Below are positions 1-41,779 of a stretch of 41,779 nucleotides of DNA, piece after piece. Source of the DNA: a virus. Where the stretch lies: positions 1 through 41,779 of IMG/VR virus record IMGVR_UViG_3300018005_000007. One strand, given 5' to 3'. The stretch's first letter is position 1. Every line of letters begins with the position of its first letter. Under the pieces are notes generated by a model. The model saw only the letters and a program-made list of their open reading frames with translations. It was not told the origin of the DNA and ran no database searches. The position numbers were made by a program, and so were the translations under genes.

Positions 1-123
1 CACCGTGCCACCCGATGCCGCCGTGGGATTCGGGACGCTCGAAATCACCGGAGTCTGGCCCAAGAACGGATCGAGCGTAAACCCGGAATCCGCGCTGGTG
101 TCCAGCGTGGCCGGCGTAACCGC
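1..123. repeat. Terminal direct repeat, left copy (contig circularity overlap)
   Basis: The first 123 bases recur without a mismatch as the last 123 bases (41657-41779). One open frame reads continuously across the join. The simplest reading is assembler overlap of a circular, or circularly permuted, genome of 41,656 bp. True short terminal repeats are the alternative, but the repeat lies inside a gene, which makes a physical genome end here less likely. Confidence 0.93.
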
Positions 124-141
124 TCCCAATCCCATGTACAT
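1..141 (-). CDS. Small tail-anchored membrane protein with MY..GLG tag (5' part; continues at 41656)
   Basis: The start is ATG at 141, overlapping the TGA of the upstream gene (TGATG). The protein starts MYMGLGAVTP and continues across the circular join to the stop at 41558, giving 79 residues. A polar Ser/Thr/Pro-rich stretch is followed by one hydrophobic helix at about residues 60-76 and a short basic end (MKVAR). It has no classical signal peptide, so a C-terminal membrane anchor is likely. It carries the same Met-Tyr...Gly-Leu-Gly start as many other leftward genes. The function is unknown; a small virion membrane protein is my inference. Confidence 0.8.
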   Translation of the reverse strand, partial: MYMGLGAVTPATLDTSADSGFTLDPFLGQTPVISSVPNPTAASGGTV

Positions 142-602
142 CAGTTCCACCCCCTTGAAGCCATGAGCGAACCGAGACCGCCGTAGAAGCCGAGTCCAGA
201 AAGCCCCTTAACAGACTTCAGGCCAGGAGCCACCGCAGCCCAAAACACCGCCGCCGTGACTGCGGGAGTCGCACGAATCGAAGTTGTTTTGTCGATGCCT
301 CCAAAGAGCGAATCCAGATCCGCGCTGTAGCCCGTGACAGAATTAAGGTAGACATTCCAATGGTCAGGGGAACTCGAAAGAGAATCGCCCGATCCCGTAA
401 AGTTGGAATCCGCAGCCGCCGCCGCCTTCAGTTGCGAGTACCAGGAATCCATCTGAGGAGCAGCCGCAGGCGCCGGAGCCTGAGTCACAAGGGGAACTAA
501 AGCCGTCGAGCTTGCGGGAGCCGCCGCCTGTCGCCCCGTGTACCACTTGTACGCGAAGTATCCCCCGATCCCAACGAGCCCCACTTTAACCGCAGCGTTC
601 AT
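141..602 (-). CDS. N-terminally anchored membrane protein, 153 aa
   Basis: I chose the ATG at 602, whose codon lies just past the upstream stop at 605-607. A hydrophobic segment at about residues 7-20 is followed by an Ala/Pro-rich linker and a soluble region with a second hydrophobic patch near residue 110. The C-terminus is glycine-rich and contains GLGFYGGLG. This places the Gly-Leu-Gly element seen at the start of neighbouring proteins at the other end. The family is not recognised. Its position inside the late leftward operon suggests a virion or membrane component. Confidence 0.75.
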   Translation of the reverse strand: MNAAVKVGLVGIGGYFAYKWYTGRQAAAPASSTALVPLVTQAPAPAAAPQMDSWYSQLKAAAAADSNFTGSGDSLSSSPDHWNVYLNSVTGYSADLDSLFGGIDKTTSIRATPAVTAAVFWAAVAPGLKSVKGLSGLGFYGGLGSLMASRGWN

Positions 603-604
603 AA

Positions 605-1213
605 TCAGGACCTCACCACAAAGAACAAAGCGACCACCGCCGCCAGAAGGCCCCACACCGGAATCGAAGACCCGCCGACGTTCACGGATGCGCCGGCCGC
701 ATTGCTCACTGTGGACGCTACCGAGTCGTCAACCACGTTCGGATCATCGGAAATCGGACTTCGATAACCTGAGAACCAGTTAAAGCACCCAGCCGCGTTT
801 GTCCACTTGCACGCGCCGGCTTGCCGATCCGCTATGCAGTTGGCACCCGCGGCCCCCGGTACTGAAGCGCACGCCTGTTCGAGACCCGACCAGACCTGAT
901 CGAAGATAGAGAGCGCCGCCGTTTGCGCCGATTTATACCGAGGAATCGAGAGCGCCATGTACGTGTCGAGGTTCTGTTTTAGAAGCGATTCGGCTTTGTC
1001 CGCGTACTCGGAAGCTGTGATGCAGTTCTGACCGCACCCCTTTCCAACCCCGATAGCCCCCAGCAGTTCAGCAGCCGCCCCAGCGGCCGCAACAAACGGA
1101 GCGGCCGGCCCCGTGAATGGCGCGGCGCTCAGAAGCATACCGCCAGCCGCTTGGATATCTTGAGCCCCACTGGCAGCGCCAAGGCCGAATTGAGATGGTC
1201 GCATCACGTACAC
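605..1213 (-). CDS. Cys-rich tail-anchored membrane protein with MY..GLG tag, 202 aa
   Basis: The start is GTG at 1213, one base after the upstream TGA. The codons GTG-TAC-GTG give MYVMRPSQFGLG, matching the N-terminal tag of sister genes. An ATG at 1204 is the alternative, but it would lose the Tyr. An Ala/Gly-rich hydrophobic region (about 25-55) is followed by a soluble region with at least six cysteines, suggesting disulfides outside the cytoplasm. A C-terminal helix (about 183-200, ending VVRS) follows. The protein is unrecognised; a structural membrane protein is inferred. Confidence 0.78.
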   Translation of the reverse strand: MYVMRPSQFGLGAASGAQDIQAAGGMLLSAAPFTGPAAPFVAAAGAAAELLGAIGVGKGCGQNCITASEYADKAESLLKQNLDTYMALSIPRYKSAQTAALSIFDQVWSGLEQACASVPGAAGANCIADRQAGACKWTNAAGCFNWFSGYRSPISDDPNVVDDSVASTVSNAAGASVNVGGSSIPVWGLLAAVVALFFVVRS

Positions 1214-1214
1214 G

Positions 1215-2273
1215 TCAACCCCGGCTCTTGTTCATCATCATGAAGACCAGAAACAAAGCAGCCCCGCCCAGGAGCAATATCGTTCCCGTGCCCGTGCCGA
1301 GCCCGACGCTGATCCCGGTTCCCACTGGCACCGCAAGCCCCGTTGCTTGCCGCAAAATCTGACCGTTCGCACCGACGACCGTACCTGGTTGAATCGCGTT
1401 GATTTCCGCCAGCGTCATACCGGACTTCGCTAAGGCCGTGGCGAAGCCGGCCCAATTCGCGGAGTTTTGAGCCGGCGCAACGAGTGAGCCTTGCGGAAAT
1501 CCCGACCCCGCCCCGGTATCGACCGAAGCAACCGGCGTCGAGAACAGCGAGGACAGAAAAGAGGAATCGTCAACGTACGGGACGGCAGGCGCGGCCGATC
1601 CCGTCAAATCCGGCAGCGTCGTAACGTCGTCGCCCAGACCCCGCACGTACTCATGTAGCCGCGACGAGACCGCGGCCGAGTCCGGTATGGGAGACCCAGA
1701 CGTATCCCAAATCTGTTTTCGGTGAACGTCGTATGCGGGAACTTCCCAGCCGGGATAGTTGCCGTGGGACGCATCGAGCGCGAGACGTTGACCGTCCTCC
1801 AGGACCGCCCGCGGGTAGACGTGCGTAAAAACCTCCGGCTCCCGAGGGTCCACGGCCAGCGTAACCAACTCGCACCGAACGCCCAAGCACTTTAAGAGCG
1901 CCGCTATCAGCATCGTGAATGCCGAGCAGTCGCCTTCGGGACGAGGTTGCGTCAACACGAACTCAGGAGCGAGAAGCAGTTGCTTCTTTTCAGGGAACGC
2001 CGCTACGGTTTGTTTGAATTGCTCATGCGGCAGGACGTTCACCGTGTACTTGGCGAACCACCAGGCCGCACGCGCCAGGTTTGCGTTACCTGGAATCGAG
2101 TCCGGTTCATTGCCGAAACGCTGAACTGCGTCACGCGCCGCCCGTTGCACCGCGGGATGCTTCGTGGCGCCGTTCACGAGCTTGCACATGAAGGCCACCG
2201 TTTGAGCAGTGGCAACGTCCGGGATCAGGGAGGGCTGGAACGCTCCCCAGGAGCCAGCAGGTTGCGAGGCCAT
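1215..2273 (-). CDS. Transglutaminase-like cysteine hydrolase with C-terminal membrane anchor, 352 aa
   Basis: The central domain has the papain-like transglutaminase-core triad in order: Cys116 in GDCSAFT, His151 in FTHVYP and Asp167 in ALDASHG. The family includes peptidases and amidases as well as cross-linkers. A Ser/Pro-rich linker follows, then a Gly-rich hydrophobic helix at about 325-345 ending in MMMNKSRG, so the enzyme is probably membrane-tethered. ATG 2273 is the first ATG facing the divergent promoter gap; no strong ribosome site is seen. It is the first gene of the long late operon. Possible roles are virion-protein maturation, cross-linking or host-envelope cleavage; I cannot choose between them. 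Confidence 0.8.
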   Translation of the reverse strand: MASQPAGSWGAFQPSLIPDVATAQTVAFMCKLVNGATKHPAVQRAARDAVQRFGNEPDSIPGNANLARAAWWFAKYTVNVLPHEQFKQTVAAFPEKKQLLLAPEFVLTQPRPEGDCSAFTMLIAALLKCLGVRCELVTLAVDPREPEVFTHVYPRAVLEDGQRLALDASHGNYPGWEVPAYDVHRKQIWDTSGSPIPDSAAVSSRLHEYVRGLGDDVTTLPDLTGSAAPAVPYVDDSSFLSSLFSTPVASVDTGAGSGFPQGSLVAPAQNSANWAGFATALAKSGMTLAEINAIQPGTVVGANGQILRQATGLAVPVGTGISVGLGTGTGTILLLGGAALFLVFMMMNKSRG

Positions 2274-2411
2274 CAACCAAGATGATAGCCACGCCCCAAG
2301 GCATTGGAAATGCTGGGGAAGACAACCTAATAGATTAGGTGTAGTATAAGGCGAACGCAGTATAACGCAGCAAAAACGCAGCATTTTGCAAATGCAGGGA
2401 GCAAAAAACTG
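2274..2411. promoter_or_regulatory. Divergent control region with palindrome and short iterons
   Basis: This AT-rich 138-base gap separates the late leftward operon from the rightward 2412 gene. A perfect 7+7 palindrome, acctaat-ag-attaggt, lies at 2325-2340. The heptamer aacgcag occurs at 2354, 2364 and 2375, with a variant aatgcag at about 2391, roughly one helical turn apart. An inverted pair gcattt/aaatgc overlaps the last copies. TATA-like hexamers occur on both strands. It is a likely operator-controlled bidirectional promoter; a protein-binding or replication site is the alternative. Confidence 0.55.
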
Positions 2412-3854
2412 ATGCCAAAGAGCGAAAAAACCGGCGAAACAGCCACCGCGACAGCCGAGCGGCCGCCCAAACGAACCGGCCGGCCCCCGAAAAGCGAGGA
2501 CCGCATACCGAAGGTGATCGGATTCTTCAACCGCGTCCAGTCCATCAACAAAGAGGACTGGGGAACGCGGGCCTACATCACGGTTTATCGTTTGGAGCCT
2601 TCGATAGACCGTACCCGACTCGGAGAGCCGAAGCACATTGCCAAATATTCGGAGCCTGTCGATGCAGACCGAATCAAGGTAGACCAGGGCAGCGGACGAT
2701 ACCGCCTCTACCTTGGATTCAAGGCCCCCACCGAAAAAACGGAACGCGAACTCGATTCCATCGAGATCGACATTCTGGACATGAACTTTCCGCCGAAGTT
2801 GGCCCGCGGCGAATGGCTCGATATCCCGTATAACAAAAAGTGGGAATGGTGTAGAACCATGCTTCCAGCGACCCCGACACAACAGGTCGAGCAACGCCAG
2901 TCCGCAGTGGGGGAGCTTGCCGAAACCCTTGAAGTCCTGGACGGCATCACATCCCGCGCCCGCGAACAAGCCAAGCCAACGGAAGCGCCGGCCCGCGAAT
3001 CAACGCTCGATATCATCAAAGGCGTCAAGGAGATGATGACGCCGCCCGCCCCGGCCACCGAGAACAAGATGCTCGATACGGTTGTAGCGTTGCTCACTAA
3101 GCAGATCGACTCACAGGCCGCGGCGAACAGCGAACTCCGCAAGGAAATCGCGGACATGCGGAACAACCCAAAGGACAGCAAAGGAGGGATTCTCGGAAAC
3201 CTCACGGGCATCGTGGGAGAAGTGAAATCTATTCTCCCCGACCTCAAGGAGATGTTTCCAGCCTTGGGTGAGAAGGTCGGAGCCGTAAGCCGCGCCGTAC
3301 GGTCCAACATGACCGGAGACCAAGAGTTTTGGCAACCCATTGTCAACCGCATCGTGGAAGCCATCACGCCGGCCGTTCCGATGTTCGTAAACCGCCTCAT
3401 GACGCCGACCAACGGACAGCAGCCGCAGCAACCGCCCACGCTCTTGCAGCCCGCGCCAGGAGCGCAGGCCCCCGGTCCAGGAGCAGCCCCGCCAGCCACC
3501 GGACCCGAGCCCCAACCGTTCAACCCACAGCAGGCGTTTGAGTTTCTGAAAGCCCACGCCAAGCCTTTCTTGGATTGGTTCAAAGACGGGATGCCGGGAG
3601 GGGAATTTGCGGAGTCGATCTTTAACCTCTATGGCGCGGACTGGCAAGGCTTACCATGGCTCCATGCAAAGCAAACTTTCGGAGCCGATAACATCGTGGC
3701 GATTTTCAAAAAGTCACCGTTCTGGCCTGAGATCGCCACCATGGAAGCCGCGTTTGGAACCTTCGTTACAGACTTCGTAGCGTGGCAACCAGGACAGGAA
3801 CCGCCACCGGACGGCCAGACAATCAACACAACCGCACAGGAGGCGGGGAACTGA
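2412..3854 (+). CDS. Large proline-rich protein with AT-hook-like start, 480 aa, function unknown
   Basis: The start is ATG 2412 with a purine-rich ribosome site about ten bases upstream. Residues 18-28 (PPKRTGRPPKS) contain an AT-hook-like GRP core. The domain at about 35-155 has the pattern TVYRLEPSIDR...GEPKHIAKYSEP...GSGRYRLYL, which I associate with uncharacterised proteins from environmental viral contigs. The middle is charged and helical and may form coiled coil. Residues about 335-375 are Pro/Gln-rich, followed by a globular acidic C-terminus. It leads a three-gene rightward operon. DNA binding is likely; a role in replication, packaging or regulation cannot be settled. Confidence 0.8.
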   Translation: MPKSEKTGETATATAERPPKRTGRPPKSEDRIPKVIGFFNRVQSINKEDWGTRAYITVYRLEPSIDRTRLGEPKHIAKYSEPVDADRIKVDQGSGRYRLYLGFKAPTEKTERELDSIEIDILDMNFPPKLARGEWLDIPYNKKWEWCRTMLPATPTQQVEQRQSAVGELAETLEVLDGITSRAREQAKPTEAPARESTLDIIKGVKEMMTPPAPATENKMLDTVVALLTKQIDSQAAANSELRKEIADMRNNPKDSKGGILGNLTGIVGEVKSILPDLKEMFPALGEKVGAVSRAVRSNMTGDQEFWQPIVNRIVEAITPAVPMFVNRLMTPTNGQQPQQPPTLLQPAPGAQAPGPGAAPPATGPEPQPFNPQQAFEFLKAHAKPFLDWFKDGMPGGEFAESIFNLYGADWQGLPWLHAKQTFGADNIVAIFKKSPFWPEIATMEAAFGTFVTDFVAWQPGQEPPPDGQTINTTAQEAGN

Positions 3855-3855
3855 A

Positions 3856-4026
3856 ATGGACGACGACGAACTCTTAGACGCCCTCATAGAAGGCGTTACC
3901 GAATGCCGGGAACTCGCAGAGAAATTGCACGCGCCGGCTGAACTGATCGCCAAACTCGTGGAGCTTGACGAACTCAGCGACGAAGAAGACGACGGAGACA
4001 ACATCGAGGAGGACGAACAGGAATGA
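3856..4026 (+). CDS. Acidic 56-aa protein
   Basis: ATG 3856 lies one base after the stop of the upstream gene, and the TGA overlaps the next ATG (ATGA). The composition is dominated by Asp and Glu, with a helical middle (ECRELAEKLHAPAEL) and an acidic tail. Tight coupling on both sides supports a real gene. There is no recognised domain. Small acidic proteins of this kind may mimic DNA or bind basic partners, but nothing in the sequence proves it. Confidence 0.7.
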   Translation: MDDDELLDALIEGVTECRELAEKLHAPAELIAKLVELDELSDEEDDGDNIEEDEQE

Positions 4027-4505
4027 GCGACCCTCAGAGCATCGAGGCTGTCACCGTCTGCCGGCTCTGCAAACACGTTATCGCCCTCACCGGCTTATCG
4101 GTTCCAATCGTCGGAGAGCGACCAGAAGACCGGGCCACCCGGTATGTAGCAGCCCTCCGCGATCACATCAACCGCCGACACCCTCAGCAGGCCGCATACA
4201 TCGAAGGCATGAAGAAATGGACGGGCGAGTTTATCGTCATCGAGTGCTATGGAACCGAAGACGCCGTACTCCAGAAAGGCCGGGAGTACGCCAGGGCAAT
4301 CCTGCATGAGATGACGCGCAAGAACCGACTTTCGGATTCAGACCTGAAAGAAGGACTCGCACGTTTCGGAAAGACCACAGAAGAGATCGACGCCCTCATG
4401 CCAGTTGCGAAGTACTTGCGAGATTTTCTGAGCGAACAAGGAGAGTTTCAGCACCCGGCAGTGAAGCACGCCGAGGCCCAACGCGCGGCCTTGCAGCCCG
4501 ATTAG
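4023..4505 (+). CDS. Possible C2H2 zinc protein, 160 aa
   Basis: Cys13, Cys16, His48 and His53 (CRLC ... HINRRH) could bind one zinc with an unusually long loop. The rest is mainly helical and charged, and no enzyme motif is visible. It is the last gene of the 2412 operon, overlapping the previous stop by four bases, and it meets the leftward Dam-type methyltransferase gene stop-to-stop at 4502-4505. Function unknown; a DNA-associated accessory role is a weak inference. Confidence 0.75.
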   Translation: MSDPQSIEAVTVCRLCKHVIALTGLSVPIVGERPEDRATRYVAALRDHINRRHPQQAAYIEGMKKWTGEFIVIECYGTEDAVLQKGREYARAILHEMTRKNRLSDSDLKEGLARFGKTTEEIDALMPVAKYLRDFLSEQGEFQHPAVKHAEAQRAALQPD

Positions 4506-4891
4506 AGGCTGAAAACGACAACCATACTCGGGAAGGGCGCCGGATGCTTCGCGCCCACAAAGGTTAGCCGGCCCCGAATGAATCGAATCTCCCGAGCATA
4601 AGGCAAGACCAAATCGTGAAACCATTTGGTATCCACCCGAGCCGGCAGCAGAAACACCGCTAGATCCGCCTCAGGAGCCCGCGCCAACCATTTCCGAATA
4701 CCGGGACCATAAGGCGGATTCACGAACACCCTGCGGCCGGCCCACGGCAGGAACAACGTAGCAAGCCCGTCTTCAGTTCCACCGGAAGGGCAAGGGTCCA
4801 GGTCGAAATGAAACTCCCGATCTAGTTGTTCGTAGACCTTCGGAGGGGTAGGCCATTCAACGGTCTGAGACTTGAAGACGACGCGATTCAT
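4502..4891 (-). CDS. Phage Dam-type DNA N6-adenine methyltransferase, 129 aa
   Basis: It matches the phage DNA N-6-adenine-methyltransferase family (Dam/PF05869 type): VEWPTPP near the start, a LDPC(P) AdoMet-side motif at about 31-35, the catalytic NPPYG at 58-62 and a late APFPSMVVVF strand. It would transfer a methyl group to adenine in DNA, protecting the genome or marking it. The ATG at 4891 is preferred over 4975 because it starts just before the conserved region and overlaps the end of the upstream zinc gene. It is slightly short for the family. The target site cannot be read from sequence. Confidence 0.88.
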   Translation of the reverse strand: MNRVVFKSQTVEWPTPPKVYEQLDREFHFDLDPCPSGGTEDGLATLFLPWAGRRVFVNPPYGPGIRKWLARAPEADLAVFLLPARVDTKWFHDLVLPYAREIRFIRGRLTFVGAKHPAPFPSMVVVFSL

Positions 4892-5045
4892 TGACGGCTC
4901 GATTCCGGTTTTCCCGTCTCCATCTTGCTCTTCTAAGATTGCCGCACGTTCTACACTCGCGGCGTGTTTTTCCATCGTAGAAGGTCAGGTTTGGGTCCTT
5001 GAGAACATGCCCTTTCTTACAGTATGCGTGTGGGCGATCTGCCAT
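4857..5045 (-). CDS. Small zinc-binding protein of HNH-like type, 62 aa
   Basis: ATG 5045 overlaps the upstream TAA (TAATG). Cys9 and His13 (CKKGHVL) plus Cys31 and Cys34 (CRTC) form a pattern seen in small phage zinc proteins and truncated HNH proteins, followed by an Arg-rich tail. The catalytic histidine of a true HNH nuclease is not evident. The 3' end overlaps the start of the Dam gene by 35 bases, so the two may be translationally coupled. Confidence 0.7.
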   Translation of the reverse strand: MADRPHAYCKKGHVLKDPNLTFYDGKTRRECRTCGNLRRARWRRENRNRAVNESRRLQVSDR

Positions 5046-5245
5046 TATCGAGATTTCAGTACCAGGGCCATTTCGTGACCGTAGCCCAACTCCCCCACCA
5101 GCATATCGACACCAACGTACACATGGCCGTCAGGCAATCTGCCGCCGTTCCGAAGGGCCAACTTGCAGGCCAGGACATGAGCAGCCAACCAGAAGAAATG
5201 ACGCTCCCAGGGCCACTCTACCGGACGGCCCCGAGACCGTTTCAT
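5045..5245 (-). CDS. 66-aa protein of unknown function
   Basis: ATG 5245 overlaps the upstream TGA, and its stop overlaps the next ATG. The sequence is rich in Trp, His and Arg (WPWERHFFWLAAHVLACK) with an amphipathic helix, then a Gly-rich beta part. No domain is recognised. It is supported chiefly by the continuous overlapping gene chain from 5966 to 4502. Confidence 0.62.
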   Translation of the reverse strand: MKRSRGRPVEWPWERHFFWLAAHVLACKLALRNGGRLPDGHVYVGVDMLVGELGYGHEMALVLKSR

Positions 5246-5403
5246 GAAGCGTTTTCCTTCAACGTAATCGGCAGGACACACACGCGCCGACTATGGCACC
5301 GCGGACAGGGATTGCGCTGCATGAAAGTAGTACGCTTTCCACTCCAGCCGCAGCTCGAGCAGACTACTTTCACTTTGGGATACCAAACCCGGCCCCGGCT
5401 CAT
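5242..5403 (-). CDS. 53-aa zinc-ribbon protein
   Basis: This short gene starts at ATG 5403 inside the end of the DUF3489 gene (ATGA) and ends inside the next start (ATGA). Cys15/Cys18 (CSSC) and Cys33/Cys36 (CPRC) make a classical four-cysteine ribbon with basic residues around it. Such mini-ribbons are common in phage early regions. Nucleic-acid binding or transcription modulation is plausible, but no specific role can be assigned. Confidence 0.72.
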   Translation of the reverse strand: MSRGRVWYPKVKVVCSSCGWSGKRTTFMQRNPCPRCHSRRVCVLPITLKENAS

Positions 5404-5966
5404 GCCGCCGTGCGGTAGACCAGACCCCGCTTTTCGTCTTTCTCGGTCGAGACCTTGACCCCGTGTTTCGATTGCAAGGTAGAGATGAACCCGCGGCAGC
5501 TATGCCGTTGCCAGCCCATAGCCTCCATCAGTTCAACCACCGAGACCCCTTCCGAGCGCCAAAGCAAGGAAAGAACGCAATGCCGCTTTTTCGCGTGCCG
5601 AGCGCCGGCCGCGCTTTCAACCTTCGGAGGTTTCGGCCGCGTCGGAGAACCGTGCGCGCGTTTCGCCTTCGGCTCAACAGCCTTCGGCTGAGGGACCGGA
5701 GCTCCAGGTTCAGCGGCAATCCGCTGGATCGCGTTCCAAATCTGTTTGACGCCATACGGCCGGTTTCGGAACTTCTTTACCGGACGCAACTCCCCGAAGG
5801 GCGCCACGCCAGCAAAGCTATTCCAGATGGCCTCCAGGTCTTGACGGGTCCACTGTTCGTTATCCGCCAGGGCTTGAAGCTCCGATTCGGTCTTGAAGGA
5901 GAGCGAACCTTTCAACTTTTCCGCTTTCCCGAAGAGGATGTTTTTGTCAGAGTCGATGTAGAACAT
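5400..5966 (-). CDS. DUF3489-type protein, 188 aa
   Basis: The C-terminal 65 residues contain RHCVLSLLWRSEG and ELMEAMGWQRHSCRGFIS, the hallmark of the DUF3489 winged-helix-like domain. That family is found in phages and in proteobacterial and acidobacterial genomes. The N-terminal half (about 1-80) is a separate, unrecognised domain, and a Lys/Pro/Ala-rich linker joins them. I start at ATG 5966; a TTG at 6002 would add 12 residues. It is the first gene after the putative origin gap. DNA binding is likely, and autoregulation or a replication accessory role is possible. Confidence 0.82.
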   Translation of the reverse strand: MFYIDSDKNILFGKAEKLKGSLSFKTESELQALADNEQWTRQDLEAIWNSFAGVAPFGELRPVKKFRNRPYGVKQIWNAIQRIAAEPGAPVPQPKAVEPKAKRAHGSPTRPKPPKVESAAGARHAKKRHCVLSLLWRSEGVSVVELMEAMGWQRHSCRGFISTLQSKHGVKVSTEKDEKRGLVYRTAA

Positions 5967-6098
5967 GGATCGACAGTACACCCAATCACCAGGAGCCGTC
6001 AAGATCCCAAATCTAGACTAAGTACTATCCCCCGGAAAACGGCTTTCAGGACCGGCTGTAGAATCCCAACGCTGAAGAGAAAAGGCGGCAACCTTGAG

Positions 6099-6107
6099 TT
6101 ATCCACA
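6099..6107 (+). promoter_or_regulatory. Consensus DnaA box
   Basis: The nonamer ttatccaca matches the bacterial DnaA-box consensus at every position. It lies inside the largest gap, close to paired iterons, so a host DnaA-assisted origin is plausible. One copy alone could occur by chance. Confidence 0.55.
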
Positions 6108-6203
6108 GCCAAGAGGCCCACCGCACCCCAAAGCAAGCCGCAGAGGACTGGAGAGCTTTGAAGCGGATAGACTGATCGCTACAGGGGAAGAGACGGCGAA
6201 ACC

Positions 6204-6331
6204 AGTACTTTAGATGGATACGCTAGTACTTTCGAGGGATACATATATGTACCCCAAATTCCGCGAAACTTGCGAGTTTAGGCCGAAACTTGAAGGTTTC
6301 GCCTTTTGTTCGTTGCTTCGCTTTTTGTTCG
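6204..6331. repeat. Three successive pairs of iteron-like direct repeats
   Basis: Pair one: agtacttt(a/c)ga(t/g)ggatac at 6204 and 6225. Pair two: cgaaacttg followed by a variable core and gttt, at 6264 and 6284. Pair three: cttttgttcg at 6303 and ctttttgttcg at 6321. All have periods near 20 bases. A palindrome at 6240-6251 separates pairs one and two. Confidence 0.6.
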
Positions 6332-6478
6332 CTTGAGGGGATTCACCACAGCCGGAGGCCAGCGGAGACGATCCGAACGGCCCCCGGCTTTCGTGTGCGA
6401 TTCTTCCGAACATGACGTGTGAAGACAGTATGCTCCCAAAGAACAAGCCGTGTCAAGCGGCAATGCAGGGGAAGGGTA

Positions 6479-7027
6479 CTACGCCGAAAACGATTCCCAC
6501 GCCTTCGCGTAGTCTTCGTACCCGAGCTTCCGAGCCGCCGCCGCACAATCCCTCCAGGACGGCCACTTGCCGGCCTCTACATGCAACTCGCGCCGAAGCT
6601 CACGCCACATCTTCGATTCAGCATCCCGCGCCGCGCTGATTCCAGTTGCCACCGGGACCGGATCTTGAGGAACTCCCCGAGACTCACGTACCCACTGGCG
6701 CCGCGTTTGGGCCTCTTGTTGAATCGCCTCACGCTCCGCGCGTTCGACTCGAATCTCCGAAGCCGTATCGAGCAGTTCCGCGGCAGTCGGACAGAACGCC
6801 GATTGTTCCGCCCAGCGTTGCGCCAGAAACGCCATGGGAACGTCTTTTGTCTCGGAGACCTGTTTCAGGTCTTGAGCAAGCGCAATCATCTCCGGCGTCG
6901 TCTTGGGGTAGTTCGCGCAACGTGAAAATCGGCAGACGATTTCCGTCGCAGCTTCAAGAACAGGGTCTTTTGAGGGTTGATCGGAATCGGCTCTATCGAG
7001 CTTGCTTAACCCGGCTGTTTCGCCCAT
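6479..7027 (-). CDS. Possible helicase-loader/replisome accessory protein, 182 aa
   Basis: ATG 7027 lies within the end of the upstream winged-helix gene. The region at about 30-90 (EIVCRFSRCANYPKTTPEMIALAQDL ... FCPTAAEL, shown in part) resembles the helical pattern of G39P-type helicase loaders: a tyrosine-proline after a helix and a late (F)CPTxAEL. The rest is a long charged helix (ERAEREAIQQEAQ) and a C-terminal helical part. The match is by eye and weak. Its place between the replication-type wHTH gene and the origin gap supports a replication role. Confidence 0.6.
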   Translation of the reverse strand: MGETAGLSKLDRADSDQPSKDPVLEAATEIVCRFSRCANYPKTTPEMIALAQDLKQVSETKDVPMAFLAQRWAEQSAFCPTAAELLDTASEIRVERAEREAIQQEAQTRRQWVRESRGVPQDPVPVATGISAARDAESKMWRELRRELHVEAGKWPSWRDCAAAARKLGYEDYAKAWESFSA

Positions 7028-8055
7028 GCGCAGATTATCTCCGGGACGCGAAGCAAAAGCAAGCCCGAACCGTGCGGCGTTCTCCCGTGGTACGTTCTAA
7101 AACTTTCCTCTACTGCTTTCGAGACAGTCCGGTCATTCACCAGGTGTAAGGGAATTTCCGCCGCGCTTGCCGCTTCGTTCGATTTTCGGATCAGGCGTTC
7201 GATGAACTGCCCATCCACACCGGAATCGTGGGCTTGTATGGCTTGTTTTGTGAGGGGAAAAGTGGGGAGGGCTGCTGCTGCTTTCTCTCCAAGAACCTCC
7301 AAGGCAGCAGCAGCAGCACCCTCTTTCTTTCTATCACTATCTTTCATCCTTATATGTGGGAGACGCCCACGTACCCCAAAGGGAGTCAGATTCGTACCCC
7401 TCACGGTTTTTGCCGGGGTACGGGGTTGAGCCTCAGAATCGGGTTTCAAAAGGTGTTTCAACTCCGCTTCTTTCTCGGAAATGGTTTTGCAAAGAGCGCC
7501 GCATTTCTGGAGTACTTCTGGAGCCGGAAGCCGTTCAAGCCCAAGTTTTCTGATCCACCGTTGGAGGTACAACGGGAGGTCTTCAGGGACCTCCAGGACC
7601 GGCCGGGAGTCTTCGGACGCCTCAGGCAGTTGTTTCTCCGGCCGCGGGATGGCCCAGCAGTGGATCGTAATTTCCCCCTTGCGGAGCCCGCCGTCGCCGC
7701 CCTGTCGCTCTGCATACCCCTCCAGTTCCAGAGAGACGAGCGACCGCCGCACCTGTGCCGGCGTCAAGCCGGTTTCAGCCGCTATGTCGCCGCGGGTCAG
7801 GGGTACACGTTGCCCCTTAACCAACTTGACGGCCATCTCTTCCTGGAAAGCCATCGTATGCAAGGAAAGACACGCCCAGGCCCGCGCTTTTTCAGACCAG
7901 GCCGAGTCTCGCATGATCCGCCGCGGCTGCGCTTTCGAGGTCTGGTAGAACTCCCCGGGCCCTACGCCAAGCTCAACGAGCCATTGTGGGGCGCCGCCGG
8001 CTTCAGACTGCGCTTGTTTTCTGGTAGATGGGTGTGGTAGGCTTGAACTGGACAT
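7006..8055 (-). CDS. Winged-helix replication initiator-like protein, 349 aa
   Basis: The ribosome site GGAG is well spaced before ATG 8055. A winged helix occupies about residues 60-130: ARAWACLSLH, then TRGDIAAETGLTPAQVRRSL (recognition helix) and a Gly-rich wing before a beta strand (EITIHCWAIPR). This resembles phage O/DnaD-like or RepA-like wHTH domains. The remaining 220 residues are charged and helical without a nuclease, primase or ATPase motif. It heads the gene pair upstream of the putative origin, so initiator or replisome organiser is my best guess. A transcription regulator is the alternative. Confidence 0.72.
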   Translation of the reverse strand: MSSSSLPHPSTRKQAQSEAGGAPQWLVELGVGPGEFYQTSKAQPRRIMRDSAWSEKARAWACLSLHTMAFQEEMAVKLVKGQRVPLTRGDIAAETGLTPAQVRRSLVSLELEGYAERQGGDGGLRKGEITIHCWAIPRPEKQLPEASEDSRPVLEVPEDLPLYLQRWIRKLGLERLPAPEVLQKCGALCKTISEKEAELKHLLKPDSEAQPRTPAKTVRGTNLTPFGVRGRLPHIRMKDSDRKKEGAAAAALEVLGEKAAAALPTFPLTKQAIQAHDSGVDGQFIERLIRKSNEAASAAEIPLHLVNDRTVSKAVEESFRTYHGRTPHGSGLLLLRVPEIICAWAKQPG

Positions 8056-8082
8056 CGAAAGAGTCTCCTGTTAGAACATGAG

Positions 8083-8120
8083 GCCCCGAGGGACTGGACA
8101 CCTGAGGGGCTTCTTTTTTT
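8083..8120 (+). terminator. Intrinsic-type terminator on the plus strand
   Basis: Arms gcccc (8083-8087) and ggggc (8106-8110) pair, extended by ggg/cct after a small internal mismatch, and ttcttttttt follows immediately. It is oriented to stop rightward transcripts although no rightward gene precedes it. It may block antisense transcription into the wHTH gene's leader. Confidence 0.45.
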
Positions 8121-8155
8121 GAGCACGGCAAGTTGATTCTACCGCCCTTCAGAAA

Positions 8156-8379
8156 TCAGCGTAAGAGAACATCCGGCGAAACCCCTTCAACTTCACAGAG
8201 CGCCAACACGGATTGTTTCAGCCGTTCCACCGCGAGAGCGCAGTATCGCTCCTCAATTTCAGTAAACAACCACCGACTTTCAGTCGGTGGTTGTTTACTC
8301 TGTTTGGACTTGTGCCACCAGGTCCCGGGCATCCCCGCAGTAGATTGTTACCCCGTTCCTCTTGAAAGTACGGCGTCAT
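8156..8379 (-). pseudogene. Decayed DNA methyltransferase (N- and C-terminal remnants around a hairpin)
   Basis: ATG 8379 overlaps the upstream stop and encodes MTPYFQEER. After a one-base shift at a gggg run the text continues VTIYCGDARDLVAQVQTE and stops at 8295-8297. This is the typical opening of a phage N4/N6 DNA methyltransferase. Beyond a perfect hairpin, the frame at 8156-8263 reads TEIEERYCALAVERLKQSVLA, the typical end of the same enzymes. The whole catalytic middle, including any DPPY motif, is missing. So this is a frameshifted, internally deleted methyltransferase gene with the inverted repeat at the deletion junction. Confidence 0.72.
8261..8299. repeat. Perfect 18-bp inverted repeat with 3-base loop
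   Basis: Left arm agtaaacaaccaccgact (8261-8278), loop ttc, and an exactly complementary right arm (8282-8299). It sits between the N- and C-terminal remnants of a DNA methyltransferase. No U-tract follows on either strand, so it is not a standard terminator. A deletion scar, a mobile-element end or a cruciform site are possibilities. Confidence 0.85.
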
Positions 8380-8525
8380 TGATTCCAACCGGCCCGCTTC
8401 CGTCTTTTGTTGGCCCGTCGCGCGTCTCGGGCCAGTTGCCGCCACCGGAAGCCCCGCAGTTTGGTTAAGACGTACTCCCGAACGGTCAGAGGACGCGCCA
8501 GGGATTCAAAAGCAAGTTGCTTCAT
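8376..8525 (-). CDS. Basic 49-aa protein
   Basis: ATG 8525 overlaps the upstream TGA, and the stop overlaps the methyltransferase remnant's ATG. The sequence is an acidic/hydrophobic first half (LARPLTVREYVLTKLRGF) and a strongly basic end (RRANKRRKRAGW). It is unrecognised. The preserved stop/start overlaps suggest a real gene in a partly decayed stretch. Confidence 0.55.
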   Translation of the reverse strand: MKQLAFESLARPLTVREYVLTKLRGFRWRQLARDARRANKRRKRAGWNQ

Positions 8526-8799
8526 GCCGCCTTCTTTATCCATGGGTGCTCAATGGCATAATCGGCTTCAGAGATGATCTTAGAATCGAAGGGTTTCAAA
8601 CAGTTGTCGCAGGCTCCCTCTCTTTTCCCCGTGCCATCGCAGGCCGAGCAATGGTGGGTATGGCAATCGCCGCGTTACAGCCTAAAATCGCCGTGGCGCA
8701 GGATTCCACCAGGCAGACGAAATCAACCGCCTTGATTTGTTCATCTTCCCCGAACCGCAACGGACCCTCTAAGGCGTTGCGGGCTTCTATAATCGTCAT
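8522..8799 (-). pseudogene. Apparent -1 frameshifted zinc-motif gene
   Basis: ATG 8799 overlaps the stop of the gene before it and opens a 67-codon frame (MTIIEARNALEGPLRFGEDE...). From about 8665 the convincing protein text lies in the -1 frame instead: CHTHHCSACDGTGKREGACD, with four spaced cysteines of a DnaJ-like zinc type, continuing to a TGA at 8522-8524 that overlaps the next ATG. The zinc frame has no start codon of its own. Joining the two frames gives a product of about 90 residues. This is either a recent frameshift, a base error or programmed frameshifting. Confidence 0.55.
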
Positions 8800-9305
8800 G
8801 CCGCCTTGCTCCGTTTCCACCGGGCAAGCAGGGCCTTCATAGCCGAGGCCCGCCGTTGTTTGGCCGTGAGGCTCCCATTCAACGCCACGGCTCCCATGCG
8901 GGCAATCTCCCGGCGCCGTGCAGCCGACAAAGCCTTAGCCCGAGCCGGCCCGCCCTTCTTTCCCAATTCGCTCATTTGCAGGTTCTTTTCCGCTGTAGAC
9001 CGGGCTACAGACGCAATCGAGACGACAGGTTCAGGGTCAAGCCTGAGAAGATGAAGCCCGCCAATGAAAGCCTTCAACCGTTCAGAGAACTTAAACCATT
9101 CTCCGTTGTCACGCTCAACCTTGAAGCGTTCATGCAACTCCGCTTCGAGCGCCCGATCCCCTGGAATCCAACCGAGCAAGTCCAACGCAAACGGGCTAGG
9201 TCTCAATGCACCCAACTCCAAGAACCGGCGTCTCGGTTTAGTTGAGAAACCAATCTTGACAAAAGAGGAATCGGAAGTCCCGACAAAATATATGAAGCCT
9301 TCCAC
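8796..9305 (-). CDS. T5orf172/GIY-YIG-like nuclease-domain protein, 169 aa
   Basis: The start is GTG 9305, overlapping the upstream TAG (TAGTG). Residues about 2-85 fit the T5orf172/Mug113 branch of the GIY-YIG fold: FIYFVG, then VKIGFSTKPRRRFLELG, ALEAELHERF and NGEWFKF. This branch is common as small phage nuclease-like proteins of unknown targets. The C-terminal 55 residues are a separate basic helical tail (KKGGPARAKALSAARRREIA ... QRRASAMKALLARW), nearly repeated in the next upstream gene. A mobile-type nuclease fused to a DNA-binding tail is a reasonable reading. Confidence 0.75.
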   Translation of the reverse strand: MEGFIYFVGTSDSSFVKIGFSTKPRRRFLELGALRPSPFALDLLGWIPGDRALEAELHERFKVERDNGEWFKFSERLKAFIGGLHLLRLDPEPVVSIASVARSTAEKNLQMSELGKKGGPARAKALSAARRREIARMGAVALNGSLTAKQRRASAMKALLARWKRSKAA

Positions 9306-9499
9306 TACGCCGCCTTTCTTTGTTTCCAGAGATCCCAACGGGCCTTCAGAGCTTTGAGAGCCGAGGCGCGGCGTTGTTTCGGGCTCATGTTCCGGCGCCC
9401 CGCCCGCCCCGCATTGGCCGCAATCTCGCATCTCCGCGCCCTAGACAACGCTTTAGCCCGTGCGAATCCGCCCAGGCTTGCAGCTTCAGAACGTGTCAT
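9305..9499 (-). CDS. Basic KGG-type tail protein, 64 aa
   Basis: MTRSEAASLGGFARAKALSR and the following ...QRRASALKALKARW match the C-terminal tail of the T5orf172 protein immediately downstream. This indicates duplication of that module as a free-standing protein. I start at ATG 9499; it lies close downstream of a possible -10 (tactat on the minus strand), so the transcript may be nearly leaderless. DNA binding is likely from the composition. Confidence 0.6.
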   Translation of the reverse strand: MTRSEAASLGGFARAKALSRARRCEIAANAGRAGRRNMSPKQRRASALKALKARWDLWKQRKAA

Positions 9500-9543
9500 C
9501 CAAAGGCATAGTACCCGGTTTTCAAAAAGAAAGCAAGTACGTA

Positions 9544-9572
9544 TTGACTTTCGCACGGCAAGAACGTAATAT
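9544..9572 (+). promoter_or_regulatory. Sigma70-type promoter for the rightward 9.6-18 kb block
   Basis: TTGACT (9544-9549; 5/6 to the -35 consensus), a 17-base spacer and TAATAT (9567-9572; 4/6 to the -10) lie in the divergent gap just before the first rightward genes. It is the best-formed promoter I can see in the window. A weaker leftward promoter overlaps it. Confidence 0.6.
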
Positions 9573-9658
9573 GAGGGCGTACGTTTTGGAAAGGAGGCGC
9601 GGCTATAGCCTGATTCCAGAGCATCGCGGGGCGGAAAATCCTCCAAGATGGAATTTGC

Positions 9659-9790
9659 ATGAACCCGCCCCGCGACACCCTACCGCGCTACCCCATGAAC
9701 GAAATACCAACGGTCCTCAAGGCCGCCGCCGCGTTTAGTTTGGTTCTCGTGTGCTGGATCTTCCGAGAGGCTTGGAGGCTCAGAAAATGA
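9659..9790 (+). CDS. Single-helix membrane miniprotein, 43 aa
   Basis: The start is ATG 9659, and the TGA overlaps the next ATG. A short polar head is followed by a hydrophobic helix (about residues 19-35, AAAAFSLVLVCWIF) and a basic tail (REAWRLRK). A second in-frame ATG (residue 13) is possible. With the following hydrophobic miniprotein it makes a coupled pair ahead of the Toprim gene. The function is unknown. Confidence 0.5.
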   Translation: MNPPRDTLPRYPMNEIPTVLKAAAAFSLVLVCWIFREAWRLRK

Positions 9791-9894
9791 CTGCCGCATT
9801 GATGCTCTGCTGGCTTCTCCCCTGCCCTCTGGTTCAGTTGGGCGTTATGGGGATGTTGACGTACAGGAGCTTCAGGAGCCGCCCGTGGCGCTAA
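9787..9894 (+). CDS. Hydrophobic 35-aa miniprotein
   Basis: ATG 9787 overlaps the preceding stop (ATGA). The first 25 residues are almost wholly hydrophobic, with a LCWLLPCPLV core, and the end is Arg-rich. Its 3' end overlaps the GTG start of the Topo VI-A-like gene and carries that gene's aggag ribosome site, so it may serve mainly as a coupling leader. Confidence 0.45.
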   Translation: MTAALMLCWLLPCPLVQLGVMGMLTYRSFRSRPWR

Positions 9895-10895
9895 TCTGCT
9901 ACCAGAAGCGGAACTTTGACGAGGCCACAAAGCGCACGATTGCCCGCGCCGTCTCGATTCTTGAGGAATACGCCGAGCAGGGGTACGACCTCACGTTACG
10001 GCAACTGTACTATCAGTTCGTGGCCCGCGGCATCATCGCCAACAAAGACACGGAGTACAAGCGTCTCGGGTCCATCGTGAACGATGCGAGGCTTGCCGGC
10101 CTGATCGACTGGGACCACATCACCGACCGCACCCGGAACATGCGGCAAAACTCCCACTGGAACTCACCGCAGGAAATCATCGAGACGTGCGGCCGGCAGT
10201 TCCAGATCGACAAGTGGGCCAAGCAAGCAAACTACGCCGAGGTTTGGGTTGAGAAAGACGCCCTCGTGGGAGTCCTCGAAGTCGCCTGCCAGCCGCTTGA
10301 CGTTCCGTACTTCTCTTGCCGAGGCTATACTAGCCAGTCGGAAATGTGGAGCGCCAGCCAACGGCTGCTATCGAAGCTCCAGGCCGGAAAAACGGTTCAT
10401 ATTATCCACCTTGGAGACCATGACCCAAGCGGAATCGACATGAGCCGCGATATCGAAGATCGGCTCAGAATGTTTATGAAGCATCACGTTGTAAAAGACT
10501 TCGTGAAGGCGAACAGCCGCCGAGACGGAGAGAAAGCCGACGCGTACGAAACCCGCCTCTCGGAGACCTTAGCGACGTACTCGGAGTACGTCGCACCCCT
10601 TACTTTCCACCGGATCGCCCTCAATATGGCCCAGGTACGCCAGTACGACCCGCCGCCAAATCCGGCCAAGATAACCGATTCCCAAGCCCAAGCTTACATT
10701 GCCAAATTTGGGAACGAATCGTGGGAACTTGACGCCCTGGAGCCCTCCGTCATCACGGCGTTGATTCAGACAACTATCGAAGACCTCCGCGACGACGACC
10801 AATGGAACGCAGCCGTTGACGAGGAACGCCGGCATCGGGGTAAGCTCGCAGCTTGCGCGAAGCAGTGGCCCGCCATTGCAGCGAGGCTCAGATGA
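9885..10895 (+). CDS. Topoisomerase VI-A/Spo11-like Toprim protein (Topo mini-A type), 336 aa
   Basis: The N-terminal winged helix has TLRQLYYQF at 37-45, matching the R-x-x-Y-Y block that carries the catalytic tyrosine of Spo11 and Topo VI-A (Tyr42/43 here). The Toprim domain follows with the characteristic VEKDA (Glu123) and LGDHDPSGID (Asp178, Asp180), the metal-binding set. So both halves of a type IIB DNA-cleaving subunit are present. No GHKL ATPase B subunit is encoded in the window. Stand-alone Topo VI-A relatives ('Topo mini-A') are known from mobile elements. The start is GTG 9885 with aggag six bases upstream. A role in replication, recombination or genome resolution is inferred. 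Confidence 0.82.
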   Translation: MALICYQKRNFDEATKRTIARAVSILEEYAEQGYDLTLRQLYYQFVARGIIANKDTEYKRLGSIVNDARLAGLIDWDHITDRTRNMRQNSHWNSPQEIIETCGRQFQIDKWAKQANYAEVWVEKDALVGVLEVACQPLDVPYFSCRGYTSQSEMWSASQRLLSKLQAGKTVHIIHLGDHDPSGIDMSRDIEDRLRMFMKHHVVKDFVKANSRRDGEKADAYETRLSETLATYSEYVAPLTFHRIALNMAQVRQYDPPPNPAKITDSQAQAYIAKFGNESWELDALEPSVITALIQTTIEDLRDDDQWNAAVDEERRHRGKLAACAKQWPAIAARLR

Positions 10896-10999
10896 AACTC
10901 TTCGGCATCCGTTCCAAAGGTCTGTACCACCGGAAGAAGCCCGTGAGCACGATTCTGATAGCCAAGGCGGGCTGGATCGGACCTTGGGAGCGCGAATGA
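10892..10999 (+). CDS. Basic 35-aa miniprotein
   Basis: It overlaps the Topo-like gene's stop and the next gene's start, both as ATGA. The sequence MKLFGIRSKGLYHRKKPVST is basic, then hydrophobic and aromatic, ending WERE. It is unrecognised and is kept because of the double coupling. Confidence 0.5.
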   Translation: MKLFGIRSKGLYHRKKPVSTILIAKAGWIGPWERE

Positions 11000-11241
11000 G
11001 CGACGAATACACGGAGACGGCGATGTTGACTGTGAGTGCCCGGAGTAACGAAGAACTCGGGCGCCGTCTCGCAGCCGCTTACATCTCGTATCAGATGGGG
11101 ATCACTATCGGATATGCCTACAAACACTACACACCCCAGGACAAACCAGTAGGCTCGTTTTGGGTGAATCTTGCCGAGCAGGTAACGCAATGGCTCAACA
11201 CTCACCGGGAAAGCCCGCCGCCTTTGGGCTTGGTTCAATGA
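10996..11241 (+). CDS. 81-aa protein of unknown function
   Basis: ATG 10996 is coupled to the preceding gene. An N-terminal acidic stretch is followed by ELGRRLAAAYISYQMGITIG and a Trp-rich helical end. No motif identifies a family. It belongs to the run of small rightward genes. Confidence 0.6.
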   Translation: MSDEYTETAMLTVSARSNEELGRRLAAAYISYQMGITIGYAYKHYTPQDKPVGSFWVNLAEQVTQWLNTHRESPPPLGLVQ

Positions 11242-11253
11242 GGGAGCGCAACG

Positions 11254-11784
11254 ATGGATGAAAACAATTGCCGTCTTTATCTTGATCAGAGCCTTGATGC
11301 TTTTGACGACCGCTGCACGGAGGGTAAAGGGCATAAGGATTCAGTAGCGTATGCGGCCATTGCCCAGGCTCACGCCCTTTGCCGCATCGCAGACGCCCTA
11401 GAAAAGCTGGCAGCGAAAGAATCCGGTCCACTGCCGCCACGCCCTTGCTCAAAATGCCAAGGCCCCGGAGCATTCGAGATTTCCGACGTATGGTGGTGCC
11501 AGAAGTGCTACAGCAAGACCCACGAGCCGCCCACCAACCCGTACCATGGCATCCGTTGTGCCATCTGCCATGAGCTTGCAGGATCGCACCACAAGCTATC
11601 ATGCACCGTGCAGGGCATTGTTATGCCAGGTGGGATATTTTTCACCCCCGACCGTGAACAGAAGCCCCGTTGCCCGGAATGCCAAGGTACAGGGCTGTTT
11701 CACGGACTCGGAACATTTTGCTCTTGCCAAACCGGGAAAGACCTGGAAGCGCAGCAGAAACGCATGGGACACCTGGAGGCTTGA
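11254..11784 (+). CDS. Multi-zinc-ribbon protein, 176 aa
   Basis: The helical N-terminal 60 residues are followed by cysteine pairs at 65/68 (CSKC), 82/85 (CQKC), 102/105 (CAIC), 117, 140/143 (CPEC) and 156/158 (CSC). That is enough for two or three zinc sites, the last with a CxGTG spacing like DnaJ-type fingers. No catalytic motif is seen. RNA, DNA or protein binding are all possible. It is spaced twelve bases from the upstream gene. Confidence 0.72.
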   Translation: MDENNCRLYLDQSLDAFDDRCTEGKGHKDSVAYAAIAQAHALCRIADALEKLAAKESGPLPPRPCSKCQGPGAFEISDVWWCQKCYSKTHEPPTNPYHGIRCAICHELAGSHHKLSCTVQGIVMPGGIFFTPDREQKPRCPECQGTGLFHGLGTFCSCQTGKDLEAQQKRMGHLEA

Positions 11785-11789
11785 ATCCG

Positions 11790-12026
11790 ATGCTTAAACT
11801 TTCCCCGATTCCAGCGCGAACCGACTTGACCGACCGGGAATGCACCCGCCTGATTGGCGGCATTCTTGAGACTTTTGCCGGCATGACGGACCTAACGACA
11901 TTGCGCCGCGCCATCCAGTGGTGGGCCGAATCTGACGATGCTTGGAAAATGATCGACATCCACGAGAGGGCGATGCGCGCGGCCGGCCTTTCCCCGACGA
12001 AACCAGGAGAGCGATTCGAGGGATGA
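11790..12026 (+). CDS. 78-aa helical protein
   Basis: ATG 11790 follows the previous stop by five bases, and the stop overlaps the next ATG. The content is mainly helical (TDLTDRECTRLIGGILETF ... TLRRAIQWWAESDDAW). No domain is recognised. Confidence 0.62.
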   Translation: MLKLSPIPARTDLTDRECTRLIGGILETFAGMTDLTTLRRAIQWWAESDDAWKMIDIHERAMRAAGLSPTKPGERFEG

Positions 12027-12355
12027 GACCGCTTGACCACATCGCCCGCATGACCCTAGACGCCGCAGCACACGAGTCCAAGACGCCTCAGGAAGCCACC
12101 GAGCAGGCCGAAGCCGAGCGTATGGTTCCCATCGAACGGGACCGAGAACGCGCCTTGTTAGGATTCGATATTCTAAATGAACTGATCGAGGCGGGACGGG
12201 GAGACGTACCCCGAGAGCAGATACCCATTGACTGGAGAAGCCGGCCCCGTCCGAAACGGAAGTTTGCCGAGCCAAGAGGAGCAAGGAAAGGCCCGAGGCT
12301 GGCCCAGGAAGCCGCCAGGATGAGGGAACGCTACCGAAAAGAGAGGCACGGATGA
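12023..12355 (+). CDS. Charged 110-aa protein
   Basis: It is coupled on both sides by ATGA overlaps. Acidic helices in the first 70 residues are followed by a very basic segment (RPRPKRKFAEPRGARKGPRL) and a charged helix at the end. Nucleic-acid binding is suggested by composition only. Confidence 0.65.
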   Translation: MRPLDHIARMTLDAAAHESKTPQEATEQAEAERMVPIERDRERALLGFDILNELIEAGRGDVPREQIPIDWRSRPRPKRKFAEPRGARKGPRLAQEAARMRERYRKERHG

Positions 12356-12561
12356 AGTACCGAGACCGATCCTACAAACCGAATTGTCCCGCCTGCGTTG
12401 CCATGAGGCAGCACGTATTAGAGGACTGGATCGCGTTTCACCCGCTGGCCGGCCACGGATTCACCGGGATTGTCTGGACCGACGTAAGGGCTCAAAAAGA
12501 GCATGAGCAGGACGTTGAAGCCGCGAAATTGCAACTTGTACCGCCCAAGGAGGCCGCATGA
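12352..12561 (+). CDS. 69-aa protein with CxxC and PPKEAA tail
   Basis: CPAC at 12-15 sits in a short basic N-terminus; the middle is Trp/His-rich. The last residues PPKEAA are encoded by a block that also contains the ribosome site aaggagg and the ATGA start of the next gene. The identical ending recurs in the next two genes, although their bodies are unrelated. Confidence 0.66.
   Translation: MKYRDRSYKPNCPACVAMRQHVLEDWIAFHPLAGHGFTGIVWTDVRAQKEHEQDVEAAKLQLVPPKEAA
12538..12561 (+). repeat. Stop/start cassette, copy 1
   Basis: The block gtaccgcccaaggaggccgc followed by ATGA encodes ...PPKEAA-stop and at the same time gives the next gene its ribosome site (aaggagg, 12547-12553) and ATG (12558). 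Copies recur at 12851-12875 and 13108-13132. Confidence 0.8.
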
Positions 12562-12875
12562 AGAAACTTTTTGGCCCAACTCCAGCGGAAACCAAGGCGT
12601 TGTGTTGGGTCGCTAGCGATGCCGATAAGCTCCTGGACGCCTACCTAGATAACAAAGTCACGGCCGAAATTGTCAAGTCATTGACGATCTCGCTGAACGA
12701 AGCCTTAAGCCTTCTAGGGCCTTCAGAGGACGAAGACGAAGACTGCTCCGACTACTTTGAGAGCCGCGCAATGACTTTAGATCACGACTGGGATGGAGCA
12801 AGACCGGCGCGGAACCGGCATAGCAAACAATTCGTGCTCGAAATCGAGGATGTACCGCCCAAGGAGGCCGCATGA
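12558..12875 (+). CDS. 105-aa protein with acidic middle and PPKEAA tail
   Basis: It starts at ATG 12558, fed by an excellent ribosome site. The N-terminal half is helical (ETKALCWVASDADKLLDAYL); an acidic run (SEDEDEDCSDY) precedes a basic patch. The C-terminus is again VPPKEAA. The function is unknown. Confidence 0.66.
   Translation: MKKLFGPTPAETKALCWVASDADKLLDAYLDNKVTAEIVKSLTISLNEALSLLGPSEDEDEDCSDYFESRAMTLDHDWDGARPARNRHSKQFVLEIEDVPPKEAA
12851..12875 (+). repeat. Stop/start cassette, copy 2
   Basis: Same sequence as copy 1 over tgtaccgcccaaggaggccg and the following catga. The ribosome site is at 12861-12867. Confidence 0.8.
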
Positions 12876-13132
12876 CCGAATATCCAGATTTGACATGGGC
12901 TGAAAAGCGAGTGCTGCAGCAGGGTTTTTGTCCAGACTGTGGTTGTAAAACGAAATGGCAAGCGGGACCAGAAGCCGGCATGTGCCAGAACTGGCAGTGT
13001 GGTAACTGCGGGTCGAGATTCAATATCGCGGACTTCGTTCTCGGAGGACCACCGATCCAGTTTGCGGAGCGTATCTCGGAACCACAACCGTTCCTCAAAC
13101 ACAGTCTTGCACCGCCCAAGGAGGCCGCATGA
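12872..13132 (+). CDS. 86-aa zinc-ribbon protein with PPKEAA tail
   Basis: Cys20/Cys23 (plus Cys25) and Cys43/Cys46 (CGNC), with Cys38 nearby, form a four-cysteine ribbon at residues 20-46. A hydrophobic strand region follows (SRFNIADFVLGG). The last residues are APPKEAA from the repeated cassette. A small nucleic-acid-binding protein is likely. Confidence 0.7.
   Translation: MTEYPDLTWAEKRVLQQGFCPDCGCKTKWQAGPEAGMCQNWQCGNCGSRFNIADFVLGGPPIQFAERISEPQPFLKHSLAPPKEAA
13108..13132 (+). repeat. Stop/start cassette, copy 3
   Basis: tgcaccgcccaaggaggccg plus catga, one base different from copies 1 and 2, again joining a PPKEAA stop to a new ATG. Confidence 0.8.
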
Positions 13133-13380
13133 GGCTCACGATTCTGATCCATCGCCAGACCAGACACGAGCCGTCCGAAGGCACATTGAAAGCGTGGGTA
13201 GTGCAGGAAGGCCAGCGCGGGCCTCAACTGCTAACCGGCCGCGTCACGCACGTGGAGAGCGCCCAGATGATAATCGCAAAACGGCTCCAGGCAGACGCGC
13301 CGGGTTGTAGAATTGAATGGACCATCGAAGACTACCGCGCAGAGCAGGAGACCGAGACAATCAACCGTGAACCCCTCTGA
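13129..13380 (+). CDS. 83-aa protein of unknown function
   Basis: It uses the ribosome site in cassette copy 3. The protein has an alternating beta/helix pattern (LTILIHRQTR ... KAWVVQEGQRGPQLLTGRV) and an acidic C-terminus. There is no recognised family. Confidence 0.62.
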   Translation: MRLTILIHRQTRHEPSEGTLKAWVVQEGQRGPQLLTGRVTHVESAQMIIAKRLQADAPGCRIEWTIEDYRAEQETETINREPL

Positions 13381-13675
13381 TGAAATCGAACGCTTAAAAG
13401 GCATCGTACGTTCTCAAGAGGCCGCACTAGCCCACTGGCGCCGGGAAGCGGATCAGGACGCCGGAACGATTGCCCGATTGAGCCGGGAACTGGACGCCGT
13501 TCTAAAGCACCACGAGTACGCCGCCCCGATTCAGAACGCTTATGCCGCCCCAGCAGTTAAGATCGATCCAGGGGGCGTACTTCCGCACCCGTTCTATGTA
13601 GTCGAAGGGAACTGCTTTTGTGGGGAATGCGGGGGCGGAATCTTGCATCCGGTTCACCAAACACCGGCCAAATAG
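13367..13675 (+). CDS. Coiled-coil protein, 102 aa
   Basis: The likely start is GTG 13367, overlapping the preceding gene by 14 bases; an internal alternative cannot be excluded. Residues about 4-50 form a heptad-rich helix (IERLKGIVRSQEAALAHWRR...). The C-terminus has a CFCGECGGG cysteine cluster. It could be a small dimeric zinc protein. The function is unknown. Confidence 0.55.
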   Translation: MNPSDEIERLKGIVRSQEAALAHWRREADQDAGTIARLSRELDAVLKHHEYAAPIQNAYAAPAVKIDPGGVLPHPFYVVEGNCFCGECGGGILHPVHQTPAK

Positions 13676-13823
13676 TGGTACTCTCGTGTTGGAAATGAAT
13701 CACCGGAAGCACCGTCCAGTCTTCTGCTTTGAACTGGTAATCAAACGGCCCCGGACTCGAAAACAATGGTGGGAGTGGATCTTGTGGCTTCTCTTTGGTC
13801 CACCCCTAAGGAGGCATCACCGT

Positions 13824-14153
13824 ATGACATCGTTTAACACCACCGATGGTACGAAACTCGATATTGCCATCGTCAACATCGTGGACTCCGCAGGGCAGCC
13901 CACGGTCCTGAAGTCGGTTCCGGTCTGGACCAGTTCAGACCCAACAATCCTCAACCCGGTCGCCGCCGCTGATGGCATGTCCGCGGACGGAGTTGCATTG
14001 AAGACCGGCACGGTGACCATCACCGCATCAGCCGATGGCGTTTCGGCTTCAATCGCCATCACCGTAGCCGCGGGCGGCGCCGTGAGCTTCCAGTTGACGG
14101 TGACCGTCGTTCCCGACACGCCGCCGATTCCGAATCCCCCGGCCGCTCCGTAG
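13824..14153 (+). CDS. BIG2/Ig-like domain protein, 109 aa
   Basis: The start is ATG 13824 behind a strong aaggagg site. The fold reads as a bacterial Ig-like (BIG2) domain: VWTSSDPTI, then VALKTGTVTITASADGVSAS, then a final beta strand and a Pro-rich tail. Such domains decorate phage surfaces or bind cell surfaces. The frame stays open upstream to 13695, where it would add a basic, Trp-rich hydrophobic segment (QWWEWILWLLFGPP), so a membrane-anchored longer form is possible. Confidence 0.72.
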   Translation: MTSFNTTDGTKLDIAIVNIVDSAGQPTVLKSVPVWTSSDPTILNPVAAADGMSADGVALKTGTVTITASADGVSASIAITVAAGGAVSFQLTVTVVPDTPPIPNPPAAP

Positions 14154-14160
14154 GCGCCTC

Positions 14161-14550
14161 ATGTTGCGAATCTTGGCCCTTGCCGCGGCCTTTATTGCCG
14201 CGGCAGGGGCACAGACCCCAAGTCCCATAACGGTTCAGTTCGGAGGTCTGTACTGCGCTGCAATCCGGCGCCCTCCGGTTCAGGTCCAAACCTACTGTTA
14301 TCTGTATCCCGCCAGCCCGAGTGGATGGGTCCTGGTCGCCAACGCCATCAACACCGTCACCCCAGGCAGTATATTGGTCAGCACTGGACAGTGCTCCGCG
14401 TCCAGTCCCAATTCCGATCCAACGAAACTCCCCACATGCACCGGAGGCGATGCCATCGCGTGGCAGTTTTGGCTGATGCCGAACGGAACGATCCAGTACA
14501 ACTACGCTGCTGGAGCCGCAGCAACCCTCGTGTCGGGCACGTTGCCTTGA
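14161..14550 (+). CDS. Secreted 129-aa protein
   Basis: A clear Sec signal peptide ([20 protein letters not shown], cleavage after AGA or AQ) precedes a beta-rich domain with cysteines suited to disulfides (LYCAAI, TYCYLY, GQCSA, PTCTGG). It sits between the Ig-like gene and the fucose-synthase gene. The family is unrecognised; a periplasmic or surface role is likely. Confidence 0.72.
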
Positions 14551-14551
14551 C

Positions 14552-15493
14552 ATGCACAATATGGGACTGGAACTGAAATCCAAACGGATTCTTGTGACTG
14601 GCGGCGCCGGTTTCGTTGGATCGAATGTTGTGGCGCGGCTGCGCCGCATGGGGTGTGAGCAGATTGCAGCGCCCCGTCGCCGGGAGGTCGATCTGACGCG
14701 GGAAGCCGCGGTCAAGCGGCTTTTCGAGTGGCGTCCCGAGGTGGTCATTCATGCCGCCGCGGTAGTAGGCGGCATCGGAGCGAACCGTCAGAATCCCGGC
14801 CGGTTCTTCTACGAGAACGCGATGATGGGCCTCCACGTCATCGAAGCGTGCCGCCGCCACGGAGTGGAAAAGACCGTCGTTCTGGGCACGATCTGCGCGT
14901 ACCCCAAGTTCGCGCCCGTGCCTTTCCGCGAAGAATCATTGTGGAACGGCTATCCAGAAGAAACCAATGCGGCGTACGGCATCGCCAAGAAAACGCTGCT
15001 AGTGCAGTGCCAAAGCTATCGCCAGCAGTACGGCATGAATGCCGTATTCCTGCTGCCAGTGAACTTGTATGGGCCGAGAGACAACTTCGATCCGGAATCG
15101 TCGCATGTGATCCCAGCTTTGATTCGCAAGTGCGTCGAAGCTGCCCAGAACGGCCTCCCCGCAATCACGCTGTGGGGTGACGGATCGCCAACGCGCGAGT
15201 TTCTGTACGTCGAGGACGCCGCCGAAGCCATCGTCATGGCAACGGAGCGGTACAACTCCGGCGAACCTGTGAACATAGGCAGCGGAGCGGAAATCTCAAT
15301 CCGCGATCTGGCCGTCAAGATTGCTGCGCTGTGCCGGTTTGCGGGACGCTTGGAGTGGGACGCATCTTTCCCCAACGGACAGCCGCGCCGCTGTCTGGAT
15401 ACGAGCCGCGCGGAGCGGGAGTTTGGATTTCGCGCGCACACGAATCTGGACGCGGGGCTCGCAGCCACCCTCGATTGGTATTTCCGCTCGTAA
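14552..15493 (+). CDS. fcl: GDP-L-fucose synthase (NAD(P)-dependent epimerase/reductase), 313 aa
   Basis: This enzyme converts GDP-4-keto-6-deoxymannose to GDP-L-fucose in the cytoplasm, feeding surface glycan synthesis. The Rossmann motif TGGAGFVG (16-23), LGTICAYPK (Cys115), the catalytic YGIAK (Tyr142, Lys146) and [20 protein letters not shown] (with the conserved His) match the family closely. The length is normal. The usual first position of the catalytic triad is Thr113 where Ser is common. No GDP-mannose dehydratase is present, so the host must supply the substrate. It looks like an acquired host gene used for envelope or receptor modification. Confidence 0.9.
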
Positions 15494-15511
15494 CGCCATA
15501 TAATCGGAAGC

Positions 15512-17821
15512 ATGAAACTCCTTTCAGCCCTTGCACCCTTGCTTTTCACTCTGGCAGCGTACGGGCAAGGAACGCCAGACATCCAATTCCAATCGACCTT
15601 TAGCGCGCAGGCTCCCGGCACAGCCCACTCGAACAAAGGAGCCTCAGCCGTCGCCTTCCGATTCACCTACTACACCGCAGCCGCAACCGGAGTGTCGGTT
15701 CGGCTTGAAGGAACCGACGACCTAAACGGGAGTCCGAATCCGGCCAACTGGGGTGTCTTGACCGCGGCGCCAGGTTCGACGACGCCGGCCGTAGGAACGA
15801 CCTCAGGAGAGGTTGCCTACTGCTGCGATTACAAACCCTGGATTCGCGTCAATCCAACCACCTTAACCGGGAACCCAGGCTTTACCTTAACCGCTCAGAC
15901 GTACGGCTACAAAGGCACATCAGCCGCAAGCGTGGCCCCTGGTACGGTATTCGGAGGTCCGTTCACCCCTGGTAACGTCATCATTGGAGCCGGAGGGCAG
16001 AACATTCAAGCCTCAACCACGCCGCTCGTAAACCTCGTAGTCAACCCCATGACAGACCTCGGAGACATGATCTTCGGGCAAGCGGCAGGAGCGCCGGGGC
16101 GTGTACCCGCAAGCATTTCGCCAAACACGTACTGTCTACTTCAGACTGGAACGGGCGTAATCTCGGCCCAGCCCGCGTGGGGGCCTTGCCCCACAAATGG
16201 AACACTGACGTACTACATTGCTCCCACCCCGTCTAATCTGACCAACGGAAGCGCCATCGTCCACCAGGACATCCAGATGCTCACGCCCCCGTACTCCCCC
16301 ATCACAAATATCGACATCGCGCACAACGCTGCCGGAGACGTGGTTTTACAGAGCGCCGCCACCGATCCGGGATTTCCGGGGCTTACGTTCATACCAGCCG
16401 GCCAGTACACGTTTCACATCCACGCCGAGCGTCTTTCGGGGAACCGCGCCGTGACCCTGTACGGCGTATTCCGAGAAGTGACCGCCACAGGCGTATCCGT
16501 GGGAACCATCGGGACGCAGACCGAATCGACCCCCGCCCTCACAGGGGCACAGCTCGAATACCCGCTAGAAATGCCCGATGCGAACACGTACAGTCTGGCC
16601 TCTTTAACATCGCGGATCGTCCTGGATATTCATGCGGTTTTCACCGGAGGCAGCAACAATACGACCGTACGGCTGTTTGTCGGAGGCACAGCGGACTCGC
16701 ATATCAGCCTACCATCGAATACCATAGACGCAACCACCTTCATTCCCTACACGGGAGCGACGGCATCCGTTTATTTAGGTGATCAGGGATTATTCATCAA
16801 CGGAACCGCAACCTTGGCATTTCTGCCGGATTCAGTCGGGACGCCCGCGGCGCCTACCGTGACGCAGGGAGGGACCGGAGGCGTCGTTCACTACGCCTAC
16901 AAAGTCGCGTGGCTCACGCTGGCAGGAAACAGCCTTCTCTCGGCAGCGACGACAACCACAACCGGGAATGCCACGCTCTCGGTGACGGACTACAACATCA
17001 TTGATCCCGGGGCGTGCCCCGCCGGAGCCACCGGGTTCGTGGTGGACCGCACCACCGGCAGCCCTACGGGCACGCTTCCCATCGTGGGAGTTTGCGGGAC
17101 GCCCATGCACGATATCTACCCCAGCACCACTCCAGTGAAGACGGTCCCGGTCGCGCTCGATCTGACCACGGGCCTCTACGCCTCGCAGGTGACATCGGGA
17201 TCTGGATGGTTCGGAGCCCCGCTTTATACGATGAGCAGACACTCTTCTCTGGGGTTCGGAGGAGCGGCCATCAATGGCATAGCGACCCCCACATCCGGAT
17301 TCCATACAGGCGTCGGAGCCTTGGCTGAAGCCAGCAGCGGCAATCCCGTGGGAATCTACGCCGAAGCCAGCGGAAAAGATGGCGTGACAGGCGCGGCCGG
17401 AGTGAACTTTCTTGCGGTCCACATTGGCGATGTGAACCCTACAGGGCCAATCTATGGAGGCTATGGAGGCATCCTGCAATATGACGCGGGCAACGTGCCT
17501 GGCTGGAGCGCCGTCTACACCGCGGCCTTGCAATTCAGCGCGGGCTCCGGGAGGTTCTTGCACGTCTCCGGATTCGACTGTCAGAGCGGATGGCTGAGTT
17601 CTCCTGGAACTGGGACTAATGGATGCGTTCATAACGGTCAGACTACAGTCGGAGGCGGGGGACCCGAGTACTTCCTGATCGATGAAGGCAATCTGCCGTC
17701 GCTGCTTGGCGGGACCATGACGATCACCCCGCTCAAATCGACTACCGGGCAAGTGTTTGTCTGCGCCGATACCAACGGTCTGCTAGTCCGCAGCGCGATA
17801 GCGTGCGTAGGAACGATATGA
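15512..17821 (+). CDS. Large secreted beta-rich protein, 769 aa
   Basis: The signal peptide MKLLSALAPLLFTLAAYGQG is followed by a long Thr/Ser/Gly/Pro-rich beta sequence with few charges. Repeated short strands and a stretch like VHYAYKVAWLTLAGNSLLS (fibronectin/Ig-type), together with a C-terminal glycine-rich region, are visible. No enzyme motif is recognised. Being secreted and next to GDP-fucose synthase, it may be a surface adhesin or receptor-blocking protein made from the host cell. A virion spike is the alternative, but virion genes lie elsewhere on the other strand. Confidence 0.75.
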   Translation: MKLLSALAPLLFTLAAYGQGTPDIQFQSTFSAQAPGTAHSNKGASAVAFRFTYYTAAATGVSVRLEGTDDLNGSPNPANWGVLTAAPGSTTPAVGTTSGEVAYCCDYKPWIRVNPTTLTGNPGFTLTAQTYGYKGTSAASVAPGTVFGGPFTPGNVIIGAGGQNIQASTTPLVNLVVNPMTDLGDMIFGQAAGAPGRVPASISPNTYCLLQTGTGVISAQPAWGPCPTNGTLTYYIAPTPSNLTNGSAIVHQDIQMLTPPYSPITNIDIAHNAAGDVVLQSAATDPGFPGLTFIPAGQYTFHIHAERLSGNRAVTLYGVFREVTATGVSVGTIGTQTESTPALTGAQLEYPLEMPDANTYSLASLTSRIVLDIHAVFTGGSNNTTVRLFVGGTADSHISLPSNTIDATTFIPYTGATASVYLGDQGLFINGTATLAFLPDSVGTPAAPTVTQGGTGGVVHYAYKVAWLTLAGNSLLSAATTTTTGNATLSVTDYNIIDPGACPAGATGFVVDRTTGSPTGTLPIVGVCGTPMHDIYPSTTPVKTVPVALDLTTGLYASQVTSGSGWFGAPLYTMSRHSSLGFGGAAINGIATPTSGFHTGVGALAEASSGNPVGIYAEASGKDGVTGAAGVNFLAVHIGDVNPTGPIYGGYGGILQYDAGNVPGWSAVYTAALQFSAGSGRFLHVSGFDCQSGWLSSPGTGTNGCVHNGQTTVGGGGPEYFLIDEGNLPSLLGGTMTITPLKSTTGQVFVCADTNGLLVRSAIACVGTI

Positions 17822-18096
17822 AGCGACTGTTTGTAATTCTCGCGCTCGCGGTCTGCGGAGTCTGCCAGACGGACTCCGAGAAATTGAAGGTCCGAGAAGC
17901 GGAGTTGCGAGTAGCGGAGGCTACAGCCCAGCGCAATGCAGCGGAATCGGCGTACTACCAGGCCGTCAGGAACGTGGAGCAGGCACAGCAGAGCCTAGCC
18001 CAGGTGCTGGAGCAAGTCGGGAAGAAATCGAACTGCACGATTGATCCCACAACCGCCGACTGCAGACCGCAGCCACCTCAACCGACCGCCAAATAA
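17818..18096 (+). CDS. Secreted coiled-coil protein, 92 aa
   Basis: ATG 17818 overlaps the preceding TGA. The signal peptide MKRLFVILALAVCGVCQ may be a lipoprotein-like or ordinary type (Cys present). It is followed by a long Ala/Gln/Glu heptad helix at about 20-70 and a Cys/Pro-rich tail. It is probably a periplasmic partner of the large secreted protein, as the two are translationally coupled. Confidence 0.72.
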   Translation: MKRLFVILALAVCGVCQTDSEKLKVREAELRVAEATAQRNAAESAYYQAVRNVEQAQQSLAQVLEQVGKKSNCTIDPTTADCRPQPPQPTAK

Positions 18097-18146
18097 GCCA
18101 TCAGGCCGTATCCCCCAAGCCGGCCGCAATGTAGAATCAAAAGGAA

Positions 18147-18317
18147 ATGTACCGAGTCCTGTTCTTTTGCCCGTCGATGCCAGCCCAAGGCTGGCAAGGA
18201 AAAGGCCAATACCCAAACGAAGGCGTAGCAATCCAGTGGGCGCACATCGTAAAAGAAGGGACCCGCGGGACCGCTGTAGTAATTGACCCGTGGGGATTCG
18301 AGGTCTACCGGATCTGA
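18147..18317 (+). CDS. 56-aa protein of unknown function
   Basis: It starts at ATG 18147 behind aagga and runs to TGA 18315-18317, meeting the leftward 18305 gene tail-to-tail. The sequence is a short mixed fold (VLFFCPSMPAQGWQGKGQYP ... AVVIDPWGFEVYRI). It ends the rightward block. No family is recognised. Confidence 0.55.
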   Translation: MYRVLFFCPSMPAQGWQGKGQYPNEGVAIQWAHIVKEGTRGTAVVIDPWGFEVYRI

Positions 18318-18616
18318 AGCCACGGGACGCCCAAAAGCCGCGCGCCTTCAGCCGTTAGAGGTTTCCCGTTCTTGACGTGTACGACGGGTTTACCCTGCAT
18401 GGCTTCAAATTCAACATGCCGCTGAATCTGCTTCTGAACCGCATCGCCCGCCGTACACGCATCAGAGTACGATAACCGACGCCGGCCCCCGGTCAAGATT
18501 GAAATGGCGTATTTTCGGCTCTTGCTCAGATGGAGATGAGGCCCGCTTCTCGCCAGCCTTCGCAGGCGCAGCGCCCGTTCATGTTCAGACCGGCCGATTT
18601 CCTCTACAACGCCCAT
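18305..18616 (-). CDS. 103-aa basic protein
   Basis: ATG 18616 lies four bases after the upstream stop. Arg-rich first half (ERALRLRRLARS), then a mixed alpha/beta part (AVQKQIQRHVEFEAMQGKPV) ending GVPWLQIR. It is the last gene of the leftward lysis/recombination block. There is no identified domain. Confidence 0.6.
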   Translation of the reverse strand: MGVVEEIGRSEHERALRLRRLARSGPHLHLSKSRKYAISILTGGRRRLSYSDACTAGDAVQKQIQRHVEFEAMQGKPVVHVKNGKPLTAEGARLLGVPWLQIR

Positions 18617-18619
18617 CGG

Positions 18620-18811
18620 TCAAGGCTTCGCGGCCGGGGGAGGCGTGCTTTGATTCCCCAGGTGGTTCACGTAGAACTGGAATGCGCCCACGAAAGCCGC
18701 AAGGAGAACGGAGATGGTCGGAGGCGCATGGAGCGACGTACCGAGCGCCGCATTCACCATCTGCAAGAAAATCAGGAAGGATTGAAGCAGCAGAATTGTG
18801 TTTTGCGTCAC
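18620..18811 (-). CDS. Holin-like membrane protein, 63 aa
   Basis: Two hydrophobic helices (about 5-22, LLLQSFLIFLQMV, and 32-50, ISVLLAAFVGAFQFYV) with a short Asn/Pro-rich tail resemble a small class II holin. The position in a block with two peptidoglycan hydrolases supports a lysis role. It overlaps the upstream gene by four bases. The call rests on size, topology and context only. Confidence 0.6.
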   Translation of the reverse strand: MTQNTILLLQSFLIFLQMVNAALGTSLHAPPTISVLLAAFVGAFQFYVNHLGNQSTPPPAAKP

Positions 18812-19026
18812 GGTTTAGGGTCCTCCAGAGGTTCGATGGGTTTCAATAAACTGAGGTCAATGGGTTGCCCCACGATCTCCTGATGCGCCTGAGACGCCTT
18901 TTGCGCAATCGCCACAAGAGCCGAGGCCGCGGCGTCGATGGTTTCCGCCGTCGCATTGCCGCCCAAAAGAGGCTTCGCAGCCGAAGCCGCAAGCCCGATG
19001 ATTTCAAGTAGGAGAGAGATGTTCAC
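18808..19026 (-). CDS. 72-aa protein next to the holin candidate
   Basis: It is coupled on both sides (ATGA). An Ala-rich amphipathic or weakly hydrophobic N-terminus (LLLEIIGLAASAAKPLLGG) and a helical Ala-rich middle end in a Pro-rich acidic tail. It could be a small membrane-associated lysis partner such as an antiholin. Not recognised. Confidence 0.6.
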   Translation of the reverse strand: MNISLLLEIIGLAASAAKPLLGGNATAETIDAAASALVAIAQKASQAHQEIVGQPIDLSLLKPIEPLEDPKP

Positions 19027-19382
19027 GGTTTCACCCCCAAACTCGTAAGCAGGCTCCCGAGTTGCGTCACCAGACCGTCAAGACTGGCCTGGAGGTCGGC
19101 TTGAGACGGCGCCCCGGCCGCAGACGTGTGGTACAGCTTGTACGCCGCCTGAACGGTATTGTAGGCCGCGATCACCTGATTCAGTTGAGGTCGGAACTGG
19201 GGAAAACTCGTTTGTACCGACGCTTTGGCCTGCGTTAAGGAGGCTTGCGCCGTTACCAGCACGTCGTACGCTTGGGAGTCGAAGGCGTTCATCGCCCCCG
19301 GATGCAGAACAATGGTTTTAGCGCAGCCGGCCAGCAGGAGGACCAAGAGGATCGGAAGCAACTGTTTACGGTTTGTGCTCAT
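19023..19382 (-). CDS. Lipoprotein, possible spanin component, 119 aa
   Basis: ATG 19382. The signal LLPILLVLLLAGCAKT contains a lipobox (L-A-G-C), so the mature protein is a lipoprotein with about 100 residues of helical, Ala/Gln-rich sequence. In a lysis block this fits an outer-membrane spanin-like partner, but no inner spanin is recognised. A structural lipoprotein is the alternative. Confidence 0.68.
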   Translation of the reverse strand: MSTNRKQLLPILLVLLLAGCAKTIVLHPGAMNAFDSQAYDVLVTAQASLTQAKASVQTSFPQFRPQLNQVIAAYNTVQAAYKLYHTSAAGAPSQADLQASLDGLVTQLGSLLTSLGVKP

Positions 19383-19530
19383 GCCCTGGAGAATACCGCC
19401 AAATCTCAGGAAATGCAAGGGGTTGAACGCGCAGCGTGTTCAGGCTTCGGGGAGAACTTCGCGTGACGCTACCGGACATGGAGGCGAATTTTGTCACACC
19501 CCCGTAAAATTTTTCGAGGGTTGTAAACAT
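19366..19530 (-). CDS. Doubtful 54-aa frame in the gap before the lipoprotein
   Basis: ATG 19530 follows the methyltransferase stop by two bases, and the frame runs into the lipoprotein start. The sequence (MFTTLEKFYGGVTKFASMSG...) has no clear fold. The spacing fits the packed operon, but composition alone does not prove translation. The gap may instead be a leader with an AT-rich promoter-like patch (ttttacgggg/aaaatttttcg). Confidence 0.3.
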   Translation of the reverse strand: MFTTLEKFYGGVTKFASMSGSVTRSSPRSLNTLRVQPLAFPEIWRYSPGHEHKP

Positions 19531-19532
19531 TC

Positions 19533-20066
19533 TCACGTGAGGTTGACCGCCCATATCATCCCAGCCGGGACCACGAACCCCGTTCCAAACCGTTCTTTCA
19601 CGGCCTGTTCAACCGCGGGCCAGTCTTTGTTACCGTAATCGTGCCCGCAAATCAGTTTTCTCGCCTTCGGAATCCACAGGTCAAGATCCTGTCTTACCGC
19701 AGGGAGCAGGTGGTCACCGTCCACGAACACCATATCCACGTCGGGCAGCATGGGCGCCGCCTCTGCGCTTGTCATCGGCATGACCCGGAGATTCACCGGC
19801 CAGGGTTGCCCCATCTTGCTAACCCGACACTGAATGTTCCGCACGAACAGCGCCAGGTTGTTGGCCCGGTCGCTCATGATGTCGTACCACGGATCGACCG
19901 CATAGACGATGCCAGGACAGCCCTGCAAGAGCGCAAAGGTTGACCGGCCTTGGTAGCAGCCAATCTCCACAATGGAGTACACGCCCCGCGCCGTATCGTA
20001 CAACCATTGAAGCTCGTTGGGCTCCATATAGCCAGGGATAGAGAGATCGTACGGAAGGGTATTCAT
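19533..20066 (-). CDS. Class I SAM-dependent methyltransferase (Methyltransf_24 type), 177 aa
   Basis: I start at ATG 20066, overlapping the upstream stop. Motif I is IVEIGCYQGRST; YAVDPW ends the second strand and MVFVDGDH is the post-II acidic strand. A His/Asp pair in CGHDYGNKDW follows. This family methylates sugars or small molecules and is common in glycan clusters. With the fucose synthase and the glycosyltransferase it may modify surface sugars. The substrate is not known. Confidence 0.8.
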   Translation of the reverse strand: MNTLPYDLSIPGYMEPNELQWLYDTARGVYSIVEIGCYQGRSTFALLQGCPGIVYAVDPWYDIMSDRANNLALFVRNIQCRVSKMGQPWPVNLRVMPMTSAEAAPMLPDVDMVFVDGDHLLPAVRQDLDLWIPKARKLICGHDYGNKDWPAVEQAVKERFGTGFVVPAGMIWAVNLT

Positions 20067-20215
20067 CGTTTGTTTACGAACCTCAAACACTTGCAGTCCA
20101 GTCGCCATTTTCCAGACTTTTCAGGCCAAGTATTCGGATTCAGACCCATGCAGTACCAGCGTTTGGCATCGTGGAAGTGATCGGATTCGGAATGACCGCA
20201 GTTAGCACACTTCAT
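20063..20215 (-). CDS. 50-aa zinc protein
   Basis: It is coupled to both neighbours by ATGA overlaps. Cys3/Cys6, His13/His15, Cys22 and Cys41/Cys43 provide one or two zinc sites in only 50 residues. The pattern CANCGHSESDHFH recurs in small phage proteins of unknown role. Confidence 0.7.
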   Translation of the reverse strand: MKCANCGHSESDHFHDAKRWYCMGLNPNTWPEKSGKWRLDCKCLRFVNKR

Positions 20216-20763
20216 GCGTTCGCAGCCCACACCGCCAACCCCAAGACCCCAAGCCCTAAAGCTAGCCAAGCCGTACCCGATAAACCACCCTCAGGAGTCA
20301 CCAAATCCAATGAGAAGAAAGGCGTTGAAGTATCCGCTTGCAGCGTCGGTACAGCGTTGGAGGGGCTGAACAGGTTTCCAATCGAAGCCATGATCGAATC
20401 CGCGTAGCTCTTGGCTGCAGCCGATACCGTTCCGGCCGTAACGTGGGAAGGCCCCCCGTTGTAGGCTTCGAGGGCCAGGTTCCAGTCTCCGAATTGGCCG
20501 TACAGTTGGGAAAGGTACGAGAGGCCGGCTTGCGTGTTCTGCGTCGGGTCGGAAAGGTCCGTGATGCCGAACTGAGCCGCCGTGGACGGCTTGACCTGAA
20601 ACAAACCAATTTCGCCGGCAGACCCCACCGCGGCCGGATTCATCCCGCTTTCTTTTTGCGCCACAGCCAGGGCCAAGGAAGACGGAACACCGTAGGAGGG
20701 CGCCAGGGATGAAATGAGGTCCGCTGGAGAAGTGGAAGCGCCGAGACCGCGAGAGAGGTACAT
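20212..20763 (-). CDS. Lytic transglycosylase (SLT) with MY..GLG tag and C-terminal anchor, 183 aa
   Basis: It cleaves the glycan strand of peptidoglycan. Residues about 14-120 form a lysozyme-like SLT domain: catalytic Glu38 in QKESGMNP, then GEIGLFQVKP and ALEAYNGGPSHV. A Ser/Pro linker leads to a C-terminal hydrophobic helix (about 160-180, LALGLGVLGLAVW). The start is MYLSRGLGAS, the shared tag, not a secretion signal. A membrane-anchored virion lysin used at entry is as likely as a lysis enzyme. Confidence 0.87.
   Translation of the reverse strand: MYLSRGLGASTSPADLISSLAPSYGVPSSLALAVAQKESGMNPAAVGSAGEIGLFQVKPSTAAQFGITDLSDPTQNTQAGLSYLSQLYGQFGDWNLALEAYNGGPSHVTAGTVSAAAKSYADSIMASIGNLFSPSNAVPTLQADTSTPFFSLDLVTPEGGLSGTAWLALGLGVLGLAVWAANA
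20741..20763 (-). repeat. MYLSRGL start cassette, copy 1
   Basis: The first 23 bases of the transglycosylase gene (plus strand ccgagaccgcgagagaggta then cat). Identical over 23 bases to copy 2 at 20968-20990; copies 3 and 4 (21316-21338, 21481-21503) differ at one to three bases. Confidence 0.8.
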
Positions 20764-20990
20764 TACGGCATCCTATCCCGTTCAGCCCATTCCTCATAGG
20801 TTTTAGGCAAGACGTTGCCGCAGACTGGACAGTCCGCGAGCTTCTGACCAGTCGCCTTTTCGCTCCAACCACACGGACAACAGAACCACATGCTAGCCAT
20901 CAAATTACGCATCAGACGCCGATGCTCACGCCACGCCCGGTATCCCTTCAGCCACGCCAACAGAGTGCCGAGACCGCGAGAGAGGTACAT
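20763..20990 (-). CDS. 75-aa zinc protein with MY..GLG tag
   Basis: It starts MYLSRGLGTL directly after the upstream stop (TAA-ATG), with a possible aaggtgg ribosome site. An aromatic/basic helix (LAWLKGYRAWREHRRL) is followed by a ribbon with Cys37/38/40 and Cys54/57 (CPVC). The stop overlaps the transglycosylase start (TAATG). Function unknown. Confidence 0.72.
   Translation of the reverse strand: MYLSRGLGTLLAWLKGYRAWREHRRLMRNLMASMWFCCPCGWSEKATGQKLADCPVCGNVLPKTYEEWAERDRMP
20968..20990 (-). repeat. MYLSRGL start cassette, copy 2
   Basis: Identical 23-base start segment to copy 1; it marks the 5' end of the 75-aa zinc protein gene. Confidence 0.8.
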
Positions 20991-21338
20991 TTAATCCACC
21001 TTGCCTGGGATGAATTTGTCAGGAGTTTCGTAAGGCATCGGAACCGGCTCTTGAGCCTTCGCCACGAGATAGCCGAGCTGGAACGCACCTAAGAGTAGAC
21101 CGCCAGTTGTTCCCGCCGCAATAGCAGCCGCATGACGCCCTTCGACTACCTGGATCTGTACCCAGCGCATGACCCCACTTACAATCGTCTCGAAAGCAGG
21201 GCTCTTGCGAAACCGTTCTGAAATTTCAAAGCGGAAGGGTTCGTACTGCTCACGGGTAAGCCCGTCGATCTCTTTCTGAACCGCTCCGATAAGCTCAGAA
21301 TCGGGCAACGGAGATTTGAGACCGCGTGAGAGGTACAT
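20991..21338 (-). CDS. 115-aa membrane protein with MYLSRGL tag
   Basis: ATG 21338 abuts the upstream stop (TGA-ATG). The helical charged N-terminal domain (about 12-65) is followed by a hydrophobic Gly/Ala helix at 70-93 (AAIAAGTTGGLLLGAFQLGY) and a Pro-rich tail. It is a single-span membrane protein. The family is not recognised. Confidence 0.74.
   Translation of the reverse strand: MYLSRGLKSPLPDSELIGAVQKEIDGLTREQYEPFRFEISERFRKSPAFETIVSGVMRWVQIQVVEGRHAAAIAAGTTGGLLLGAFQLGYLVAKAQEPVPMPYETPDKFIPGKVD
21316..21338 (-). repeat. MYLSRGL start cassette, copy 3
   Basis: The start segment reads (plus) gagaccgcgtgagaggta then cat, one base different in the core from copies 1 and 2. Confidence 0.75.
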
Positions 21339-21503
21339 TCAGAACCGCCCGCCCAAACCTTTCACTCCCCCAACCAAGAAGCCCGAGTATTCACTATCGT
21401 AAACCCTACGCCACGGCTCCAGATGGTCGCGCCGTTTTCTGGAATGCAGTTGCCGACGCTTCAAGGGGTTACGCTGTTTTTTGAGACCGCGAGAGAGGTA
21501 CAT
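21339..21503 (-). CDS. 54-aa basic protein with MYLSRGL tag
   Basis: This short gene starts at 21503 as MYLSRGLKKQRNPLKRRQLH and continues basic to an end of GVKGLGGRF. Both borders abut neighbours without a gap (TGA-ATG), and the start carries the repeated cassette. The GLG element also occurs near its C-terminus. It may bind nucleic acid or anionic membrane. Confidence 0.68.
   Translation of the reverse strand: MYLSRGLKKQRNPLKRRQLHSRKRRDHLEPWRRVYDSEYSGFLVGGVKGLGGRF
21481..21503 (-). repeat. MYLSRGL start cassette, copy 4
   Basis: Plus-strand ttgagaccgcgagagaggta then cat; nearly identical to copies 1 and 2. Confidence 0.78.
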
Positions 21504-21701
21504 TCAGAGCCACCCACGCTCAAGCTGGGTCCACACCGCAAGAGCCCTCCGATATCGGTAGAAACGGCGGAACCACTTCTGAGGTCCGCGAATCTTACGA
21601 ACAGTCCAGACTGTCTGGTAGGTTCGCGTCCATCCGCGCTCCAGACGATAAAAACGACCGTCGATAGCGGCGAGAGTTTTTGCACCGCCAGCAAGATACA
21701 T
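21504..21701 (-). CDS. 65-aa basic protein starting MYLAGG
   Basis: ATG 21701 overlaps the glucosaminidase stop. The start MYLAGGAKTL is a diverged version of the MYLSRGL tag. The rest is very basic and aromatic (FYRLERGWTRTYQ, KWFRRFYRYRRAL). Another ATG lies one codon upstream. Function unknown; nucleic-acid or membrane binding fits the composition. Confidence 0.68.
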   Translation of the reverse strand: MYLAGGAKTLAAIDGRFYRLERGWTRTYQTVWTVRKIRGPQKWFRRFYRYRRALAVWTQLERGWL

Positions 21702-22171
21702 CACGCCGCCTCACGCGCCGCCCGAATTGCTGCCGTCACATGCGGACCACGGACCAGGGTCAGAATCTCGGAAGCATAGTTCGGGTCCGTCGCGTAAATC
21801 GGCGCTATCGCCCGAATGAAGCCACCGAGATCCCACGTCACGAGGTACGACGCCCAGGCCGCGGCGTACCGACTACCCGTAGTCAAGAGCTTCGCATGAG
21901 CGATGAAGCACGCCGCCAGAGTCGGGTACGTCTCGAAAGCCGCCTTGCACGTTTGCCAGGAGCCATCGAGGTATTCTTTCGTCAGGCAGTATCGCTCATT
22001 TTCATCCGTTGCCTTGATCCCAAAGCAGTTGTTTCCAGGAGCGCGGGTCAACCAGGCGCTTTCGAGGATGCACTGAGCCGCCGAGACCTCAGCCGGAAAA
22101 TCCGTGTTCTGTTCGCAGAGAACCGCCGCCTCCGCGATCCGCTGCAGTTCAGTCATTTGGTCCGAGGTCAT
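21701..22171 (-). CDS. Glucosaminidase (FlgJ/LytG-type), 156 aa
   Basis: It hydrolyses N-acetylglucosaminyl bonds in peptidoglycan. The family pattern is clear: AAQCILESAWLTRAPGNNCF (Glu37 as the catalytic acid), GIKATDENERY, and a later ATDPNYASEIL helix. It has no signal peptide, so export would need the holin or the virion. I start at ATG 22171; the frame is open upstream, but 22203 ends the previous gene. It is one of two peptidoglycan hydrolases in this block. Confidence 0.83.
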   Translation of the reverse strand: MTSDQMTELQRIAEAAVLCEQNTDFPAEVSAAQCILESAWLTRAPGNNCFGIKATDENERYCLTKEYLDGSWQTCKAAFETYPTLAACFIAHAKLLTTGSRYAAAWASYLVTWDLGGFIRAIAPIYATDPNYASEILTLVRGPHVTAAIRAAREAA

Positions 22172-22202
22172 ACCTATTGCCGATTGTACGCCCGTTTCAG
22201 AA

Positions 22203-22406
22203 TCAACACCATTCCCCCGGCTCCATGAGGATGCCGCCATCCTCTTCCACCTTGAACTTGAACACTAATGGACGATACCACCGCTTCAAGGCCGCTAAAA
22301 TCTCGGGCTTCAGGGAATCGGGAGCCGTCTTGTAGCAAGCTCCCAGGAGGATGCACAACTGCCGCACTTCAGATTCGTATTCCCTCAGACCTGGAATGTC
22401 TTTCAT
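22203..22406 (-). CDS. 67-aa protein downstream of the recombinase
   Basis: ATG 22406 overlaps the recombinase stop. A helical N-terminal part (LREYESEVRQLCILLGACYK) precedes a short beta region. No motif identifies it. Coupling to the recombinase suggests joint expression. Confidence 0.62.
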   Translation of the reverse strand: MKDIPGLREYESEVRQLCILLGACYKTAPDSLKPEILAALKRWYRPLVFKFKVEEDGGILMEPGEWC

Positions 22407-22993
22407 GCTTGCGCCTTTCGTTTCAAAATCAGGGATACGCCAGCCCGAGACCGCCCGGTACGTTTCGCAATCTGCCGAATGCTGTAACCCTCATCCTTTA
22501 GGCCGTGAATCGCTTCCTCTGCTTCCAAGTTACGTTTCCGGCCGAATGTAAGCCCCTTGGCCCGTCGATGCGCTATCCCCGCGTTGACCCGTTCAACGAT
22601 CATTTCTCGCTCAAATTCAGCGAACGCAGCCAGCATGTGAAAGAACAGTTTTCCTGAGGGCGTCGTTGTGTCGATAGCCTGCGTCATTGAAATGAAGTCG
22701 ATTCCAAGGGCCGAGAACTCCTGGAGAGCGTCTATCAGAGCTTTGAAGCTCCGATTCAGCCGATCTAGTTTCCAGACCAGGACGGCATCAAACCGGCGTG
22801 CGTGAGCGTCCTTCATGAGCTTTTTGAAACCGGGAGCGGCAGACGCCTTGCGCTTGTCGGAACCTGAAGCCACATCGCCGTACTCTTCGTACACGGTGAA
22901 ACCGCGTCGATCACAGTACGCCTCAAGCTCCAAGATTTGAGCCGCGTTACTTTGTTCTGGAGTGCTGACGCGGGCGTAGAGAGCGACTTTCAC
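22403..22993 (-). CDS. Small serine recombinase (resolvase/invertase), 196 aa
   Basis: It catalyses site-specific strand exchange through Ser10 in YARVSTPEQ, with Arg8, Asp and Arg in LVWKLDRLNRS and the long E-helix (FFHMLAAFAEFEREM). The C-terminal helix-turn-helix (IRQIAKRTGRSRAGVSLIL) binds DNA. The length is typical for resolvases, too short for a large serine integrase. The start is GTG 22993, abutting the upstream stop. It could resolve genome multimers or invert a segment. No certain recombination site was found. Confidence 0.9.
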   Translation of the reverse strand: MKVALYARVSTPEQSNAAQILELEAYCDRRGFTVYEEYGDVASGSDKRKASAAPGFKKLMKDAHARRFDAVLVWKLDRLNRSFKALIDALQEFSALGIDFISMTQAIDTTTPSGKLFFHMLAAFAEFEREMIVERVNAGIAHRRAKGLTFGRKRNLEAEEAIHGLKDEGYSIRQIAKRTGRSRAGVSLILKRKAQA

Positions 22994-23242
22994 CTAGTTC
23001 CAGTCCTTGTATTCTTTAGCCTCAAGCAGCTTAGTTACTTCGTCTTCAAGTTCGTTAATGCGCCCCTGCAATCCCCTCAGCGCGTCTTCGCCTTTCCCAA
23101 TGATGTGAAGCAGATTCGTAATTTCAGCCTCGTGGAGAGCACGGGAAGCCACAAAGCAGGCTTTTTTAGACCCGTGCCGCACTCGTACAGGTTGCCGTTT
23201 ACGAATCGGGCAACCGCACCTATCGCACGTCATGACGGCCAT
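22994..23242 (-). CDS. 82-aa protein with Cys cluster and coiled coil
   Basis: First gene of the leftward recombination/lysis block. CDRCGCPIRKRQ (residues 6-17) gives a Cys cluster and basic patch; residues about 38-78 form a coiled coil (ITNLLHIIGKGEDAL..., INELEDEVTKLLEA). ATG 23242 lies only eleven bases after a TATAAT box, so the mRNA may be almost leaderless. A small dimeric DNA-binding regulator is plausible. Confidence 0.68.
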   Translation of the reverse strand: MAVMTCDRCGCPIRKRQPVRVRHGSKKACFVASRALHEAEITNLLHIIGKGEDALRGLQGRINELEDEVTKLLEAKEYKDWN

Positions 23243-23429
23243 TTTACAGTAGGATTATAGCCAGGTAAAGGCCCAGGAGTACCACCACACAAAATAAAGG
23301 AGTTAACCGGCCGTTTTCAGCGGGTTTCAGGAGTGCCTTTCTACCAGGGGGTAAAACCGGCTTCAAACTGCCCTTTCCCGCGCATTCCAGCCCCTCAGAG
23401 GACCCCGGCAATGCAGAGCCACCAGAACC
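23243..23429. promoter_or_regulatory. Gap with leftward promoter (-10 TATAAT at 23254-23259)
   Basis: This 187-base non-coding gap lies between the end of the late operon and the recombinase block. On the minus strand a perfect TATAAT (plus strand attata, 23254-23259) stands just upstream of ATG 23242; no good -35 is visible at 17 bases, so an activator or extended contact may be needed. I see no strong intrinsic terminator for the long late transcript here, only short GC stems near 23395-23405. Confidence 0.5.
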
Positions 23430-25022
23430 CTAGAAGGCCATCTTGACCGGCTTAGAAACAGGCGCAGGCGTCAGGTTTGGGGTATCCAAGCACTTCTTTA
23501 CCCGTTTCACCCCTTTGACGACGACGGAGCCGCCCAGGACGGCCGGCCCCAGGAATCCACCAGGACCGCCCCCAGCCCCACCGCCACCGCCGCCGGCTAC
23601 GAAAACAAATCTCTGAACCACCGGAGCGCCAGGAGCGAACAGTGAAAGCGTGATTCCCAAAGAACCGGGGAATGTATCAAGGTCGCTCATGTTCTGAGTT
23701 GGGAAATCGTATACCGAGCCGGTAATATCCCAGGCCGTATATGCCGCCCAATTCACCCCGTCTTGCGACCAGCAGACCCGGAGCCGCGCCGTAGGCTTCG
23801 ATCCGTCGAAGGATGGGACGATGTTCACGTAGTACAAGACTTGACCATCGAAGCAGAATGACCCAGACCCGCCCTGAGGAGTCGCATAGAGGTTCACGTC
23901 GCTATTCCGGTCAGGGTCTATCGGCCCCACCTTTTTCCAAACCGTAGGAGCCGAGAGATCGGCCACAAGGAAAAAGAACCCCGGCGCCGTCCCGTCGCGC
24001 ATCGGAACCAGGATTTTCCCATTCCACAGAAATGGATTTCCAAATTGAATCCGCGGATTCGCGGCCGGCGCGGGCATCAGCGAGAGCAAGGCTGAAGGAC
24101 CGAGGGTGTTGTTCAGCAAAATCTGCTGATAGGCGAAGTACGACGATGCCCCCACAAAACAGAAAACCGTGTGAAGCGTCCCGGTAACCGGGTCGAGCAC
24201 GGCCTTGACCGCCGAGGCCATGCCTTCGACACCCCCGACGTTCGGGAAATTCGCATCGAAAAAGAACGGACGCAGCCAGTATCGGTTTAGCGGAGCATCG
24301 GCAGGATCGGGCCACGCTTGAGCTTGAAACCGGGTTCCACCGTCGAAAGGCGCTTGATACCCCGGTAAGTCGCCGGCCTGATACCCAGCCCCGCTCAACA
24401 TCAGGAGCGTACCGTCAGGACGCAGCCACAGCGACGTGATGCCATCGGGGAAGATGATACGCGAGCCCCCCGTATCCTCAAACGCCGAGGGTCCAAGAGG
24501 CGCAAAGCTGTTTACCCACTCTTCCGTTGCCAGGTCGAAGTATTCACCCAGGATGAAGCCCACATTCAAGGGACGATTGAGCACGCCCACCAAAATTCTG
24601 CCGTTGAGCTTGTCGTACGCTACCGTGAAATTCGCGCTGTTCTCCGGCCCCCAAATCGGATTCATCGTCTGCCAAGTCACGCCCCCGTCAGTGGACTTGT
24701 ACGGCTGAACGCCCCACGTACCTTGAGGTTCGTTGTTCGGAGGAGCCAGGGGTTGAGTCGGAGGATTCCAGATCCCCATCAAGGCGTAATAGAACGTGTT
24801 CCCCCGTTTCCAAGGTCCGAATTGTTGGGCGCCACGGACTCTTACCGGCCAGTTGGCAGGCACGATCACATAAGCGTAGCCAAGAAGCATCCAAGAAGGG
24901 GAATCGCCAAGCGTGCCAATTGCTCCCAGCGAGTTTAAGTACGTGAACCAATCGCCCGGGAAAGAGCCGCCTTGATTCCCAATAACGTTGTTTTGGTCGA
25001 TGGGAATTGGTAGGTAGCTCAT
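23430..25022 (-). CDS. BNR/sialidase-like propeller virion protein with GVKR tail, 530 aa
   Basis: ATG 25022 overlaps the previous stop. Asp-box/BNR-type repeats (YKSTDGGVTWQTM near 110, CWSQDGVNWAAY near 420) mark a beta-propeller of the sialidase or sortilin kind. A Gly-rich run near residue 480 leads to a C-terminal module: a hydrophobic strand, VVKGVKRVKK, Cys, and a Pro/Lys tail. Catalytic residues of a true sialidase are not evident. A paralog lies directly upstream. A receptor-binding or spike protein held by its C-terminus is my inference. Confidence 0.76.
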   Translation of the reverse strand: MSYLPIPIDQNNVIGNQGGSFPGDWFTYLNSLGAIGTLGDSPSWMLLGYAYVIVPANWPVRVRGAQQFGPWKRGNTFYYALMGIWNPPTQPLAPPNNEPQGTWGVQPYKSTDGGVTWQTMNPIWGPENSANFTVAYDKLNGRILVGVLNRPLNVGFILGEYFDLATEEWVNSFAPLGPSAFEDTGGSRIIFPDGITSLWLRPDGTLLMLSGAGYQAGDLPGYQAPFDGGTRFQAQAWPDPADAPLNRYWLRPFFFDANFPNVGGVEGMASAVKAVLDPVTGTLHTVFCFVGASSYFAYQQILLNNTLGPSALLSLMPAPAANPRIQFGNPFLWNGKILVPMRDGTAPGFFFLVADLSAPTVWKKVGPIDPDRNSDVNLYATPQGGSGSFCFDGQVLYYVNIVPSFDGSKPTARLRVCWSQDGVNWAAYTAWDITGSVYDFPTQNMSDLDTFPGSLGITLSLFAPGAPVVQRFVFVAGGGGGGAGGGPGGFLGPAVLGGSVVVKGVKRVKKCLDTPNLTPAPVSKPVKMAF

Positions 25023-26386
25023 TGCTTCCACCAGTCGTTAGGCTTGGCAACCGGAGCCGGTTGCATCGGATTACACGTTGAAGCTTTCACTCGTTTGACA
25101 CCCTTCAAAATGACGATACCGCCAGTGATCGGACCAGCAAGAAAGAAAAGAGCGTTCAAGTTTGGCGGATTTGGACTGAAGGCCAGAACACTTGTTAAGA
25201 GCGAACCGGGCCGCAGGGGTTCAATGTTCATGGCTTGCCCGTTGAAGTTGAAGCCCGGAGGCGCGGGATCGGTCAAGTAGTCGAAGAGGGTTTGAGCGTT
25301 CCAAGCGGCGAGAGCCGCCGCACTCTGGCAGATGCGGAGTTGGTTCTGAACCTGAATCAGGTCCGTCGTCTGGATAAACGAGACGAACAATTGAGAACCA
25401 TCGAAGGCTATACGGGGCGAGCTGGTAGGCCGAAAGACCCCGAACGAGGCCGCGTCAATTCCAGGAGGCCCTAAAGCCGTCCAAACCGGCACCGCAAGAG
25501 GAGTACTTTGATAAACGTCCTGGTACTGCGTAATCGGACCCGCCAGGAAGCGGACCACCGGCCACACAAGCGAATCGCCATCGATAACGGGGTTCCCCCA
25601 GTCCTGAATGTCTACCGGCGTTACGCCCTGCCCTGGAAAGTCGAAGAAAGGGCCAAGGGTGTTGTTTGCTAAAACTTGCTGGTAAAATGTCCGCGCGTCC
25701 CATCCAATTGGATCTTCTGGAAGCCCCCCAACCGTGAAAAAGACATGCAGACGGTCGTTTGCATCGACGACTGCTGGAAAACCCGAGTTCCCACTGAGAG
25801 CGGAGATTGCCGGGAACAACGGCAGCGCCCGCGCGTTCACACCCAAGTCGAAGATGGGAGACCAAACCCCACCAAAAAACGTCTGAAAACCAAAATTCGG
25901 ATTAGGTAAAGGACCAGGATCGGGGTACTGAGAGATCAGGACCAGTTCACCCGTGGAGCGCCGATAGAGTCCCGACAGTGCGAGCGGAGTCGGAGCGCCT
26001 ACAAGCCCGAACGGAAGACCCCATGTATCGGTAACCAGGTTGAAGTTTTGCAGGAAGACCGGCCCGCCAGTTCCAAAAGGAACGGCCGCTGGCAGAATTG
26101 CAAACGTGACGGTATTCAATCCGTCGAAGACCGCACACCTGTAGTTGTACACTCCAAACGGTTCATTGGCTATGTCGAGAGCCTTCCAAGTTCGCCCTGC
26201 GTTTGAAGACTTCCATATCCGTGTTGCGTATTCCCCGTTGACGTTGGTTATGTCCAGATAGGAACCGCATCTGTAGAGATCCGTGCCCCGCCGAAAGACG
26301 CCCGGATCGTTCAGAAACGGCTGTATCCCGAAAATGCTAATATTCGGCCCCGCCAGTGGGTCGATTTGGATGGGGAAGTAGGCCAT
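25019..26386 (-). CDS. Paralogous BNR/propeller virion protein with GVKR tail, 455 aa
   Basis: It starts MAYFPIQIDP, matching MSYLPIPIDQ of the downstream paralog. BNR-type IWKSSNAGRTWKAL is near residue 60; weaker repeats follow. The C-terminus has IVILKGVKRVKAS, then a Cys and a Pro/Lys/Trp end (APVAKPNDWWKQ) shared with the 112-aa protein encoded at 26763. Duplication followed by divergence is likely. A host-recognition role is plausible but unproven. Confidence 0.75.
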   Translation of the reverse strand: MAYFPIQIDPLAGPNISIFGIQPFLNDPGVFRRGTDLYRCGSYLDITNVNGEYATRIWKSSNAGRTWKALDIANEPFGVYNYRCAVFDGLNTVTFAILPAAVPFGTGGPVFLQNFNLVTDTWGLPFGLVGAPTPLALSGLYRRSTGELVLISQYPDPGPLPNPNFGFQTFFGGVWSPIFDLGVNARALPLFPAISALSGNSGFPAVVDANDRLHVFFTVGGLPEDPIGWDARTFYQQVLANNTLGPFFDFPGQGVTPVDIQDWGNPVIDGDSLVWPVVRFLAGPITQYQDVYQSTPLAVPVWTALGPPGIDAASFGVFRPTSSPRIAFDGSQLFVSFIQTTDLIQVQNQLRICQSAAALAAWNAQTLFDYLTDPAPPGFNFNGQAMNIEPLRPGSLLTSVLAFSPNPPNLNALFFLAGPITGGIVILKGVKRVKASTCNPMQPAPVAKPNDWWKQ

Positions 26387-26388
26387 GA

Positions 26389-26763
26389 CTACAGCAGATT
26401 GGTGAGGTCCACAGAGAGATGCGACCCAGGAGGACACACAAGCTCCGGTTCGAAAGCAACAGCCGGCCCCGAGCGCGTGAAGACTCCAGAAGGTACGAAA
26501 TCCGTGCTAGAACTCAGGAATACGCCGTCCGAATCTCGAAAACGGACACCCAACCCCCCTAGACTCGGGTCGAGCACTTCAATGGACCGGACCCGATATT
26601 CGCCGTCCGTTTCCAAGGGCAAAGACACGTTGAGCAGCGTTTGACCGGGGAAGAGAAGCACGTTCATCGCGGGAGTGTTCAGCCCGTCGAAGACGTACTC
26701 GAAATCGACATCTTCCCAACCAGGAGGGGCAGGCTCAAAAGCGAATTGCGGCCGGTAATTCAT
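26389..26763 (-). CDS. Jelly-roll-like virion protein, 124 aa (MNYRPQF family)
   Basis: ATG 26763 overlaps the upstream stop (TGATG). The start MNYRPQFAFEPAPPGWED and the sequence FDGLNTPAMNVLLFPGQTLL, then LPLETDGEYRVRSIEV, are clearly related to the protein encoded at 32768-33226. The pattern of alternating strands suggests a single jelly roll. Unlike that relative it ends without the GVKR tail (SHLSVDLTNLL); the next downstream genes have it. Confidence 0.72.
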   Translation of the reverse strand: MNYRPQFAFEPAPPGWEDVDFEYVFDGLNTPAMNVLLFPGQTLLNVSLPLETDGEYRVRSIEVLDPSLGGLGVRFRDSDGVFLSSSTDFVPSGVFTRSGPAVAFEPELVCPPGSHLSVDLTNLL

Positions 26764-27101
26764 CAGTTCCACCACTTGATAGGATCGGATTTCGGCATCG
26801 GCTCAAGTTCGCAGACATTCATCTTGCGGATTCTCTTAACCCCTTTGACGATCACTTTTAGCGTAATCCCAAGAGGAAAGCCCGCTCCGAGGAATCCGTA
26901 CACCACCGTCTTGGTGAAGTTGAGCCCCAGCAAAGGAGCCAGGACCGCGTAGGCGTTCGCCTTCGTCACGTTCACACCAGGCTGAATGGGGCTGGGAGCC
27001 AAGGGAACATACGCCCCCGCTTTTGAGAAATTGATGCCGAGTCCCGGAGCCAGGACCGCATAGGCATTCGCTTTCGTGACGTTCACTCCCGGCTGACTCA
27101 T
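26763..27101 (-). CDS. Repeat protein with PGVNVTKANAYAVL units and GVKR tail, 112 aa
   Basis: Residues 3-17 and 40-54 are the same unit (QPGVNVTKANAYAVL), each followed by a weaker half-repeat (GINFSKAGAYVPL, GLNFTKTVVYGFL). The period is 37 residues. Similar repeats occur in phage surface proteins. The C-terminal module LKVIVKGVKRIRKMNVC and a DPIKWWN end match the propeller proteins downstream. It may be a connector or spike-base subunit. Confidence 0.75.
   Translation of the reverse strand: MSQPGVNVTKANAYAVLAPGLGINFSKAGAYVPLAPSPIQPGVNVTKANAYAVLAPLLGLNFTKTVVYGFLGAGFPLGITLKVIVKGVKRIRKMNVCELEPMPKSDPIKWWN
26935..27096 (-). repeat. 51-base direct repeat pair within the 112-aa repeat protein gene
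   Basis: 26935-26985 and 27046-27096 are about 85-90% identical by eye, spaced 111 bases. They encode the duplicated PGVNVTKANAYAVLAP unit. Differences are mostly at third codon positions, so the protein copies are kept by selection. Confidence 0.8.
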
Positions 27102-28117
27102 GCCGCCGACCTCAGATTAAGTTGAAGCCCCGTCAAATCCGCTTGCACCCAAGGATTCCCGGTTACAGGGTTGATCGAGTCGAGCTGTTCGTACGTCTCG
27201 TATCCCGTCGTCAAAGCCTGATCCGGCCCCACGGCCACCAGTCCCCCTTGATTGAAGCCTAACGCGACCTTGGTAGGAGTCGGAGCCAGGGAAACCGCGG
27301 AGCGCGCAGCAATCTTGACCGCCTTGATGACGAAGACGCCGAGAGGTAAAGGCGTCAAGGCAAACTGCTGATCTTGCGCCACGAGGTTTGTAAAATTCGG
27401 ACTCGCATCGCTGATGATAATAGCGTTCACGTCCGAGAAAAGCCCAGTCCATTGGTCCGTTGTGCCTTGAGCCGACGGCGCCATGGTGACGAGTCCAGGG
27501 AAGGCCCTTGTATCCTCATCCGCGACCATGATCTCCGAGCACGATACCCCGATGTGGTTTGCCACCCCGATAGCGTCCGTCAGAAAGACGCTATTGAAAT
27601 TCGCCATGCCCGCTACCGTCACGTCGCCGGAAAACGTGAACAAAAACGCCCCATCCAGATAGACGTTGACCGTGGCAGCCGCCCCGTAGTTCACCACCTG
27701 CACATCCAGCTTGTAAGCCGTTTGCAGGGTCAGGGAATTGCCAGGTTCCGCCGCCAGTTGGGTAGTCGTCACGCCATCCGATTTGCACAGCGCCAGCCGA
27801 GTAGGAACCGCGGCATCCGTTCCGATGAACAGGCCCTTTACGGTCCCGCTCAATCCGAACCCAATAGATTTCTGATTGCCAAGCGCCCCGCCCCAGGCTT
27901 GATTCGTCCAAATCTGGCAGGACAGCCAAGCCGAGGTCACAGGACCACCAGCGAAGGCCAGCGTCTTGCTCAGAGGCCCATTACCCGTCCCGTTGCTCTG
28001 CTGGTAGATTGCACAGCGGCCGTAACCCGGCCGGAAGTGCCCTGCCGTGGTGTCGATAAAGACCGATACCCCGTTTGGAAAGTCGATATCCTCAGCTCCG
28101 CACCAAAGGACTGGCAT
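27098..28117 (-). CDS. LamG/concanavalin-like beta-sandwich virion protein, 339 aa
   Basis: Residues about 10-200 read as a lectin-like sandwich (YGRCAIYQQS, TVNVYLDGAFLFTFSGDV), as in LamG-type carbohydrate-binding domains of phage fibres. A second beta domain has LPLGVFVIKAVKIAARSA, reminiscent of the GVKR strand. The stop overlaps the next gene by four bases. A glycan-binding spike or fibre component is likely. Confidence 0.7.
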   Translation of the reverse strand: MPVLWCGAEDIDFPNGVSVFIDTTAGHFRPGYGRCAIYQQSNGTGNGPLSKTLAFAGGPVTSAWLSCQIWTNQAWGGALGNQKSIGFGLSGTVKGLFIGTDAAVPTRLALCKSDGVTTTQLAAEPGNSLTLQTAYKLDVQVVNYGAAATVNVYLDGAFLFTFSGDVTVAGMANFNSVFLTDAIGVANHIGVSCSEIMVADEDTRAFPGLVTMAPSAQGTTDQWTGLFSDVNAIIISDASPNFTNLVAQDQQFALTPLPLGVFVIKAVKIAARSAVSLAPTPTKVALGFNQGGLVAVGPDQALTTGYETYEQLDSINPVTGNPWVQADLTGLQLNLRSAA

Positions 28118-28118
28118 A

Positions 28119-28523
28119 TCAGTTCTGAGAGAACAGCCACAGGCCGACGCCCGCAGCAGCTATGAGCACAATCCAAGTCGGAAATGGAGTAGGAGCCGAG
28201 GCCCCAACCAGAGGAGCCGTAGCAATCGGAGCCGCCGCAACCGCCACGGGAGCTACAGAGGCGGGAGCCCGAACAACCGGGGCAACATAAGACGCCGCCG
28301 CCGCAAGTTCCGCTGCCAACGCTGCCTGATAGTCCGCATCGGTAGCCGGATGGTCGAACGTCCCAACCGCGGGAGGTCGGTAGTTGGGAGGGCAGACGCC
28401 AAATCCACCGCCGCCGCTGAAGTCGCAGTGCGGATCGTGGACGCACTGAAAATTCAGGAAGTCGTAACCCGGCCCACAAGGGTTGTAGCCGCCCGTGATT
28501 TGCCCGAGCCCGCTAACGTACAT
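28119..28523 (-). CDS. Tail-anchored membrane protein with MY..GLG tag, 134 aa
   Basis: A strong aggggg ribosome site precedes ATG 28523. The start MYVSGLGQITGGYNP is followed by a Cys/Gly-rich ectodomain (CGPGYDFLNFQCVHDPHCDF) and an Ala/Val/Pro-rich stalk (about 70-108). A C-terminal helix (112-131, TWIVLIAAAGVGLWLF) with a very short tail completes it. Topology, tag and position match other small envelope proteins of this genome. Confidence 0.78.
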   Translation of the reverse strand: MYVSGLGQITGGYNPCGPGYDFLNFQCVHDPHCDFSGGGGFGVCPPNYRPPAVGTFDHPATDADYQAALAAELAAAASYVAPVVRAPASVAPVAVAAAPIATAPLVGASAPTPFPTWIVLIAAAGVGLWLFSQN

Positions 28524-28537
28524 CGTTCAAGCCCCCT

Positions 28538-29263
28538 TCAGAATGGCACAGATTCCCGGTAACGGCCACGGCTCTTACGCGCACTGCCGAGCTTTGATGC
28601 GAACTCAGACCGCTTGCTTGCCGGCGTTGCCCGTATCATCGCCACTGCGTCAGACGTTTTCATGGTGGAGGTCAGGCCGGCATTCTTGTACGGGTACTTG
28701 TGGGGCGTGATCGCACCCACGGCTTGAACCCACTCCCCAAGGTTTGAAGCCCCACCTGAGGCCGAAGGGTTGTACTGAGCCGTTCTCCGTCCCATTCCCG
28801 ACCGCTTCAGGGCGTTCGCATGAAGGGCGTTGCAGCTTCGACAGGTCCAGACCAAGTTTTCCGGCTCAGTGTGGGACTCGTGGCCGTCGAGATGCCCCAC
28901 CATGATTTGCTTTCGAGAACCGCAGAAAACACAGACCTTCGGACCTGGAGGCGGATCGGCGTTTGCACGATACCGCAAGGCCCGATCTGTGATGTTCCGT
29001 TGGCCGTATCCCTTGCGCCAACCCTTAAGCCAGGGCTTCTCCATCCCGGCCGGGATGCCTTCATACTGGACAGCGATCCGGTACTGCGATAAGACGCTGG
29101 GTTTCGCCATGCTACGAACGCCGCGGCTGCTTCCCGGCCCGACTTGCCGAATCATATCCCGAGCCGCTTTGTCAGCTTCCCGGCGTACGTCCAAAGCGTC
29201 TAAGGGATTCGTGCGGAGTTTCTGAACCGACCGACGCGGGAAGTTGACCACCACCACGGGCAT
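28538..29263 (-). CDS. HNH endonuclease-like protein, 241 aa
   Basis: A zinc/HNH core lies at about 109-150: CVFCG, then VGHLDGHESHTEPENLVWTC and RSCN, i.e. Cys-x2-Cys, His pair, Cys-x2-Cys and the Asn of HNH. The basic N-terminus contains a short arginine motif. The C-terminal region (GRRTAQYNPSASGG, then KTSDAVAMIRATPASKRSEF) recurs in environmental viral proteins I recall. It is encoded within the structural operon, unusual for a packaging-type HNH without a terminase. It may process DNA at entry or packaging. Confidence 0.78.
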   Translation of the reverse strand: MPVVVVNFPRRSVQKLRTNPLDALDVRREADKAARDMIRQVGPGSSRGVRSMAKPSVLSQYRIAVQYEGIPAGMEKPWLKGWRKGYGQRNITDRALRYRANADPPPGPKVCVFCGSRKQIMVGHLDGHESHTEPENLVWTCRSCNALHANALKRSGMGRRTAQYNPSASGGASNLGEWVQAVGAITPHKYPYKNAGLTSTMKTSDAVAMIRATPASKRSEFASKLGSARKSRGRYRESVPF

Positions 29264-29267
29264 AGGG

Positions 29268-29807
29268 CTACCGCCGCCGTTTCGCCGTCTTGCGTCTCAC
29301 AGCCCTGCGGATTCGTACTACCATGCGGCCAGCCTTCCGAGTGATCTTGACGGCTGTAGCCGGTATCCAGCCGGAGGGAGGATTCGAGCGGCCGGCTTTT
29401 CTTTGCAGAAAAGCGTGGAAATACCGAGCCCGAGACCCGCTGGCATTCTTGGGCTTGCGGTATCCGACCTTGTTAGCCTCTTCGAGAATCCCGTCCACTT
29501 GGCTAGAACTCAAAACGTGGAAGTCCTCACCCGCAGCGATGTTTAGCCCCTGCAAAGTGCGTCGGGCGCTATCCGCAGTTACAACAGGCTTGCGCCGCGG
29601 GTTGCCTTTTGCCTCTTGAATTGCAAAGCGCGTGCCGCCGTCGATCCGTAAAAGCCGCTCACCGGCCTTCAGATGCGGAGCGCCGATGTGTATTTCGCCC
29701 TCTTTGAGCTTGCGGGCCACCGCCGCTTCAGCGTTCGAGCCTTCGTACGCCCGATAGTACCGCACGGCGTCTTTTCGACTCACGAAATAGCTTGTACCCC
29801 ACGTCAT
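29268..29807 (-). CDS. Basic virion-type protein with GWxPxTAVKI tail, 179 aa
   Basis: The mixed N-terminal domain (TSYFVSRKDAVRYYRAYEG) resembles small 'primpol-free' phage domains; the middle is helical. The end, NPPSGWIPATAVKITRKAGR and a run of Arg/Lys (RRKTAKRRR), is related to the tail of the 244-aa protein encoded at 31149. A DNA-condensing or DNA-anchoring internal protein is likely from composition. Confidence 0.7.
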   Translation of the reverse strand: MTWGTSYFVSRKDAVRYYRAYEGSNAEAAVARKLKEGEIHIGAPHLKAGERLLRIDGGTRFAIQEAKGNPRRKPVVTADSARRTLQGLNIAAGEDFHVLSSSQVDGILEEANKVGYRKPKNASGSRARYFHAFLQRKAGRSNPPSGWIPATAVKITRKAGRMVVRIRRAVRRKTAKRRR

Positions 29808-29816
29808 AAAAGTGCC

Positions 29817-30383
29817 TCACGCCGGCCACGTAAACCCGGAGAACACCGAAATGCAGTAGTTGTTAAGCCCAGTCGAGACGTTCTGAATTGTCGTCACCTT
29901 CGATCTCAACTGGGTTTCCGGTTTCAGGATGAACGGCTTCGGAAACAGCCAAGGCGCCGCGATGCCGCCGAGGGAGCCTTGAGGCCCTACGAAGCCGCCA
30001 AGGGGAATCGGAACCTGAAAGAGACCAGGAAGCGGATTCGCCATCAGCGCAATGATACCGACCGGCGAATCCTGATCCACCGTCCAGTACATATCACCCG
30101 ACCCCGGAACGAACCCCGCACCGTTGTAAATCTGAACGATGCCGCACAGAGCGAATTGAAGGCCCGCAGGCACGTCGTACCGGAGGACTTCGGTTTCGAG
30201 GCCACCAGCGGAGAGATACGCAGGCGTGACAACAGCCCCCACCCGAAACACCGGCTCCGCAGACTCGGGGGGAAAAGCCCAGGGGAAAGGCCACTGATCC
30301 CGGCGTCTTTGTTCTTGGTTAACCGAGTGCATGGCCTTGACCGCTTCAGGCCCGGTAACGACGCGCATTTGGTCTACTTGCAT
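29817..30383 (-). CDS. Beta-rich virion-type protein, 188 aa
   Basis: GAGG precedes ATG 30383, and the gene overlaps the upstream stop by ten bases. A helical N-terminus (PEAVKAMHSVNQEQRRRDQW) precedes a beta domain with strands such as YDVPAGLQFALCGIVQIYN and a final CISVFSGFTWPA. The strand order resembles the other jelly-roll-like proteins nearby. It is a probable minor capsid or vertex protein; no named family is recognised. Confidence 0.68.
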   Translation of the reverse strand: MQVDQMRVVTGPEAVKAMHSVNQEQRRRDQWPFPWAFPPESAEPVFRVGAVVTPAYLSAGGLETEVLRYDVPAGLQFALCGIVQIYNGAGFVPGSGDMYWTVDQDSPVGIIALMANPLPGLFQVPIPLGGFVGPQGSLGGIAAPWLFPKPFILKPETQLRSKVTTIQNVSTGLNNYCISVFSGFTWPA

Positions 30384-30880
30384 TGGTCAACCTCCAGGGC
30401 GCCGATAAGGACCTCGATCCTTTGTTGAGCCGCCGTGTTCTGAATCGAGGCCCGAAACAGGCCGGAGCCGACGACGGGATACGGCGAGTCGAACAGGTTC
30501 CAGAATGCCGCCATCTGCGTTACGTTCGCGTCCAAGACCGTGGGATGGTAGTTCGCAATGAGGACCGAGGGTACAGGTTCATCGAAGAACTTGTGCCCCG
30601 TGGACAGGTCTTCAAGTTGGAACGTGAACTGACCAGGCAGGCCCGTGACCGGATCGGGAGGCAAGAGGATGCCGAGAAGCAAATCCCCGACCGAGACCTC
30701 CAGGCCGAACTCCACATACCCACCGGCCGGGACCACTTCATTCTGCGGATCGGGAACCCGGTAGATTTTCGGCTGATAGCAGTCCTCATACGCCAGTGGA
30801 GCGAGTTGCGCCAGCACCAGGGGATTGTACGAGCCCCAAACCTCACGGATAAGAGGGTCGAGAGAGAGCGGACCAATCAT
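30374..30880 (-). CDS. Beta-rich virion-type protein, 168 aa
   Basis: A short helical start is followed by strands typical of a jelly roll: VVPAGGYVEFGLEV, GQFTFQLEDLSTG, and a last strand RIEVLIGALEV. The TGA overlaps the downstream gene. It sits in the run 29817-34179 of similar folds, suggesting several capsid or vertex subunits of common origin. Confidence 0.68.
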   Translation of the reverse strand: MIGPLSLDPLIREVWGSYNPLVLAQLAPLAYEDCYQPKIYRVPDPQNEVVPAGGYVEFGLEVSVGDLLLGILLPPDPVTGLPGQFTFQLEDLSTGHKFFDEPVPSVLIANYHPTVLDANVTQMAAFWNLFDSPYPVVGSGLFRASIQNTAAQQRIEVLIGALEVDQCK

Positions 30881-31152
30881 AAAAGCGCCTCCGGCCGCGA
30901 GATCACATTCTCGGGAAAATACGGTTCATCAGCAAAGAAGGCCGCAACCTCAGGACACCAGGGCGCATGAGGATATCGAGAGCCAAATACGCAGCCGTCG
31001 CAGCAGTTCGTATGCCCGACGATGCGGAAATCGCCGCCCCACAGCTTTGGAAGCGCACGCCCATGAATGAAGTCGTCTTTCGCGGGATCGTAGTTTCCCG
31101 TGTTCAGACCGCGGGACCGCTCTACCGACGTTGGTATCTTCGGCGTTCTCAT
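30877..31152 (-). CDS. 91-aa protein with CC..C cluster
   Basis: Coupled on both sides by ATGA. A basic start (MRTPKIPTSVERSRGLNTG) leads to GHTNCCDGCVFGSRYPHAPW and a Cys, which could bind one metal. The ending is Phe/Pro/acid-rich. The role is unknown. Confidence 0.63.
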   Translation of the reverse strand: MRTPKIPTSVERSRGLNTGNYDPAKDDFIHGRALPKLWGGDFRIVGHTNCCDGCVFGSRYPHAPWCPEVAAFFADEPYFPENVISRPEALL

Positions 31153-31883
31153 TTTCTGATCCGCACCTTGACCATGCCGCCCTTACGTTCGATTTTCACG
31201 GCCGTAACGGGCATCCAGCCAGCCGGAGGACCGCCAGGATTCAGCCGGTTTGTCCGCTCGAAATGCTTTCGCGCGAAGGCAGCGGCCCGCTGAGGCGTCT
31301 TGAAGCCGCCAAAATCATGCCAGAGCCAAGGAAATTCAGGAGAGCCGGCCACAGAGAGCTTGTAGTACAAATGCCGCCCGCTTGCTCCGCTGATCGGATC
31401 TATCCTGTATTGCCGTCTTCCCCCCGACAGATTTCCAGGCGATATGTAGAGGTCATACGAATGCTTCCCAGGAGCCGCGCCGGTACCCCCGGAATACATA
31501 TTCCATCCAGCGATTCCCGGAACCCCGGCCGAAGGATTCGCGCGGCCTAGATGCTCTTTGGCAATTCGCAGAGCACTTGCCTTAGACCCGTCATGGCGAT
31601 CACCAGGACCGTTGAGAAATGCCAAGCCCCCTTGTGGAGTCTTCCGCATCGGGTACCAGTCGTCATAACGCTTCATCAGATAGACGTTGCCGCTTACATG
31701 CTCCGTCTTGAAATCGTCACCCGAAGGATTGAACCGAAGCGCCTTCCGACTCGCTCTGCTCGTAAGCCCCAGAGCCCGAGAGCGCATGTAACGATCAAAA
31801 TGTCCCGTTGGCTTCGCTTTCGCCCATTTCTTGAATGAGCGGAGGCTAGTTTTCAACTTGCGGGACGCTCGTGGAAGGCTCAT
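31149..31883 (-). CDS. Basic protein with GWMPVTAVKI tail, 244 aa
   Basis: A Lys/Arg-rich N-terminus (about 1-50) precedes a beta domain (SGNVYLMKRYDDWYPMRKTP) and a second one with KHSYDLYISPGNLSGGRRQY. The end, AGWMPVTAVKIERKGG and MVKVRIRK, is the same tail as in the 179-aa protein at 29268. Two paralogous tails on different bodies suggest a shared docking or DNA-binding module. It is probably an internal virion protein. Confidence 0.7.
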   Translation of the reverse strand: MSLPRASRKLKTSLRSFKKWAKAKPTGHFDRYMRSRALGLTSRASRKALRFNPSGDDFKTEHVSGNVYLMKRYDDWYPMRKTPQGGLAFLNGPGDRHDGSKASALRIAKEHLGRANPSAGVPGIAGWNMYSGGTGAAPGKHSYDLYISPGNLSGGRRQYRIDPISGASGRHLYYKLSVAGSPEFPWLWHDFGGFKTPQRAAAFARKHFERTNRLNPGGPPAGWMPVTAVKIERKGGMVKVRIRK

Positions 31884-31887
31884 AACG

Positions 31888-32784
31888 TCATCCTGGAAAC
31901 ACCTTCGCCCCGCCGAACGTCAAGGGGTAGTTCACCGGGACCGTCCCAGCATAGGGGAGGTCGAACCGCTGAATGTCGAACCACATTTTATGGTTCCGAG
32001 GGATGTAGAACTCGGGAACCAAGAGGCCAGGAGCCGAGGCCCCAGGCCCAACCGGAGACACCAGCGCGGCGCCAGTCGGAAACGTAGGCAGAAAAAGGGA
32101 TCGACCAAAAAGAATGTCCACATGAACCGGGGCATTCGAGTACGGCTTCTGCGCTTCGTCTTTCAAGGTCATGAAGACTTCGTAAGTCCCATCCACCGGC
32201 CCCGCTTGCCCGAATCGGAATGCAAAGTCCGAGTCGTTCTCGGGAGCGAACGGTTGATTGAGCAAACCCGGCTCCGTCACCGCGAGATTTGGAACTTGCA
32301 GCGGATACCAGAAGGGCAGGGGAGCCCGCGCCTGCTTCTCGGGGTACGTATAAGGCGAGGCCGTGCCTTCCGGGTATTTCTTGACGCCCCGGAAGAACAG
32401 TTGCAAGCCAGCCAAGGTCGATTGAAACGGCCCATTGTAAACGAGGTCGATAGTCGTCACGCCGTTTCTTGGAAACACCACTTCAGGAAAAACCGGACTC
32501 GGGTTTCCGATCTGGCCGAAGTAGGGACCGAGAAGCATGTTCAACGGAACGTAATCGGTCTGCCGGTAATCGTCATCGGGACCAGACCAGCGCATCGAAA
32601 CGAACTGGAGGCCAAATTGACTCTTCAATCTCACGTCGTACGGGATGCGCGCGGCCATGCCCCGAAGGTGAAACGGACAATCCGCGTCGAATCGGAACTT
32701 CAGCCCCGCTTGAGGAATCCCAGGCAGCAGAAGGGGAGCGTTAAAGACGTAATCGTGCATGCGTTCGCTAGTTACATTCTGCAT
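31888..32784 (-). CDS. Double-length jelly-roll-like capsid/vertex protein, 298 aa
   Basis: GGAG lies nine bases before ATG 32784; an ATG at residue 9 is possible. Two beta-rich halves: the first ends in TLAGLQLFFRGVKKYP (compare the GVKR strands of neighbours), the second in LVPEFYIPRNHKMWFDIQRF. The sequence is rich in Pro, Phe and Gly with few helices. It could be a double-jelly-roll minor or even major capsid protein. The candidate chosen as major coat (34745) has better spacing and expression signals. Confidence 0.66.
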   Translation of the reverse strand: MQNVTSERMHDYVFNAPLLLPGIPQAGLKFRFDADCPFHLRGMAARIPYDVRLKSQFGLQFVSMRWSGPDDDYRQTDYVPLNMLLGPYFGQIGNPSPVFPEVVFPRNGVTTIDLVYNGPFQSTLAGLQLFFRGVKKYPEGTASPYTYPEKQARAPLPFWYPLQVPNLAVTEPGLLNQPFAPENDSDFAFRFGQAGPVDGTYEVFMTLKDEAQKPYSNAPVHVDILFGRSLFLPTFPTGAALVSPVGPGASAPGLLVPEFYIPRNHKMWFDIQRFDLPYAGTVPVNYPLTFGGAKVFPG

Positions 32785-33226
32785 AGCGTTTCACTCCGAA
32801 CACAGCGATCACGGCCAGTAAAGGAACCGGAACCGGCAGCGGGTTATGGAAATAGGCCAGGAAAACCGACCCCGGATCACACTCGATTTCCGGCTCCAGG
32901 GGTACGTGGTTGACTCCCACGGCTCCAAACGGAAACACCAGAAGGGCGCCGCCGAACAGCGTATGAGTCACGAGACCCGGTTGCGTCATAAGGGGCTTTC
33001 CACCCGGTTCACGCAACGCAATATCGGCGTTCACATACACCAGAATCGCCCGAGCGATAAAACGGGAATCCGTTTCAAGCTGTAAAGGCACGTCGCGGAG
33101 GTCATCGCCGGCCGCGAGAACTTGCCCGAGCGCCGGAGTATTCACGGCATCGTAGTACGCTACGAACTCATCGTCTCGAAAGCCGGGAGGCGTTGGAGGA
33201 TGAACGAATTGAGGCTGGTAGTTCAG
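32768..33226 (-). CDS. Jelly-roll-like protein with GVKR tail, 152 aa, probable CTG start
   Basis: No ATG, GTG or TTG is suitably placed. A ggagg site stands six bases before CTG 33226, which overlaps the upstream TGA (CTGA) just as ATGA does elsewhere. From it the protein reads (M)NYQPQFVHPPTPPGFRDDEF, aligned from the first codon with the ATG-started relative at 26763. Beta strands follow, and the end is VIAVFGVKRYAECN, the shared C-terminal module. Confidence 0.72.
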   Translation of the reverse strand: MNYQPQFVHPPTPPGFRDDEFVAYYDAVNTPALGQVLAAGDDLRDVPLQLETDSRFIARAILVYVNADIALREPGGKPLMTQPGLVTHTLFGGALLVFPFGAVGVNHVPLEPEIECDPGSVFLAYFHNPLPVPVPLLAVIAVFGVKRYAECN

Positions 33227-34179
33227 ACGTTCCTCCGTTTCACGCCTTTTGCGAAGCACTGAATGAAGACGTTGCCCGTTCCCGAATAGTCCACCAGCGA
33301 GAGATCGAAAAACAGCGTTTCCCCGGCCTTGACGTTCCAATCCTTCGGCAAAGGGACCCCGTTAATAATCGAGGTCAAAACGTAGTCATCCGTCAGAATG
33401 TAGCCAGATGAGGAGCGGACCTTGACCAAGACCTTACCGACTGCGGGAAGCCCGAGAGCCGTCTCAAACGTCACGTTAAAAAACAACTGCCGCAAGGGGA
33501 AGTCCGAGCCATACTCGGTTTGAATCTCAAGCGTCAGGTTCTTGGGAGTCGCCGCCCCCACGTCGATGGCGCCCACCGGAGAATGGTAGATGAAAGCCTT
33601 ATCCTCAAACCCTTGAGGCGTTGACGGTCCTTCTCCCCACATCCAGCAGGGCGCCATGATGTTCTGATCCCGACCAGGAATATACCGGGGAAGGGTAGAG
33701 GCCAGGTTCCGAGCAGCGACCGGCGCGCCCGCCACTTTGACGTGGTAGAAGTACGAACCCTCCAGAAGCAAAGGTATGGCTTGCCCCACGGCCGGCGTCG
33801 TGTCCTGAAACGTGACGACGACTTTTGACCCTGGAGGACAGGCCCGCGGATGCGTAAGAGGCCACCGCTGGGAGCCGTACCCCGCGACCGAACGAACATC
33901 GGCCAGGTCATGAAATAGAAACCGCCCATCGGGAGCTTGAATCTGAATCGCCAAGCCTACCGGATTGTTGACCAGCGAGGACACCGCCCGAAACATCCAG
34001 GTTGTATCGCCGGTAATACTCGCAGGGACCGTGGACACCAAAGAGGTAGGAGTCGCGGCGAAAACGGCCCAGCACTTGAACCGTTTGGGAATTGCGACAA
34101 TCCGAGTCCCAGGAGGCGAAAGAGGTCTGCCGCACCTCGAGAGAACAATATCGGCTTGTCTCAGCAGTTCCGAGGTCAT
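33223..34179 (-). CDS. Beta-rich virion protein with GVKR tail, 318 aa
   Basis: ATG 34179 is coupled to the upstream gene. Two or more beta domains are seen: one around 45-150 (WMFRAVSSLV, LFHDLADVRSV, GSKVVVTFQD) and one from about 200 (LTLEIQTEYGS, QLFFNVTFET). The last residues FIQCFAKGVKRRNV give the C-terminal GVKR module without the later Cys/Pro tail. It is probably a capsid or vertex component. Confidence 0.7.
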   Translation of the reverse strand: MTSELLRQADIVLSRCGRPLSPPGTRIVAIPKRFKCWAVFAATPTSLVSTVPASITGDTTWMFRAVSSLVNNPVGLAIQIQAPDGRFLFHDLADVRSVAGYGSQRWPLTHPRACPPGSKVVVTFQDTTPAVGQAIPLLLEGSYFYHVKVAGAPVAARNLASTLPRYIPGRDQNIMAPCWMWGEGPSTPQGFEDKAFIYHSPVGAIDVGAATPKNLTLEIQTEYGSDFPLRQLFFNVTFETALGLPAVGKVLVKVRSSSGYILTDDYVLTSIINGVPLPKDWNVKAGETLFFDLSLVDYSGTGNVFIQCFAKGVKRRNV

Positions 34180-34475
34180 TCTTTGACCGCCTTTTTGCGC
34201 CCTACCCGAAAAACCGCCTCAATCAAAAGACCGGCCACGCCGCCTAACATGCTCCGAATCTCCCACCGAACCTCTGCCGCCTCCGTTTCAATGGCCGTTA
34301 GACGCCGTTCTGAATTGATGGATTCGAGGACCACGAGTCGCCGGTCTTGATCTAGCTGATGTTCCCCAACCACAGCCAGAGAAGACGGAGCTTGAGCCGC
34401 CACACCTGGGAAAATCGCCAACATGAGGCACAACACGGCTGCAAGCGCAAGATATGAAACCCGAATCACTATCAC
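34176..34475 (-). CDS. Membrane protein, 99 aa
   Basis: The start is GTG 34475, overlapping the upstream TGA (GTGA). The N-terminal hydrophobic segment (7-28, ALAAVLCLMLAIFPGVAA) ends in a possible signal cleavage site AQA. A charged coiled-coil-like middle (LVVLESINSERRLTAIETEA) and a hydrophobic Gly-rich segment near 75-90 with a Lys-rich end follow. It is a probable virion membrane or periplasmic protein. Confidence 0.68.
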   Translation of the reverse strand: MIVIRVSYLALAAVLCLMLAIFPGVAAQAPSSLAVVGEHQLDQDRRLVVLESINSERRLTAIETEAAEVRWEIRSMLGGVAGLLIEAVFRVGRKKAVKE

Positions 34476-34642
34476 CGTTTGCCACCCCCACTACCCACCA
34501 ACAAAGCAGCAGCAACCGCCAAAGCCAAGGAAAGCCACGGATGAGCCTCAATCCACCCAGAGACGCCGGAGGCACCAGCCGCACAACATGCGGGTTGTGA
34601 CCAGACCGCATCGCCCCACGGAGGTTCTGTATTCCGATACAT
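34472..34642 (-). CDS. Small tail-anchored membrane protein, 56 aa
   Basis: A gggag site six bases upstream selects ATG 34642 (MYRNTEPPWG) over a GTG four codons earlier. A soluble Cys/Gly part (SQPACCAAGAS) precedes a C-terminal helix at about 36-50 (LSLALAVAAALLVG). The Met-Tyr start partly resembles the MY..GLG group, without the Gly-Leu-Gly. Confidence 0.66.
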   Translation of the reverse strand: MYRNTEPPWGDAVWSQPACCAAGASGVSGWIEAHPWLSLALAVAAALLVGSGGGKR

Positions 34643-34744
34643 TGGCTCCCCCACTGTAACCCCACAGACGGGACGCCGGCAAGCCCTCGCTCAGGACCCT
34701 ACCGGCTCCCGCCCATGGTCAAGCCCTACGCCGTCAGTCCGAGA

Positions 34745-35476
34745 CTACAGGACCGGCCGGTCGATGAGCCCGAACAGGAACGCGACGATCTCCGTGCCGA
34801 CGCCAGGGGTAGGAGTTACCTTGTCACTCGTCAGCATTGCCTGCCCCGGCTGATTCGTGATCGGGCTCACGGGTCCCGAGGTCGGCGGGAAATACAGGTT
34901 GAAGCTCCATTGCAACTGCGGAGCCAGGTACTTCCCGTACCGCCCGAACCGCTTCTTGTCGTTGGGCGAGGGTACGCCCAACTGCCACCCGGACTCCGTG
35001 GTCTGAGTCGTGTAGCCCGACAGCCCCATGCCGGCCGGGTACGCCTGCAAGGGTCCATCCCACTGGACTTTTCCGAGAATCGCCATCTCGAAATAGCCGT
35101 ACCGACGCAGAATGTCGTGGTCGGCCTTGATGGTCACCGGGTCGATGAAAACCCCGATCCCGTCCACCACAATATCGTAGGGAGGCGGGAGACCCGCGTT
35201 GCACCGCGCCGGGATGTTGGTTTCGACCTTCGTCAGAATCGGGAACGGAGGCCCGACGATGGTTGCCAGCGGGTACGGGTCGGCTTCGCTGAGAGCCGCC
35301 GAGAACAGGTTGTACTGCGCTGCAAGCGCCGTTGCAGGGGCGAGCTTCAGCTTGTAATAGTAGTGGCCGGTTACCCGGTCGGAAACGCCCTGCATCAGAG
35401 CGTTGATATCCACATTCCCAGTGGGGCTCACGTCAACCGAAGTTCCGCGAACCTTCTGAGGCATTACGCCAGACAT
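34745..35476 (-). CDS. Candidate major capsid protein (jelly-roll-like), 243 aa
   Basis: The gene has the best expression signals of the late block: a gagga ribosome site, a structured leader of two hairpins and a gap on both sides. The protein is beta-rich with few charges. Strands include VTGHYYYKLKLAP, YDIVVDGIGVFI, FEMAILGKVQWDG, LQWSFNLYFP and a last IVAFLFGLIDRPV. The size is similar to corticovirus-type coat proteins. No HK97-fold features are seen. The assignment is by composition, context and elimination, not by homology. Confidence 0.6.
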   Translation of the reverse strand: MSGVMPQKVRGTSVDVSPTGNVDINALMQGVSDRVTGHYYYKLKLAPATALAAQYNLFSAALSEADPYPLATIVGPPFPILTKVETNIPARCNAGLPPPYDIVVDGIGVFIDPVTIKADHDILRRYGYFEMAILGKVQWDGPLQAYPAGMGLSGYTTQTTESGWQLGVPSPNDKKRFGRYGKYLAPQLQWSFNLYFPPTSGPVSPITNQPGQAMLTSDKVTPTPGVGTEIVAFLFGLIDRPVL

Positions 35477-35494
35477 GTTGTTTTCCTCGATCTA

Positions 35495-35508
35495 GGCGTC
35501 AAAACGCC
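35495..35508 (-). promoter_or_regulatory. Small hairpin in the coat-gene leader
   Basis: ggcgt-caaa-acgcc forms a 5-bp stem with a 4-base loop about 20 bases upstream of the coat start. It lies immediately before the ribosome site, where it could protect the 5' end of a processed mRNA or tune translation. Confidence 0.5.
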
Positions 35509-35537
35509 AGGTCAAAAAGCCTTTGTCTTGAGATCAT

Positions 35538-35557
35538 GGGGCGCCCGAAGACGCCCC
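35538..35557 (-). terminator. UUCG-capped GC hairpin upstream of the coat gene
   Basis: On the minus strand ggggcgtc-ttcg-ggcgcccc makes an 8-bp stem (one G-U) with an exceptionally stable UUCG tetraloop. A short T run occurs only 20 bases later. It may be a partial terminator or an mRNA processing and stability element that isolates the coat message from upstream genes. Confidence 0.6.
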
Positions 35558-35585
35558 GCCTCGTTAACGAGCGAAACCCGCCCGT

Positions 35586-36437
35586 CTAATTCCAGTCCGA
35601 TGCGTTCACCAGGGCGCCCACTCCCGAGGAATGAGTTGTACCCGGAAGCAACGCCGGCCCCGGCCCGAACCCCGGAGGAACGATGATCCCCGTGGGCGGA
35701 TAGCCCGAGACCCGCTGAGGCGTGGCGAAATTCCAGTTGGTCATGTAGTCGCCCAGGCCGGCACCGCTCAAGAACGAGCCGTACACCGTTTGGTCCGACA
35801 TGAACCGCACCAGAATTTGAGCGATGCCGCCCGCGATCACCATCTGAGAAATGGACTTGTCGCGGAAGACCAGATGGGCGCCCCAACCCAGAGCAATGGT
35901 TGCCCCCAGGTTGCCGACGTAGCCCGTCGCTCCCGTGTTCTTCGTTCCGAGGACCAACTGAGTGAGGGCCTTCGATCCCACCGCGCCGCCGACGACGGCC
36001 GCGCCCGAGACCACGTACCCCATCATCCGGCCCCCCGGATTCCGGCGATGAATAACCCGCCGCTTCATGAACGGATTCCGCCGACGACGACGCCCCGGCT
36101 CATTGCGCTTGTGGCTTCCAGCGCGATGCTGGGAGCGTCGTTTCTTCGTGCTCTTTGTCATGCTGCTTCTCCTTTTTGTCGCTGGATTCCCAAACGCATA
36201 GACAATCTCACCGATGTTCCGGCGCCGCGGCGTGCGCTGGGTATGTCGCCGCTGAACTCGTTTGCGCGGAGCGGACTTGTGGCGCCGCGCGGAGAGCGAC
36301 CGCTTTGCAGCGGATCGCTGGGCTTTACTGCCGAAATGCAACTTCTGTTTCAGACTCATGCGTCGAGCCATCTTTGTCCTCCGTGCCCGACCATGAGCCG
36401 GGTTAGCTATCAAAGTTGTTCGTTCCGAGTACGCCAT
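35586..36437 (-). CDS. Arg-rich DNA-binding membrane protein, up to 283 aa, several starts
   Basis: Three in-frame ATGs each have a purine-rich ribosome site: 36437 (ggag), 36371 (ggagg, MARRMSLKQKLHFG) and 36161 (aaggag, MTKSTKKRRSQH). I annotate the longest. The first 130 residues are extremely basic, with repeated RRNP-like motifs. Then come hydrophobic Gly/Ala segments at about 139-163, 175-192 and 199-212, and a Pro/Gly-rich end. It probably links condensed DNA to a membrane. Long and short forms may both be made. Confidence 0.72.
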   Translation of the reverse strand: MAYSERTTLIANPAHGRARRTKMARRMSLKQKLHFGSKAQRSAAKRSLSARRHKSAPRKRVQRRHTQRTPRRRNIGEIVYAFGNPATKRRSSMTKSTKKRRSQHRAGSHKRNEPGRRRRRNPFMKRRVIHRRNPGGRMMGYVVSGAAVVGGAVGSKALTQLVLGTKNTGATGYVGNLGATIALGWGAHLVFRDKSISQMVIAGGIAQILVRFMSDQTVYGSFLSGAGLGDYMTNWNFATPQRVSGYPPTGIIVPPGFGPGPALLPGTTHSSGVGALVNASDWN

Positions 36438-36475
36438 TGCGTCACTCCAGGGAGCCAACTACGGCCCCCAGCAAT

Positions 36476-36898
36476 CTATCGAGCCGCCGAATGCGCCCGC
36501 CAGCCGAAGACCTCCGCAACCACCGAAGTCGTAGGCAACGCCCCGCCCGACCCCGCAAACGCCGCCTTCATGAGCGTGACGTAGGTTGTATCCCACGTCG
36601 CCGCCCATACAAACGGCGTCACAGTATCCGGTAGAAGGGCGGGCGTGATCAGAAATTCCTGGGGTCGATTGCCGAAGCCGTGAGCGAACGTAGTCGAGGT
36701 ATCCGCGTCCTCAGCCGTGATCTGCCAGGTTTTGAAGTTGTGAGACGACCACCCCGGCGTAGCGACGATAATACCCACGATGCCGAGCGAAAGTACACTC
36801 GTCAGGATGGTTGCCGGCGAAGCGCCGTGATGGATCACGAGGAACCCGGCCGCCAAAGCGACGAGCAGAGCAAAAAGCACGTTGTACAGACGTTTCAT
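36476..36898 (-). CDS. Membrane protein with two N-terminal helices, 140 aa
   Basis: Helices at about 7-24 (VLFALLVALAAGFLVI) and 28-46 (TILTSVLSLGIVGIIVA) form a hairpin anchor. A beta-rich domain follows (FKTWQITAEDADTSTTFAHG). Coupled to the glycosyltransferase gene by ATGA. A virion membrane protein carrying an exposed beta domain is plausible. Confidence 0.7.
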   Translation of the reverse strand: MKRLYNVLFALLVALAAGFLVIHHGASPATILTSVLSLGIVGIIVATPGWSSHNFKTWQITAEDADTSTTFAHGFGNRPQEFLITPALLPDTVTPFVWAATWDTTYVTLMKAAFAGSGGALPTTSVVAEVFGWRAHSAAR

Positions 36899-38280
36899 AC
36901 TGCAATCTCCTGATTTTGATTTGGTTCAGAAATCGAAACTACCCGGCCTTTCGCGGCGTCTTTCGCCCGCGGGACGGGGTTCATCTTCAAGTGCTCAACA
37001 AAAGCCAGCGGGTGAATGAAGATCCGGTATCCCGCCCGCCTCGCGCGTTCGCACCACGAAATGTCATCGGCCATGAATTCTCCGCTTTTTTCATCCGTGA
37101 TGATCGGCGTAAAGGCTTGCGGCCCCAACTTTTCGAGTACCGAGCCTTTCATCAGCAGCATTCCGAAGCCGATGTAAGCAATGTCTTCCAGTAGTTGGCC
37201 GGCGTCTCGCGCCCTCAGAACTTCCGCTTCGGTCAGTTGCTTCGAGCAGTCCATCTCCCAACCGGCCGCGATGTAGGTTTGCTCATTATCGGGACCGGCG
37301 TAGCGATACCACGCCCCGATAATGTCAATCGAAGGCATTTCGGGCTGCTTTTCCGAAGCCTGTATTTGCGCCATGAGATGCCCGAAGGCATCGAGACTCG
37401 GGGGATTATCCGAGTCGATCCATAGCACGTAATCTGTAAGCCCGAGGGCTAGGGCGCCTTTGGCCGCGACCGCACGGACCCGATAGATGTTGTTCGATGT
37501 GCCGTACATGCGAGAGACCGAGAAGCGGACCAGGAGGTACGCAAACAGCTTTTCCCACTCCCGAAGCCATTTCGCATCAAACGGAGTGCCAGGGGTAATC
37601 ACACAGATGCTCTTTTGCCCCGAACGCTCTTTCTGGCGCCGCAAGAGAACCTGTTCTTTCACCGCCCAGGCTTCGTTACGATTGGTATGCTGATACACCG
37701 GATCGCCCGTGTTCTGAGGGTGAATCCCTTGCTTCAACGGGTGACGATGCTCAAACTTCAGCCGCTTCGCTTGGATCACAACGCCGTCTTTGTAGGCTTG
37801 CTCCGTAAAGTCGTCATCACAGCCGACCGATAGAAACTCGGGGTACAGAAGCTCACCCTTGCAGCCGCGATCTTGTTCGTAGTACTTGCGCGTCAGAATC
37901 GGATGCGTCATGAGCCAGGGCCAAGGGTCTTGAGCGTCCACATGCACCGCGTACGGCTTTTCCAGGTCGGGTATGACGCTCAGGAGCGCCGTGTCCCATC
38001 CCTGCGGAGGAAAGAAGTCATCAGCCACGAATACCAGGATCGTACCCGTCGAGTTTCGCGCCGCCAGGTTGCAGGCATCCACCAAACAAGGCCGCTTGTG
38101 GTTCACCACCAGCCGCACACCGTCATACAACAGATCCCGATTGAACGCGCCGCCCGCATCCACGGCGAGGATGTACTCTACCGAGTCGGGATGGTCGCAG
38201 GCTTTCATCCAAGCGTCATGGGTTGCTTCCCACCTGGTGGGACGCGCCGAAACGTGGAGCAAGGAAAACAGAGGTTTCAC
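36895..38280 (-). CDS. Two-domain glycosyltransferase (GT-A type), 461 aa
   Basis: The N-terminal half resembles GT2: EYILAVDAGG, then NLAARNSTGTILVFVADDFF with the acidic ADD that binds the metal/nucleotide. A second GT-A-like half starts near 225 (ICVITPGTPFDAKWLREW) and contains YVLWIDSDNPPS, a DxD-type motif, and later a DDISWCERARRAGY acceptor-side motif. It would transfer sugars to glycans or proteins in the cytoplasm. Encoded among virion genes, it may glycosylate virion proteins, or the host surface together with the fucose synthase. Confidence 0.82.
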   Translation of the reverse strand: MKPLFSLLHVSARPTRWEATHDAWMKACDHPDSVEYILAVDAGGAFNRDLLYDGVRLVVNHKRPCLVDACNLAARNSTGTILVFVADDFFPPQGWDTALLSVIPDLEKPYAVHVDAQDPWPWLMTHPILTRKYYEQDRGCKGELLYPEFLSVGCDDDFTEQAYKDGVVIQAKRLKFEHRHPLKQGIHPQNTGDPVYQHTNRNEAWAVKEQVLLRRQKERSGQKSICVITPGTPFDAKWLREWEKLFAYLLVRFSVSRMYGTSNNIYRVRAVAAKGALALGLTDYVLWIDSDNPPSLDAFGHLMAQIQASEKQPEMPSIDIIGAWYRYAGPDNEQTYIAAGWEMDCSKQLTEAEVLRARDAGQLLEDIAYIGFGMLLMKGSVLEKLGPQAFTPIITDEKSGEFMADDISWCERARRAGYRIFIHPLAFVEHLKMNPVPRAKDAAKGRVVSISEPNQNQEIAV

Positions 38281-38498
38281 GCTGCAACCTCCGGCTGAAC
38301 AATAGAGCTTTCGCGCGGATCGAATGCCCTGATGATGATGCCGCCCTCTGCAAAGGCCGCGTCAGACATTCTCTTTGCAACCCGTTCAAGAGGCGTGGTC
38401 ATACGCTCAGAAAAAGGTATCGGAGGATCAACGGAAATGTTTACCACCACCGCGTTGCCCGTCCCGTCCGTCTGAAGCCTGAAAGTGATTGTTCTCAC
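38277..38498 (-). CDS. 73-aa protein of unknown function
   Basis: The start is GTG 38498, overlapping the upstream stop (GTGA). A beta-rich first half (MRTITFRLQTDGTGNAVVVN) is followed by a helix and an ending EGGIIIRAFDP. There is no recognised family. Confidence 0.62.
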   Translation of the reverse strand: MRTITFRLQTDGTGNAVVVNISVDPPIPFSERMTTPLERVAKRMSDAAFAEGGIIIRAFDPRESSIVQPEVAA

Positions 38499-38707
38499 GA
38501 AACCACCTCCGCAAGCGTGAAGCGGTTCGGGGCGTTGCCGTTCGAGTTGAAAATCCGCTCTACCGCTTTCACAAACGTGGAAGCCGCCGAACTCGCAGCG
38601 AACAGTTCACGCGACCCGTCCGCATGGACTTCGTAGGCGTTAAACCCATCTTTCCCAACTTCGAGGATGAACGTCTTGGGAGCCGTGAGAATGCGCGGAG
38701 CCATCAT
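38495..38707 (-). CDS. 70-aa protein of unknown function
   Basis: Two successive ATGs at 38707 overlap the stop of the large basic gene. Short alpha/beta sequence (TFILEVGKDGFNAYEVHADG ... TFVKAVERIFNSNGN). Coupled on both sides. Not recognised. Confidence 0.62.
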   Translation of the reverse strand: MMAPRILTAPKTFILEVGKDGFNAYEVHADGSRELFAASSAASTFVKAVERIFNSNGNAPNRFTLAEVVS

Positions 38708-40056
38708 TTGTCGATGCCCTCCGCTCGAATTTCGTACGTCCCACCACTGAACTCCAGGGCCTTATCGCGCACCCGGTAGATGAGATCCGGCCCATACCCT
38801 ACTTTTTTGTGGCGCCCGTTCAAGGACGTGGTTCCCGCTTTGTGGAAGTAGATGGCCGTACCCCCTTCGCTACCGAGATGCTTCTTTGTGGTGAAGTACT
38901 GGATCTCCGTGACTTGCCCCAGCGTTTCAACTTCATGCGGAGGCTTAATCCCGTAATCCGAGAGGTCTACCGCCTGATCCCCACCACGGATGAAAAGCTG
39001 GTCCTTCGTTTCGTTTGAGCAGAGCTTCGCGCCCTTGAATCCCGAGATGCGATGTTCGTAGCCGTCGATGCCGTTGACAACCAGAAGCTCAAGCCGGCCC
39101 AGTTCCGCCAGGTGCTCATGGAAGTGAAGCCGCTCCGTCAGTTCGACAACGGAGGTCGAAGGCGTACCGTGAAACTCTTCGTACACCTCAGCAGCGGCAG
39201 CAGCGGGGTTGCGCTTCGGAGCTTGCCACATGGCCCAGTGCTCGAAACGCTTATCCCAAAGCCAAACGCTTCCATCGGGTAGCTCCGCGCGCCCGTCTCG
39301 TTTCAACGTGTGCGGAGTTTCCGCCATCTGCCGAGCCGTCATCGTGCGCTTGACCACACCAGCATTGCGCCGCGCCGCCCTTTCGCGCCCTGCCTTTGCC
39401 GCCCGCGCCGGATTCGCAATCCGCTCCAGGTCCGCATCGCCCGAGGACCCCGGCCGAATGTCGAGCAGCGTCATTTTCAGTACGCCCCACTGGGTAACCT
39501 GATTCCCCATGCTGGAGGACACTACCCGGTAGCCTTTTGCCCGAAGCTCCCGAGCTCGCCGCTTCAAATCGGGATCTCCCGTTTCGTAGGTTTCCTGAAT
39601 CCAGCCCCGGCCGTGAACAGCGAGAGCCGCCGCGTTGCGCTTGCCGCCCCGCGCCGCCCTCTTGCGCCCTGCCTTTGCCATAGCTTGAAACTTCTTTGCT
39701 CCGTACTTCTTTCGCCCAGCAGAGGCACAGACGGCTCTTGGATCGTAAGCGCCGCCTTTTTCAGCGACCCGCGCCACACAGCGTTTGAAGGCTGAACCCG
39801 GGATACCCGGATTCATCGCCATGAACTCTTTGAGGTTGCCCCCTTTGGCATAGTGCGCTTTCAATTTCCGATCCAACTGAGCATCCGTGAACTTCTTGTG
39901 CAGCCGCTCCGCTTCCAACTCTTTGGCTTGTCTGGCCGCGGCCTTTTCGGAGACAGCGCGTCTGGAGGGTCCAGCCGTGCGAGTCCTGCGGTACGTAGTC
40001 TTCGAGCCGAACAACCGGCCGAGCAGACTATTCCGTCTTGTCGCACGCTGTTTCAT
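38704..40056 (-). CDS. Large basic virion-type protein with GGDQ domain, 450 aa
   Basis: Residues 1-150 are Lys/Arg/Ala-rich with PRAVCASAGRKKYGAKKFQA, a pattern of nucleic-acid-associated phage proteins. A middle linker contains RRN-type motifs. The C-terminal domain (about 285-450) has AAAEVYEEFHGTPS, KGAKLCSNET, RGGDQAVDLSDYGI and a KHLGSEGGTAIYFH stretch. I recall this domain from uncharacterised environmental viral proteins; no function is known. It is a likely internal or DNA-associated structural protein. Confidence 0.74.
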   Translation of the reverse strand: MKQRATRRNSLLGRLFGSKTTYRRTRTAGPSRRAVSEKAAARQAKELEAERLHKKFTDAQLDRKLKAHYAKGGNLKEFMAMNPGIPGSAFKRCVARVAEKGGAYDPRAVCASAGRKKYGAKKFQAMAKAGRKRAARGGKRNAAALAVHGRGWIQETYETGDPDLKRRARELRAKGYRVVSSSMGNQVTQWGVLKMTLLDIRPGSSGDADLERIANPARAAKAGRERAARRNAGVVKRTMTARQMAETPHTLKRDGRAELPDGSVWLWDKRFEHWAMWQAPKRNPAAAAAEVYEEFHGTPSTSVVELTERLHFHEHLAELGRLELLVVNGIDGYEHRISGFKGAKLCSNETKDQLFIRGGDQAVDLSDYGIKPPHEVETLGQVTEIQYFTTKKHLGSEGGTAIYFHKAGTTSLNGRHKKVGYGPDLIYRVRDKALEFSGGTYEIRAEGIDK

Positions 40057-40343
40057 CAGACTTGAGCCATTGCCGCCCGCGCGCTACGCTTGCGCCTCAG
40101 GGTCTTCCGAACGCCCGTAACGCCCTGTCTCGTGGTGGAGAACAGGGAGAAGACCACGAACAGGCTCATTCCCACCGCCGCGTATTCGGCCCAGGTCCAG
40201 GTTGAAAGGTTCGTCACAGAGACCCCGTTACCAAACACGCCCGTTCCGAAGAGACCGGAGCCGTCCATTGACCAGGCCCCGAGGCCGCAGCATCCGAGTC
40301 CAGCCGGAGCCGCTAACGCGCTGTTATCCGCCGAAACGTACAT
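40056..40343 (-). CDS. Membrane protein with MYV start and GLG element, 95 aa
   Basis: Start MYVSADNSALAAPAGLGCCG at 40343, directly abutting the upstream stop (TGA-ATG). Gly-rich ectodomain, one helix near 50-66 (AAVGMSLFVVFSLF), then a basic tail (TLRRKRSARAA). The GLG occurs at residues 15-17 and again at 20-22. A probable virion membrane protein. Confidence 0.74.
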   Translation of the reverse strand: MYVSADNSALAAPAGLGCCGLGAWSMDGSGLFGTGVFGNGVSVTNLSTWTWAEYAAVGMSLFVVFSLFSTTRQGVTGVRKTLRRKRSARAAMAQV

Positions 40344-40586
40344 TCAGTTTCTCCCCCTGAAAATCACCAAGGCCGCAAGGAAAGCAATCCCGAGGGACAG
40401 GGGAGTATTCGCCGCAATCCACTCCGAAGCAGTTTGCGCCGGCTGTTCAACCGCTACCGGAACCTCTACCACTTCGCTGTAGCCGTCGCCGCCCCAACCG
40501 CCCCCATACCACCCGCCACCGCCCCAACCACCGCCATGATGCCCATGGTGATGATGCGGAGGGGGAGCGCCCATTCCGACGTACAT
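40344..40586 (-). CDS. His/Gly-rich tail-anchored protein with MYVGMG start, 80 aa
   Basis: MYVGMGAPPPHHHHGHHGGG begins a His- and Gly/Trp-rich, low-complexity ectodomain (about 8-37). A short acidic linker and a C-terminal helix (58-75, LSLGIAFLAALVIF) follow. The histidine cluster could bind metal. ATG 40586 overlaps the preceding stop (TAATG). Confidence 0.74.
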   Translation of the reverse strand: MYVGMGAPPPHHHHGHHGGGWGGGGWYGGGWGGDGYSEVVEVPVAVEQPAQTASEWIAANTPLSLGIAFLAALVIFRGRN

Positions 40587-41026
40587 TACCTTCGCCCCCT
40601 TCCAGAACTGAGAAGAAACACGCCGGCCCCGACCGCTACGGCAATCGCAATAATCGCCATAGTCGAGAGGCCGGCAGTCTCGGGAATCGTGACCCCCTGG
40701 AGGTTCACAGCCGCCGCCGCGTTCGCTTGCGTATCCGTGACTTGTTGAGCCAAAGCCGCATCGACTTGCGCTTGCACCTGATCGGGAGTCATCTTAGCCA
40801 GAGCCGCGCTATCGTACGCCCCCGGAATCGCCGGGATGCCAGCCACCGTGCCAGGTCCAAAGGGATTCGTGAACCCGGCGATTTGCCCCCAGGCTTCAGG
40901 TGAGTATTTCGCACACTTCGCAATGAAGACGCCCCAAAGCAGCGGATTCGAGCAGTCGATGGTTCCAAAGGGCCACATCGTTGGAAGGTCCGACATATCC
41001 CCGACGCCCCGAGCAACGTAGCTCAC
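40586..41026 (-). CDS. Tail-anchored membrane protein with MSYVARGVGD start, 146 aa
   Basis: GTG 41026 overlaps the upstream stop (GTGA). The start SYVARGVGD is a variant of the MY..GLG tag. An ectodomain with Cys pairs (TIDCSNPLLWG, AKCAKYS) is followed by an Ala/Gln-rich helical region and a C-terminal helix (116-138, IAIAVAVGAGVFLL) with a basic end. The same architecture as its neighbours. Confidence 0.75.
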   Translation of the reverse strand: MSYVARGVGDMSDLPTMWPFGTIDCSNPLLWGVFIAKCAKYSPEAWGQIAGFTNPFGPGTVAGIPAIPGAYDSAALAKMTPDQVQAQVDAALAQQVTDTQANAAAAVNLQGVTIPETAGLSTMAIIAIAVAVGAGVFLLSSGRGRR

Positions 41027-41244
41027 CGGCCACCCCCGAGCGCCGCTTCAACGGCCCTTCCAAGCCCCGTCTTAAAGAGGTTGCGTTTCGGAACGAACTC
41101 CCGGATAAGGCCCGCCGCCACCGGCTCAAGCCCGCAGTCCCAAAGACGGACGCCCAGGTGTGGCTCTACCCGCGTGCGGACTACACGCTCCGCGACCCTG
41201 AGTAGCGCCAGATCCGCCCGTCCTTTGGGATTCGCCTTTGTCAT
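41023..41244 (-). CDS. 73-aa protein of unknown function
   Basis: ATG 41244 (MTKANPKG) is chosen because it overlaps the upstream TGA exactly; a GTG at 41259 would add five residues. The sequence is helical and basic (ALLRVAERVVRTRVEPHLGV) with a Gly/Leu end containing TGLG. Not recognised. Confidence 0.64.
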   Translation of the reverse strand: MTKANPKGRADLALLRVAERVVRTRVEPHLGVRLWDCGLEPVAAGLIREFVPKRNLFKTGLGRAVEAALGGGR

Positions 41245-41558
41245 CGAAGCATCAACCACGGATTCGGAGCCGCCTTGAGAAGGTTTCCAGATTGCACGTT
41301 TCTCGACACGACGCGCGCCGCCTGCTTTCCAATCTCAGAAGCCGCCCCTTCGGTCCGGTTCACAACTGAGAGCGCCCCGCCCGCACACCGCAAAAGTCCT
41401 AATTCGTAGTCCGTAAAACCAGGCTTGATCCCGCAGAGATAACCGGCTACTAGTCGTTCTAGTACAGCAGCCATCCCAGGGCTCAAGACTTTCGCCATGT
41501 TCTCAAGAGCATCCACCTGAGACGGTTGAGGACGACGATAGACGGCTACAGTGCGCAT
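41241..41558 (-). CDS. 105-aa helical protein
   Basis: ATG 41558 overlaps the stop of the gene that spans the join. Mostly helical with Ala/Leu/Gly (LSPGMAAVLERLVAGYLCGI), no transmembrane segment of full length. Function unknown; it sits in the small-protein cluster of the late operon. Confidence 0.64.
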   Translation of the reverse strand: MRTVAVYRRPQPSQVDALENMAKVLSPGMAAVLERLVAGYLCGIKPGFTDYELGLLRCAGGALSVVNRTEGAASEIGKQAARVVSRNVQSGNLLKAAPNPWLMLR

Positions 41559-41779
41559 CAGCGGGCCACCTTCATCAGAAGCAAGACGCCCAAACCGACG
41601 CCAGCCACAATCGCTATCGTCTGAGCGTTTGCGTTCAGCCAGGGCGTTAAACCCGGCACCGTGCCACCCGATGCCGCCGTGGGATTCGGGACGCTCGAAA
41701 TCACCGGAGTCTGGCCCAAGAACGGATCGAGCGTAAACCCGGAATCCGCGCTGGTGTCCAGCGTGGCCGGCGTAACCGC
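41558..41779 (-). CDS. Tail-anchored protein, 3' part (continues at 123-141 through the join)
   Basis: This is the same gene as the one ending at position 1. Here it supplies the 33 last codons plus the repeated part: PGLTPWLNANAQTIAIVAGV and VLLLMKVAR, a membrane helix, with the stop at 41558-41560. Its TGA overlaps the next ATG. The start codon lies in the other copy at 141. Confidence 0.8.
   Translation of the reverse strand, partial: AVTPATLDTSADSGFTLDPFLGQTPVISSVPNPTAASGGTVPGLTPWLNANAQTIAIVAGVGLGVLLLMKVAR
41657..41779. repeat. Terminal direct repeat, right copy
   Basis: Identical to 1-123. It should be trimmed once to obtain the 41,656-bp circle. Confidence 0.93.

Follow-up and report, generated by a model that had tools for sequence, protein, structure and literature searches.

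How does a virus with about 40 kb of DNA fill its particles when no packaging motor can be recognised among its genes? Bacterial DNA viruses of 36-42 kb normally encode such DNA-packing motors. The question is raised by the window, i.e. the whole 41,779-nucleotide stretch analysed here (IMG/VR record IMGVR_UViG_3300018005_000007). A 123-bp direct repeat at its two ends identifies the window as a complete circular (or circularly permuted) genome; its length is about 41,656 bp. Two relatives, G652 and G654, carry repeats of 127 and 116 bp that are located elsewhere, that of G652 within the late cassette. The window genome has genes on both strands; in the text, genes are named by their first coordinate (see the table).

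We looked for relatives of this genome. INPHARED and PLSDB contained none for the beta proteins, and IMG/VR scans with single proteins and with an alignment of two paralogues yielded none either; relatives were recovered via a genome collection and then by orthologue alignments. Six related contigs were obtained, four long (36.5-40.0 kb) and two fragments. PLGA01000082.1, one of the long ones, is collinear with the window and located in a bog MAG of the Bryobacterales (Acidobacteriota), while the others are three further long IMG/VR contigs and the two fragments. The late cassette is common to all six relatives in one collinear order, and the core genes are shared. The original prediction had placed the late region at 23430-41779; this part does belong to the cassette but was drawn too narrowly, as the cassette reaches down to about 20212 and, across the circular junction, to about 2276. 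It contains about twenty conserved late genes, all in one transcription direction. Because the collinear cassette and the same gene absences recur in the four long relatives, we conclude that this is a real and undescribed virus family of 36-42 kb from soil. Its hosts are most likely Acidobacteriota (Bryobacterales). Acidobacteriota are abundant in soil, and little is known about the viruses that infect them. One 31-bp match to a Bryobacterales genome was considered as a CRISPR spacer and rejected, flanking repeats being absent.

Table. Features of the window, with strand and basis of assignment (percentages refer to relatives).
Position	Strand	Feature	Basis
1..123	.	Terminal direct repeat, left copy	Repeat comparison
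41657..41779	.	Terminal direct repeat, right copy	
141..656	-	Cassette membrane protein	Conservation, Kyte-Doolittle
605..1213	-	Membrane protein; N-terminal MY..GLG in relatives	Conservation, Kyte-Doolittle
1215..2276	-	Transglutaminase-like domain, RGLGD segment, C-terminal membrane span	Pfam Transglut_core, weak, best E 0.0078
2412..3854	+	Conserved early protein	32-69%; no significant match
4023..4505	+	Conserved small early protein	36-73%
7006..8055	-	Winged-helix protein, conserved; possible initiator of replication, or a regulator	HTH/winged-helix Pfam matches; 40-64%, all long relatives
20212..20763	-	Lytic transglycosylase, MYLSRGLG start, C-terminal membrane anchor	Pfam SLT 8.5e-27 in early-gene scan, assigned to gene from sequence; 49-85%
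21701..22240	-	Glucosaminidase-like lysis protein	Pfam Glucosaminidase 8.6e-19 in early-gene scan, assigned from sequence
23430..25031	-	Large late protein, variable; may be a spike or adhesin; 25019 is its paralogue	Paralogy, relatives
25019..26437	-	Large variable late protein, spike or adhesin candidate	Paralogy, relatives
26389..26775	-	Single-domain beta protein, paralogue of 32768	54-75% identity
27098..28117	-	Adhesin-like protein, probable receptor-binding module	phrog_6368 7.8e-23
28119..28523	-	MYVSGLG-type membrane protein	Kyte-Doolittle
28538..29263	-	HNH-type, Arg-rich protein	PHROG HNH matches in cassette scan; weak Pfam HNH; 50-80%
29268..29807	-	Basic protein, paralogue of 31149	Paralogy
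29817..30383	-	Conserved probable virion protein, 188 aa	49-90%; no profile match
30374..30880	-	168-aa late protein with the most even conservation	65-79%
31149..31883	-	Basic protein, paralogue of 29268	Basic C-terminus shared in relatives
31888..32784	-	298-aa protein with two beta domains; double-jelly-roll capsid candidate	53-64% identity, all relatives
32768..33229	-	Single-domain beta protein, same family, penton- or minor-capsid-like	Paralogy, conservation in relatives
33223..34179	-	318-aa protein with two beta domains; double-jelly-roll capsid candidate	55-60% identity, all relatives
34176..34475	-	Small membrane protein	Conservation, Kyte-Doolittle
34472..34654	-	Small single-span membrane protein	Conservation, Kyte-Doolittle
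34745..35476	-	243-aa conserved protein, also a candidate for the major capsid	51-67% identity, all long relatives
35586..36437	-	Arg/Lys-rich N half, Gly-rich hydrophobic C half; candidate DNA-condensing, membrane-linked protein	54-73%; function from composition
36476..36898	-	Small protein with hydrophobic segments at the N-terminus; may be a spike or a membrane protein	Conservation, Kyte-Doolittle
36895..38280	-	Glycosyltransferase-like protein (GT2)	Pfam GT2 2.9e-6 in cassette scan; gene assigned by sequence/size
38704..40056	-	450 aa, rich in Arg/Lys; possible core protein that binds DNA	40-69%; no profile match
40056..40343	-	Small protein, MY..GLG type	Sequence, relatives
40344..40586	-	Small C-terminal-anchor protein, MY..G-G type	Kyte-Doolittle
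40586..41026	-	Small C-terminal-anchor protein	Sequence, Kyte-Doolittle
41023..41259	-	Small conserved late protein	43-85%

The original prediction stated that an HK97 coat, a portal, a terminase and a packaging ATPase were all missing, and this held. Pfam and PHROG scans covered the 70 window proteins. Among the families listed (at most the 25 commonest in each table, a limit that shortened the lists for the early genes), there was no HK97 coat, portal, terminase or packaging ATPase. For six-frame searches, we used the FtsK_SpoIIIE, Terminase_6N and Phage_capsid (PF05065) profiles, and none matched at E <= 1 in the window or the four long relatives; the search for FtsK/HerA ATPases and terminases, which had been proposed as a check, was thereby run with positive controls, the FtsK and terminase profiles matching in the host MAG and all three profiles in control genomes. 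By sequence profiles, neither an HK97-fold major capsid protein nor a large terminase subunit, as expected of tailed phages (Caudoviricetes), was found, the portal being covered by the proteome scans, and no FtsK/HerA-type packaging ATPase was detected in any of the five genomes. The motif [GA]x4GK[ST] occurs once in credible window genes, as GLARFGKT in 4023, and was rejected as a P-loop since it is kept in G652 and absent from the G001, G653 and G654 orthologues. Among the core genes of at least 120 aa, no GK[ST] site is conserved across orthologues. As the same cassette and the same absences are present in four further long genomes, the claim of a new lineage lacking a recognisable packaging motor is well supported.

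On balance, we favour as the probable reading that the window is the circular genome of an undescribed, lytic-looking, tailless virus family of about 36-42 kb, with a jelly-roll shell over a membrane and DNA loaded without an ATPase of its own. A tailless jelly-roll virus could instead be loaded by a motor that runs on ATP, be it the host's or a viral ATPase too divergent to be seen. A genome of 36-42 kb is as a rule pumped into its shell, and the core proteins 2412, 4023 and 38704 have no assigned role; however, the lack of any conserved GK[ST] site in core genes of at least 120 aa speaks against a hidden ATPase, no signal for recruiting a host ATPase is known in this family, and we consider such a motor unlikely. 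Quite improbable, in our view, is a tailed phage with coat, portal and terminase genes so divergent that profiles miss them. The adhesin module of 27098 is indeed common to tailed phages (23 tailed-phage records), the window carries a topoisomerase-like gene present in many of them, and 2412 has a weak tape-measure-like score (E 0.31). Yet terminase is among the best-detected phage proteins, and none was found with PHROG, Pfam or six-frame profiles, no P-loop is conserved in the window or the long relatives, and no tail-module genes were found.

What, then, could form the shell of a tailless, motor-free virus? Profile comparison by hhalign revealed six paralogous pairs among the beta proteins, with E-values from 5e-27 to 1.4e-4 (best unrelated pair, about 0.007). 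The single-domain proteins 26389 and 32768 are 33.6% identical (E 9e-16), and both halves of 33223 belong to their family, the N half matching 32768 (E 1.8e-6) and the C half 26389 (E 5e-5); the N half of 31888 also matches 32768 (E 3.6e-6). By these alignments, one beta domain recurs in all four proteins, as a single copy in 26389 and 32768 and in tandem in 33223 and probably in 31888. An AF2 model of 31888 (pLDDT 60, pTM 0.46) has 16 strands in two beta-sandwich domains. Its best VIA match was SPV1 (Z 8.6, 129 residues, 3.3 A), and it also matched SH1 (Z 7.6, 121 residues, 3.6 A), HHIV-2 (Z 7.5, 115 residues, 3.6 A), a P23-77 VP16-VP17 chain (Z 6.8, 118 residues, 4.2 A) and PRD1 P3 (Z 6.5, 110 residues, 4.1 A), all with a weak model whose TM-scores are 0.15-0.35 and whose Z-scores are near the level usual for unrelated models. 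Foldseek gave the GC1 tectivirus MCP (E 6e-4) and PRD1 P3 (E 3e-3). Non-viral beta-sandwiches rank among the matches, and bacterial toxin chains in the VIA list, with middling Z, were set aside as look-alikes of no functional meaning. The two-domain model and its coat matches suggest a jelly-roll shell. Taken with the paralogous single and tandem domains, they lend moderate support to the predicted jelly-roll nature of 31888 and 33223; the same prediction for 34745 did not gain from its model, which at pLDDT 32 gives no fold. PDB sequence searches with three profiles matched nothing meaningful, and neither these nor hhalign linked a candidate capsid gene to a known capsid. The listed frame of 32768 starts at 33340, with conservation only from residue 38 onward.

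The beta-rich, small membrane and Arg-rich proteins announced by the original prediction are all present; Kyte-Doolittle analysis places a hydrophobic segment in about 12 of the 16 small late products. In 35586, no span passed the Kyte-Doolittle cut-off used, and in 1215 the Cys-His-Asp of the transglutaminase-like domain are conserved. The late cassette codes for predicted membrane proteins; the virion probably contains a membrane, and we infer that this is internal and the particles tailless. A membrane virus that is not icosahedral (pleomorphic, vesicle-like or otherwise), with the beta proteins as surface spikes rather than a shell, would account for the many small membrane proteins with C-terminal anchors, would need no motor and could tether its DNA through basic membrane-linked proteins; we regard it as very improbable, given that the beta domain occurs in tandem and single copies and that icosahedral capsid proteins are among its top structural matches. 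A satellite or plasmid-like element, making no particles of its own or using a helper's shell, would fit the circular genome, the resolvase gene at 22403 and the missing motor but deserves hardly any credence, with some twenty co-directional conserved late genes, two cell-wall lysis enzymes, adhesins shared with phage virions, and no partition, conjugation or plasmid replication families seen.

For the favoured motor-free jelly-roll virus, one precedent is FLiP, whose shell is made without a viral packaging ATPase (PMC7654751). Like FLiP and PhiCjT23 (Finnlakeviridae), the window family has a circular genome, beta-rich candidate capsid proteins, a lytic transglycosylase and no packaging ATPase, and like FLiP it has a marked one-strand base skew (FLiP strand component AT -0.42, from few minus-strand sites). 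In contrast, the FLiP genome is 9.2 kb, about four times smaller than the 36-42 kb found here, and the window family has genes on both strands and no rolling-circle Rep was found; the FLiP coat reached at best E 0.046 against window proteins by hhalign, a divergence too great for a verdict on the fold. The Odin group of double jelly-roll viruses is uncultured and likewise has no detectable packaging ATPase (PMC5894146, Yutin et al. 2018), but its genomes are among the smallest of its supergroup, as against 36-42 kb here. A possible double jelly-roll coat, small membrane proteins and a late lysis enzyme recall PM2 (Corticoviridae; 10,079 bp) and PRD1 and GC1 (Tectiviridae), and the 31888 model weakly resembles PRD1 P3 and the GC1 MCP; these viruses (Bamfordvirae), however, encode a packaging ATPase of the FtsK/HerA type, and no sequence relation to them was found. 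Corticoviridae and Tectiviridae genomes are about 10-18 kb. The N domain of the 31888 model aligns with the coats of SH1, HHIV-2, HCIV-1 and P23-77 (Z 6.8-7.6), but these Sphaerolipoviridae or P23-77-like viruses have separate single-domain coats and a packaging ATPase, whereas here tandem proteins lie beside single-domain paralogues. Helvetiavirae combine two single-jelly-roll major coats with a packaging ATPase; the window has putative single-domain beta paralogues and lacks the ATPase.

In the mechanism we propose, the tandem-domain proteins, 34745 or both would build a jelly-roll shell of icosahedral form around an internal membrane, with 26389 and 32768 as penton or minor capsid proteins and 23430, 25019 and 27098 as spikes, and 20212 and 21701 would open the cell wall. 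DNA would not be pumped into a preformed shell; instead, the basic proteins 35586, 38704, 31149 and 29268, which are partly membrane-linked, would condense it, the shell assembling around it meanwhile. We know of no precedent for a genome of about 40 kb without a packaging ATPase. Known shells lacking a viral one hold small genomes, and this case, if true, would break that rule and serve as a test of how much DNA co-assembly can enclose. Single and tandem copies of one beta domain with sequence kinship still visible would likewise give a view of how the double jelly-roll may have arisen from the single one, and current marker genes would be missing an Acidobacteriota virus family as capsid-bearing.

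Next, strand asymmetry, which the original prediction did not mention, has an immediate bearing on DNA replication and loading. Synonymous-site skew follows the DNA strand and not gene direction, over the whole circle and in all five long genomes, with a strand component of 0.19-0.32 (AT) and 0.10-0.22 (GC) and a transcription component of at most 0.07. In six tailed dsDNA phages used for comparison, the strand component was at most 0.11 (AT) and 0.13 (GC). This pattern suggests that replication runs one way or by rolling circle, or else that the genome is packaged as a single strand; replication in our proposal would be unidirectional, by rolling circle or one-way theta. Among the matches listed, no replication initiator, helicase or polymerase was recognised, and no Rep family appeared in the Pfam and PHROG tables. 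The only HUH-like motif, HIH in 15512, was rejected as a Rep, that protein being of secreted type with a signal-peptide-like start and beta character. The late-coding strand is G- and T-rich, and the skew is compatible with single-stranded virion DNA without deciding between DNA forms. That virions hold this strand as a single-stranded circle of 36-42 kb, in a motor-free jelly-roll shell with double-domain coats derived from the surviving single-domain paralogues, is a bolder proposal that we hold to be distinctly unlikely. We know of no single-stranded DNA virus genome near this size, and if true it would far exceed that of the spiravirus ACV (24,893 nt).

The 41,779-bp window, a virus record of IMG/VR, has a 123-bp direct repeat at both ends and is therefore circular or circularly permuted. 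We scanned 32 late and 38 early proteins against Pfam and PHROG. No terminase, portal, HK97 coat or packaging-ATPase family was found among the matches listed for these 70 proteins (25 families per table for the early ones). The best matches of the late proteins were to a GT2 glycosyltransferase, HNH nuclease families and two PHROGs without known function, one of which, phrog_6368, sits on 27098 (genes are named by their lower coordinate). An all-frame search for FtsK and terminases had been proposed with the original prediction; in six frames of the window and four relatives, FtsK_SpoIIIE, Terminase_6N and Phage_capsid profiles gave no match at E <= 1, the Phage_capsid result agreeing with the predicted lack of an HK97 coat. 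All three profiles did match in control genomes, and FtsK_SpoIIIE and Terminase_6N also in that of the host MAG. In a P-loop scan of all window frames, only GLARFGKT in 4023 fell within a credible gene; it was rejected as a conserved P-loop, being retained in the relative G652 and absent from G001, G653 and G654. The predicted absence of terminase, portal, HK97 coat and packaging ATPase was confirmed, for the portal by the Pfam and PHROG scans.

Relatives of the beta-rich proteins were found in neither INPHARED nor PLSDB. In a scan of prokaryote genomes, the 33223 product matched PLGA01000082.1 (G001; 59% identity over 316 residues), a 39,481-bp contig within a Bryobacterales bog MAG. Orthologue alignments recovered further relatives from IMG/VR: G258 (23.3 kb), G652 (38.5 kb), G653 (36.5 kb), G654 (40.0 kb) and G655 (12.7 kb). 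Terminal repeats of G652 (127 bp, within the capsid cassette) and G654 (116 bp) were placed elsewhere than that of the window. The late cassette was collinear throughout. Genes 26389, 28538, 29817, 30374, 31888, 32768 and 33223 were present in 6/6 relatives, 34745, 35586 and 38704 in 5/5 whose contigs cover that region, and 41023, 605, 1215, 2412, 4023 and 7006 in the 4/4 long ones. Given this collinearity and sharing, and the 95-99% identity of the shared coat genes of G652 and G655, which come from separate metagenome records, the window and its relatives are a virus family and no chimera. Searches that covered open-access papers turned up no account of a family like this one.

Products 34745, 31888 and 33223 had been singled out for structure prediction as possible double jelly rolls. 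We observed that 26389 and 32768 are paralogues (BLASTP, E 9e-16). When profiles from orthologue alignments were compared, both of them grouped with the N half of 31888 and with each half of 33223 at E 5e-27 to 1.4e-4. For the C half of 31888 the link was marginal (E 0.003-0.004, the first clearly unrelated pair being at 0.007). From these values we infer one beta domain, single in 26389 and 32768, tandem in 33223 and probably also in 31888. The single-domain paralogues would fit penton or minor capsid type proteins. An AF2 model of 31888 built with six sequences (pLDDT 60, pTM 0.46) had two beta-sandwich domains (residues ~6-139 and ~155-294). Its top VIA-align match was SPV1 (Z 8.6, 129 residues, 3.3 A), and SH1 (7.6), HHIV-2 (7.5), HCIV-1 (7.3), a P23-77 coat chain (6.8), PBCV-1 (6.6) and PRD1 P3 (6.5) were interspersed with non-viral beta-sandwiches. 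The best Foldseek matches included the GC1 tectivirus coat (E 6e-4) and PRD1 P3 (E 3e-3). Scores of this size lie close to the background level of fold searches, so a viral jelly-roll-like fold of 31888 is suggested, not shown. The jelly-roll reading has moderate support for 31888 and 33223, and the 34745 model (pLDDT 32) had no usable fold. A short motif, G-V-K-[RK], recurs in the C-terminal parts of the otherwise different 23430, 25019, 26763, 32768 and 33223 and at the domain end of 31888; it is perhaps a common last strand or docking motif.

The predicted dozen membrane proteins were recovered as about 12 small late proteins with a hydrophobic segment. As for Arg-rich DNA-binding proteins, 35586, 38704, 31149 and 29268 are strongly basic, and DNA condensation belongs only to the mechanism proposed below. 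Many of these small proteins start with M-Y-x(0-9)-G-[LFMV]-G. Six genomes together have 23 such starts, always on the late strand, whereas a shuffled genome is expected to give 0-0.2. Most of the small proteins with this motif have a C-terminal membrane span, and the motif is possibly a sorting or processing signal. In the 1215 product, a weakly matched transglutaminase-like domain, in which Cys, His and Asp are conserved, is followed by the same motif as RGLGD and by a membrane span; our guess is that this enzyme cuts or links the MY..GLG proteins. At the RGLGD site, the G653 orthologue has MYQWRGGMGD, resembling the starts of the small membrane proteins.

Among known viruses, tailed phages differ in all tested markers, and PM2, PRD1 and the single-jelly-roll viruses in their ATPase. 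FLiP is closest in working, both being circular with a transglycosylase and without ATPase. However, the family departs from Finnlakeviridae in size and Rep, and no sequence link of its coats to the FLiP coat was seen, so we did not file it there. It is best regarded as a lineage of family rank that has not been described before. The link to a Bryobacterales host is moderate: one MAG contig speaks for it, as does similarity of the HNH gene to a few Bryobacterales genomes; the 68-70% DNA similarity of that gene to stretches of three other Bryobacterales genomes is itself a weak link.

The late-coding strand had more G than C and more T than A at four-fold degenerate sites, whichever the gene direction, in nearly all 4-kb bins of the circle. 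When the skew was split, the strand part was 0.19-0.32 (AT) and 0.10-0.22 (GC) and the transcription part <= 0.07 in 5/5 long genomes (window, G652, G653, G654, G001). In a small control set (lambda, P2, P22, N15, B3, AhaSv), the strand part was <= 0.11 (AT) and <= 0.13 (GC). P2, whose replication starts from a nick at its origin, was nearest on both. Single-stranded FLiP gave -0.42 (AT), based on only 40 minus-strand sites. This shows that the two strands lead different lives around the entire circle. Any of three sources would suffice for the skew, namely replication by one-way theta, replication by rolling circle, or a virion genome that is single-stranded, and the data do not tell them apart. 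The resolvase and methylase genes and the finding of one relative in a bacterial MAG agree with double-stranded DNA, at least inside the cell.

The following course is most likely, its observed parts being gene content, paralogy, conservation and skew only. Adsorption would occur via 27098-, 23430- and 25019-type spikes, and 20212 would open the cell wall. One-way replication, initiated by 7006 or another core protein, would use host enzymes; the late cassette would then be expressed. Basic proteins would condense DNA at a patch of membrane as the shell is built around it, and 20212 and 21701 would aid release. Shells that lack a viral ATPase have precedents in FLiP and the Odin group (PMC5894146, PMC7654751), and Yutin et al. 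proposed capsid assembly around the genome for such viruses too (PMC5894146).

Features of the window and their positions
Feature	Positions	Strand	Basis or occurrence
AACGCAG, three copies ~10-11 bp apart	2354-2381		region of the divergent 1215 and 2412 promoters
1215 gene	1215-2276		
Topoisomerase-like gene	9885-10895		phrog_6247, 1.4e-110
Genes ending in PPKEAA	12352-13132		three successive small genes
Nucleotide-sugar epimerase gene	14552-15493		Pfam/PHROG scans
Methyltransferase gene	19533-20108		Pfam/PHROG scans
Glycosyltransferase gene	36895-38280		Pfam/PHROG scans
M-Y-x(0-9)-G-[LFMV]-G starts	20212-21503, 28119-28523, 40344-40586	late	also G652, G653, G654, G001, G258
Tandem 87-nt repeat (77% alike)	26899-27096		within 26763-27101; codes two PGVNVTKANAYAVLAP units
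HNH gene	28538-29263		

The epimerase, glycosyltransferase and methyltransferase genes probably serve surface modification. The AACGCAG copies may be sites for an initiator or activator; in G654, AACGCCCC is spaced in the same way. Of the five long genomes, the window alone has the topoisomerase-like gene, which is widespread in tailed phages with many different hosts. The 27-nt stretch that spans a PPKEAA end and the start of the following gene is repeated, which looks like copying as cassettes.
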